Positions 1 through 64,000 of a stretch of DNA of 64,000 nt are shown here, piece after piece. Position 1 is the first letter of the stretch. Each line of letters starts with the position of its first letter. This DNA is from Pocillopora verrucosa (taxonomy: Eukaryota; Cnidaria; Anthozoa; Scleractinia; Pocilloporidae). The stretch is taken from the NCBI RefSeq assembly GCF_036669915.1, contig NC_089317.1:9647311-9711310 (forward strand), in the 5' to 3' direction. Made by a program: the position numbers and the translations under genes. The notes beneath the pieces are model-generated. The model was not told the origin of the DNA and ran no database searches. It saw nothing but the letters and a program-made list of their open reading frames with translations.

Positions 1-1
1 T

Positions 2-136
2 CTTTATTTGGAAGAGGTGGATGATCATGATGAATGTGAGGTAGATGAAGGGGATGAGGCATTACCCACTTGTTCTAGTGATGAAGACTTTGTATTGGGA
101 GAAATAGGAGAGTCGAGTGATCAGTCGGACTCTTAA
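2..136 (+). CDS. C-terminal end of an unknown acidic protein (partial)
   Basis: The sequence is open from the window edge to a TAA at 134-136 and gives about 44 residues. They are strikingly acidic (DDHDE, EVDEGDE, SSDEDF, ending SSDQSDS). Such acidic serine-rich tails end many nuclear and transposon-derived proteins, but no domain can be named from this fragment. The biased composition argues against a chance frame. The rest of the gene lies left of the window. Confidence 0.4.
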   Translation, partial: LYLEEVDDHDECEVDEGDEALPTCSSDEDFVLGEIGESSDQSDS

Positions 137-574
137 TGCTGTCATCGAAAATGTATGTATGTAGCATGACAAAGAACAGATTAGAAATATATTTTGAGTT
201 TTCATAATACTGACGCACCCTAGTGTATTGCAAGAACTAGATTTTATCATTTATACAAGAGGGGGAGGGTCATGATATTTTAGGCCAAGCTCAAGGGGAG
301 GGTTAGCAAATTTCACTCCCATTGCAGGGATGGGTCACCTAATTTCCGAACCCAAATTTAAAATTCCCAGCCCCCCCTCCCCCCTGCTAATTTCTGACAA
401 GTCCCTAAATCGGACTCCTTAAGCCTTCCTTAAGTATAGTAAGTAGTAAGCATAGCACAAAATCACCAAACCGAGGTCGACCCCAGGGTTCGTGCCGCAG
501 AGACAAATATACGTATGCATGGTTATTTTCTTGTTGAAAGCAGCCGTAAACAGACATTCGGTAATCTAAAACCT
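137..574. other. Short intergenic stretch upstream of RTK1
   Basis: This separates the acidic-tail gene from the first coding exon of RTK1. It contains a C-rich tract near 370-385. An in-frame upstream ATG at 515 could extend the RTK1 N-terminus by 20 residues. No clear TATA box or other promoter element was recognised; the RTK1 promoter should lie here. Confidence 0.3.
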
Positions 575-638
575 ATGGAGTTCCTGACAGGAATATGCAA
601 CTTTTATCTGCTGCTACATATCCTTGTTCGGGAAGTAT
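575..638 (+). CDS. RTK1 exon 1: signal peptide
   Basis: ATG at 575 opens 21 codons with a hydrophobic core (CNFYLLLHIL). The exon ends in phase 1 at a strong donor (gtaagtat) and fits the phase-1 acceptor at 4420. An in-frame ATG at 515 would add a polar 20-residue leader; 575 is preferred because it gives a typical signal peptide. The link across the 3.8 kb intron is inferred from phase and composition. Confidence 0.6.
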
Positions 639-3600
639 GTAAGTATCTTCAACTTGTGAAGCAAATACATGCACGTAATGTGAGACCCTATTCAGACGCC
701 AAACTTTCGATTTACACAAATTCAAAATGTAAGCCTTCTGACTTAGAAGCGAAACTTAGGAAGCGTCCCCCAAGCGATTCTCATACATTTCTTTAATAAC
801 TGGATCAAATTATCTGGTAATTTGTGAATTTACTTTACTTCGACATATGAAAAGTTCAGTTTTAACTAGGCTTGGCCTGCTTCAGATTTCACTTCGTAGG
901 AAGTGACAAAAACATTCTCAGATACTTGATCGTTATGTTTCACATTTTTTGCAAGAAACACTATCTTATCCCGTGGAGTTTTTCTCAAATATATCACGCG
1001 ATAATTACAAATATGCGTGGTAAAGTAGGGAAATCGTTTTATTTTACTGTGGCAAAGTAGATGCGAAATAACAGTTAGTGTCTATTTATATCTTTTAACT
1101 CAACATATTATTCAAAATAAATGATTTGCCACAACACGAATTGTTGATTATCTCACATAATCAATTGAGGCCATTCACAGAAATCTATGTTCAAAACTGC
1201 CGTTCATTCGTGTGATCGTTGCGAAAGTAAACAGTTAGTTATCTCGTATGGTCAATCGATGCAGTTCATAGAAATCTATTGATAGTCACGAAACGTCTCA
1301 CAAGAGTTTCAAACATCAATCGAGTTTTGACGCACTATTTCTTTTTAGTTAGTTTTGCTTTGCGCTTGGCTGATAGAGCTTCATCTATTGTAAAGTTTAT
1401 TGGATGCATAAACGACACAATCCTTTTTTTGTAAAATGAATCAGACTTTCAAGACTATGACGTTCAGTACGCTCCAATCTTACGTGGTGTGACCAAATAG
1501 AATTCGTAGTTATTCCGTCCCGCATGACGGAAATACCATCGAAAATTCTTGGATTTTAAAGGCTAACGAGAGCATACTTTTATTTTCGTTGCTTGGAAAA
1601 TACGGTAATAAATAGTCGCTTAGGGCTCTCAAGCTGCGTCCATGGTAAGCAAGTGCTTCGTACTTCAGTATCGAATGATCACTTACGGAATGAATGTCAG
1701 AAATGTCAACTAAAAAAAAAAAAAAACAAATAGTCTTCGTCACACCATTCAACGAAAGGTGTCACAAATCGACTTCTGCCCATTCCATCGAAAAACCACG
1801 TTTCCATCGGAATCTATTGGTGTGTATTGGAAATATATGGAGGAATGATGAATAAAGAGACGTAGATTCGAGCATGAAAATATATTGTAGAAACCTAGAA
1901 GTAATACCTGGATTTCATTTGTCGCTCAATCTAAAACACGAGGATATATCAACTGTTGATATTCTCTTGATGTAAAATAAATTCTATTTCAGCCTTGACA
2001 TTGGTGTTGCTGACAGATTTTCAGGGCCGGATATTTAAGGGAGGTCTAACCAAAACCACGGTTTTACAGAGGCAGTGAGCCTTAGGCCTCCTCTAGCAAT
2101 AAGAGGGTTGATTTCATCAAATGAATGTCCCTGCTCTGTTAGATTTCGGCCCTCTTGACTCTGTTCACAAAAATATATGTTTAGGTAAAAGGTTAAGCTA
2201 AATTGAAGATTGTTTAAAACATGGTTTTGTTAAACCACAGCTAAACTTTGTTTAAATAACCGACCCAAGGTGTTTAGAAATGATGATAAGCATCAAATTT
2301 TAACCTACAAGCAGTTTCCCTCAACCAATAACTGAAAAGATTAAATTCCATTTCCGAGAGTTTTGTGACTAAAACTTTCAATTTGGGAAGAATGTTCCTA
2401 ATTCAACTGGGACACTTTGTTTGTATTAATGATTTCAAATGGCACTCCATTCATTAAATATTTTTATCATGTAGCTTTGGTTTGTGGCCAATATAATGGC
2501 ACTCTGATTGGCTAAGAGCAAGATCAGAGCAAAGCATTATACAGCGGTAATGCCCAAGGGCCAATTATCGATTATGTAAATTAGGAAGAGCTATGCAGTG
2601 GCCATCTTCTGTTTCCTAAAATTTGAGCATATGAAAATGATGAGGCTCAATCAAGAGTGTGAGAGAGTAAATTTAATTACAGGTAATTATGAATTTTGAG
2701 GAACAGGGTAGATACAGTTTTTAATTTCCTTAGAGATTGTGTTGTTTGTGGACAAGGTGGACAAATGAGGATACATTCAATCTCACATCTAATACTTGCA
2801 TTGGAAAGCTGTCATGGACAAGATAACACTTCAACAAGATTATTGCTTAATACATTTTGTGATTAAGTTTTTTTTTGACTTACCAGCTAGTAACCTTTGC
2901 CCTGTTGTATACGGAGCCCCAATCACTAGGTTTATCTTAAATGTATTGTCCAGCAGTTATTTGTTTGTTTTAGATTCAAGAGCATCTCACTAAGTCTTCT
3001 TCAAACTTGCAGTGAATTTACACCGAGTCTATTTTGTATTTGCCTTATGCAGCATGCCTTTAACAATAGTGATAAATTTAGCAACTGAGGAATAATTCGG
3101 TGAATAATTATATATTAGTTTATTTGAAAGTGTATGGCTAGTTTGATTTCAAAAGAGTCTTGCTCCAACATAAACCAAAACACAAGTGATTTATTCATGG
3201 TCAAAGTTATTATCATACAGAAATGTTAAGCAGTGAAAGCAATGGATCACTTGCCATCAGCTTTGGTGATCAGTGAACTGCTTACAACAAAATGCAATTT
3301 ATTATTCATGCATGTACAACTGCTGCTTGGGAAACCAACTAAGTCAAACCATTTTATCAAACACTTAAAACAAGGACCATGCAGCTGTTACAATTGCTCT
3401 AATGATATTACTAATTAAGTTTGGAATCTGATTAAAGTAAATTCAGGATTACAAACCATTAAATGTTTGGATAATTCTTGTAGGCTATGAAGAAATTGAT
3501 CATTATGCTACACTAGTGCAAGATTCATTCACGTCTGCTCTAACATATGTTATTTGCACTTCATTCAGCTAAAGGGACATTTTTTAGTCATCTGATGTTC

Positions 3601-6600
3601 ATTTTGCACTATTCTTGCATAAATTGTTGAAATGTGGCACAGGGTACCCATTCAAGTCCAGCAATTCAATTTCATTCCAAGATGACTGACTTTCTTTTGT
3701 GGAATATTTTGATAAGTAAGCCTGCTTCATCTTCCCAATATACTTGTTGATAACAAAATTAAATGAGTAAAGTGTAGTAGCGGTAGCGGTAGCGGTAGCG
3801 GTAGCAGTAGTAGTAGTAGAGGGGACTTCTCTTGGTACAACTTTTAAAATACTGTGTTGAGGATGTTATTGAATTAACAGTGTCTTTATTGAAATAAAAA
3901 GCACTTGGAAAGTTGTAGAGAGTTCTCTGTTGTTAGGAGGTTAGAGTTGTTTTCACTTATGTAAGCAGCAACTCTTACAAATCTTTCAAGCTCTGTAAAC
4001 TTCTCGAGTGCTTCTTATCTTCTTTTCTTTTTATCATGTCCAAGATCTTGTTAATAATTCTCTTTCTACCTGCTATAGAAATCTAAGATGCAATTTCTGA
4101 GAACTTTGAAATTGAAATTTTTCTTTATTCTCATCTCTTTTCTACTTAATTGATTTTGTTTTGATGCTGTAGGGAGAAATTCTGTCTTGGTCACTCATGG
4201 GAGTTAAAAGGTTAAAATAGAAGAATGCTTCAACTCTTAAAAATTGTCATCTCCATCTTAAAAAAAAAAAACTTGATTAAAATTCTCTACTTACCATGTT
4301 TTGAGATACGAGTTCCTAACTGGCACCATAGAATAAAGCACACTGGGAATTTCTCTTGATAGTCTTTTATCCTTTTACTGTCATTAAAACTTCTTTTTTC
4401 TTCCTTTGTATATTTCCAGACAGTCAAAGTTTCACAAATAAACCAAACAGTCCTGTGTATCAGTTAAAGGGTCAAGCTGCATCCTTGAAGTGGAATTTCA
4501 ACAGAAATGGGAAAACAGTCAGTCAAATAATTTGGTATTACAATAATAATTGGGTTGCTACTAAACCATCAAGTGGACAAGCTATTGTTCTCAATTCACA
4601 ATATCAGGTATCAGGGGATGCAACACTTAGAATATCCAACGTTCAGACAAAGGACAATGGTGATATTGATTGTCAAGTGTTTTTCACTTCTGGTGTCCCT
4701 CCTGTGATTAAGGATACTGCTAAACTAGTTGTTGTTGGTAAGTTCTTTAACTAAGTTAAATTACTATTAATATTGGTGGCACAAATATTTCTTAGTTTTG
4801 ATGTTTTTTAACTAAAGCTGGTGACACCAGATATCAGCAATCCTACATGCCCATCATAGCAATCCACGGAAATTGCCATTGTTGTGTCAAGCACACCTGG
4901 TAATTTTTGCTGATCATTGCAATAAGAATATAAAAATTGTCAAGTGTGTCAAGGCTTATGGACAGATTTGAACCCCAGTATAAAAACTCTTCTATCTGGT
5001 AATTCAAAACTATTTTAGGATGCTGTAATAATCCCATGATTATCTGACCTTTGTATTGATAAAAATTCATTTTTTTTACACAGTGAGCCCGATAATTACA
5101 CTCAAAACTACAACAGCTCCAACTTTGGATGAAGGTGCCACAAGAACATTGTTTTGTGTTGCTAGTGGCAACCCCAAACCCACTTACAGGTGGTATAAAG
5201 ATGATGTAAAGATTCCGGAAGATCCAAATAACTCCAACTACACAATAACATCAGCCAGCAGGAATGATGCAGGGACGTACAGATGTGAAGCTGTTATTAA
5301 TGTTCCAACTCTTGGCCCGTACAGTGACTCTTACACTGTTCAGGTTACAGTTAGATGTAAGTCAACTCCCTGGATAGTTTATTTTATACATTTTGTTTAC
5401 TATTATGATACAATGTTAAATAGATGGTCAGTAACATGAAGGAAATGACCAGCTTACAAACTCGTCAAAATGGCCAACAAAGAAAGATATCTGATAAACT
5501 GCTAAGAAAAAGTTAGTAGTTTTGGGAAACTCACTTACAGTGCATTTTCATGTACATCCAGTCACAGCTGAGCACAACAGTTGATAGGTGATGCAATTAC
5601 ACAATCTGCCTCATGGCCTAAAAAAGAGAAGCAGTATGCAGTTCAAACATCACGATCCACGAGCATAGTGACCACATTGTGAGACAAACAATCACATGTG
5701 TACTTATCTTTTGAAAATGTACATGTATATCCAAGACTGAATGCAATAAATATTGGATGACATACATGTACAGTTGATATACATTATTTAGAGGGGATCA
5801 GGGACAAATTCTCAGATTGAAATGGCCAACAAAGACATGCATGAATAGTAACATGTAGAAGAGGTTTTGAACTTTCAGAAGTCTGTTTCTTGTGAGTCCA
5901 GGATTGAATTCAAGTTCACCTAATTTCTTTTTTTGGTGTGTTCTGTAATTTCAAAACAAACCACATTTTCACAATACTTCAGTTAAAAGTCAAAATGATG
6001 TGGTCTTTAGTTGAATTTTTATCTATGAGGACATTTTATGATACCTGTTATACAAAGAATGAATGTCATTGACAGTCAGTCCTGAACATTATCTCCCAGG
6101 ACATCTGTTAAAACATTTTCTTCATGTTCATGGGATCATTTTGTCAATTGTTCTTGTAAAGGTAATTTTGAGAAAGATTGAAAATTGTTGTGACTATTCC
6201 TGTTTATGAACCCTTCAACTCCCAGATCAAATTTGTAATTCTCCTTACTGTCAACCATACAATTCTTATAATGTTAGTTCAGAGGATTTAGTATTGGATC
6301 AACTAATTATCTCCAAATTTATATTTTTCTTTATTCTCATGATTTATTTTGTTTATATTGTATTGATATTCTTAGGAGAAATTCTGTCTTGGTCACTCAT
6401 TGGAGTTAAAGGGGTAAATAACTGAGATATTTTGCCTGCTGATTGATTGGGAAAAAAACTATTGATTACTGCACCATAGAAAATGGAAATGTTTTAACTT
6501 CATTTTGTAAAAGCAGTTTATCTAATTTTCTACTGATTTACTGGGTGTAATAACCCACTTGAGATGTTGGAAGAACACAAGAAAAGTTTGTAAGACTCTC

Positions 6601-9600
6601 ACCTTTAGTTTGTGGTTGATAAACAATTCTCACGATTTTGTTACATTCTGCATGGGTTATTAGGCTGGGAAACCAATAGAAAGTCCAGTCTATAACAGAA
6701 GTATACATTAAGGGCTGTAAAGTGTACTGTAGCTTTATCATTTAATCCTTATGTAAGCCAATGATAAAGATTTCCCTTTAATGTTTTCATATTTTTATCT
6801 TACAGTCCGTCCTGCACACAAAACAAACAGTTTGAGCAGTAATCAAACTGTCGTAGAAGGTCGTACTACCACATTTCTGTGTATCACAGAAGCATTTCCC
6901 ACTGCAACCACATACAAATGGTTTAAGGATGGCAATGAGATATCCAATTCACAAGATTTTGAAACTTTGAAAATTAGTGATACACAAAGCAGACTGACGA
7001 TCAAGAATGCTAAGAAGGGAAGTGCTGGGCAATACTCGTGTGATGGTACAAATGAGGTTGGAACTGGAAATAGAAAATCTGCTTTCTTATTGGTCAACTG
7101 TAAGTTATGTTATTTGTTATGAACTGGACCATGTTGTAAATTTGTGAAATATGTTTGCTGATTTTGCTATCTTATGCAAGTCATGATACTGGTTTAATTA
7201 AAATTTGATGCCAATGGGTGCTCTAGAGTAGCAGGCAGAGAAGGTCTGGAGAGCCTCTTGTTGCCAAGGGGGTTTGGGCTCCTTAGGAAAATTTGGGGGT
7301 GAAGGCCCCTGCAGTTTCATTTTCTTGCATTTTTAGGTTTGATCCAATTTACCACTGACAGTGATTATATTTAGTGCCCTCCTTCCAATAAGCGTCCCCT
7401 CTGTACTAAGCCTAAATTTTTTTTTTGGCAATAAGTACCACTATTCTAATCAGTGCCCATTTTGAGTATAAAGCTTCCTCAATCCAGTGAGGACCTCCTT
7501 ATGAAAACTCCCCTATTCCAATAAGTGCTAAGTGCCCCTATTCTGTTTCAATGACGGCAATGTTAAATTACATGTGAATTGAGATCAACCATGCTTCATT
7601 TTCCTTAAATTGCTTACGTAAAGTTTCATTACAAAAATATTAGTCATCTACTCAGTCTCTCAACTATTATGTCCATGTGAGTACACTGTTTTTCAAAGTA
7701 ATGAGGCTGTCTCAAAATTTCTCAGAGATTGCATGGCTGGTTGTTCTGGCCGGGAAGGATCCAAGGAAACAAGTACATTTTTTTCTTGTGTTGTTGATCT
7801 CCCTGAAATCACAGTTTTGTTTGTTTTGGAAAGATAAATAGAAAGGTCAGGCCACAGAAATTTAGCCAGACTATTCTGGGTATAATGTGTAGCATTCTGT
7901 GATTATATCCATTGCCAAATGAACACCCCATGCACATTTCCCTGGCAATTGATCTTTGTCTCCAGTATAACTTATGAAGTGAGGCCATGATTTAATCTTG
8001 TGCAAAATTAATTTTTTTTTGCAATTGATCTCTTATGTTAAAGCTGTTGTTCGCGTAATTCCACAGCCAGAAATTTATGTAGCTTTGTATTTAAAGTTCT
8101 TTTAATTTTTTGTATTACAAATCTATGAAGTGAGGCCATGAATTTATCTTGTGTAAAATTAATTTAATTAACACATTTTGCCTGTCTTTATTTTACAGTG
8201 CCACCTTCATTCCAGAGTAATTTGCCAAACAAACAAACAAAAACTGAAAATGAAACGGTGAACTACGCATGCACAGTTCAAGCCAAACCTTATGCTCAAA
8301 TTGTTTGGAAGCTGGGTGAAAAAAATCTGACTGGCACATCATACAATATTACAACTGAAGTTGCACCAGTTCAAAATTCTAAACTTTTGAGAACTCTTTC
8401 TTATCTGACTATTGATAAAGTAACCTGGCAGCAGAATGGGACTTTCTCTTGTGTGGCTTTCAACAGTGCTGGTCAGAGGAGGCAAACCACAGATCTTGAA
8501 GTGCGCTGTAAGTATTTGATCAAATGAATAGGGATTTTTGTTAGGATAGCAACCATCCTCTTTTTCTTGTAAGATCATGGAAAATGCTGAGTTTGGTCTT
8601 AATGCAATGCTATGTATGGCCTCAGAACCCAATTCCAACTCGGCAATATCTGCTACAGTTGTTGCAGACAAAGGTGGACAGGACACTGTCCTGTCTCTTC
8701 TCTCTGTTTTCTTGTGGTTTTTTTTGTTTTTTGTTTTTTTGTGTGTTTTTCAGTTTGCGCCTTATTCATATAATTGAGGGCAATTAGCACAGTAAAATCA
8801 CTGTATGTGTACATTACATGGTAGTGTTAAATTAAAACTCTTATAGACCGGTTGCAAAATTGTTGATTCTTCAAGGGTTGTTAGGAAATGTTTTTTAATG
8901 TGATTGACTTGTGATCATGTTGATGTTCAACTGAGACACTGATACTGTACTTCATTTTCTTAAATTATTTAACAATACCTTTATTTAATTAACAGCTTTG
9001 CTATCACTCTGTGAATTATGCTTTTAGAAATCAGAGAATTTCCTAATTCTTTTTAATACTGTCAGTACATGCTCGCCCTTATAGAAGTGGGTGACATGTG
9101 CAATGGCCTTACAGTCAGCTCCCTGGAATCTGCCTCAAAAGCTCCTGGCTTGAGCCTGACGTGGGTCACTATGTTATGTTCTTAGACAGGACACTTTACT
9201 CTTGCAGATCCTCTTTCTACCCAAGAGTATAATGGGTATCAGTGAGAAGCCTGATGAAATGCAGGGGGGGATCTTGAGTTGGAATAGCATCTCAATTAGG
9301 GGGAGGGATAATTTTGTGAGCTGCGTCATCTTACAGAACTGGGAGAAGCTCTAATTAAACGGGCCACATGACTCAATCACATTCCAGGGTCTAACTTGTA
9401 GTGCTGGTATTGACAGAGTGCTAAATCCAAATTTTATGCCCCTGCTTTGTGTAGCTGTCTAATTTTCGTTTGAATTTGAAAGTGATTTGTGCTAGATCCA
9501 CTTTGATTATTACTCATTGCCAATTTAATTTGGGTCACTGATCTATGAAATTAAGTAACCTTGGCATTTTTCTTTGTGTATCAGACTATTTCATCAATTT

Positions 9601-12600
9601 ACTTTTGAGATAGAGTTTCAATGATGTTTTTTTAAATCTTCAGATCGACCAGTTGTTCAGTCTGATGCTGATCATCCGAAAAACCTCGCACTGTCTGAGG
9701 GACAAGAAGCAACCTTCTCTTGTAAAACCATCGGCAATCCGCCCACCCTTTCACAAAAGTGGCAGTTCAATGGAGTTGACATACCTGGAGAAAGTTGCAG
9801 TGCCTGCGTAACAACAACTTTCACAAAGGCTTCAGTGACTCAGGCTGATGCAGGATGGTATTCCTGTACTGGAACCAACTCTCTAGGAGAAGGACCTCCT
9901 GCCAGAGCACAATTACTTATTAAGCGTAAGTTACATTAATTTTTTTAGAGTGCTTTTCAATTGCGTGTTGCAAAACCTAAACCATTGTAATTTCAATGGC
10001 CAATCAGAAGAAAGGAAAATACCTTTCACCTTTTTACTCCCATGAGTGATCAAGACAGAATATCTCCTTACAATATCAATACAATATCAAGCAGACAAAT
10101 GATGAGAATAGAGAAAATATCAATCAGGGGAGTTTTAGTTGATCTAATACCGAATTCTCTCAACTAAGATCATAAGAATTGCATAGCAGACAGTAAGGAG
10201 AATTGCTAATGAGAACTTTTAATAAGAGTTAAAGGGTTGAGAGCCATTGAGAACTCAAACTAAAATAACCAAACCGCCTAAAGCGCGGGAAAACGTGGGT
10301 GACCAATTCGTGATTGGTTTTGGTGTTGTATCTGATTGGTTCAGAGAGTGGCACGAGTTTTTTTGTACCAATCACAAAGCAAGTCAAAGCAAAACCAAAG
10401 TAATCTCTGATTTCTTTCGCACCTCGTGGAAAATTGTTTTAATAGCTTCATCACCTGCAGTAATTTTTATTTGTCACTTATCTCTCTTATTTTTTTGTTT
10501 TACAAAAGATCCACCAACAATCACCTTCTATCAAAGAGCATTCACAGTTAATGAAACAAACGATGTTACAATGACATGTCGTGCAAAGGGAGTGCCACAG
10601 CCAACAATCACTTGGAGAAAGATAGAAGATGAATTAAACTGCTTGGGTGAGCAGTGCATCATACGCAACATAAGTGGCAAGAATGATGGAACCTACAGAT
10701 GTGTTGCTAGAAATGAACTTGGCGAGGATTGGAAAGAAATCACTCTTAATGTCCAGAGTAAGTTCTCGTGCACGTTAGATGTGTTAGTCGTGTTTCCATG
10801 TAGGACTTGGGTGTGTCTGATCTTTGGCAGTAGTGGATGTATCATTAAATCCAGTTAACAGTGTCTTGTGTTTGAAACTAGGGAATCCAATGTCAGTGAA
10901 ATTATCAGCCGGCGGACAAGCTTTCGTCATTGGTTCTGCAGTAAGAGCCGGTTTTTTGCCTGCAAATAAGTTTGATGCTTTGGGCAACGCTAGCCGGCAA
11001 CAGGCCTGCAAGTGGTCTGCCAGATTCCTTGCAGACCGCTGGCCTTCTTGCTTTGCTCAAGGCTTTTAACTTACTTTTGGTCAAGAAACGCGCGTGCAGG
11101 CTAAAAAATTTTATGTCCAAAAAAAACCCTGATTTCAAAGGTCGCATAGTTGCGAAAATTCATGGTGATCACTAGAAATCAGAGACAAATGAACATTCAG
11201 AAAAATGTTTCTCACAGTTTGGATAAACTGGAGTAATTGCTTTCCAACAGTACGTCCGATCATTTCCACATCCACCCCTACAAGCACTCAAATACCTGGT
11301 GCAGCAAGCGAGCAAGTCGATTTAACCTGTATCGTTAGCGGAAAACCTTCACCGTCATTGTCATGGAAACGTAAACTTAATGGACAAGATCTGAACTCAT
11401 TGAACGATGAAAAAGTGAAAAGTATCATTAAGGAGAGAGACACCAGTGTATTGAAGGTTACAGTCAATGCAATAGGGGAACATTTCTATTGCGTCGCCGT
11501 AAATCTTCTGGGCAGTGACAACCAGCAATACACCATAAGGGAAAGAGGTAAGTAGGACCCTGGGGTTAACTTTTTTCTCAAATTGTCTGTGTGATCCTCA
11601 GATTGTAGTCTCACGAAGGAACAGAAAAATTGGCAACTATCATTCTTTGAGGTTTGCATAACATTTCATGGCGTTATACCAGGAAAACTATGAAGAAATT
11701 GGCCGAAGTATACAAAATGTCTGTGTTAACAAATGTGAATCCCACCTTCAGATCATCACCAGCAAGTATTAAAAAAAAAAAAGAAATACATATCGTTACA
11801 TGACCGCTGAACACAGGATTCAAGGATCCTTAGAGATCTTCGTCTGTAAGAGTCTTTGGCAGGTGTTTAACTGAGGACCCTTCTGTAAACCACTTCGTGA
11901 CGTTGGCATCCTCTGTAAAGATTACTACTACTTAAAGATCCTGGGAGGTTTTCCATTAGTGTGATCATGCAGCACTTAGAAGAGACCAATCCAGCGCCAC
12001 CCCAGCTCATCCATCGCTAGGGAAAAATTATTTAAAATGTAAACTAAGTGGGACTATCTTAAATAGATTTTCACCACCCTAAACTGAAACTGAGTCACTT
12101 TCTTGGCAGGGGTTCCAGATAAACCAATTAATGTAGACGTGAAGTCGTTTCGAGACCAAAATTCGAAAACTGTAAGTGTCATTGTAAGCTGGACACCTGG
12201 ATACAGTGGAGGATATGATCAAGAGTTCACAATCCATTATCGCGTCAAACAAAGCAACCGAGACTTTGTGGAACAGTTTGTTGGTCACCCAGATATTAAC
12301 ATGCACACTATACACGGACTTTACCCGGAAACAGTGTATGAATTCTCCGTTCAAGCTTCCAATAATATTGGCCAAAGCCAACTGTCAGACCCAAAGGAGT
12401 ATAAAACACCGGGTAACAATAACTATATATAAACAAAGTAAATCATAGAATGTTTGGGAATGTTATGAAATATTACGTGATGGCAATGACAATTGTTCTT
12501 ATGGTTTTTTGTTTGCTCGTTTTTAGAGTCCCAGATACCTCCGGACAGAGGAACTGGTATGTTTAGAAAATATTTCAGTATTAGCGATTGAAATCTGTCA

Positions 12601-15600
12601 ATTTGTACGTCTAACGGTTAAAAATTGGGTCGTTTTACGGCTAACTGTTAACGCCATTGACACCCTCCTAGTAGGTATACCAGGTTTACAGGTGTACTTG
12701 GAATAAACTACAGCTAGCAGGACAACTTGGCATGCATGCAGACTGTTTACGCCTTCATAGCTCGTAGTAGAATTTTCCTTAGGTGCAGCGTGGAGGGGGG
12801 GGGGGTACCGCTATACGTAAGCTAAACTGTCCTTCTTCCGTCCTTTCTTTCAGTGAAAGCTTTCAGAGCATCGGACGACGCCTCTATCATACTGGTGGAA
12901 TGGACGATAGCAGATGACAAAGTAACAACTGCGACTGTTGAGATTCAGCAGGGAGGAGAGGGCTCTTGGGAGCTTGTCGAGGGAGCCTCTCAGCTGAAAA
13001 GACCTGTATCAGAGTTTAAAGTGAGCGATCTGAAAGCTGACAGCTCATATAGATTTAGAGTGGATATGAGACGACCAGGAGAGTCTGCTCCGGCTTATGT
13101 TTATAGTGATACAGGTACGTGGTACAATTTGATTAGCGTGCAAGCAGGTCCTAATTATGAGAGCTTCAGAACGCGCGTTTCTCCGCCCTTGGGAAGATTG
13201 GAAACGTGTCGGGGAGAGGTAATACCAGCACTGACTAGCAGGCTTCTTTTCAGTCATGCTTGCCCGTAAGTCACAAGGTTTGTATGGGTTCTGGAAAACC
13301 TGGATAGTCATGTAATTTGAGTTTGTCATTTTCCAGGACTGGAAAGTCATTGAAAAAAATTACAGATCCTTGGAAGTTCTAGAAAGTTCCGGAAAGTCCT
13401 GGAAATCTGCCCAACTCAAGCGATAAAGTTTTCAGAGTTCACTTTGTAGGAAATATCTGTAGACCGTAAGGAGAATTTTATGCGTTTGTCAATGTTTTTT
13501 AGTTCCGGCTGGCCCTATTCCAGGAGCAGGAAGTGATGGTGAACCGTTAAAAGGCTGGATGATTGCTGTCATTGTTTCACTTACTGGTCTTATTCTCCTG
13601 GGCATTCTCGTCCTGGTATTCTATTTCTTTAAGCTTCGAAAGAACGAACATAGAGGTAAGTATAAGACCGTGCAAGCAGTGGTTATAAAAAAATTGGATA
13701 CAATTGGGTATTTTTGAATGGTAGGCGGGTAGTCGTGAACGCCTAGTGGGCTTTCTCTTCCGAGGGAGGTCTGGGCTTTCTAGGGAAATTTTGAAGGTTA
13801 AGACTGTTTCAGTTCTTTGTATTTTCCTGAATTTTAAGGTTTATTCCAATTTGTGTTACTTCGTATTTCGTAGAAGTCAGCCAATTTGACGAGAATTTAC
13901 AATTACCCCTAAGCTCACAGTAGAATGACGCTTATGAAAAGGCTACGAGCGGGTAGCTAGTGAATACATTTACCCGCTACCCAGCTGTTATCATTAACAA
14001 GCTTTATGTACGATGATTTGTCATTAGTATTAGAGCAACATTTTGCCTTGCCTTGCTATTCTTCATGCTGATTAATGGCTTGTACATAGTTTCAAACATT
14101 TACGTACTGAGACTTTATGAGGGCTTTTCAGATATCATCAATTTAAATTTGTTTCGTTAGATCGCACTTCCTCGTTGTGTTTCTCCCTGTGCCTTCATTT
14201 CTTTTGTTTATTTATTTTGCATCTCACTGACTTCCTTTTTTTTTTCCTCAAGGGACAGCAGGAAAGGAAAGGTAAGCCCGTTAGGAAGGTTTATGACTAT
14301 ATCCTCATCGTGAGGCAGTGGAGACGTTTAAAAGCATTTGCCAATTGAACTAAAATTAAACCATATGAACCACGTAACCATATAACAAATCCTTATATGC
14401 TTATTAGTTACGTTTACATACGAGTTAGGGGTCTTTCCCCGTACTAAGGATCATATTCAGCAGACTGCTTCCTATTACTACTTTATTGATCACAAGTTGT
14501 AAAGAACGCAACCGTTAAGCATGATTCTTTAGATCAGTTCTACTCAAACCAAATAATATGTAGTTGATTAGTATAATTTTTTGATCTAATCTGTATTATT
14601 GTTTTAGCATGTATAAAGAATCAACTAAACAAAGAGGAGTGAAAGTGAGTACATGTTCCATTTTTGGTTAATAAATTGCCTGCATATTTCAGTTTAAAAA
14701 TCCTTTGCTCGACTTGTTGCTTACTTTTAAAATAAATATATCATTGTATGCACCACTGTTCGTGGAAGATAGTTCATTTAAAAGTTTATCATGGGAGACA
14801 GGTTATCTTTAAAGTTCGAAAGTAAAGTCAATTTTGTTTCCAAGATGGAACTTGAAATAGATGAACCTCGCGAAATGCATTATATGGAATTGGATGACAG
14901 AACTCGTTCATCATTCATGATGGATGCCACACGACAGAACAGTCCACACAGCACTGAACAGTACAGCGAGTACGCATCTCTTGATCCATCATCACGCTCC
15001 TGGGAGATTCCGAGAGAACGCGTGACTATCGAAAAGATCGTTGGAAAAGGTGCTTTCGGTCAGGTTGCCAAGGCAACAGTCATAGGTCTACACGGAGGAT
15101 CTGAGAAGACAGTGGTGGCAGTTAAAATGTTGAAAGGTGTCAAGTTCTACTTCTTGCTTGAATTTGTCGAATCTCTTTGTTTAAAATTGTATGCCTCTGC
15201 ATAATATTTTTCTGTATGTGTATGGGAATCATGGCCAATATTCAGCTACGTTCTTAGCTTGAGGCCAGAAGCACTATAGAATACATTTGTGTTCGTTCTT
15301 GTTTTTTTAAGAGTTCAAATGTCTTAATGTGAAATCTCACTCCCAATCAATGGGTTGCCAGTAATCGGATCCTTGTGTTTGCGCAAAGACATCTGGGATC
15401 GCCTCGGGGAAAACATTACAACTCGCTAGAAAGAAATGTATGGTGAAAGGTTGTTTCGACGTCCAAAAAACATTTTGGTGAGAGATCATCGCTTCTTTGT
15501 CGCTGTTATATCATAAGTAGGTGTGCGTAATTTTGATACAAGGTAGCTCAAGGTTTTGTTTGAACAACCGTGAAATATGTAGTAAAATCTAGCGATTACC

Positions 15601-18600
15601 TTTTCTCTATGCGCAAGGGTTTAGTGAAATTGACATCGCGTAATGATCGCGAACTTTAGAAATATCAGCTATAAATCGCCAAGAAATGACTAACTAAGCC
15701 TTGTCAGTTTTATTTACTTGTGTTAAGTCTAAGTCTAGCTTTTTTATAGGCTTGGTTAAACAAAAAAACGTTACAAACAGCTACCTCGAAGCAGCAGGAG
15801 ATTGAAATTGTGTGCTTGAGCATTAAATATTATGGTGATATATGAAGTGATTAAACACCTACATTCCCTCTTTGTTGTGATCAATGAGAACGAACCATCG
15901 TTGATAATCGACTTAAAACTGAATCCCTTCTTATGCAACGATGAGTAGATCTAAATGGGTCCTTGAGGGGCAATGCACAACTGAATAAATAAACGTCCAC
16001 ATTTTCTGCCGGAGCTCCCGTGACCTTGCTTTTCATGACCGGCAAGATCCTTCATGGAGTTCGAGGAGAAAAGTGGCAGCTCGAAAAACTTTGGATTTTT
16101 CTCGACAAATTATCTCTTGGCCGAGGGATTTCCTTTTGTTTTTCATTGCTTATTTCATCCTCCCAAAGAGCAACAACTCGGTAAAACAATTTCCATCTCC
16201 GCTGACGACGACTCCTCTCCTTTGAGGAGGTATATTTTGAGACATCGTAATCTGTTTATTTGATACGTTAACAAGTATGAAAACAGGCTGTACATACAAT
16301 AATACAACTGAAAAGACTTAAGTGGGTTATATCCGTCCGATTTGAGTTTAATTTTGTATCATGTCGAGACCATAACGCGATGACGATTCCACAATTATAT
16401 TACAGATCGTACGCAAGGAGAGCAGTTAATCGGTATACTTTAGAACATATTTAGTGGTAATGCTGACAAAAATTGCTCTTCCCCCGTATCAACATTATCT
16501 TAATCCATTTATGATAAAACTGCAGCGAAAAAGCGTTAATCTCTCTCAAAATCGTTTAGCCGGCAAGTCATTCAATCATGGTTAAATTCCATAGCTCCTC
16601 CGCATATATCACCGTTTGCGAAATAATCAACTGTTATCTTTTATAAATTTCCGAAAAAAAATGGTTTGAAACTTAACAATCTTTCAGACGAAGCTACTGA
16701 TTCAGAGAAGAAGGATTTGCTGTCTGAACTAGAGTTGATGAAACAACTCAAACCTCATCCGTACGTCGTCACACTTCTGGGGTGCGTCACGAAATCAGGT
16801 AAATTGAGAGTAGTTTAACATTTGGTTGGTTTGGATAGTTGTAAGAGTTTCTCACGTGCATATCAAGAGTATTTCTCTGTATCGACCTTTTTTTTCTCAA
16901 ATTATGATAAACTTAGAATTATTATTCTTGAAAAGCGACATTAAAGTTGAAAATGGAAGGAGATTAACAAGTTGCTTTCAACATATTTTTCTCTTCTGAG
17001 GACCGTTGTTGGTGTTAATTGAATACGCTCCCTTTGGCAATCTGCTCGGTTACTTGAGGAGGAGCCGTGGATTGAATGACACTTATTACAAAGACCCGGA
17101 TATCAAACCACAGGCAAATCTGATGTCTGAACAGCTGATGAAGTTTGCTTGGCAAATCGCTGATGGAATGAGTTACTTGTCATCGAAATCTGTAAGTAAC
17201 CAACTCATTGCTAAATTTTTCATGGTGTCACAATCGGCAAAGGCCTCCACTTTCCGATTATTCATTTCAGCTGGCTTTCATTCGGGCTCTCGATTTGCAT
17301 ATTTTGTTTACATCCCTTCTTGCACTGGGGAGGGGATGGTAATATTTTTGGCAAATTTCGTCAAACGTTGGGAATAAGAGTCTTTCTCATACGGCCCACA
17401 ATAGAATAGCCGCGAGAGAACCCGAGCTGGAGAAATCGAAGTAAATATTTTCATTACTCCCTAGCTTGCTTTGCCCACTTTTCCTGGTTTTTCCCGTTAA
17501 TTTTTGGATTTTGCTTAATCCACTGTAAATTCGTTTGCCTCACTATAGCTTATTACCTGCTCAACGATAAGGCGCAGTTTGCTTGGAGGACTGCGGTAAC
17601 GCAGAGGCAGGCAGTTCAGTAAAGCAAACACCGTCAGTTTTGTGTTGTGTTTAAAGGCTTGCGCTCGCCTATCCCAACAAAAACTGTGGGAACTTTTGTT
17701 ATTTTTATAGTATGTACTTTATAGGTTTTATGGTGCTATATCACTGGATCCATCTTGCTATGAAGTTGATATTTTTTAATTAGTCCACGCTAATCGTCTA
17801 TGCGGGTCGAAGTCATATAGACATGGTTTCTTCCTAGATTATTCACCGAGACCTTGCGGCCCGAAATGTGTTGATGGGTGAAAAAGAAACGTGTAAATTG
17901 ACAGGCTTAGGTATGGCCAGAGATGTGCAACAGGAAAGGATTTACGAAAGAAAAACAAAGGTACTAAACCATTCTCCTTGACAATGCAAAGTGATGAAGA
18001 AGGCTGTGCAGATATTACTTTATAGATTCCCAAAGGTGAATAACTTGGTTATCCAATTGCTCTGCTATTCTAATTTAGGACTGTCTTGTAAACTTAGATA
18101 TCAGAATCGAAGTTAATGTCCTAATTTTTAATGTTGCAACATAACTAAAAGCCTTTTATTCAGGTTTTAAGCCAGTTCGTTGTGACGTTAATTTAGGGGC
18201 CTCTTCCAGTAAAATGGACTGCCATTGAAGCTCTTTTGTATGGAAAATATACTACGAAAAGTGATGTGTGAGTATACGCTTGAGTTATTTAGACCTAATG
18301 AAGACTTCTCAGGGTGAACTGTATTCCTTTGGCGGGAGTAAATTTATGAATGCGAGTAGTGGGGAGGGGTGGTCAGTGACGTTGAACCAAAGTCATCTTA
18401 TGGGGGAGAGTAATCACGTGAGACCACGAGGATCTAGTTTGTCCTTACTTCCTGCATCATCCATGCTGTGAATTTTGTAATACTTGTAAATAGTTCGCTA
18501 GGCCGAAATTTTCAAAGATTTTCCATTGAAAGCCTTAAATATCAAAATTTTGCGATTTTTCTGAACAGGTGGAGCTATGGGGTTCTTCTCTATGAGATTT

Positions 18601-20019
18601 TTACAATAGGTGAGTCATCTGGGTGGTCAAAGACCAAGTCATTAATGAAGCCGCCAAGTTTCATTTTAAAGCTGCGTTAACTCTTGGAATAACAATGGCT
18701 GGCATTTCATGTGCAATTTTTTAAGGTTTGGGTGAGTTTGCCTGAAGTTCTTACCTTAAGGAAATTAAAGCAAAGAATATTTACATACTTCTATGTTGTG
18801 ACCAGTCTGTAGCTTGTACGGGTTGGTCGTTTCCATGAAATAAAAAAAATAATAAACAGTTCAGTATGATTATGGATGTGGTGTGTATGGCTCTATTTCA
18901 ACCAAGAAAGATCCAAAAAGGAATACGCTTGGGTATGTGTTAGTTTGCTTTTAGTAACAGCAAACGGTCTCTTTCAGGTGGTACACCGTATCCAAAGGTG
19001 GATGGCACGAAAATTATCAAGTCACTACAAGAGGGATACAGAATGCCTAAACCACAGCACGTGGATGATGATTTGTATGAGACTCTTATATTGCTGTGAT
19101 TTCATGACGCCAGTTATGTTGTGGTGTTCTGCTGCGCGCATGATCTCGTTTTTGATTTTGAACCTATTTTATTTCTGCAAGCACCTCTGAGATTCAACTA
19201 TAAAAAATAAACTTGAAAAGTGTACAGAATATTCCTTTACTTGAATATTGCACAGATTTTTCTTCCTCCTGTCGGTACATTTTAGAATGCGCTTTACAGA
19301 TTAAAGTCTACTCAAACTGAAGACTTTCAGAGTCAGTTCTCCCTATACCAAGATATCAATGAGATATACGAGACTGATTGCATTCATTGCATTCATGATT
19401 GCACTCTCGATGATTTAGATTCGCAATTATGACAAAGTGCTGGGAGGACGATCCCGAAAAGAGACCAACTTTCCAAAGTTTGAAGAACGAACTCAAAGAA
19501 ATGGAAAACCAACGCAAGGTATGATAGTGAAATCTACATTAGAACTACTTTATTTCAATGTTGGAAGCTTTGCCCTGGGGATCAGGTTTTTGGGGCCAGG
19601 TCAAAGAATGTAACATTTGAACAGATGCATATCATATAAGTATCAAGATCAATCTTCCAGATTTTTTTTATACTCTGGCAATGCCTTAAACTGATCTCAA
19701 TCCTGTACCTTTGGAGAGGCGGCTAACTCGCCATGTCATCTCTAGTAAATTGTGCATGTTAAAGCGAGAGGGCAAAGTTGAAATGTGTTGAACAAAGAAC
19801 CACGCTGCACCCATGAAGACGGAAATCAATCTAGTATTATTTGATCTAAACATCCACAATTTTCGCCGTTTGCTGATTGAAAATTGGTGTTTGTTCGTAG
19901 TTTTAGAGTATTTTTAGTTTGAATTAGATATCGGCTGTTATTGTACTTTACAGAGGCTGCTGAACTTGGAAACTTACGACAACCGACTCTACGAAAGCGT
20001 CAAGGATTTAGAAGCATAG
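575..20019 (+). CDS. RTK1: receptor tyrosine kinase, 7 Ig + 2 FN3 + TM + kinase (probable pseudokinase)
   Basis: Twenty-three exons join in frame to 3981 nt (1326 aa): 575-638, 4420-4737, 5084-5356, 6806-7099, 8199-8507, 9644-9925, 10509-10757, 11251-11547, 12110-12412, 12527-12556, 12854-13114, 13503-13655, 14253-14271, 14608-14644, 14845-15136, 16688-16798, 17001-17191, 17838-17960, 18197-18267, 18569-18609, 18978-19074, 19419-19518, 19954-20019. All use GT-AG sites and the ectodomain exons are all phase 1-1. The protein should bind a ligand outside the cell and signal through the cytoplasmic kinase, as FGFR/VEGFR-type receptors do. The VAVK lysine (about 1057) and HRDLAARN (from 1164) are present, but the DFG position (1184-1186) is GLG, so catalysis is doubtful. 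The family is RTK by motif; the subfamily is not resolved. AATAAA lies at 20229. Confidence 0.85.
639..4419 (+). other. RTK1 intron 1
   Basis: This is a 3.8 kb intron with no convincing exon. It holds an imperfect duplication of about 50 bp near 1145-1290, a GTAGCG/GTA microsatellite at 3773-3820, and a partial copy of the CACTCCC-type MITE ending near 4217. Otherwise nothing was recognised. Confidence 0.45.
3773..3820 (+). repeat. Microsatellite (GTAGCG)n then (GTA)n
   Basis: About four GTAGCG units followed by GTA units, in RTK1 intron 1. Confidence 0.8.
4420..11547 (+). CDS. RTK1 Ig-domain block (seven one-exon Ig domains)
   Basis: Exons 4420-4737, 5084-5356, 6806-7099, 8199-8507, 9644-9925, 10509-10757 and 11251-11547 each encode one Ig domain of 83-106 aa with phase-1 borders. 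Ig2 to Ig7 show the usual early Cys, a Trp (often WYKDD or WFKDG type) and a late Cys in a DxGxYxC context, for example DAGTYRC in Ig2 and DAGWYSC in Ig5. Ig1 lacks the first Cys: the site reads LKWNF. Ig5 has an extra close Cys pair (SCSAC), and Ig6 has a similar pair (CLGEQC). Introns between them carry MITE and SINE copies. Confidence 0.85.
6209..6416 (+). mobile_element. MITE copy, CACTCCC family
   Basis: About 208 bp with inverted ends of the type acccttcaactccca and ggagttaaaggggtaa. It lies in the RTK1 intron between Ig2 and Ig3. The same body recurs at 10024-10237 (inverted), 36914-37122, and in part at about 4110-4217 and 63836-63892. Confidence 0.65.
9085..9430 (+). repeat. tRNA-derived SINE copy
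   Basis: It contains a degenerate B-box-like ggcttgagcctg, then gtgggtcac, gttcttagacagg and acactttactc, and a part resembling acccaagagtataatgggta. This core resembles a SINE family common in cnidarian genomes, recalled rather than searched. It sits in the RTK1 intron before Ig5. Confidence 0.45.
10024..10237 (-). mobile_element. MITE copy, CACTCCC family (inverted)
   Basis: Ends tttttactcccatgagtgat and gagttaaagggttga; the body is the reverse complement of the 6209 copy. It lies in the RTK1 intron before Ig6. Confidence 0.65.
12110..13114 (+). CDS. RTK1 fibronectin type III pair
   Basis: Exons 12110-12412 (101 aa) and 12854-13114 (87 aa) each encode an FN3 domain. The first shows VSWTP and a Y-E-F-S-V-Q-A-S-N strand; the second shows VEWTI and SSYRFRV. 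A 30-nt micro-exon (12527-12556) encodes a Pro/Ser linker between them and keeps phase 1. They sit between the Ig domains and the membrane. Confidence 0.8.
13503..13655 (+). CDS. RTK1 transmembrane exon
   Basis: The 51-codon exon reads a Pro/Gly/Asp-rich stalk, then a hydrophobic stretch of about 25 residues starting at GWMIAVIVSL, then basic KLRKNEHR. It is a typical type I membrane anchor with a stop-transfer sequence. Two micro-exons (14253-14271, 14608-14644) continue the juxtamembrane segment and change phase from 1 to 2 to 0. Confidence 0.85.
14845..20019 (+). CDS. RTK1 juxtamembrane and tyrosine kinase domain, DFG changed to GLG
   Basis: Exons from 14845 encode a Tyr-rich juxtamembrane region (HYMEL, EQYSEYASL) and then the kinase. 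Seen motifs are GKGAFGQV (P-loop), VAVKMLK, SELELM (helix C Glu), HRDLAARN at 17844, GLG at 17904-17912 in place of DFG, LPVKWTAIEA, SDVWSYGVLLYE and CWEDDPEKRPTF. The Mg-binding Asp of DFG is lost (ggc for gac) and Phe is Leu (tta). The tail holds YDN, a GRB2-SH2-type YxN motif. The intron pattern is identical to RTK3 (exons of 191, 123, 71, 41, 97, 100 and 66 nt). Confidence 0.85.
15351..16576 (+). mobile_element. 1.2 kb TIR element, copy A (right end deleted)
   Basis: Begins gggttgccagtaatcggatc and runs parallel to copy B at 32681-33900 over its length. Near 16550 it jumps to a short ggcaagtcattcaa remnant of the right end, so most of the right TIR is lost. It sits in the RTK1 intron between exons 14845-15136 and 16688-16798. 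No transposase. Confidence 0.6.
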
Positions 20020-20228
20020 TCGAGCAGGATATAGAACTTCTCCTAAAATGAAAAATTAACCAGATCTTGCAGCCTTGCGTCCTACAGAGGCCTTGGAGAG
20101 ATATTGCTGCAGAGGACTTCAATTACATTTTTAGCGAAGACGTGGAATTAAATAGAATTAATTAGTTAGGCAGAATTTCTTAATGTGCAATGGTAAAAGA
20201 AACTTCCGTTATGAAAAAAAAAACCAAT

Positions 20229-20234
20229 AATAAA
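20229..20234 (+). terminator. Polyadenylation signal of RTK1
   Basis: AATAAA lies 210 bp after the RTK1 stop codon in an A-rich stretch. It is the first canonical hexamer downstream. Confidence 0.5.
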
Positions 20235-21931
20235 AGATAAATTGTGTCTAATCTTTATGTTAATTTTTTTTTAATTCCTCTTCTTTAGACCTCTCGAAGG
20301 TAATCTGATTAGGAGAATTACTAATGATAGGGGAGTCTTAAGCTGACTCGCTAGGATTGCGTTGTGCATCCCTATTGCACGCAGATAATTGAATGCACAA
20401 TAAATTAAAATGGGAGCTTTTATTCTGCCCAAACCTGTAACAAAGGTAAATTGCGAGGTTCCAGTAAACGAACATGCTGGTCCGCCTTTTTGAGTGTACG
20501 ATAAATTGGCAAAAACTTTGATAGCAGAGGTTTTACCCTTCACGTTTTATTAAATTGAAAGTATCAGTTGCCGAGGAGGAGTAGAACACGGTCCATTTTT
20601 CTAAAAACATCGATGCAATATCGGACAGTTTGAAATCAATTTAATAAAGGATTGTTCAGTTATATTCGGAATTCTTATTTTAACTGTACTTCAAATGATT
20701 CTTTTATGGTCTTTCCACGATCAGAAGTCGTTCTTTCACATGTATACTTTACACTTTTTGCACCTTTAAGAACACTTGGATCTGCAAAGGGAAATAAAAA
20801 AAAATTAATCATCATTCTTTCTACTTCCCTCCCAACTAAGGCGATAAGTTTTTTTTCTTGTCCGTAGAGGTCGTTCTGAAATATCTAAATCATGAGTTGA
20901 GTTATGATCTTTTAACATTTGTAACGAAATTTGTTACAAAAATCAGATTTTTGACTTGGGATCAAACAGAAAAGAAAATACCTCTTGGAATTCTCTTTGT
21001 TAACTCTCTTAGAATTACAACTCTCTTAGAGCCATACTGACCAATTTGAATTGCTACCACCAGTTCTTCTAATGTTTGCTGTTAAACACCAATTAGAATC
21101 AACGTGTTTTTGTTATGGCTTCCAGAACTGGTGCGGAGTAAAACCAAAGTTTGCAATGGCTCAGTGGAGATCAACACAATTGGTTGAGAAGAACCTCAGC
21201 TAAGACTGCGAACCAGTAAAAGAGTAACTTTTCAAATTAATATCCACGTAGATGTGTAAGTGGCAATTTGCACGGGCCTATAATGACGTGTATAAACCAG
21301 TACCCTCCAATTTTGATATCTCTAAGATTTTTTGGCAAGCTGGTTACAGTAAGTGTTTGTCGTCGGAGATTGATAATTATTCTAGGACTTAATGACGATT
21401 TTAGCCTTGAATTCCGTTCCGATTACATTTTGGGTTCTAAACAGGTATTGGCTTGGCTTACACCCATAATTAGGGACTGGAAAATTTTGCTCTCGTCTGA
21501 TTTGCACAAGTACTTTTGTATTTGCTTTCTTAAGCTCGTTGCATGAGCATTTTTTGATACAACAGTCAACTTATTATAGGTCTCATCACCTTCAAGTCCA
21601 TGACTCATCCTACGTATTTTACTGAGAAATTTTACTTAAAGGACGTTAATGGCTATCACAAGCTCATTTATAGCGTAGTTGTAAAAAGTCAAACCTTAAT
21701 ATGAAGGGTTCACGACGGCTAATGTATTGATAACACTTGTCATAATTTGCGATTTTCGTTTTCATACGTACCTATCGTCTGCAGGATTCCCTTGTTTCCT
21801 ATAAGTACAACAAAGATGATTTTAACGATTTTAATTTTTTTCTACGTTACCCACTAAAATACGTGAATACCAAATAGTCTATTAATAAAAGTATTTTGAT
21901 CGTAGAAAAAGATAAAACAGGTGAGAGTTGC

Positions 21932-22204
21932 TATCTGCAGGTTAATTCCATTGCGATGACAACAGATTTTGAAAACGAGGGTCCTCCCTCAGTTTACAGG
22001 GAAACAAAAAATTCAATTCCAATTTGTCTCACTCGTGGCTTAGACAGTAAGAGCACCTATTTGGGTTATGAGAGGGACGATGTCAATTTAAGTAAATGTA
22101 AATCTCTGGAGATCAATTCGTCGCTTGTTGATGTTATTGCCAAGAAGACCTACGGCGCTAAGCACACGACGATTTTTATAAATAGAAACAAATTAATAGA
22201 ATAA
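21932..22204 (+). CDS. Orphan open frame, possible terminal exon
   Basis: The frame follows a plausible acceptor (ctatctgcag) and ends at TAA. About 90 codons contain mixed charged residues (DFENEG, YERDDVNL, KSLEIN). No domain is recognised and no upstream exon was found. It may be a chance frame; it is recorded because its composition is more protein-like than the surrounding AT-rich sequence. Confidence 0.2.
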   Translation, partial: YLQVNSIAMTTDFENEGPPSVYRETKNSIPICLTRGLDSKSTYLGYERDDVNLSKCKSLEINSSLVDVIAKKTYGAKHTTIFINRNKLIE

Positions 22205-22289
22205 GAAAGATGATTAGTTTTGAGCTCGCTAAAGAAATAGAGAAATTTTTTTTTCGTTTTTCCACGAGCGCGGGAACAAAAAATCGAGG

Positions 22290-22357
22290 TCTCCGCGTGG
22301 AATCGAACCTTAGAATTTCGTATTCTGAGCTCCGATGCTCTACCACTGATTCACAGA
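22290..22357 (-). repeat. tRNA-derived SINE or tRNA pseudogene
   Basis: The minus strand reads a B-box identical to consensus (ggttcgattcc, 22299-22309) and an A-box-like segment (agtggtagagc). The acceptor stem pairs only partly and the anticodon loop lacks the usual T at position 33. It looks like the head of a tRNA-derived SINE rather than a working tRNA. Confidence 0.5.
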
Positions 22358-22776
22358 TACACTAGCTATGATGAGGAAGGCGGTTTATTACGAAGTTCAT
22401 ATATGACACGCGTCCTGCAGATTTTTCCCTTTGTCCCCCCCCCCCCCCCGCGTTGTGACAAGACGAAAGAAATATTTTTCTACAAACAAATCAGTTCCTT
22501 TTGAAAGAAATGTCAAGTTAAGCAAAGGGGTAATTAACCTAGCTACTTACCAAAACCTTTTACCCCATTAACACGTTAATATTAACTTCTTAAAAAATAT
22601 TACCACTTTTCCCCCTTTTTTTCTATGGATATTTCTTTCTCAGTATTCAACTACACTGTCGAGTTTTCCTTCGAGGGCGAAAGCAAGGTGGATTTTAGTT
22701 AAGGGGGTGAAACAAGGTCCGAATATGCCAGCGGTTGTTGAAATACACTCATTTAATGTACATCTTCGATCCTTAC

Positions 22777-23625
22777 CACAAATCTGTAGACTTTTCTCAT
22801 TTCCATTCGATGGTTCATGTCTTGTATCTGGTTATGAATAGAAGAATAAGATAATTAAAATTATTTTGTTACTTCTTTCCTAGCATTCTTCATCAACGTT
22901 TGGCCCGCGCTAAATCACTTTTGAAAAAAACACTCGCTTTATTTTTATTGGACAAAGCCCTAGATAGAAAAACACTTTTTTTGACAACAATCCTAACCTT
23001 CGCTGTTCCTTGGTAACTACTTCTTTGTTTTTTCGAAAATTATGTTGTTTCGCTTCGTTTTTTCCCTCGACGAATGTTTATTTCTTTTTGCGTTTAAAAA
23101 AAAATCAGAAATGTAAAGTGATAATGAGCCCGTACACCAAACCCTCTGAACCTACAACCAGGTTATAATCCTTTTAAAAACATTCACTTTTTTGCCGATT
23201 TCTTTTCAATATAAACATTCTCGTACTACACTTTTATAAATGCGGGCGAGGAGGGGGGGGGGGGGCCAAATACTAACAAAATGTTTGTCTTCAATACATA
23301 CCGCGGATCTGTAGACTTTTTTCATTTCCATTCGGGTGTTCAGCTACCACTTCTTTAACTTCTGGTTACAAATAGAAGAATTTGACGTTAGACTCGTCAA
23401 CGTTAATTTAGCTCTAGTTCTTGATCACTGTTGAAAAATCACTCGCTCTTTTTTTTCATCAGACAAAGTCCTGGTTAGTGTAAAGAGAAAGAGGAAAACT
23501 TCTGGACGACTTGCAAATAGAAACTTGATATACTTGGTAACTCAAGCTGAAAAAATGATAAAACTTGTAGTGCAAAGAAATTGCTACTTCACCATTAGAT
23601 GGATCTGAAGTACTTGGTCGATGGC
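22777..23625 (-). CDS. Gene 2 cytoplasmic mini-exons (tandem repeat)
   Basis: Two small exons, 23361-23302 (60 nt) and 22827-22777 (51 nt), each have good acceptors and donors, are phase 1-1, and share the block NGNEKSLQI. A third relative at 23625 down to about 23560 reads DPSNGEVAISL but has no clear donor. They look like tandem duplicates giving a repeat-built short tail. The function is unknown; no Tyr-based SH2 motif is conserved. Confidence 0.45.
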
Positions 23626-26600
23626 CTGAAAGCAAAGTTAAATGTGAAAATAATATTTCGTTCGTTTTTTTACCCTCCAAATATTTTACTGCCTTTTCTC
23701 TGAAAGAACACAGAGGAAGACCAAAATTTACCCTCTACGTATTTTTCGGTCAATGGGGGTATTGGAATAAAAGATATTGTCCATTTTTAGTTTGTTTATT
23801 CTCTCTTAACCCATTGAGGAATTCATTAACGGAGAAAATTGAACAGCTCTTGGACTCTGGGAATGGGAGCATCACTAAATTTGGATTCTATTTTGCTCTG
23901 CTGAATAAAAAGCGAGAAAGGAATCCAACTTTTCTATCATTTTTCAATTTTTTTTCCCATGAAAATTAAGTAAATAGATTAACTCTTCGGGCGTATCAGT
24001 AAGTTCGCATACTTACGTCGTTTCCTTCGTCTCCAACAAAACCAGAATGTAAAAATACAGATCAAGATAAAAACCAAAGATCCTGTTAAAGAACCGACTA
24101 TAATCCATTTGGACCCTAACGAAATAAATATTTGTTGATGATTTGTAAATTTTATTCAAAAAATTATGTTCATTTTTTTTGAAGCAGAAACCTCCACGAA
24201 CTCACTCCAACCGCCTAAAGGAGGGTATTTAACAATTGTTCGCCTCAGGCTCGGTAAATATTCAGGTGCTTACTAATTCCGTTGTAAATATTCATTTCGC
24301 TCTTGGAACCATTCTGTTTTCATTGTCTTGATTACTCTTATCGAGATAAAGAGCTAGTTTCCACTCGCATTTGATAAGTTCATTTAATTTGATTCGGAAT
24401 TGAATTTTGTATCTAGTTCATCACTTCCTAGGTAACACTGACAATACTCGAGACAGCTATTTTGAAATTTAGCGCTCCTGCTACAGTCACCTCGCGCTAG
24501 GTGATTAACGCGAGATATGACGCAGTCCTCGACCAATCAGTGCTCGTGCATCTTTCTTATCACCACAGAAATTATACTAAAGATGTATATTCCTTTTCGT
24601 TGGTTAAAGAGTGGAAAGCTGCATCTGCGATACCTTTTTGTAATCATTGATAAAACCAGTTATCAATAAACTACCTTAAGAGTAAAAAATAACCGCTTTT
24701 GACTTTAAGATGGAACCAGAGCTTAAGTGGCATGGATCTAGTAATAAAGTCTACATTGTATGCATTACCATGTAAGTAGTGCCCATTTTCATTTCTGAAA
24801 AAACGTAAGCTTTCATCGGTTCGTTTTGATCCCGCAGCTCATATGTGAGGCAGAAATACAAAATTTCAATAACTGTCTCAGAAATTTTGCTAAGTGATTA
24901 AACTTTAGCATTGCAAATTTTCAACCGAATTCAGAGTGAATAGTACCTGCCAGAAGTGGGCTCTTCTTGTTACAATTAGATTACACCACAACTAAAATTG
25001 AGGGGGGAAAGGTTTATTTGCATTAAATAATCTATTCCGCAACGATATAGCTTAAATGCCCACAGGCAGCCCGAGCTCACGTCTCAACACCAAGTCACAC
25101 TACGCGTGACGTTTTCGTGAATTAATCGTTTGCTTTTTCTCGAGACCTGAGATTGGACCGCCTGTGAAATGCCCTGCTTGTGGGGTCCAGACCCGGCCAC
25201 TTTAGATAATAATAGTCAAATACCTGAAGAGGATACCCTCGGCGATCTTGTCGTTTGATGAATGTAATCTTGAAGTGCCGCTATCGACGATGGGTCTATA
25301 ATCAATTTTCCAAGTTTTCTGTCTCGTGCGGCGTGTTTCAAGACAGAAATGATCCTGTCAATATCCACTGCTTGCTCGAATCTTAAATTGAAAATTACAA
25401 CCACGCTGCCACTTCTGTTAAAAGAAAAAAAATTAGACACAAGATAAGAAAAATAAATATACGTAAAATCTATAGTAAAATCTATATCTTAGGGATTTTG
25501 GAAAAAGCTAAGAGTCACCCACTCGAAACGTACGACTTCAGTGCTGTTGTAGCTGTTATCATTTCTAAAGAGATCTTCAACCTAAAAAAAAATGAAAATA
25601 ATTTGTCAACACGGATTTGTAATCTTTTTAGGATCTTAAGGATATGTCATTCTTTAGCATGCCAATAAACTAAAAACTTACCGCTACAATAACCTGCTTT
25701 GAGAGGTTCTGGTATCTTCTGCTTTCTTTGTTTCTGAGACTTATGTCAAATTTCTCGTTGGTGATTGTCATCTTTGCATTAACCAAATTACTGGCTCTTT
25801 CTAAAGAGGAAAAACAAAGCTCTCAGTCCTCTCAGCAAATCAAAATATAGAAAGAGCAAAAAACAACAAAAAAAACAAAAAAAAATTAAGGAGGAATTAA
25901 AGGCAGTAGTGTTGTTTTGGCAACCTTCTAAATACAAAAAAAAAATAGTCGCAACTTGTATATAAATAATTGAACCTTTTCCAGAGTCACATTAGAAAAA
26001 ACAAACGCAAAATTGTGAAATCTAGGATCCGGCAAAGAAATGGAATTTTAAAAATTAATGAAACCATTTTGGACAATGCTTAAAAAAAGACTTTTGAATA
26101 GAAATCTCTCAGTCAAAAGTTATCATAACCATTCTCTGTGCCTGAAGTACATGTTTAAGTAGAAATATTCTCATCAATATTTGCCTACTTAGAAAAAGTA
26201 AAAGTTGAGCTGTCAATTTTTTTAGACTAGAAAAGAAATAAGAGGAACTTTAGTAAGAAGCAACAGAATTGTTTTCGATGCTATATTTCTGTTTCAAGAC
26301 ACTCGGTAAAAAAAAAATTTAAAAAAATAAATAAAAAAAAAACACTTTAAACTGCGGCAAAATTAAATGTCATAAGAGAGCAGATCTACTTACCCGCAAC
26401 ATCAAGATATGTACGGGCAGTGGCTGGAGAGCCAATTCCATTTTTTGCCGTGCATTTATACCATCCTTGGTCGCCGAGTCTCGCGGAATCAAAATAAAGT
26501 TCACTTCTACGTCCGACATTTTTTTCGTGATTCCAAGATATAGTCGGTACTGGATTTCCAATCGTACGACAGTAGAGGGATACCTTTTTACCCACCTGAA

Positions 26601-29600
26601 CTGTCTGATTGCTAGATATATCTGTTATCTGGGCAGGATCTGTTGAGAAGCAGAAGTTCAAGATTTTCTTTTTCTATGTTGTGATAAGTACTTGCAAGGA
26701 ATTTGTTGACGTGAATTAGCCGGGCACCTTCAGTTACCGTGTTACTTACAGTTTACATCAATCATGCAGAATTCCGTGCTGTTGTTTCCAATTCCATTCC
26801 AAGCAAGGCACTCGTATATGCCAGAGTCACTGCGTTTGATGTCTTTTAAAAACAGTACTCCACTGTTTGAAAGTGTCCTTCTTGTATCCGCTCTGTTCCA
26901 TGCAACACTTGGCAATGGGTCGCCGGTAAAATTACATAGAAGTTTGACAGTATGACCTTCCGTAACTGCACCAGGGCATTGCTTTGATGTTTTACTTGGC
27001 TGAACTACAAGAAAAATAGAAAAACAAAATCAGAGGAGAAGCTCATCAGCTTTTCGGATTGGCCTTCTGAACAGCAGGGGAAATCATAAAGGAGCTGAGG
27101 AATACGGATGTAATTACAAGAAGAAACGTCTAACCACAGCGTTTTATTTGGGTACAAGATGAGAAAAAGGAGAACGAGAAAGAAGAAAAAAAAATACAGT
27201 TCGATTGTTAGTTCTCGTAATGTCATCATAACAAAAAGTCAAAGTCTCCAACTAAGAAAATGAAATAAAATTAACCACTTCTCCTCAATTTTATCTGCAT
27301 TTGTTGAACTAATTATCCTATAAATTGTCGGCTGTAGGGGTCTATATAACCCTTTCGTATCTTATGTTTATTACAAATCGGCACAAGCTAAAGACACTCT
27401 CCAAATCTAAGAGCACGTTACAGCTACTGAATATACTTCGAACAGAATACGAAATCAAAAGACACGATAGAGACATAAGAAAATTCTAGATGTCGTAACT
27501 ATGAATAAAAAATACTACTAAGGCACTTCTCCGCTGAAATTAATGTTTTTTGTCCATATTTTAGTCCACAGAATGTATAGCACAATAAGATTTGATACAG
27601 GTTTGTTTAAACTGATCTTTAGAGGATCTTGAAGCTCGAAACCCGACGCAATAACAAATATTAATAAGGAGATAAAATACCACTAAAATAATACTGCAAT
27701 AATAAAAATGACAATTATTATTATTATTATTATGATTATTATTGTTATTATCATTATTGTAGTAATCATTAATTCATAATTTGATCATAGGGTGTTGTCT
27801 ACCAGCTCATATAGCGAGTCACCTTCCATGATAAATAATTCACCCAAGTGATGCTAGGCTGAAGATTTTTTTTCGGCTTGAAGCAAAAGCTTCTCCTGTG
27901 CAGTGGCAAGGAGACAAAATAAGTATAGTCTACGTCATTTTGGTAGAAAAAGTAAAAAAAAAAATTGCCCAAGGTCATGTGATTCAAGTTTAGCCTCTTA
28001 GGCGGTCTGAAGTAACATTGAAGTCCGGTCATTTTTTACTTGAAAAAAATGTTAGAGATTGAAAGAAATTTTAGTCAGCTTTCCACAGCATTATCGTAAA
28101 GTGGGATAGACATTGATTATAATTAACCAACTCGACGCAATGTGCATCGTTGACTATTTATAATCTCAAATCCTACGCGCGCTCATGGAATAATGAAGTT
28201 AAACAAAAAAGGCACAACAAGTAAGAGAAATCGGATGCTGGTAGAACCTACTTACGAAAATTGAATGCTACTCGTAGTCGAGCTAAGTTGTTATGGTGGT
28301 TGCGATGCCTTGACATACTAGAAGGAAAGAATTTAAGTTATTTCACATTATATAATGCCTTTGCGGTTTTAATTAAGGGAGCGATTTCGTGATAAAGTAG
28401 CATAACCCCAAAAATTGCCCTGCAAATTACTTCCACTACATTTTTGGTTATGGAAATATCACTAGCTTTCAGGGATAGAATGTTCTTTCATAAAAAGTAA
28501 AATTAATCGGCTTTCCAGTGGAAAAGCCCAAGTTGAAAATTCCATTGTGGTCCTCGCCTATCTTCCAAAAATAAAGCGGTAAGTTTCTAAAGAAACTGTG
28601 TTGCTGCGTTGGTGGGAGAGTATAACAGGTAATTTAGTGTTAGCAACCGTAAGGGTTAAAAACTTCCGACGTTTCGGCGCAGACGCTGTTTGTCAGGCAC
28701 CGACCATCTAAACAAAGGTCCTCCGATGAAACGATTTATGGTTACTGGTTCAAATCGAACCAGAAAGACTTCTTCTGTCGGTAAGGACAAAGTCAATAAA
28801 TGAGAATTCTGTGAATTGAAAATTACGACCATTGTTGTTTTTATAATCATGATTCAACGCATTTTTCCATCTTAAGAGTTAGCGCCAACGCACTCTACGA
28901 TTGTTATTTGGGGATTGTCGATTCATTTATTTTCACTCATCAATGTAGTCGGCTTTTCTTGTCAGTAAAGGGCTATTGTGTTTATATAATAAACAAAGTA
29001 ATACATGGTTGCTTGTAGATATGGAATTTCTCTTCCCGTGTTTACTCGACAGCTCAAGAAAAAAATCCATATCCATGCGCGCCCATGTATTATTCTCTAA
29101 TTATCAAAACCGCGTCTTACAGTCGCTTGTTGACATTTTAGCGCGACGATCTTTGTTTTCTGAGATTTTTCTTCATGAAATCAATCAGTGAATGACCTCC
29201 TATGGCTCGTGTTTCACATCAAAATCGTAAAAAATGGACACGATTCACAACAGTGTTGGGTTTGCCTCTCTTACTACTAGTTTTTTTTCAACGATGCTAA
29301 GAATAAACTCTAAAAAGAGGTGAAATCAGAAAATCCCGCGATGTTTTCGGTTTCACTTCTTAAGACTGCTTCGAAAGCTGGCAAAAAGTCACGAAATCAC
29401 TTACTTTCAAGGTCTTAGTGCCGTTACTTGTTTTCTTGTCACTCCGTTACTCGTTACTGCGCTACTCTGTTTAGTGACATCCCCCTCATCAGAGGGGAGG
29501 CCCAAGTGAAGGCCACTCAGGCCTTTTGTTCGTTTGTTTGATCTTTTCAATTTTGCAGAGAGCAAACACTTTCGTGTTTTGATAATACAGTATTTAAAAA

Positions 29601-31245
29601 GGATTAAAATACTTTGTTGATTCCTTTCTTTTTATGTGTATCTCATTTTTTCTCTTTTTATTTGTTTCCATAGAATATATAAGATATTCGTTAACTCTTA
29701 GAAAGTTCTCAAATTTCATTTACGCACCAAACGATATCTGAACGTAAAAACCGCAAAGATTCTGAGAATTATCTTTCCGAGAAAGAAAGAGCTAGTGTAG
29801 CTATTTCTTGTAATTTACCGAAAGTAAACTCCATAAAAGTATCTCAGTGCACTTTTCTTTTTGTTTTCCTTTCACCTTTTTGCGAAATGATTCCACAGAT
29901 TTAAGTTGCTGAGAAAAAGGAGCAGGCGACCTTTCAAAACAATTCAAGGCCGGCGAAGATCCTGGTGGACATCAGTTTAAGCGTGACTCTTACGTCAACT
30001 GTAGACTGCACACATAAGCTCTGATTCTGTTCTCGCTATTCCTGTTATCCGTAGTTAGACTGTGTACAATCTAACTTTAAATATACACAAACAGCTATGA
30101 GCAGACAGCAAAAGGTTTTTTAATTCTTTTTTCCGTTTGCTCTTAATGTCATTTTTCGACTCGAAAAGGCAGTTCTCAACTATTGTTTACAATCGCATGA
30201 CATGCATCAAAGCTAAGTATTACATTGATTCGTTTGCACTTGATTAAGCACAATGCGGTTTACTTACATAGGACTCTGATCTTCACATCTTTGTCGATTT
30301 CAAGCAGATCCTGGTTGGCTATCTGAAGGCGATATGTGGCACTGTCTGATCGTTGCACAGCAACAAGTGTAACCAAAGCTTGATCATTCGAAATGTTAAA
30401 AATAAATCGATCGCGAAAGGCTGAATCCACATCGACAGAGCTGTTAGACGATGACTTTAGAGCTATTAGCTTCTCTGATCGGCCATCACCGATTCGGAAA
30501 AACTTGGCAAATGTCAGTGAACCATCAATCTTGTAGCTCCATTGTAGATTAAGATTCTCATTTTCGATGACTGAGGTTGGATTTGTAGGAGAGGAAATCC
30601 ATTCAGACAGTAGCTCTAAGGAAATTCAAACGATGCAAGTTAGGCTAAATCAAAGTAGAGTCAATCTTAGTATTAAGAAATTCCTAAAGAATGAAATGCA
30701 TTATAAGTTTCATTGCAGGACAAATGTACGCTTCCGCACTATAGCAGATAAAAGTGAAATCAGCGAGCTGACGCCGCATTACGCCACGTGGCAAACAATA
30801 TTGTTGGGCATTTTGCCGAGCATATCTCGCCTAACAACTGACTAGCGTCAGGGACAAATAGTGGAATGAAAGTAAGAATTATTATACATGTGCAATCAAA
30901 CTAAGTGAGGTCAAATTAAGGCCGAGTAAAAGGAGAGAGCATAATTTTGAAACATTCATTGAAGATCGATGATGTCGAAGAAGCCTGTTTAATAATTAAT
31001 TTAACGTTGAATCTCAATTAAGTAGCTTTGAAGTCTTGTCATTTCCCCGGAGTATATTTCACAGGCATTTAGGCCTTGCTCGAAAAAACAGAAACTGTAC
31101 ACTTCGTCAAAGTAAGGAAGTAGCTAAGAACCTTAACAGAAACAATCTCCACCAACTTGCCTGCTTTTTCCAAAGTTGTTAGTATCCACAAAAGTAGTGT
31201 ACATAACGATGGTTTTGCTCTCAAACTCCCAAGGAAGCATCCCAT
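22777..31245 (-). CDS. Gene 2: kinase-less Ig/SEA membrane receptor related to RTK3
   Basis: Exons read on the minus strand: 31245-31161 signal peptide; 30615-30268 Ig1; 27004-26750 Ig2; 26639-26394 Ig3; 25800-25682, 25581-25523 and 25414-25224 SEA; 24115-24017 TM; then a tail of probable mini-exons (about 23625-23560, 23361-23302, 22827-22777). All joins up to the TM exon keep frame. The layout, exon sizes (348 and 119 nt) and residues match RTK3, so they are paralogues. No kinase follows before RTK1 ends on the other strand. It may act as a decoy or co-receptor, which is inference. The end of the coding sequence is not fixed: an alternative exon at 23897 stops after about 7 codons. Confidence 0.7.
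24017..24115 (-). CDS. Gene 2 transmembrane exon
   Basis: The 33-codon exon encodes KWIIVGSLTG, then a hydrophobic run LVFILICIFTFWFCW, then RRRKRR. It is a single type I membrane span with a basic stop-transfer end. Phase is 1-1 as in RTK1 and RTK3. Confidence 0.8.
25224..25800 (-). CDS. Gene 2 SEA domain
   Basis: Three exons (119, 59 and 191 nt, phases 1-0-2-1) encode a SEA-type module: MTITNEKFD and RRYQNL in the first, VEDLFRND and TEVVRF in the second, GSVVVIFNLRF in the third. The FxxGSVxVxF pattern is the centre of SEA domains, where many self-cleave; no clear GSVVV Ser cleavage context beyond this was verified. The second exon uses the donor ga|gtgggt. Confidence 0.75.
26394..30615 (-). 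CDS. Gene 2 Ig block (three Ig domains)
   Basis: Exon 30615-30268 (116 aa) encodes an Ig-like fold without the Cys pair: LQWSYK in the B/C region and ATYRLQI near the end, as in RTK3 Ig1. Exon 27004-26750 (85 aa) has LLCNF, VAWNR and SGIYECLAWN. Exon 26639-26394 (82 aa) has LYCRT, ISWNH and QGWYKCTAKN. The intron between Ig1 and Ig2 (27005-30267) holds an ATT-rich microsatellite and one arm of a dispersed inverted repeat. Confidence 0.8.
27714..27768. repeat. ATT-rich microsatellite
   Basis: Imperfect ATT units in the gene 2 intron. Confidence 0.7.
28795..29110 (-). repeat. Dispersed inverted repeat, arm 1
   Basis: About 315 bp that recur in the opposite orientation at 34180-34500 (shared aaaattacgaccattgttg, aatacatggttgcttgtaga). 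Each copy contains its own small dyad around aataatacatgg and ccatgtattatt. Lies in the gene 2 intron between Ig1 and Ig2. Confidence 0.6.
31161..31245 (-). CDS. Gene 2 exon 1: signal peptide with a GC donor
   Basis: ATG at 31245-31243 starts a basic n-region, then the hydrophobic core SLCTLLLWILTTL and EKA. The exon ends in phase 1 with CAG|GCAAGT, the usual form of a GC-AG donor, and fits the phase-1 acceptor at 30615. A longer frame begins at 31275 (MLIQGQ...). Assignment rests on phase, composition and position. Confidence 0.5.
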
Positions 31246-31700
31246 CCTTGGCTTTTTCTGTCCCTGTATGAGCAAAATGTTGAACAGATGATGATGTCTT
31301 CAATATCGACGTGCCTTGAACATTCCTTAGGGATTCAGTTTACGAAAGCGAAACATAAACTGACTCTCTCGAAGACGCCCACAATTCCTTTCGAACCGAG
31401 GCAGGGCGGAAAAAAATAAAAGGAAACTGATAGCACAAGTACGAGTCGTGACGAATCAGGCTGTGCTTCGAGATCTGCGGAGCTATCCAGATAATTTCTC
31501 TCGTGAGAAATTTAGACCACAACTTGCGTATTCCTTGAGGCACGTTCGCTGGTAATCGGAGACCGATGCTTGTTTTACAGATCAGTGTCTTGAAGTTAGA
31601 AACTGAAAGGTCACCTTTTGGGTAATACACAAAAATTCATTTCTGTTTTAGTTAGCGATTCGTTTACAAGGCCATCTTTTTATGATCTCGCTACTTTTTC
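31246..31700. promoter_or_regulatory. Probable shared divergent promoter of gene 2 and RTK3
   Basis: About 455 bp separate the gene 2 start codon (-, 31245) from the RTK3 start codon (+, 31701). No other gene lies between. Specific elements were not identified. The inference rests on both signal-peptide exon calls being right. Confidence 0.4.
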
Positions 31701-31749
31701 ATGGATGGAATTCAGTTCATGGCCATGTTGCTTTTTCCAGCTCTGGCAG
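31701..31749 (+). CDS. RTK3 exon 1: signal peptide
   Basis: ATG at 31701 opens 16 codons ([16 protein letters not shown]) ending in phase 1 at gtaagc. Joined to 35066 it gives a short classic signal peptide with a likely cleavage after ALA or GALP. The 3.3 kb intron that follows holds a 1.2 kb TIR element and one arm of the dispersed inverted repeat. Confidence 0.6.
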
Positions 31750-34700
31750 GTAAGCAAAGCAGACAAAGAAGCTTACTAACATAGATGTCGAGTGACGGTT
31801 TCCTATATTCAGATCATTTTCGTTCCTACTGCTTAAATTCTTAATTACATTCTATTTACCATGAAATTTAAAAGATCTTTTCATTTAAAACAAACGTAAA
31901 ATCGTAATTAATTTAAATAATTTATCGCTTGGTGAACTGCTTAGAGTAACCGGAAACTTCACAGTGCAACTGGTCTATCGATCGAGAAGGCATTTCCAAA
32001 TTATCTGGATTGACACAAGTAGAAAACTAAGCCGGAAACGCCATGATCAAACATAAACAAAAGCTAGGAATCTAAAGTTTTTATTTTAGCTTTATTTAGC
32101 TAAATCAAAATCTCATTTAAAACTTCTAGCGAATCACTCTTTAACATTGAAGATCAAAATTTAATATTTTGCGAATATTGAGGAAACTACATACCAAATA
32201 ATATGTTGTCAGTAAATTTAATTTCCACTTATTTCGTTCGAACCAAAAATGTAAAAAAGAAAAATGCCTTTATTGTAGAATGAGCAGTTTCAGTTGTTGA
32301 CCATTTACTTAGAATGAATCTTTTTGCTACCTTCGGCTGATTGAAAATGTTGTTGGGTCGCAATGATGGGAGAAACTAGCTGTAGAGCGCACCGCATTTA
32401 TCGAATGGTACCAATGACTCTCGACCTGTCCCTTTTAGCCTTCTTTAATCTCTATTCTCTAATACAAAACCGATTACAGTGCATTCATTTCAATCTTCTA
32501 TTTAACTACTCTGACTTTGACCGAATGATCGACCTTGATTCACTCTTAGTTTTTTTCGGGAAACTATAATCTACCTACCTCAGCCCCGATCGATTACCCT
32601 CTTGTAAGTGTCAAATATATAGAACTCGCTAATATACTCACTATCAGTAAGCAAAGTCATTTGGGCATGCTGCCTATTGAATGAGTTGCCAGTAATCGGA
32701 TCCTTGTGCTTGCGCAAAGATTTCTGAGATCGCCACGGGGCAAACATTGCAATTCACTAAAAAGAAATTTATGGCGCAAGGTTGTTTCGACGTCCAAAAT
32801 AACAATTTTGGTGAAGATCATCGCTTTTTGTCGCTATTTTATCAGAAATAGCTGTAGGCAATATTGATATAGGGGTGGTGAAAAACCGTGAAATATGTAG
32901 TAAAATCTAGCGATGAACTTGAACATGCACAAGGGTTTTGCGAAACTGACATCGCACAATGATCTCGATCTTTGGAAATACTGGTGATAAATCGCCAAGA
33001 AATAAATGAAGCCTTGTCAGTTTTATTTACTTGTGTTAAGTCTAACTCTAGCTTTTTTCTTGGTTTGGTATACCAAAAAAACAAAACAAAAAAAACGCCA
33101 CAACAGCTACCTCGAAGCAGCAGGAGATCGAAATTGTGTGCTTGAGCATGAAATGTTATCGTGATATATTGAGTTGTTAAACACCTACACTGCCTCTTTG
33201 TTATGATCAATGAGAGCAAACTAGCGTTGATAATCGGCTTAAAACTGAACCTTTTCTTATGCGACGATGAATAGGTACAAATGGGTCGCTTGAGGAGCGA
33301 TGCACAACTGAATATATATACGTCCACAATTTCTACCGGAGTTCCCGTGATCTTGCTTTTCCTGACAAGATCCTTCGAGGAGTTCGCGGAGTAAAGTGGC
33401 AGCTCAAAAACTTCGGGATTTTTCTCGGAAAATTGTCACTTGACCTAGGGATTTCATTTTGTTGTTTATCGGTTCTCTCCTTTGAGGAGGTATATTTCAG
33501 ACATCGCAATATGTTTATTTAATACGTTAACAAGTATAACAACAGGCTGTACATACAAAAATAAACTGAAAAGTCTTAAGTGGGTCATATCCGTGCGATC
33601 ACTTAAGGCTAATTTTATAATATGTCGTAACCATTACGCGATGACGATTTCAAAATTATATTATAGACTTTACGAAAGGAGAGAAGTTAATCGGTATTTT
33701 ATAACATATTTAGTGTCAGTGCTAACAAAATCCATTTATAATAAAACTGCGGCGAAAAAGCGTTAATCTCTCTCCAAAATCGTTTTTTTGAACGTCGAAA
33801 CAACCTTTCGCCTTACATTTCTTTCCAGCAACTTGCAATATTTGCCCCGTGGCGATCCCAGAAATTTTGGCACACAAGGATCCGATTACTGGCAGCTCAT
33901 TCATTGACCTTGGGAGATTATAAGTTTGATGTAACATTTTTCCCAACGCTTTTACAAGAAACTGACAAATGAACAGTAACGTACTTGACACTTCCGATCA
34001 AACAATCAATCTTTCACTGGCAAAGCCAAAACAAGAACTTCAGTGTAGGTCTAGGCAAGTACAGTAGGTAAACTCAGCACTTTCACTTATGGAAGTTAGA
34101 CAAGCAGTCACGATTAAGAATCTCATCGCCTTATCTTAAACCCAAATAAATACCGTCTTCGAATTCAAATAGTAAATAAATAGAGAATAATACATGGGCG
34201 CGCGTAGATATGGAATTTCTCTTCGAGTTGAACACGAGAAGATAAATTCCACATCTACAAGCAACCATGTATTATTTTGTTTATCATATAAACGCAATAG
34301 CCCTTTTACGGGAAGACAAGCCGACTTCATCAATGAATGAAAATAAATGAGTCGACAATCCTTGAATAACAATCGTAGAGTGCGTTAGCGCTGACTCTTA
34401 AGATGGAATAGGGCGTTGAATCTTATTACAAAATCAACAATGGTCGTAATTTTCAATTTACAAAATTCTCATTTATTGACTTTGTCCTTACCGAAAGAAG
34501 AATTCTTTCAGGTAAACGGTCAAAATCGGCCAGAGGCAAATCTTCCAGTTGTCGATTTTCATTCTCAGCCGTCAGAAATGCTAACGCCAAAGCCACTGAA
34601 TACGCAACTTTCGGTTTGTCTTTTACTATATTGGTTTTCTACCCCTTCTAGGAAAGTTTAAATATCATTGTCCGTCAGCGATACGGATTTTTTTTAGTGT

Positions 34701-37700
34701 CTTAGATGAATGTTGAAACGAATGCAAGGAGAAAGCCTGCAGAAGTACATACAAACGAATGGTTTTGGTTTTTTTGTCTACCAAAACATCGTGTAGCAAT
34801 CTTTAATGATTAGCCGTCTAATGTAATGAGTATGTAATCAAACATGGCAAAACTTCCCGAAAATGTTTCAAAAATTATCGTGACTTCTTTTAACACTGAG
34901 CGAAAATATGAAGACTCAAAGAAAATATAATGCACCTACAAGACTTGACTCCACTGAAGCAACTCGAACAATTCTCTGTACCATAAACTTGCGGCTTGCT
35001 TTGATGAGACTCCTCAAACATTTTGTATGAAATGATAAACTTTTACATTTTTTCCTTTTAAAAAGGAGCCTTACCAACTTGGACCGTTCAACCCGTGAAC
35101 TTCACTTCTGTTGTTCAGGGAAAGAACATAACCCTCGCGTGGGAGTATAATGTTGATGGAAAGTTTGCACAAGCTCAATTTTCCGATTTGAAGAAAGCTG
35201 GGAAAGAGAAAACGGTTGCTGTTAAGTCTTCAGCGAATGGAAACGTAGTCGTTGCCTCTGATTACCAGGAAAGATTCATTGTGCGTATATCAGCCTCACA
35301 AACACTAGTTACAATTCTCAGAGCACAGAAAGCTGACATTGGAAAGTACAAGCTGCAGGTGATAAACCGGAAATTGGAAACAATAAACAGCGTGGTGGAG
35401 GTTTCAGTTCATTGTAAGTACTATTGATGCACAGACACGGGAAAGACTAATAAAAAGATGGACAGACACACACACATCTTGAAAGACATGCAAACACACC
35501 GCCCAACAGTTAAACAGACAACTTGTTGGAGTTGAGGTACTTGTTGGGCCCCAGACCTCCGATGATCTACTTCTGAGCTACAGAAAACTTGGCCATCACT
35601 AAGTTCGTTGGTGACACGTGACCAGCAAAGTGCTACGATCAGCATTGTCAAAAACGCTGTGCGAGTGAAGGGATTAAGAATAGAGATGAATTTTTAGATT
35701 ATGATGTTTGGTCAAAATCAACTAGAATAGGCTTCCGCGGTGTCTGCAAACGATTTTAACCTAATAAATACACTATTCTTTATCACTGATTCGTTTGGAA
35801 TTCCAAAAGGAAAGAGAGGCTTGAAAATCTACCATTTGTTTTCATTCTCAGATCGACCAACCAACACTGTTCTCTCAGTATTTCCAGACAGCAGCGAAGT
35901 GTTTGGAGGAAGTGTCTTATATGAGAAATGCAGCACAGATGCCAGACCTGATCCTCACATTTTTCTCTTATACTTCAATAGAAATTTTATCAGTAACAGT
36001 AGCTCAGGGGAGTTTAATGTCACAGTTTACAGCGATGGAGTATACACATGTGCTCCCATTAACACAGTTGGTTCGGGAGACAATGCATCGTTTAGCGTCA
36101 CTATTTTTGGTAAGAATCCATCAGCGTTGTTGATAGGCTTTCTTAATGAAATCTACATAATGCACCAATTACAGCTTTACTCCACATTGCAGTATGTCTG
36201 GTAAGTGATAGAGCAAATGTGACTTGAAAGTGTGGTTCATGTTAAAATGTGGCACGAATCCAGTGTGCCTCTAGCATTCGTATCTTATTTGGGCGTCTCC
36301 TGTCTTCTCTTGAGCAACAAGCAGTCTATGCTACCTTGTGCTTTCAAATCGTCGGTAAAAGCCATTTAAAATTTGTCTCAATTAGCCTGTAAAACACTTT
36401 GTGATAAATTTCCATTTTCACCAAAACCAGGCAAGGCTACGATAGGTTTGGAACCCAGAAACGTCACAGCATTGGTAGGTGAGGCCACATCGCTGAAGTG
36501 CCTTGCTCATGGGAATCCTCCGCCAACTATTACGTGGGCTCGTCATGGCATTGGAAATGGTTCAGAGCTCTTTTTTTCCTTCAGCGAAGTTCTCTGACAG
36601 TGGGTGGTACAGATGTGTAGCTACAAATGCTTATGGAGTCTCTTTTAGTCCACTTGCATACCTCGATGTAACCGGTAAGGTACTTGACCCTTCTTGCGGC
36701 AGAATTAAAATCGTTAGATTTTAAGCGGTTTTAAGCAATTTGATCGGCTCTTTTTACTCCTTAGACAGTGCCAGTACCTTCATAAATGGAAGAATGACAA
36801 TATTAAATGAAAATTTTGATAATGGCTTGGAAAATCCTTCAAGCGCAAGATATCAAACCCTTAAGAGGCAGTTTGTTGAGGCGGTAAGTGTTTGAATCAT
36901 CGATTTTATTGTTAACCCTTTCACTCCCAAGATTGTATTTAGAATTCTCCTAACTACCTGCCATACAATAATTATGATGTTAGTTCTAAGAATTTGGTAT
37001 TGGATCAATCAATAAAACCCTAACTTATATTTTTCTATATTCTCGTCACTCATCTGCTTGATATTGTAGTGATATTGTGAGGAGAAATTCTGTCTTGGTC
37101 ACAGATGGGAGTTGAAGGGTTAAACAACGGGCTGCGGTGTCAGGTTTTGAGTCCTCTCATAATGGCATCATTACAATGATTATTAGTGCGAACACAATCT
37201 CAATTGAATAACATCCCAAAGGCTTTTTTTTCTTCCAGTCTCTTTTGAGGGATTACTTTGAACCGAGTGAGGGAAACTTAGATAAAAGATGAGACGAGGA
37301 GGGCTTTTTTTTAAGTAGTGGTAGATGAAAGGGAGTAACATGATTATTTTGCTTAATGGGAAGTTACTTATTTAGCGGGAAGCTTCTGGAAAAAAAATGC
37401 TTCACATTAGACTCTACAGGAAATTACAACTATGCCACAAATCAATTTCGTGGCCTGAGGTTATCCTAAGTTAGCGGAGACAAAACTTCTAGCGCCAACG
37501 ATGTTTCATCTTCAAGGAAAAACTCTGCCGAACTCAACGATAAGTCGCGTTTCCAAAAGCATAGCCAAAACTTCGCGAGATGTTGCTGTTGAACTCAGAC
37601 ACGTACTGTTGCTTTGTAGTATTGCAATAGTGGTGTTTGAGTTCTTTCATGAAAAGTTTTAATAACAGTTCATATTCATAATTTAGGTAAGGGATGTTTT

Positions 37701-40700
37701 CAAGAGTGACAGTACCTTCCATAGCACGGATGTCACAAGATTTGAGTAAGAGGCAATTGAACGAATTTAAATAGCCAAACCACCCATTACCACCTCATGT
37801 GATGGCATTCATATATTCATCCATCCATTAATTCCTCCCTTAATCTATCCATCCCTTACGCCCTTCAACTATCCACTCATTTACCCACCCATTAATCCTT
37901 CCCTCCCACCCTCCGTCTGTCCTTGCCTAGTTCCCACCTTTCATTCATTCATTCATTGATTCAACTATCCATAAATCCATTCATCCATCCTTCCTGTCTT
38001 ACATCCATTAATCCATCCATCAGATCTTTCCCTTCCTTAATCTATCACTACTTGCCTCTTTTCATCCATCCATCCACCAATCCATTTCGACATCGATCCA
38101 GTCTTGTCAGTCAGACTCAAGTTTGATCATATTCTAATTCCGTTGGATGACGTTTTCATCTGCAGAAAAGGAAGTGTGATCATTCTTTTCGCGCTAACTT
38201 TCAAAGAAGTAGTTCGAACAGACAGAAAAATCACTATTTTAAAAAATGCTGCCAGTGACGGAAGAATTGGTGTCTTAGATGTTGATCCAGTCTCCGTCAT
38301 GGCTATCCGTGAAACTAAAGAACCTGCCACCAGTAATTTAGGATGCAGGCCGTCAAGCTCACCAGAGAGCTCAGGTATTTTTTTCTGCCCGTTTTTAGAG
38401 TACTGTGGGACGAGGAAAAGTTTATAATCTCACTGAAAGGTTGAAATGAAACTAAGATCAGTGCTATAGAACTTTTCCGAAGTATTTTAAAGGTGGTACG
38501 TTCTTAGGTAGGCGAAGCTTGTTGAAAACGTCTCTAAAAGCATATAGGGTAAATGAATTTTAAAAAAATAATAATAAAATAACAAGGTTCTCTGCTGAAA
38601 CTTACGTACTTTCCTTCAGCGTAATCTCTGACATCAATGAGAGATAATCCTGCGACAAATAGATGGTTACTTAGCTCGTGTGATAAACTAGTTTAAAAAG
38701 GCCTTGCTTCCTGAGGTAGCTGGTAAAGGCTAACAGAGCGGTTTTAGCGTAGTAAGTGTGAAAGATTTCTATTAGAGACGTTTATACTCCTATGGCAGAT
38801 AAACGAGCCTGGTAAGCTTTAAAAAATAATCAGCGATTTTCTGATTTGCTCCGCAGCTTGCTCAAGTGACAATAAAATATTTGGAGCAGTGATAGGAGTT
38901 CTTGTTTTCGTAATCATTGGCCTGCTTATTTTTATATTCTTCCTGCAAAGAAGATCAGGTAACTGTAACATAAATTGTAGCTGAACAGATAACAAACTAA
39001 ACTGGGAAGATTCCATGACAGTGAACTTGAAAACAGTGTGGAGTCCCATTGTTTTTCTAACGATGTCATGTGAACAGCGACACCTACTCTGTATACTGCT
39101 TGTCTTCTTTAGGCGATGAGGCCGAGAGGTAAAGGGTCATCCCATAATAAGCATATTCCACTGCCGTTTTTACTTGGTTTCACGTGACGTTAGTCATGTC
39201 TTAGTCGAACTTGTCTCATTCACACACGCCCTTTACTTGAAGGCGGCAACGAAGTTGTCCAGAGGCCGAACTATAATACGAAACCAAGATCGCCCACTCA
39301 TTATCTGAATGTCTGTTGAAAACTAACCAATCATCTCGGAGCTTCATGTTTCCTATGAGGTGACTCATATCCATCCAAAATGTTCGCCTGATGAAGAATA
39401 ACAGTACACCTCGAAATTAAGCATCGCAATCCATATCAGATCGCACTTCAGTGTAGCATAAACGATTACACTTTCCAGTATAACCAAATCTAAAGAAGCC
39501 GCATTTAGGACTTTAAATTGTTTCTACATTGCCTTTCCTTCGTTTTTGTTAAAAGATACTGCAACCTAGCGGTGTTTGCCCCATAATTCCCAGAATGGTT
39601 AAACTTCTGTTATAGTTAAAGGATGGACACCACTTTTTAACCAAAGCTGCGTCCAATTTAAAGTTGGAGTCTTAGTTTTCACTTAAATTCAGGTTTAATG
39701 TTCATATGGTATTTTGGTTGAATTTTCGATATTCTTCACAGCCGCAGAATTTCTATCAGCTGAACAAACAAAAAAGAAAAGTTCAATATAGATTTATTAT
39801 TTGTTGTTATAGTAAGTTTCGTTTCTTCATTTAGGAATTGAATCCAAGCAAAAGTAAGTAAAAACTTTCCCGCAATTATTGTTTCTAAGCTGCCGATGAT
39901 CTTTCGTATTTTTTTAACAATGTTTGGTTCACCTTTGTCACCATGTAAGACTTCAATATAAGCCTTTTCAGATAAATTATGAGCCTTCCACACTACATTT
40001 CTCCTTAATACGATGCACAAAAATATAACGCAACTGATTTACTTGGAGTAAGTATTAAATGTTTATTACAAAACATTTGGTAAAAGAAAAACAATATTTA
40101 TCAAAAAAGCTAGTCTTATTCGACAGAAATCGATGTATCAGGAAGGTGTACCTTTGTCTCTACTTTCTTTCAAGGAGATGTGAAATGGTCAGAGAGGAGA
40201 CTCAGCCCAGACCTCTTAGCGTAAGTTGAATATCACGGCTGTATTTAACTTCGGATCAAATTTAAAGAATCTCTGTCTTTCATATTTCCTGCTTACAAGT
40301 TGCCTTCTATCAGCGGTCGTCGCTGTGGATATTACTGACCAGAGCATAGTTGAAGAGACTACTATCGGCAGAAAATTTTTCTTGAAAATTTGTTGAGGAG
40401 GGATTGTGACAAATTGAAATTCTGTGTAGAAACGATGTCTTGGTTATAACTGCTTAGTGAACTCCTGCAACAATTAAAGACTTTGTATATCAACATTTTT
40501 CAATTTTCCATAGAAACACTTCCATTTTTCTCGCACAGTTAAGCCTAATTTTCCTAAAACGTGCCTAAAACCCGACATGAAGGTGTCAATTATAATACTG
40601 CATAAGCCCTGTTTTTACATTTTAGATTCTTTGCAACAGCTTTAAAGGCCCTTCTTATGAAAAACTTTGAAAACGCACAATTACCCAGGGTGGATTCAAC

Positions 40701-43700
40701 TACCTAACATCGTGTTATCAACCTCTTTAATAATGTTGTTCTTCTTTTCCTTTGAAGTATGAAATTTCCATGTCCAGACTTGAACAAGTTGAAATGCAGA
40801 CAAACCGCTTAACCGTAGAAGGATCTTTGGCAGAAACATCGGAAACAGAGGTTGATACAGAACTGATAGATACTGGAATCGCTGGATACGAGTCGGCCTT
40901 GCCGGTCACCAACTCCTCTTGGAAAGTTCCACAAGAAAATGTGTCTGTAAGAGAAACAATAGGCAAGGGAGCCTTTTCTCAGGTGGCCAGGGGAACAGTT
41001 AAAAATCTCCAAGGGGCTTCTGAAGTGACAGTGGTTGCAGTTAAAATGCTGAAAGGTAGAAACTATCACTGTTTGAATCTATGGACATTTCTCTAGATGG
41101 CTTAGACGCATCCACCGCCTTTCTACACCACCTTTACATGCGTTCCTTTCGGGAATGTCATTCAAGCCTATCATGTAAACTTCAAGTCGATGGCTTTTGT
41201 TTAGTCGCCATGTAGGGCCTAAGATTTGTTTTCCATAGAGCCAGAATACTTTCTTCAATTTTTATTCGAAAGACTTGTTTCCTCTAAAGCCAGGAGACTT
41301 TCTTCAACTCCTACCGTGGAAACAGACCTCAAGAGCAGAAGATAAACGGAAAAGAACAAACAAGCGAGTGTTGAAAGAATGTGACAACTTCTAACCACAA
41401 AGCAAATGTCTGACAAATAAATTTTTAGCCTCATTTTCTATAAAATAGAAAAAAAGGAACCAGCGTATTTAATGGTAGGTTAAGAATGATTGATCTTAAG
41501 TTTTAAGACAATATTTGACTAGCATCAACAGTTTAGTATACGCTCGACTGCAAAAGCGTTGACATTTAAAGAGGGTTTACAATAAACAATGAGACCTCAC
41601 GGCTTTATGGGCCAAATGTAAATAATAGCCACCACTAGATACCCGTGGCGAATGATAACAGCTATCCAGGCTTTCGTAGATGAAAATAATTATCATGGGA
41701 AAAAGAGATTTCGCATGAAAAAGGGGGAAAAGAGAATCACTTATTATGTATCTGTGCGAAAATTTCCCATAAAGCCATAAAGTTGGGTCTCATTACATTT
41801 AGGGGGGAAATATTTTTACAATCGAGTATAATTTTTATCCGGCTTACTCCCACATTTTTTCTACTTTTGAATAACAGAAAACGCTCCTACCTCTGATAGG
41901 AAGGATCTGCTGTCAGAGCTTGACCTAATGAAGCAACTCAAACCTCATCCATACGTTATCAAACTACTAGGATTTGTTGCTGGTAACGTATAAAAAAATT
42001 GAAAAAAAATTGAAATAAATAAAGTAAAAAGAAAAAAGTCTCATAGTGCAAGACAGACGAAAAATTCACAAAGGGTTAAATTTTAAAACGCATTTTTTCC
42101 ATTGACAGAACCGTTATTGGTGTTGACTGAGTATGTTCCATTTGGAGACCTGCTCGGTTATTTACGAAAAAGCCGAGGACTAAACGACAGTTACTACAGC
42201 AACCCGAAGTTCACAGCAGAAACCAGTTTGACGGCGGATAAACTGATGAAGTTTGCTTGGCAGATTGCCGATGGAATGAGCTACTTGTCCACTAAATGTG
42301 TAAGTTAGTTCACAGGCTGTCGTCAGTTCACTCTGCTATCTAATACTCCTTTGGTAGAACCGCGCCAAGTCATTACTTCGGATTTGACCCCATTTTTCCA
42401 GTCCTGCATTTGACGGCAATTGAAGCACTTGCAAATGTAAGATTTGACATCAAAATCAGTCACCCTCTTTTCCCGGTAAATAAAAAAGCTGTCTCAAACC
42501 AGTTGTTGCATTGGCTGTTTCATGATTTATCATAAGGATGTACAGAAAATGTGTAAGCATTGTAATTATGCATGCTATCTCAAATCAAGCATTTGGCTTT
42601 TCTATATCTTTCGGAGCAGATAATTCATCGAGACCTGGCAGCACGCAACGTGTTGGTTGGAGAAAATGAGACCTGTAAAGTGACGGACTTTGGAATGGCC
42701 AGAGATGTGCAGCAAGACAGCATATACGAAATGAAAACTACGGTACAATAAATTATCATGTGATTCGTTTATTGTACAACATAAAGTCGGCTTAAATCCA
42801 GGATAACCTAACTTACACGGAAACACTATCACGTTTTATAACATAGCTAGCAGAGCCGCGCAATCAAATTCAGTATACGTAAGCGTGCTCAAAATCCCGA
42901 TAGTGCACGCTGATAGCGTGAGCAAATCGCTTCGCCAGAAATTTTTTTTTTCTCGCACGAGCGGCCATTGTTAGCGCGGGGAAAAATAATATATTTCGTG
43001 ACAATAATGGATACAAACAGAGACTCGGCCCACCAGTCCCAAAACGAAGACAATTTTCCGACCTTTTCCCTTGGGCTAGAGTTCTTAAATGAGGCAAAAA
43101 AAGAGGAAAAACAACGGAAAAGGAGACTCGGCATCAGCACCGTCACGATTCGCTTCACTGTCCGAGGGTGAAATGCAACACATTTTGACAGAAAGACACT
43201 CTGGTAAAACCAAACAAATGACAAACAATGGTCTGTTTCAACCGTCAAAGGTAATCTTAAATTTTTCCGTTTTAAGTAACATAAAAGTCGAGCTTTCAAC
43301 TGAAAATTTGAAATAAAACCAATTCCTAGTTTGCTTAATATTTCGCTTACCTCGAACAATCACTTCTGATATTGCTATCCGTTTTTCGCGTCGGATTTGA
43401 TGCACAATTCCACCGGCTATGTTATAAAGCAATTGGTTCATGCTTTTAGCTGTGCTCTCTTACTCCCAAAGAGATGATTTCCATCTTTCTTTTCTTCTTT
43501 TTTTATATACTGGTCAACAGTACAAATATGCATGCATTGCATTTAACAATTGGTTCATGCTTTAGCGTGCACTATCGAATTATGGAGCACGTGGGAAGTT
43601 TGGAGAGCATTCATGAAGCTAGAGTTGCCCTCGGTTATTGCCACGGGCAACTCTTACCCTTCTTTCGTGCTCTCCAAACTTCCCACGTGCTCCATAACTC

Positions 43701-46700
43701 GACAGTGCACGCTAAAGCATGAAAAAATTGTTAAATGCAATGCACGTATATTTGTACTGTTGACCAGTATATAAAAAAAGAAGAAAAGAAGATGGAAAGT
43801 AAGAGAGCCCCTACCGTTATGTTGCTAGTGAAAACCAAGTGCCATGTGCTCATTGTTTTCCATATTATGATGACTGAGAATTTACGGGTTTAGATAAACT
43901 CGAGCACCAGAATATTTATGATATATTGTTTATATCGACAAGCTAGTTTTTAACTGACATCAATTTGTTACAGGTTATAGATAAATGACAAAGTACCTAG
44001 TTTTAAAAATCAAGATGAAGAAGTTAGAAGAAAGCCCCTGTTATGCTAAATTTTATCAATAGATGCTGACTTGTGAACATTGAAAAGAGTCATTCAACAA
44101 AATAAAAACAGCTTGTAAATAACAGAATGTAGAGGGTGGTTTTCCCGTAGCTTGTGGCTAGTGAAGTACGTAAAATTCACCTGAAACTCCTCAGCTGCTG
44201 CTTTTTAGAGAGCAGTTGACTCAAATTGCAAAAAGAGATACATGTTTATTATAACAATTTCATTAAACTTCAGGGGCGACTTCCTATCAAGTGGACTGCA
44301 TACGAGTCGCTTTTCTATGGGACGTACACCACCAAGAGTGACGTGTAAGTATTGACTGATCAAAGTGCCAGTAACCCCACGCCTTAATAAATCAGTTTTA
44401 CCGAAACAGCGTAAACGTGTAACGCTAAATTGGAATTTTACAGCGTTGGTAGTCATTACTTGAACTCGAGTACTTAGAAATTTTTATTCTGATTTCAATC
44501 ATAACATATGCGGTAAGAGAAGCGCAAAAATAACTTCTAACAAGATGGATACTTCTCTGTTACACAGCGCACAAAAAGGAGAAAACGATCATCATTTCAG
44601 TAACTAGAATTATCTTTTCCACACACACAAAAAAAACAAAACAAAACAAAACAAAAACTGGTACCACCAAGCTACAAGAATTATATCTGTCCCTTAAATG
44701 ATTAGGGCTCTGTTCATCTATAGAAGTAACCATGATAAGTGAAACTAAATGTTTACATTTTACAGGTGGAGTTACGGGATTGTCCTCTATGAAATCTTTA
44801 CACTGGGTAAGATTTTTTAATGTGATTTCCTGTACCCTGGAAGTATTGTAAATAACACTTTATAGCCATCGAGAAAAGCCATCTTATCCCATCCGTACTA
44901 ATTGCAATACAATTAATACTAGATAAAAAGGTATTGATAGTAGCCAAGGTTTTGATATCTCACGTTATAATCTACCAAATAACTTTTCTCACGCGCGATT
45001 TGTTTAACGCATAACGTATTCGAATATGCCCCGAAAATGAAAAAGCGTTCAGCTATTGTTACTGAAGAAGGGAAATGTTTGTTTGTTCATTAAGCCGAAC
45101 CAGACAAACACTGAAAGGTAAATATCCCACGCAACAGACAATAAGCTGTTCGTAACATTTTTATTGCGCGTTTCGTAAACATTTTGAAAATGATAAACAT
45201 AATAGCCTCCAATTGGCGCGAAAATATACTAGTACATTTGTCCTTCGATATTGTCTGGTCGTCATCATCATCATCATCATCATTTATTAGCCATTTGAGA
45301 TACAATATTTATACCGGTTTAACAGTATGGTAGGGCGAAGTGACCTCCAAGAAACCACCAGGCTTTTAGGGTAGGCCGCCTCGGTTGTCAATATATTTGT
45401 AATTAAGATGTGGATGTAGATGTGAGGCTTGGCCAATTCGGACTCATTTCATTAAAAAATTAATCATCTTTAAAAGTGAAAAGCCAGTCAAACCGGTAAT
45501 CGATATTGAGAGAGAATTCCATATTTTAGGACCTTGGTAGAGTACTATAAATTGTTTAAGATTATTACGAAAGTCATGTGGTCGATAGCAATTGGCTATG
45601 TATCATAATTGCGTACTTGCTTATTTGCAGAGAACCAGCTGAGAAACATCGGGGCAATGGTTGGTTATGATAAAACATAAATTCAGCTATTTGCAATGCG
45701 TTGACTTGGGAAATATCTAAGATGCCACGTTTAGGAAATATGAGGCAGTGTGTTCTCGATAGTCTTCGAACATTACAGTTTTCCTTGAGCTCCACCCTCG
45801 GGAAACTGCATATATAACTGCAGATATTTGCATATCTGAACGGATGATGTCCGTGGACAAAAATCCGCGCACATTTTCGCGTCAAATGGGGGCTATCGTT
45901 TACATTTGCTGTAATTTAGATTGCTTATCACTTTTAGGTGGATCGCCATATCCTGGTATGGAAGGAAAAACGGTTCCAGGTTGGCTCAAACTTGGATATA
46001 GGATGCCAAAGCCAGTACACATCGACGACAAATTGTATGAATTTCTTCAAATATTATTAGATTTTAGAACAGTTTATGTTCACCTCAACATAGCCTTGAT
46101 ACCCTCGTGGTGTCCTTTCTTTCGAAACTTCCTGGCGCTGATTAAAACGAGTACAATAGTGTATTTTGTTTCAACCCACGCTAACTTGTTTTCGATTATG
46201 TCAACATCTCCCTTTTCATGATGAGAACTAAGTACCGCTATAATCATACGATAGAAAACAAACCTCTTGTTTGTCTCAGATATCAAGTGATGTTAGAATG
46301 CTGGCAAATAGAAGCGAACGAAAGACCGACATTTTCTAACCTTACAAAGAAACTTAAAGTAATGGAAAACCAACACAAGGTATAAACTTCTACTCCAACA
46401 GTATTTTAGCTACAAAAACACTAGGTTAAAGCTATTTCAATTATGTTTACAAGTTTTGAAATCTGGTTGATTCCTAAAAATGCTCATTAAGCCACCAAAA
46501 ATGTTCCGTGTTTGTTACGAGCATTTGGCAATCAGACGACAGTTCATGTATGTACTACGTCCGATGCCATAACGTTGCTGTGGCGTCAACTAACTAGGAT
46601 AAATGGACATTTTTTATCGAATTACAACATAATGTGGAGGGTAAAGTAAAATTACAGTAAGGGTTTAACGTTGAATCTTTCCCTTGTTATTTTTTTTATT

Positions 46701-46808
46701 TTTTCATTTTTTTTTTCATCATTTGCATTTTTTATTTTTCAGAAGCTAATCCAGATGGCGAAGTATGACAACACACTTTATGTGAATGTCGACGATTTAG
46801 TTGTCTAG
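31701..46808 (+). CDS. RTK3: Ig/SEA receptor tyrosine kinase with intact catalytic motifs
   Basis: Exons: 31701-31749, 35066-35413, 35852-36109, 36431-36674, 36765-36883, (a 59-nt SEA exon not found), 38166-38374, 38857-38958, 39113-39128, 40175-40220, 40758-41055, 41878-41982, 42109-42299, 42620-42742, 44274-44344, 44766-44806, 45938-46034, 46280-46379, 46743-46808. With the missing exon and one base fewer in exon 4 the frame would close at about 846 aa. The kinase keeps [21 protein letters not shown] and SDVWSYG, so it should phosphorylate tyrosines when ligand dimerises it. Lesions: a one-base shift in the T7 run at 36571-36577, and the missing exon. It is either a real gene with assembly errors or a gene decaying in its ectodomain. 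Confidence 0.75.
32681..33900 (+). mobile_element. 1.2 kb TIR element, copy B
   Basis: The left end (gagttgccagtaatcggatc...) and right end (33780-33900, reverse complement) match over about 120-145 bp. No coding frame inside. It lies in RTK3 intron 1. Confidence 0.65.
34180..34500 (+). repeat. Dispersed inverted repeat, arm 2
   Basis: Inverted copy of 28795-29110, in RTK3 intron 1. The internal dyad is better preserved here (about 40-bp arms around 34190-34290). Confidence 0.6.
35066..36674 (+). CDS. RTK3 Ig block, third Ig exon frameshifted
   Basis: Exon 35066-35413 (348 nt) is a Cys-less Ig-like domain (LAWEYN, KYKLQV), the counterpart of gene 2 Ig1. Exon 35852-36109 has YEKCST and GVYTCAPIN. 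Exon 36431-36674 is 244 nt, one more than a multiple of three. The frame reads LKCLAHG, ITWARHG and GSELFF, then shifts at a T7 run and continues in another frame as [12 protein letters not shown]. As written the upstream frame stops at TGA (36595-36597). Confidence 0.75.
36765..38374 (+). CDS. RTK3 SEA domain (first and last exons; middle exon not found)
   Basis: Exon 36765-36883 (119 nt) has [11 protein letters not shown] and RYQTLKRQF. Exon 38166-38374 has [12 protein letters not shown] and a Ser/Pro-rich end. Both match the first and third SEA exons of gene 2 in size class and phase. The 59-nt middle exon expected between them was not recognised. The intron holds a MITE (36914-37122) and a degenerate CATC repeat. 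Confidence 0.65.
36914..37122 (+). mobile_element. MITE copy, CACTCCC family
   Basis: Begins taaccctttcactcccaaga and ends gggagttgaagggttaa. It lies in the RTK3 SEA intron, where the 59-nt exon is missing. Confidence 0.65.
37800..38095 (+). repeat. Degenerate CATC/CATT tetranucleotide repeat
   Basis: Many catccatc, cattcatt and tcca units over about 300 bp in the RTK3 SEA intron. Confidence 0.6.
38857..38958 (+). CDS. RTK3 transmembrane exon
   Basis: The 34-codon exon encodes [10 protein letters not shown], then a hydrophobic span from [14 protein letters not shown] to IFIFFL, then QRRS. It is a single type I membrane anchor. Micro-exon 39113-39128 and exon 40175-40220 continue the juxtamembrane region and restore phase 0. 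Confidence 0.8.
40758..46808 (+). CDS. RTK3 tyrosine kinase domain and tail
   Basis: Motifs in order: GKGAFSQV (the third P-loop Gly is Ser), [23 protein letters not shown] (hinge), HRDLAARN at 42626, DFGMARD at 42686, [43 protein letters not shown]. The C-tail carries YDN and YVN, two YxN motifs that suit the GRB2 SH2 domain, then ends DDLVV. Exon borders copy RTK1 exactly in the C-lobe. Confidence 0.85.
43454..43809. repeat. Fold-back element with about 150-bp arms
   Basis: The sequence from gctctcttact to the loop near 43630 is repeated in reverse to agtaagagagc at 43809, with few differences (one 12-bp insert in the left arm). Near the loop agagttgccc pairs with gggcaactct. It lies in the RTK3 intron after the DFG exon. 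In RNA it would form a long hairpin. Confidence 0.75.
45257..45283 (-). repeat. ATC microsatellite
   Basis: About eight cat/atc units in the RTK3 intron before the exon at 45938. Confidence 0.75.
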
Positions 46809-46861
46809 TATTGAGACGAGACGTTCATTTCGAAAAGGGACAAAAGGAAAAAACTCAATTC

Positions 46862-46867
46862 ATTAAA
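46862..46867 (+). terminator. Candidate polyadenylation signal of RTK3
   Basis: ATTAAA lies 54 bp after the RTK3 stop. A canonical AATAAA follows at 47173-47178; either could be used. Confidence 0.4.
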
Positions 46868-46879
46868 ACACATGAGCAA

Positions 46880-48346
46880 TCGGGTTTTGAAGCTCTTTAG
46901 ATAACCTTTGGAAATCAATAGGAAAATCGTCTAATTAATGTCGTTTGTACAAATGATTTTCGTCAGATATTTCTTTTAAGATTGATTCAATACCTTTCTA
47001 ACCTTTTCCACTTTTTACGACTCACTGATATTCTTCTTGTTAGCGTTCATTAACAGTATTAAGTTCGTAACAAGTTCATATACAATGTACAGCTGTTTCG
47101 AGAAAGTTTGTCGGAAAAAAGGGCAAAAGTGCACCCGACAATCTCTAATGGAAAGCTGGGTATCTTTTAGTCAATAAAATTGCTCAAACCGTGGTGCCTC
47201 GTCCTGACAGTGACGTCTCCGAATACATTAACATTAATGTTAGTCTGCTTTTCAATTTTATCATACTGTTTTACAGACACTGGAAATTCAATATCAAATT
47301 GAATATATAATAATAACAAAATCTAATTACATCAACTTTAAGTGAGCACTAACTCTGGAAAACAAACAGTTGCCTCTACAGAAACTACTCTCGGGAAAAA
47401 TTTTAGTAGACTTAAAACACCTAAACATCCTTAATCTCTTTCAAAAGAAACCTTATTTTCTGTCATAGCAATACTCCGAAATGTGTTATAAATATTATTT
47501 TAATACTGTAAATCCGTAATGTACAAGAAAGAATAAAGAAGAGTAAAAGTATAGGGGCCTAAACTGCATTGAGATCATGCAGAAGGGAGCTTTTCGAGTT
47601 AACTAATGTTCCAGGTAAGAACTAAGAGAGCTATTAAACACAAATGAGAAGCGGAGGAATTCCTTGACAAAGTAATGGACAGGTTTTTTGATTGATAATA
47701 TTTCTTAACTCTTTCTTAAATTTTCTCAACTCTTAGTTCTCTGCCTATCACACTGCCGACGACCCTTTTTATTTGCTTCCCTGATTTCGGTTATTCGCAT
47801 TTTTACTCTCGACCCAGTTACCTCTCCTAGTTATTACATAGAACATTACGAATCCTCTTTAAAAAAAAAGAGTACGTCAAGACAGACTTGACAACCATCA
47901 AGTCTCCTGGGTCCATTTCATCCAGCTCGGAGAGTGGGACATTTGCGACGACTTCCCCTGCACTTATTTTCTTCGTTGTAAAGACCTTCTCTTGGCAGGA
48001 ATCAGGCATCAATACTATTCTTCAATACTACTCTATAGAAATGAAGCGCAAAGCAATTAATTAATTTTCTGTGATGAATCAATAAAGTGCTAATTCCATT
48101 TAAATTATTTCAGATTCAAAGTTCCAGTTTAAACTTGTAAAAATACGCAATTGATAGTTGTCGTAAATACATTTAGCGAAATGCAAGAACTTTGACTTGT
48201 TATCACCAACGATCATCTATCCTCTGCACCGCATTTCAGACTCAAGAGCTAAAATCTATCCCTAATTTTTGAATGATCCCCTAGCCTTTTTCCCATTACC
48301 AATGGCGCCACTGCGTACACCAGCCCCAAGGACAGTCCAGCAGATC
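46880..48346. other. Intergenic stretch between RTK3 and the RING/TRAF gene
   Basis: It is AT-rich and mostly featureless. On the minus strand 47830-47960 has a protein-like frame (GEVVANVPLSELDEMDPGDL) after a possible acceptor, which could be a further 3' exon of the neighbouring gene or of an unknown gene. Nothing else was recognised. Confidence 0.25.
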
Positions 48347-49330
48347 TTAGATGCGCCCTCCATTGTTTCCATTCGGGCAACTGTACTCGGTGCTAAACAG
48401 GTTTGGCCCTCTGATAGAGCTCCATCTTCCTCCCCTCCAGCGGAAGGACAAAACACTTTTCTCTTCGAGAATCCAGTTTGGCTTGGTTTTCTGAAATGAA
48501 AACAAACGATCAGTACATATTCAAATCATTTCAATTTTTTTTCATTTTATTTTTTAATTCAAGTATCTCACCTGGAAATGCATCAGGCCCCGCAGACGCT
48601 GGACCTCTCCTTCCTGGAGAACAGTGTGGGTCAAGGCTGCATTTATCGTGTGCCGAGGCACATCCTTTTGCTTTACGATGGCAGTGCATCCAGCCACCAT
48701 GCACTTGAGAGCTTTTCCTGAGCACTTGCCCAGATGCAGCGTCAAGTAGAGCCTTTAAAAGAAATAAAGTGGAGAATAGAGATAAGCTGGTAACTCCACC
48801 TTTCAATATTGTTGTTGGCCTTAAATAACCATTTACCATTTGACTGTTGGTTGTTAGCTTACCGTGGAAGGTTTGTTCCACAGCTTAGTGGACATGAAAT
48901 TCTCACATTCAAACAAATAAAAGCAGCATGCTCTTCAAAACATTCCCTATGCACCTTCCTTCCGCATTCCTGGCAAGGAACTTTCTGCTTTGCACGATGC
49001 GAAATGTGCGCTGCCATCCCCTCCCTAGCCAGTACCTTTCTGCAACCTTTATTTGCACACTGCATTTCAAATTTTCCACGTATTTTGAAGTGTTGTTCAT
49101 GTGCGTGGAACTTTCCTGTCCACAGACAACCGCTATTTTTACAATTAACATCAAAGTTTCCGATGATGTCGTCGAGTGCTATGTTGACGTGAAGAGCAGC
49201 GCCTTTCCCAATTGGTGCTTTGCAAAGTGGACATTTGACGACATTCTCAATACCTACAAGTATCGCGAGGCAGTGACGACAGCCCAAATGCCCACAAGCC
49301 GGAGCTACAGGCTTCACCATTGTCCATACG
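48347..49330 (-). CDS. RING and TRAF-type zinc-finger protein (5' end incomplete)
   Basis: Exons 49330-48863, 48752-48572 and 48490-48347 join in frame (phases 2 and 0) and end at TAA. The first has the second half of a RING finger (PACGHLGCRHC then CPLC) and two to three TRAF-type finger units (CKNSGCLW, CANKGCRKVL with AREGMAAH, CQECGRKV, CPLSCG). The second adds CMVAGC...VKQKDVPRH. Such proteins are ubiquitin ligases or adaptors in TNF/TLR-type signalling. The first Cys pair of the RING must lie in an upstream exon that was not found. The last exon, read in phase 0, gives a Trp/Gly-rich end of unclear identity. Confidence 0.65.
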
Positions 49331-50389
49331 CTTCAAAGTAAAAGATAAACGGTTACGTTACTGGAGCGGCAAACGTCAAAACGTCACTCTATAATCTCTT
49401 GTTCCCAAGAAACGCAAATATAGTTCTACAGTTAAAAATAACTTCTGCCTGATGAATGACCCGAATGCTGTTGGTTGTTCACCATAAACGTCGTGTTGAG
49501 CCTTTTTGTTTCAGCGATTTCTATTATAGAGGCTGCGTGGCTTTTTAGCTGTATTGCAGAAGGACAAAAATTATCCTAAGGCAACAAAAAGACTTACCAC
49601 AGAGAAAAGTTGAATAGCGCGCCGGGAGAAGAAGAAAACTCAAAATGATCATCAGACATAGCGAATCTGACAGTGAATATAACTGCAAAGTGATTGGATC
49701 CAAGCGAAATTTGCTTTTTAGTGAAATCACCAAAGACCAACTGATGAATAAACTATTATCATAACCATGGGACCTTCATATGTAATTTGTATTTCCTGGA
49801 TAATTTGCCGCGTATTCATAAATAAAAATAAAAACTGATCTGACAGCAATCGACCCATGAAATGACAGTTTTTTATTATTATTATTTTTAATGAACTTTA
49901 TTCTATACACATCAGTTACAAATGACAATACTTACAAAAAAATACTACAAATAGAAACGCACTTAACATACACTATTTACAAAAGGAATGGCTACTTACA
50001 TTTACACTATCAACGGGAGAATTTACATTACTTACATGATCTTTGCTTGATACACATACACAAAAAAAAATAACTAATTGTACTTACGTCTATAAACTTA
50101 TTCATTACAGAATTGCGCCCATTGAAAAACGTCGCACGGGAAAATGCAAATAAGCTAGAAAAGAGAAAGAGAGCATGCGTAACTGCGCAGGCCTGTCAAT
50201 CCGACTGTAAATCATGTAATCCCCGTGTACGCAGTGTTCGCAAGTATTGTTTCTTGTGCAGACAACCGAAACGTAGCGCTTTTCATCGAAGAAGAATAGA
50301 CGTAATTAGTGGCGTTATCTTGATTAGGTTATATTGTTTAAAAATCGGTCAGATGTAAAATTAAATTACCTTTCAAATGCCGGGTTTTC
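49331..50389. other. Upstream region of the RING/TRAF gene
   Basis: It should hold the missing 5' exon and promoter of the zinc-finger gene. No convincing exon was seen. An 80-residue plus-strand frame at 50113-50358 is Cys/Arg rich but unsupported. The stretch ends at the left TIR of the transposon. Confidence 0.3.
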
Positions 50390-50470
50390 AATTCCCCATG
50401 TTCTAAACGAGTCAGGGAGTGGGTTCGAGTTGGGACCGCAAAGCATCTATGGATTGATTGAAGGGACAGA
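50390..50470 (+). repeat. Left terminal inverted repeat of the 4.35 kb transposon
   Basis: 81 bp beginning aattccccatgttctaaacg, inverted at 54659-54739 with about six mismatches. Confidence 0.8.
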
Positions 50471-50498
50471 CGAGTCATATTTACAAAGTAATTCTGAA

Positions 50499-51998
50499 AT
50501 GCCTCACTATAATTGTTGCGTTCCTGGCTGTACAAACAGCTTTAGGAACGCTTCACATCTGCATTTCTACAGATTACCGAAAGATGAGTTTACCAGAAAG
50601 CAATACAAAGTCATTTTGAAGAATGATTCGCTAAAATTGGACTCCACAAATACTCGAATTTGCTCAGACCATTTCGAAGGTGGCGAGAAACTCAGTCGAG
50701 CTCATCTGCCGACTATATTTCCTTGGAAAAAGGCAGAAAGCACTGGACGACAGCTAAAAAGAGTCATCAGCTTCGAAGAAAATCTGGCAATTCAGGAAGC
50801 AAAAAAGAAGAAGAGGGAGGAAAAGAAAGACATGGCACAAGCATCAGTGACAGTCGAACATGAGAACAATCGTGAGACACAAACATCTCTCACAGGATTG
50901 GAAATCGAAACAATGTTAAAGGAGTTGCAAAAGCTTAAAAAGGACATCAGTGAATTGACAAATGAAAAGAATCAGCTGCTGGAGAAAAATGCCAAGTTGA
51001 GTGAAGAAAATGCAAACCTACTCGAGGCAAACTTAAAACTCGAGCAAGAAACAAAAAGACTAAGACACTCTCTTGAAAACTTTCGTTTCGATATTGAGAA
51101 ATATAAAGACAATGCTGAAGACATTGCCTTTTAGACTGGTTTACCAGACTATAATGCACTGCTGATATGTTTCGACATGGTTAAAGATGCAGCAGAGCAT
51201 ATTGAATATGAACATGAACGAACGCACCCAGGAATTCAGTGTGGCAGACCTCGATGTTTAACCAAGTTCCAAGAGTTTACTTTGACACTAGTGAGATTAA
51301 GGCTTGGATTGCTGGAAAAGGACCTTGCTCATCGGTTTAGTGTCTCAAGACCCCTTGTATCCAAAGTTTCAAGGGCCTGGACGAGATTTCTGAGGGGACA
51401 GTTTGAGCCACTTATTACTATTCCACCCAGGGAAGTTCTCAAACTCTACATGCCTGACATTTTCAAATCCTTCTATCCAGACTGTGTCATTATTGTGGAC
51501 TGTACAGAGTTTGAGATGGAGAAACCTTCAGCACTTAATTCTCAATCTGCTTACTACTCGTCATACAAGTCTAGAACGACGATGAAAGCCTTGCTTGGTA
51601 TAACACCCAGTGGTGCTTTATGTTTTGTCAGTGAGCTATTTCCTGGTTCAACTTCTGACAAGGAAATAACAGCTCAAAGTGGACTGTTGGACAAGTTACA
51701 ACCTTATGATCAAGTTATGGCAGACAAAGGGTTCAACTGCACTGATGAGCTTGCTTCTGTGGGAGCAGAACTGATTAGACCAGCATTTTTGGTTAAAGAT
51801 ACACAATTCTCAAAAGAAGAAACCAACCACAACAAGATTGTTGCCAGTTTGAGAGTACATGTTGAGCGATTGATGGAGAGAATAAAGAATTGGCACATCT
51901 TTGACCACCGAATTCCAATTACTCTTGCCCCCATAGCATCTGATATGTTATTTGTAGTGGCTGGACTTTCTAATTTTTACCCTCCTTTGATTAATTAA
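50499..51998 (+). pseudogene. THAP-domain DDE transposase interrupted by one amber codon
   Basis: From ATG 50499 the frame encodes a THAP zinc finger (CCVPGCTNSF, HFYRLPKD, CSDHFEGGE, LPTIFPW), a basic stretch, and a Leu/Glu-rich coiled coil, ending at TAG 51132-51134. The same frame continues with TGLPDYNALLICFD, an HTH segment (LEKDLAHRFSVSRPLVSKV), and a DDE_Tnp_4-like catalytic core (VDCTEFEMEKP, SELFPGSTSDKEIT, DQVMADKGF, ERLMERIKNW) to TAA 51996-51998. The stop falls where related proteins have Tyr in an FYTGLP-type motif. A separate start at 51177 is possible but less likely. About 499 codons in all. Confidence 0.8.
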
Positions 51999-52644
51999 AA
52001 TTTATGTGAATATAAAGCAACATTTTAATACTTAACAATGGTATGGATTTATGTTTTATTGCCTTGCATTAAAATAGCATTGATAAACTAGTGTTTGATA
52101 ATGTATTATGATATTGCCATCATACCACTGGACTGTAACCAGACTGGTTATAAGTCATTACAATAATCCAAGCACACTACACATGTAGTTAGTAAATATT
52201 TTACTCAGTCAAATATGAACATAACTGTGTACAATGTATAAAAATACTGAGTTAATGTGTATAGACAAAACAGATCGCTGTTTCTTTCAAGACAAAGTTT
52301 ATCTAATCTTAGCTATAGCAAATACCTATAGGGTGGTTTTTAAAAAACCTGTGAAACAATTAATACTATTTACTTTCTAATAGTGCCAGTATTAAACAAT
52401 AGAAACAAAAGCATTTAAGCAGAAAAGCACTAAACATGTACAAAACTTAGTACGTGTTTCACAGGCTTTTGAAAACCATTCTACCTTCACAAATATATTG
52501 TTTACACTCTGATAGTACTAAAAAGTGTGCAACATAATTTGGGCAAACCACTAATTCCCATTAAATTTTGATTTGCCTATTTCATTGTATAGTTTTCTTA
52601 AATTACACACTTTTACTGAAATGAACACATTGATTTTGACTGTT

Positions 52645-54644
52645 TTAAACTGAACGAGCATTCAATTTAGGAATTCCATACTTGACTCTAGGATACACAA
52701 GTTCTGGAACAATCCAGTCATTAAAAAAGGATTCTAGCTTGGGCAAAATAGACTTCCAGCGGTCTATTGAAAAATGTACTCTTTCACAAAACAGTGAATC
52801 ACAGCCTGAACCCTTTACAACAAAATCTGTCCACTTTCTTCCAGTAACAAACATTTGCTGATGGACTTGGTAGAAGTATTTGTGTTTGTCATTTAATCTC
52901 AATGCATTACTGTTCTTTTTGCAAATGCTCTTGCGTAACAATGCCTTTTCTAGTGTTTCATCCTTTGATGTCTGGACATACTTAACTTCTATAAGTCCCT
53001 CTGAATCAGAGGCAGATGGATCATGTACAAGGCCATCGGGGCTAGCACCAAGGTAACCATGTTCTTTTGAAACAAAAAACCCACATTTTGAGACTGTTAT
53101 GCCTTCATCTCCTTGACTTTGCTTGAGAAGCTTGTAATCATTGATAATCTGGTCTTCCATTTTCAGTCCTTCCTCCATTGACTTACTTTGATAGGCCTTG
53201 TTGTAACCAAGTATATCTTTAATTATCTTAGTAGGGGACGTACTTTCTCTCTGTACAGCTACACGGTAACATTTTGTGGCAGTAATCCTTGGTTGTCTGT
53301 GGCGATGCCATAATTCAGTGTTTGATTGACCTCTAGTTTGTTCCTCAATATCTTGCCTTTGTAAATCATCAACCATAAGATTTCTCTTTGCTTTTTCAAA
53401 CTTTTCTTTTAGCTCTTTTGCTGACACGGGATGACATTTGACTGGTGAAAGCAGAGAATCCTTTACATCCTGAAGTTTCTTTACTTCCTGAGGCAGTATA
53501 TGTGTCCAAGCTACAGTGTTTCCTGATACCCTCTGGTACTCCTTCATCATTTCAAAAAACCTTGACTTGTTTTCATCGCGACAAGCATTTTGGTTTGCAT
53601 TTACTGGAGAGTGATGAAGCTTACGTATCTTCTTCTCTTTCGTGTAGTCGTGCTTCACAAAAGTCATCTCATTTATGGGCTGTATTGCACCTTTTCTCTT
53701 TCGTGGCACATTCCACTTGCATGGTTTGGAGGTGCATGACTCATCAGACTCATCCAGTTTTTCCCTTACTTTACAATAGTTTTCTAAAGCAAAAAGTGTT
53801 GATGCAACATGGTTACATCACCCATCTATGCCAGCAGGGCATTTGCAGTGGGCTCTTAGCATCTTTCCAAGTGAACTAATAACTAAGTAGCATGTATAAA
53901 CTTTGTCCTTTTTCATAGATGGGAGGACTTGGCTTTTGATGTAGTGCTTGCCATTTTGTTGTAGGTGGCCTATGTACAGGACATGACCAGATTTAAAAAA
54001 GTTGAATCCTTTAACAAGTGGCTTAGCAGTGGAGAGCTGCTTTTTACATTCTACACCTTCGATCATAAATCTCCACACAGTTCCAAATGATATTTTTGGT
54101 AGTGCCTTTATATCTGGTTGGAATCCTTCTTTTGGGAATGAATCCTTTACTTCAGGCTCTTGATTCTCAAGTACGCCAAGTTGAGCTTTTTTCCGTAACA
54201 AATTGACGCCGCCATCCGGATCACGCAAGTATTTAACATCAAATCCATGCTTGATGTAGTCGTGTACTCTATAAGTCAAAATTAGAGCACTCATAAGTAC
54301 GAGAGGACTTTATTAAATTCGAAAATTTCGATTATATTAAATTTTTACTCTTAGGAAATTTTAATAATAATTCTGAAAAGGCATATAATTACAAATAAAG
54401 TTGTTATAAATAAAAATAACTTATTGCGTGTAAAGGTTCTTAGTTTAAAAGTTGCCAGCTTCGATACGAACCTCGACACTAAAGCTTTCTTTGTTCCCGT
54501 CGTTTTTGCACCTCTGCAAAGCAGCCACCTCTTCAACTGGACAACGCTACATTTTTCAACAGAATCCCTTGGAAGTTTTGCCCCAGGAATATCTTCCTGA
54601 GTTAGTTTAACAGTTAGTTTGGCTTTGCTCTCGCTTTCAGCCAT
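52645..54644 (-). pseudogene. SAP-SWIM-YqaJ nuclease of the transposon, one TGA inside
   Basis: Two exons, 54644-54472 and 54268-52645, join in phase 2. The first carries a SAP motif (VVQLKRWLLCRGAKTTGTKKAL). The second carries a SWIM finger (AHCKCPAGIDG, then TGA at 53820-53818, then CNHVAS in the same frame), a basic NLS-like PRKRK, and a YqaJ/lambda-exonuclease core (RQPRITAT, GASPDGL, IEVKY, YFYQVHQQM). The Asp, Glu-x-Lys and Gln residues of the nuclease are present. The TGA sits between the two Cys pairs of the finger and would fit a CGA-to-TGA change. About 598 codons. Confidence 0.75.
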
Positions 54645-54658
54645 ATTGATTTGGAAAA

Positions 54659-54739
54659 TCTGTCCCTTCAAACAATCCATAGATGCTTTGCGGTCCCAAT
54701 TCGGACCCAATCCCCAACTCGTTTAGAACATGGGGAATT
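54659..54739 (-). repeat. Right terminal inverted repeat of the 4.35 kb transposon
   Basis: Reverse complement of 50390-50470 at about 93 percent by eye. Confidence 0.8.
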
Positions 54740-54826
54740 TGTGTTAAGACTCAAATGCGGCAGATTTACGAGGTTCGACCATCAATTTCGCCAAGAAAGC
54801 AAAACATTACAGAAATATTCCTTTTA

Positions 54827-54953
54827 GTAAAATTTCCGTACTGCCCCATACTATCGTAAAACAAATCTGTTTTCCCAATGGTAATGTATTGTTTTTGTCA
54901 CTCTATCCAAGAACTGAACGTATAATGTAGTATGGGGCTGTGCGGAATTTTAC
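54827..54953. mobile_element. Small MITE, 127 bp
   Basis: The ends 54827-54854 and about 54927-54953 are inverted copies (gtaaaatttccgtactgccc against its complement) with few mismatches. No coding capacity. It lies between the large transposon and the next TIR element. Confidence 0.55.
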
Positions 54954-55216
54954 CTTCCTTTTTAGCCCGTTATTGCCGTCAGTTTCAGATAACACGTCGG
55001 TAGTCTATTTACTTTTCGAAAAGCTTAAGTATACGTTGTAGATTCCCGCTCCACCTAAGTGCACGCTCACTTCCAACTCAGCTTTACCATGACAACACTT
55101 CGTTTGCACACGTGACCAAAACAAGCCAATGAGGAACCTCGTTCCGGGATCTTTACAATCGTTGTTTGGTAGCCATAGCGACAGATAAACAAGTAGAAAT
55201 CTTGGTTCGCTCATTA

Positions 55217-56787
55217 GAGTGGTTTAGCAAGAGGACGGGAACGTCATTTCAGAACGGCGCGCGCAGCAAAAATGCCGAGAAGAAGCTGGGTCGAGAACGC
55301 CGTCGCGTTGTGTTGAAAAGTGACTTAGCAGTCGTTTCAACGAACCGTCCACGTTATATTTATTCTTTTGTTTCGTTCTTGAATATCCTAACCTTGGCTT
55401 TTTAGGATCATTATCAGCTTTGAATTTACGGTTTCATGGACCACTTGAAGGACAACGAAATTATCCTCTTCGAGAGTGTAACAAGCACAAACCGAGGATA
55501 GTTTACTACAAGTGAGTAGTTAATATGAATCCACATGGGCGGTTAAACTTTGAAATTATTCCATTCCAGTCTCGAGTCTATCAGATTTTGAAGCCAACTA
55601 AATATATTTTTTTTTATGATTTGTATCGCTGTCATTTCGTTTCGTGCTTCTAGATTTCAGCACTACTCGTTTTTCTTCATAATTTTGTAAAGTATAATTT
55701 GGAATTGAAATCGTCGCCGTTTTTTCCCTGGTTTACTGAATATTCTTCTCAATCATGACGGTACACCTCTTTTGAGCACCACCTTCTTAGAGTTGCAATG
55801 CATTTTGAACGGAGTTATCAGAAGTTATGGCGAAAACATATAGAGATCAAGCGACCCAACGATGGAGTTGTTTACAATGAGTTCCCGTTTAACTATGAAC
55901 GAATGAAATGCACTCAAACTAGGCACCAACTAAACGGTTAGACTGAGGAATCAGACTTCGTTCCTGTTTTATTTTTGTTTTTGTTTAATTTGATTTTTTT
56001 AACGAATAAAGTCGTTCAAGACTAAATCAAATTAATAGATTTAGAAAGCCGTGCCGAAATCAAGTTGATTGTTATTTTCTTTCGAAGATGACTTTCTTGT
56101 CTTAGTTTTCACCGGCGCTGATCAAAAAATAGACATAAAAAAGTGCAAACCCGAGCTATTCTCAAATTTTTTTATCTCTGACTTCAATTCGCAGAACAGT
56201 TTTTAATCACGGTTAAAATGACAATGACAACAAATAACACCGAATAATACAGCAGGTAACCTTCGTGTTGTTTCATTTTGATAAACTTCAACATGAAGCA
56301 AGCTTAATTTATTGATGAATTGATTCACGATAAAATTAACAGCAACCATTCTTGGAGTTTTCATAAATGGTTTAAGAAATGTATCAAAGAGAGCCCTTAC
56401 GTTGCTTAAAGCCACGCTCAATTACAAAAGGTAACTGAGTCCTAAGATCTTAGATCGCTTGCTCACGATCGTGTTTCCTTTCGGGAATCCAGAATAAACG
56501 TAGCGGTAAATTTTCACAAATTCACCGAATAAAATAGAGAAAGGAACCTGGTTATCTTGGAAATGAGTTCTGAAATCATTCCAAACAGCATCATCTCGTT
56601 TATGAGTGCACAATGAACGCAAATCCTAGGCGTTTTGATCACGACGGGAAAACCAGCGAAATGACGTCCTGAACTTGATAGGGAGAACGGCAACACTGAC
56701 ACCGGAAGTCGAAATAGAGTCGTGTCCAGATTATCCACGCGCTTTCCCGTTCTGAAATGACGTTCCCGTCCTCTTGCTAAACCACTC
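55217..56787. mobile_element. Non-autonomous TIR element, perfect 41-bp ends, TA target duplication
   Basis: The first 41 bp (gagtggtttagcaagaggac...) recur exactly in reverse at 56747-56787. TA flanks both ends (cat-TA before, TA-ttaa after). No transposase frame is visible in the 1571 bp. TA duplication and long TIRs recall Tc1/mariner-type or ISL2EU-type elements; the superfamily is not resolved. It sits immediately upstream of the Tudor gene. Confidence 0.75.
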
Positions 56788-56818
56788 TATTAATCGCGTG
56801 TACACGACGACGTAAACT

Positions 56819-58030
56819 ATGGCTTATGAAATCGGAAAAAAATACGAAGCTCTTCATGACGGTCGATGGTATATGTGCACCATCTTAAGTCAAAAAGGCG
56901 ACAGGTACAAGGTTACCTTCGATGGTTGGAGCCGACAGTTTGACACAGTTCTCAGTGCCGACTGTCTTCGCCCCTGTACAATGATTGACGTTCGCTCCAG
57001 AAAGCATTGGAGACCAGGCGTGAATTTCAACAAGTTGCTGCCAGGCGACAAAGTTTTCATCAGCATCGAGGGCATCAGAAAACCGGCCGTGGTCAGAGTG
57101 GTGGATCCTTTTCAAGAACTCGTTACAGTGGAGTGCGGAAACGAAGAAATCATTGCTTCTTTCCGCGATGTACTACCACCGCCAGAACCCACTCCTGATA
57201 CTGTCAAGAGGAGAAAACCAGCAGCTTTGCCCCAAGCAGCGCCAGCAGCATCACCACCACCTCCCGTATCGGCGCCTGTCAGTGTCCAGTCAGCCATAGC
57301 CCCGCAGTTCGCGACGATCGTTCGCCTTGATGGTATCAAAATCAGCTGCGGAGATCTCGTGAGCCTCACCCCGAACAGTGCAGACGTCGTCTTCATTGTC
57401 CTGGAGCTCTACCAAGACGAGTCCGGCTTAGAGGTTCTTATAAATGCTCGGAAGTGCCAGCTGTCAGATGGTGTCACCGTTCGCCCGCTAGCAAACTTCT
57501 GGCTGACCTGCCCGGCATCCGCGGTTCACACACTTCAGGACACTAAACTTTCGTCTCAGTTAAAGAAAGTGGTCCTAGAAGTCCGAAAAGGAGCCATCCT
57601 GCGGCTGTCCCAGTCCCTGCAGCTACACATGGCCAACCGCGCCTATCAGCTTCAAGTTCGGCGGTACGGCTTGGCAGCCAAGCTTCGCTGCGAGATCTAC
57701 AGAGTAATGTCTTCCAAGGAAGCTCGCACCTTCGTTATCAAAATGGGCCCAGCTGATCTCCGCCACGATCTTGAATTACTTGGGTTAGCGGTTGAAAACA
57801 ATTTCAAGGTGGAGAAATCGAAGAATCGACTCGACGATCTCTATCCCCAGCTTGGTGAAAAATGGGACGTTGAGCTTAAAGAAGACGACTGCTACTTCTA
57901 CGCAACCTTCGCCGAGTTTGCCCTGGACCTGCCGTCGCGATCCCTCCTCGTGAAGATTAAGTTTGTAGAGTCCACCAGTTCGTTTCGCCAACATTGCTAC
58001 CGCCAAGACACTGCTGCTGACTGTTGCTGA
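56819..58030 (+). CDS. Intronless Tudor-domain protein, 403 aa
   Basis: ATG 56819 to TGA 58028-58030. Residues 1-52 form a Tudor/Agenet-like barrel (WYMCTILSQKGDRYKVTFDGW). Residues about 65-115 look like a second one (LLPGDKVFISIEG, VVRVVDP). A Pro/Ala-rich linker (about 115-160) leads to a 240-residue C-terminal part of unknown fold. Tudor modules usually bind methylated Lys or Arg in chromatin or RNP proteins. The frame is GC-richer with C/G-ending codons, unlike the AT-rich neighbours, and has no introns, which suggests a retrocopy or recent arrival. The first 31 bp upstream are unique, then the TIR element begins. Confidence 0.75.
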   Translation: MAYEIGKKYEALHDGRWYMCTILSQKGDRYKVTFDGWSRQFDTVLSADCLRPCTMIDVRSRKHWRPGVNFNKLLPGDKVFISIEGIRKPAVVRVVDPFQELVTVECGNEEIIASFRDVLPPPEPTPDTVKRRKPAALPQAAPAASPPPPVSAPVSVQSAIAPQFATIVRLDGIKISCGDLVSLTPNSADVVFIVLELYQDESGLEVLINARKCQLSDGVTVRPLANFWLTCPASAVHTLQDTKLSSQLKKVVLEVRKGAILRLSQSLQLHMANRAYQLQVRRYGLAAKLRCEIYRVMSSKEARTFVIKMGPADLRHDLELLGLAVENNFKVEKSKNRLDDLYPQLGEKWDVELKEDDCYFYATFAEFALDLPSRSLLVKIKFVESTSSFRQHCYRQDTAADCC

Positions 58031-58332
58031 TTGTTGAGCAATTGCTAAATTATCTTAAAACATTTACCCTCTCCCTAAAATGCAAACATCATTGCCAATC
58101 AAAAAAGCAAAACAGAACGCGCTTGATAATTTCCATTTCTCCCAAGTCCGTGACTGACTGTACGAAGGTAAAATTTAGCAGTGAATACAACATATTAGTT
58201 TGTTCGTATTACGAGGAATTGCAATCAATGTCCGCAATGTTGTTTAACTTATTGACACAACCTTTGAACAATATAAAAAATGTTTATTATTTTCCTTATA
58301 TCTCCAACCATCGTTTTGCTTTTCGAGACGAT

Positions 58333-59364
58333 TTAAGCTGTCCTATTTACAGTTCGGTTATCATTAATTCTCATACTAGCGAAAGTTCTATAAGCCTTTT
58401 CCCTGAGCTGTTCTCTCTGGCGATTCTCTTTTGTTTCCTCACGAATTTGATGTCTCGCTTCTTTCCTTGACAAATGGAGGTCAATGGCTTTCTGTTTATA
58501 GTCTCTCTTCTCCAGGTCAGAAAGTTGTCTCCAGTCCTCTGCCATGCTTTGAATTGATTTAAGGAACGTCATCCTTTCTGTTCGTCCAGGACTCTGAATA
58601 TTTTGCACTCTCTAGAAGCAATTAAAGTAAAAGCATCAGAAATTATTTCACCTTATCAGTCGAAATTTACATAAAAAGTTAATTCAACTAACCTCTTTTA
58701 ATTTCTCATTGAGAAATGCTGTCCAACCATTTGGTGGCTTTTTGGGGGAAACCATTGCATTTTTTTTTCTTCTTGTGAACTCTAATCTGAGATTTGTTAC
58801 CACTCTCATCAACTGGGCCCTTTTCCACTTCTCTTATTGTTCTCTTCAGGGCAGCAAAACCAGAAATCTCTTTACTGAAACAGTGCAATCAAATGTCAGC
58901 ATGCAAATATTTTTCTCTGTTCTCAGGAAGTGATATGACATTAGACTGTGATCATGACCTGTATGCTTGATTATATCTTAGCATTATCGCAAGGAAAAAG
59001 ATTCTGATCATTTACCAAATGTTTGTAACCATGTATGATGTTACGACAAGAAATTAGATTCTGATCATGAAATAAAGCATTACCTAAATCGTAACCGTTC
59101 TACAGACTGCTGCATTGCACCGCATGCGCCTGTCGACAAAGCTGCCAGAGGAGTCAGGTCTGCTGCATGCTCTTCGACATTGGGTGGAATTCTTTCTTTT
59201 ACTGCCCACTCAATGAAACTCGGTCTCACCACTGTCCATCCCCTTTGGTAGGCAATAACCAAATCACTATTTAGCTTTGAGCAATCATTTTTGACCTCAT
59301 CTTCTGAACACACTAGATAACTGCGGTAGGTTCTCTTTTGGCATTGAAATAACTCTTCCACCAT
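58333..59364 (-). CDS. HMG-box protein with a frame slip in an A9 run
   Basis: Exons 59364-59084, 58874-58693 and 58611-58333 are joined by GT-AG sites in phases 2 and 0. Exon 1 (93 codons from ATG 59364) has no known domain. Exons 2 and 3 together encode an HMG box: PKKPPNGWTAFLNEKLKE, then RMTFLKSIQSMAEDW and LSDLEKRDYKQKA. To stay in frame exon 2 needs one base fewer in the A9/T9 run at 58760-58768; as written it stops early. HMG boxes bend DNA or bind chromatin. It lies convergent with the Tudor gene, 300 bp apart. Confidence 0.6.
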
Positions 59365-59399
59365 TTTTTCCTACTTTCTCTTTAAATTTCTTCTGTGTT

Positions 59400-59889
59400 G
59401 ATCCTAAAACCACACATACACATACATAATTAACATAAAATCAAATATATAGAACATTTTGCTGTTCTTGTTTATGCAAAAACTTAAAAAAAAAGATATG
59501 ACATGTGATCAGAATTATTATTGTAGGGGGTCTAGAGATATTTGTAAAATTGTTATTTTATGTATATATTTTTTTCTTGTTAATCAGAACTTACGATTAC
59601 TTAACTTAATTCCTTACTAAAACAAAAGATTGATTAGTTACATTACTTACGAAACATCGTTATAGGATATTATTTACTCTGTTCACCCTATTTAATTGAT
59701 GCTATTTACACTATTGGTTTAAGGCTAGAGCAGCATTCACTAGTTATACTGTACAAATTATAGTAAATTTTCAACGCGAAGTTTAGGAAGTAATTTGTTC
59801 ATAAATTCATTAAAGTCACACTTTTTTTAACTTAGTTTTTAACAATATAAGAAGTATTTGGCGAAGAGTAAGCAATAGTTGAATTTAGG
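59400..59889. other. AT-rich intergenic stretch
   Basis: No coding or repeat structure was recognised. It should contain the 5' flank of the HMG gene and the 3' end of the LINE. Confidence 0.3.
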
Positions 59890-62800
59890 TAGTTTTTTTA
59901 GGTAGTTTTTTTCTTTCGAATTGTTTGTTTTGTTAAACCAGGAAATAACTTTATCAAAGAAGGACATAGCCTCTTCACAATCAACAAAGGAATGCAGAAT
60001 GGAGTCGGATTCATTACAATAAAGACTTTTACTGTCTCTTTCAATTACACAGGCATATAACTCTTTCCTGGTGACTAAGTTTATTTTCTTTGCATGTTTT
60101 GCTTATCTGAGTGAAGGCTAGGTTCCAATTAAAAATTTTCAGGTTAAGATCTTTTAGCCATTTCTTTTGACCGGTGGGTTAAATTTTGGTCGCATTAACG
60201 TACAGCTGGTAGTAATCTTTGCTATAAATTTTCTTTAAATCTGTGACAATGGAGTCAGAGACTTTGTAGGAAGTGCTACCTGAGAAATTATGCATGTCAA
60301 CAGGAGATACGGTTCTCACCTTCTCAAGCAGATATTTTGGTATCGCTGAAATAAGTTGAAGATAATTTAAAAAAATTACATTTTATGTTACATCTTTGTT
60401 GGAATGTTTGAAATGATAAGAACTCTCCATTACAATCGAGAAGATCCTGAATTGACAAGACCGCCTTTTCTGACCAATTTGAGTAGAATATTGAATTGCC
60501 ATCGATTTTAATTTCCTTGTTGTTAAACAAAAGCAGGTCTGACAAGTAGTTGGGTCTGTATAGGGTCTTTAGTTCAAGAAAGTTCATCAGCATTTGCTGG
60601 GAAAAAAGTGGAAGGCCAGATTTCACTAAAAGCTTATTGTCATAGTTACAGAAAAGGAGAAAGTTGAAACCGCTAAACTTTTCAAATAAGTCTCAGGCGA
60701 GTGTGGATCGACTGTCAAAAGCTTAAAGGTCCAAGCTAAGTTTCAAGACCTAAACAGGATTTCGATGTTCGGAGCACATAAACCACCTTTGGAATAATCT
60801 CGGTACATAACATCCCGTTTTATTTTGTCTTGTTTGTTATTCCAGATAAAATTGAAGATAGCACTCTTAATCGCGGGAATGTAGGTATTAGGAATTGTGA
60901 GCATCGAGCCCGTGTATATCAGATGAGAAATACCCAAACGTTTCACAATGAGGCATTTACCAAGTAGGGACAGGCCACGGACCCTCCAAATATCCAATTT
61001 TGTTTTCATGTTGTCAATTTTCCGGTCTATTTTTTTCTTTTTGTTTTCTTTCTCATTACAGGAGATAAAAGTTCTCGGGGCTCTTACTGGATCAGCTGTC
61101 CACTTTGGTCCAAAGGCTTAGAGTTATTAAATCTCCAGGGGCCTAACCATATCGCTTTTGTCTTTTCCACATTTAGCGAAAGACCTGGGATACTCCCGAA
61201 TTGATCAACCAGTATTATCGAGTTTTGTACCAAATTTAAGTTACTTAGAAATAGCGTGGTGTCATCTGCGAATTGACTGACCTTGTGTTCTGTCTGGAAT
61301 AGCTTAATCCCCTCTACTTTGTTATCTTTCCTTATCTCAGGAGCCAATATTTCCACCCCTAAATAAATAGATACGGGGAGGGAGGGCAACCTTGCCTAAC
61401 TCCCCTTGATACTTTAAAAAAAATTATGTTGTGAATCCATTATGCAAGACTGCATATTCGGAATTCGTATAGAGCGTCTTAATCCACTGTTTAAACCAAG
61501 GTCCAAAGTTGAAAAGACTCAGAGTTTGCTGGATGAAGTTCCATTCTATTGTATCAAAGGCTTTCCTAAAGTCCAATAAAAGAAGTATACCGGGGATATC
61601 TTGTTGTTCCGTTTGTTCCATTATATCATTAATTAATCTAATATTTCGCCAATGTATCTGTCTTTCATGAGGCCCATCTGATTGCTGTTAATTACGTACG
61701 AAAGAAATTTTTGTATTCTTAATGCGATGGCTTTTCATGCAATTTTAAAGTCTGCATTTAACAAAGGTATATGTCGCCAGTTTGATAACTCGCGTAAGTC
61801 GGAATTTTCTCTTGGGATCATTGTTATTACTCCCCTACATTGAGAGATAGACATCTCACCATTTCCATACGCTGCCTTAAGGCTGTTTAGGAGATCATTT
61901 CCTACAATGTCGAAAAAAACACTTATAAAACTCAACGGTAAATCCATCTTCACCTGGAGACTTTCCGGTCCCCATTAATTTTAGAGCTGCCCATCATTTG
62001 TGTAAGGTTAATTTTCCTTCGATTTCATTACATTGTTCTCTTGATAGCTTTGGTATTTGTTGATTTATGTTAGTTGTAAACTCTTGGAAGTCCTCGTTTG
62101 TACCGTTATTGGTTGAAGTATACAGGTTTTCATAAAAAAGTGTTACTTCCTCCATAATTTGACTCTCATTGACAGTTACGTGGCCGTCAGCCATTCTGAG
62201 CTCAGAAATGACCTTCTTATTGAAATTCTTCTTTTCCAGATTAAAGAAGTATTTTGTTAGCTTTTTACCTTCCTGGATCCAGCGTACTTTTGAGCAAAAA
62301 ATTGCACCCTCTGCCCTTTTTTCATAGATACGACGAAGACCAATTTTCAAATGTTCGTATTCTTTTTCCTCGGATTCTGAAGTTTCTTCACCACTGTAAA
62401 TTTTCCCGTCTAGAGTTTCCAAGCGCTTCTCAAGCTCATTTTCAATTTCCCGTACTTCCCTAGCCCTGTTTTTAGTATAAGGGATAGTGATACCTTGAAT
62501 TTCCATTTTTATGAGTTCCCATTTTAGTTGAGGGTCCTTGATATTTTAGTATTTTTGGATAATGTCAGGATAGCTGTCTGTTATCAAACTAACATAGGTT
62601 TTATCTTTCAATAACAAATTATTGAATTTCCAAAGGCCTGGACCGTGCTTGCTATTTATGAGGCTGAGGCGTAATTTAACAGCTTTATGGTCCAGGGCTA
62701 TTGGAGTTTTTGTATCCACTTCAGTGACTTGACAGGCGATAGATTTGGCAACCAAAAAAACTCAATCCATGATTTTAATTTTTGTGCAACTGATTCATAA

Positions 62801-63070
62801 GTAAAGCTCTTTTTATTTGTATTTTTTTTTCCTAACGACATCTGTCAGATCAATTCTTTCATCATCGAAATAATTTGACGGCGGTATGCAGTCGGCTTCC
62901 ACTGAATACCCCCTTTTTTTTCGATAGTCTGGAGTGTGGCATTCCAGTCACCACCTATGATCAGATTTGACAACGTTGATTTTGACATTAATGACTCTTT
63001 CAAAGTTTGGGCAAATTTTTGCTGACCTACGAGAACGTTTGGTGCATAAATATTACAGATGGACAAATTT
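59890..63070 (-). mobile_element. Decayed L1-type LINE (endonuclease and reverse transcriptase)
   Basis: Read on the minus strand from 63066: an AP-endonuclease part (NIYAPN, GGDWNATL), a linker (SKVRWIQEGKKLTKYFFNLEK), the start of RT (ITMIPRENSDLRELSNWRHI), LLLDFRKAFDTIEW, FADDTTLFLSN, then a C-terminal region with YCNESDSILHSF and DCEEAMSFFDKV. The pieces lie in several frames (62845-63066, 62546-62755, 61994-62506, 61735-61953, 61424-61621, 61084-61389, 60743-61009, 60324-60626), so it is inactive. ORF1 and the true 5' end are not seen. The FADD and WIxEGxK motifs favour the L1/Tx1 group. Confidence 0.8.
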
Positions 63071-64000
63071 ATTGTTTTTAAATATGTATTAAAAGAAAGT
63101 TCGTTTTAAATAGGTATGAAATGACAGTTACCCAGAGTCGCATTTCCTCTTCAAAGAGTCGAGTTTCCATTCTTTTTTCATTATTTCTGTTCTCCTCGAA
63201 AAAGGTACCTGGTCTTTTTCATCTATTCAAAGCACAATTAAACCAATAAAACGTTCGCCTAGCGCGTTTACGGTTAATGATCCCAAGATTGTTTTGCTTT
63301 TAAAGTACATGTCCAACAGCGATAGGCCAAGGTGACATGGGTATGCCATAAAACAAAAAATAGCGGTCTACTTGAGTTCAGCGAGCATATAGGTCTTTAT
63401 GTTATAACTTTTAGAGATGAATCACAGCAAGCACACGTTCCAAAGATGTTCTCATTTTGGATAAACGACCAAGAAGCATGCCAAACAAATCTGAGATGAG
63501 CAGGCTCACCACCACCAGGCGAATTGCTTACATATCCTCTACAAAGAACCACAACTCATCGCAAATCGGCGAATTTCTGGTAAGAACATCTATGCCCCTG
63601 GCAGGAAAAGACCGTAGCAGGTAAGTGCTGCTGCCCACATAATCTGTATCAAAAGCTAGTGAAATGACTATAGTGCCTCAACATAGGAAGAAGCGTGGAA
63701 AGTACCGTTAAAGCAGCGAAATGCTGCAAACACGCAAGATCTAACGCAAACGTGGATGGTAAATTTGGTAAAAGATGAAGATAACAACTACCTAAGTTTG
63801 GATATTCTCATTTGCCCTTTGCTGGATAATGCATGATTATTAAAGGGAGAAGTTTCATGTTAATCACTTCAGGGAGTTAAAGGGTTAAATAAAGCTCAAG
63901 TATATATATCTTAAATAATGATTTGCTGTTTGAAACAGGATACTTAGTACTGACTTAAACTAATGTTGATGTAATGATTGTGAAAAATCAGCCCAGAAAT
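63071..64000. other. Right edge, non-coding
   Basis: No gene was recognised. Near 63836-63892 a fragment ending ggagttaaagggttaa matches one end of the CACTCCC-type MITE seen in the RTK introns. Confidence 0.35.

Follow-up and report, generated by a model that had tools for sequence, protein, structure and literature searches.

According to the available portion of one source (PMC2754479), FGFRL1 is a kinase-less relative of the FGF receptors that carries three Ig domains and one transmembrane (TM) segment, occurs in Nematostella, is linked to FGF-pathway genes within 10 Mb and has been proposed as a decoy; in its exon plan a box exon separates Ig1 from Ig2, and a single exon holds both the TM segment and the tail. 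COL4A1 and COL4A2 are head-to-head paralogs with nearby starts, whose products co-assemble and whose bidirectional promoter is named in titles cited by a source that is likewise available in part (PMC12141075). Finally, SEA domains with a G-S motif in the beta2-beta3 loop are reported for MUC1, ADGRF1/GPR110 and ADGRF5/GPR116 (PMC6954182, accessible sections).

Two of these features known separately, FGFRL1-like kinase loss and a COL4-like head-to-head layout, are combined in the genome of the coral Pocillopora verrucosa, where the kinase-less gene 2 (minus strand) and the kinase receptor RTK3 (plus strand) form a pair of head-to-head paralogs. Both encode type-I receptors with a signal exon, three Ig exons, a three-exon SEA domain and a TM exon, and in each the first two SEA exons measure 119 and 59 nt. 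The features are as follows, numbered along the window, that is, the whole stretch of 64,000 nucleotides that was analysed.

20675..31245, minus: gene 2, kinase-less receptor, 13 coding exons, 559 aa (exon joins, P0001 match)
31161..31245, minus: gene 2 exon 1, signal peptide (by eye; N-terminus matches P0001)
30268..30615, minus: gene 2 Ig1 exon, 348 nt, no Cys (exon mapping, Cys count)
26750..27004, minus: gene 2 Ig2 exon (exon mapping)
26394..26639, minus: gene 2 Ig3 exon (exon mapping)
25682..25800, minus: gene 2 SEA exon 1, 119 nt (PF01390, structure match to SEA folds)
25523..25581, minus: gene 2 SEA exon 2, 59 nt (same basis)
25224..25414, minus: gene 2 SEA exon 3, 191 nt (same basis)
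24017..24115, minus: gene 2 TM exon (long helix, residues 439-467 in structure model)
23593..23625, minus: gene 2 cytoplasmic tail exon (matches P0001 tail)
23302..23361, minus: gene 2 cytoplasmic tail exon (matches P0001 tail)
22777..22827, minus: gene 2 cytoplasmic tail exon (matches P0001 tail)
21772..21798, minus: gene 2 cytoplasmic tail exon (matches P0001 tail)
20675..20781, minus: gene 2 last tail exon with stop (matches P0001 tail)
31246..31700, no strand: interval between start codons, candidate bidirectional promoter (composition and motifs)
31701..46808, plus: RTK3, kinase receptor, 19 coding exons, 847 aa (P0007 match)
31701..31749, plus: RTK3 signal exon (by eye)
35066..35413, plus: RTK3 Ig1 exon, 348 nt, no Cys (nine strands in structure model)
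35852..36109, plus: RTK3 Ig2 exon (exon mapping)
36431..36674, plus: RTK3 Ig3 exon, 244 nt, frame break at T-run near 36571 (exon mapping)
36765..36883, plus: RTK3 SEA exon 1, 119 nt (PF01390)
37687..37745, plus: RTK3 SEA exon 2, 59 nt (PF01390)
38166..38374, plus: RTK3 SEA exon 3, 209 nt (PF01390)
38857..38958, plus: RTK3 TM exon (long helix, residues 434-463 in structure model)
40758..46808, plus: RTK3 juxtamembrane end, tyrosine kinase and C-terminal YVNV tail (exons, profile, PDB comparison)

Gene 2 resembles FGFRL1 (nou-darake) in having three Ig domains and a TM segment without a kinase and in being a paralog of a kinase receptor, but differs from it in its three-exon SEA, separate TM exon, five tail exons and lack of a box exon; the table rows of the FGFRL1 source list no SEA, and its available text mentions no head-to-head twin (PMC2754479). 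By exon plan and SEA, gene 2 is not an FGFRL1. The COL4 genes encode structural collagens, whereas gene 2 and RTK3 are receptors with only a candidate promoter between them. The twins share the G-S motif of the mucin and adhesion-receptor SEA domains, yet carry it in Ig-domain receptors, RTK3 being a tyrosine kinase, and its cleavage is predicted. The IgLON, DIP/Dpr and nectin proteins, at 17-24% identity to the twins, have neither SEA nor kinase, and the twins' Ig1, unlike theirs, lacks the Cys pair. Close as well are the Montipora SEA-Ig kinase receptors P0010 and P0011, which have Ig, SEA and TM domains, a related kinase and 42-44% identity to RTK3, but more Ig domains than RTK3; P0010 likewise opens with a Cys-less Ig. 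The literature search, with most subscription journals outside its scope, gave no paper among the matches listed on the pair, on coral SEA-bearing kinase receptors or on the two gene names, and found none on allorecognition Ig proteins.

The anatomy of the locus is solid. The sequence-only reading had put the two start codons about 455 bp apart, and they are separated by exactly that distance (31245 versus 31701), with both first exons sited where it placed them; the common ectodomain plan that it described (Cys-less 348-nt Ig1, Ig2, Ig3, SEA, TM) holds exon by exon, the signal peptides being assigned by eye. Introns of both genes are GT-AG throughout, except for intron 1 of gene 2, which has a GC donor in strong context (AG/GCAAGT) at a join that the P0001 protein spans. 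RTK3 is identical to the NCBI P. verrucosa protein P0007 (100% identity over 100%, 847 residues), which NCBI marks LOW QUALITY and names FGFR2. Its Ig3 frame break is absent in Stylophora P0008 and P0009, both intact there, and reflects either an assembly error or a broken allele. P0009 itself (528 aa, RTK3 type) stops within the juxtamembrane region and is either an incomplete gene model or another form without a kinase. The RTK3 kinase retains HRD and DFG, and the protein ends in YVNV, which we take to be a Grb2-type motif. Among the best 60 of 2541 PDB rows, the kinase scores highest against a chain named EGFR (9p9u, 321 bits, two stretches), next against ten RET sequences (271-277 bits) and then against FGFR1 (249.7 bits and below), an order of scores and not a tree.

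Is gene 2 truly without a kinase? A profile built from four related kinases was searched against six-frame segments of at least 18 aa, and all 17 segments below E 1e-4 lie on the plus strand, in gene 1 upstream and in RTK3; on the minus strand at 19.5-31.3 kb it found no convincing kinase, the best of 226 segments having E = 25. The earlier statement that only RTK3 of the twins has a kinase is thus borne out across gene 2. The protein P0001 (559 aa, 18 members, 2385-nt contig), whose source label 'lgn' presumably denotes Logan assemblies, has gene 2's predicted signal exon and is identical to gene 2 over residues 1-534, with six differences confined to the last exon. As gene 2 spans 10.6 kb, that contig must, we infer, derive from spliced RNA. 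A cDNA running into a kinase would have undone the initial reading; P0001 went the opposite way and stops after a short tail. The position 22777 originally given as the end of gene 2 needs correction, as two extra coding exons (21798-21772 and 20781-20675) extend it to 20675 and leave a tail of 93 aa after the TM segment. Full tails without a kinase are also seen in P0002, whose tail and stop are those of gene 2, and in Stylophora P0003, a full-length counterpart with a similar tail end. P0004 (430 aa) breaks off ahead of the TM segment and P0005 (305 aa) beyond Ig3, which leaves both silent on the kinase. The tail was also considered as a kinase remnant, but the peptides that the final exons of P0001 and P0003 encode, compared with the juxtamembrane region and kinase start of four kinase receptors, did no better than 500 shuffles in any of eight comparisons (p 0.33-0.96). 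ITIM and ITAM patterns are absent from the 93-aa P0001 tail, which has one Tyr. Gene 2 looks real and transcribed, and is almost certainly a true kinase-less gene.

Judged by their sequences, gene 2 and RTK3 are paralogs from an apparently old duplication, in divergently oriented copies. Against 300 shuffles, similarity between them is strong in Ig1 (38% identity, z 19.6), Ig3 (43%, z 16.8) and the three SEA pieces (41-48%, z 8.2-14.5; 46% for SEA in the multiple alignment), weak in Ig2 (21% pairwise, z 4.7; 16% in the multiple alignment) and TM (36%, z 4.8), and no greater than chance in the signal peptides (z 0.6). The Cys-less Ig1 recurs in all eight family alignment rows (P0001-P0005, P0007-P0009), and the opening Ig of Montipora P0010 is likewise without Cys. 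Per domain (Ig1, Ig2, Ig3, SEA), gene 2 is 66-79% identical to Stylophora P0003 and RTK3 74-85% identical to Stylophora P0008, and a nine-row SEA tree unites the gene-2-type P0001-P0004 at 100/100 support, the RTK3 group not being resolved. Since each twin is closer to its own Stylophora counterpart and P0001-P0004 group together, the split predates the separation of Pocillopora and Stylophora. A wider search of limited reach returned 14 rows: P0001-P0005, of which P0002-P0005 are all from Pocilloporidae; the short pieces P0042, P0044 and P0046, matching the gene 2 locus at 58-94%; P0045, matching gene 2 Ig2 at 54%; and five Ig proteins at 25-30% identity (P0006, P0040, P0041, P0043, P0047).

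Both SEA domains pass the Pfam PF01390 cut-off of 26.4 bits (gene 2, 49.0; RTK3, 49.5), and in both a G-S self-cleavage motif is located in the predicted beta2-beta3 turn. In gene 2 it reads GSVVV (G373-S374, codons 25410-25405, minus strand), between predicted strands 362-371 and 374-388; in RTK3 it reads GSVII (G361-S362, codons 38170-38175, plus strand), between predicted strands 350-359 and 363-376. The three-Ig fold scores highest against adhesion proteins of the IgLON, DIP and nectin type, with other Ig proteins nearly as high, a ranking that holds among the matches listed, which are mostly Ig chains.

These features can be drawn into a proposal. Long ago a coral receptor gene would have been duplicated into two divergently oriented copies, RTK3 keeping the kinase and gene 2 having its own 93-aa tail. 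Both would fold as adhesion-type receptors whose three Ig domains sit on a SEA stalk; the stalk would cleave itself during folding, its halves remaining joined non-covalently, and force on it could free either ectodomain. The membrane-distal, V-like Ig1 may make homophilic or heterophilic contacts, in cis or in trans, as in nectins, IgLONs and DIP/Dpr proteins. If it does, the kinase-less twin would be a kinase-null partner of RTK3-type receptors, titrating, blocking or presenting contacts to them, a role that nearby transcription starts would help. We put the probability that gene 2 is a partner or modulator of RTK3-type receptors at roughly 40%.

A tentative alternative, somewhat less probable, treats gene 2 as an adhesion or recognition receptor in its own right within a receptor array; an inversion or inverted duplication would then have left it head-to-head with RTK3, and the two would be neither regulated together nor linked in function. 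In coral genomes, families of receptors and adhesion proteins are amplified, chiefly through tandem duplication, according to the available part of one source (PMC10236652). Upstream, gene 1 (plus strand, end near 20016) lies tail-to-tail with gene 2 and is another Ig/FN3 kinase receptor, which makes the locus read as an array: seven of its exons match Ig above the Pfam cut-off, FN3 matches once above and once just below, and its own kinase exons keep HRD and the VAVK lysine but read G-L-G in place of DFG, so a pseudokinase is likely. The divergence of Ig2 and of the tails between the twins also favours independence, as does the interval 31246-31700, which lacks a promoter signature. Its GC content is 0.42. 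Its CpG o/e of 1.15 exceeds the 0.78 of the whole window but was rejected as a promoter signature, with neighbouring 500-bp stretches at 29-34 kb ranging from 0.82 to 1.48. A motif scan found one GC-box match and, on both strands of the interval, no TATA or CCAAT match. A shared bidirectional promoter is nonetheless plausible from the distance, and the twins may be co-expressed. Against full independence, the kinase-less form is retained in two genera (P0001-P0003), and Stylophora P0003 and P0005 (gene 2 type) and P0008 and P0009 (RTK3 type), which share one reported contig size (1,462,766 nt), are probably on one scaffold.

Three repeats also lie in the introns of the pair.

32711..33874, no strand: transposon-like insertion in RTK3 intron 1, with 104-nt inverted ends (84%)
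28759..29104, no strand: repeat in gene 2 intron 2, read here as MITE-like (arms 84-92% complementary)
34176..34513, no strand: inverted copy of the 28759-29104 repeat in RTK3 intron 1 (arms 84-92% complementary)

A copy related to the first lies in a gene 1 intron (about 15330-16580). The other two were considered as proof of an inverted duplication and rejected as such, for their introns are not equivalent (2 versus 1) and a mobile element is more likely.

Improbable, by comparison, is a ligand-trapping decoy for a putative soluble ligand of RTK3, either membrane-bound or SEA-shed, along the logic of FGFRL1, itself proposed as a decoy in the available text (PMC2754479). Gene 2 is kinase-less, follows the domain plan of RTK3 and has a strict GSVVV SEA motif, all in keeping with a trap; however, in Ig2, the domain where RTK3 is best conserved with its relatives in Stylophora (85-88%), the twins share just 16-21% identity, and part of the tail end is common to P0003 of Stylophora, something for which a pure decoy has no need. 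In its simple same-ligand form, the decoy suggested initially is weakened by this divergence of Ig2. That gene 2 is a truncated pseudogene or annotation artefact with its kinase elsewhere is most improbable. RTK3's own frame break does indicate that damaged copies or assembly errors occur here, but the 559-aa frame is open, P0001 has the same ends and already contradicts an artefact, P0002 shares tail and stop, P0003 has a similar tail end, and the minus strand gives no convincing kinase match.

Returning to gene 2 as a partner of RTK3-type receptors, its fullest form is a two-gene unit of a kinase and its kinase-null twin, served by one bidirectional promoter, meeting through the Cys-less V-like Ig1, with kinase activity governed by self-cleaved SEA stalks that release on force or contact. 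We regard this complete scheme as unlikely. If it were true, the unit and gene 1 would bring a kinase-active, a predicted kinase-dead and a kinase-less receptor together at one locus. SEA self-cleavage, if borne out, would be extended from mucins and adhesion GPCRs, for which it is described, to a receptor tyrosine kinase. Roles are hard to assign to receptors, FGFRL1 among them, that are related to kinase receptors but lack the kinase; here the starts of the twin and the kinase lie 455 bp apart, so that co-expression, binding and SEA cleavage could be tested together at one small locus.

First, gene 2, the kinase-less receptor, can be compared with P0001, a 559-aa protein of the same type encoded on a 2385-nt contig. 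The two are identical at residues 1-534, and the last exon (20781-20675, minus strand; 35 codons) holds all six of their differences, at each of which P0002, a gene 2-type relative from P. damicornis, agrees with P0001. Did gene conversion act locally here, or does the window carry an allele that has diverged? Two further tail exons, 23361-23302 and 22827-22777 (minus strand), are duplicates of each other, with 79% identity over a 63-nt repeat.

Second, several irregularities mark RTK3, the kinase-bearing paralog. Its Ig3 exon (plus strand) contains a T-run at 36571 with a frame break, intron 1 houses an element with inverted ends (32711-33874) that has a relative in a kinase intron of gene 1, and an inverted repeat with 132-nt arms, 92% complementary and separated by a 40-nt gap, occupies 43487-43790 in an intron of the RTK3 kinase region.

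Third, the window also holds the following ORFs:

48862-49332, minus strand: RING/TRAF-type zinc finger matches, every one under the Pfam cut-off
50328-51998, plus strand: ORFs that abut one another and encode THAP and DDE_Tnp_4 domains
52645-53817, minus strand: YqaJ and Viral_alk_exo nuclease profile matches

Their domains mark the abutting ORFs as transposon genes.

Finally, the neighbouring Ig/FN3 receptor, gene 1, retains the HRD motif and the VAVK lysine in its kinase domain, which is likely a pseudokinase, because G-L-G stands in place of the DFG motif (17838-17978, plus strand).
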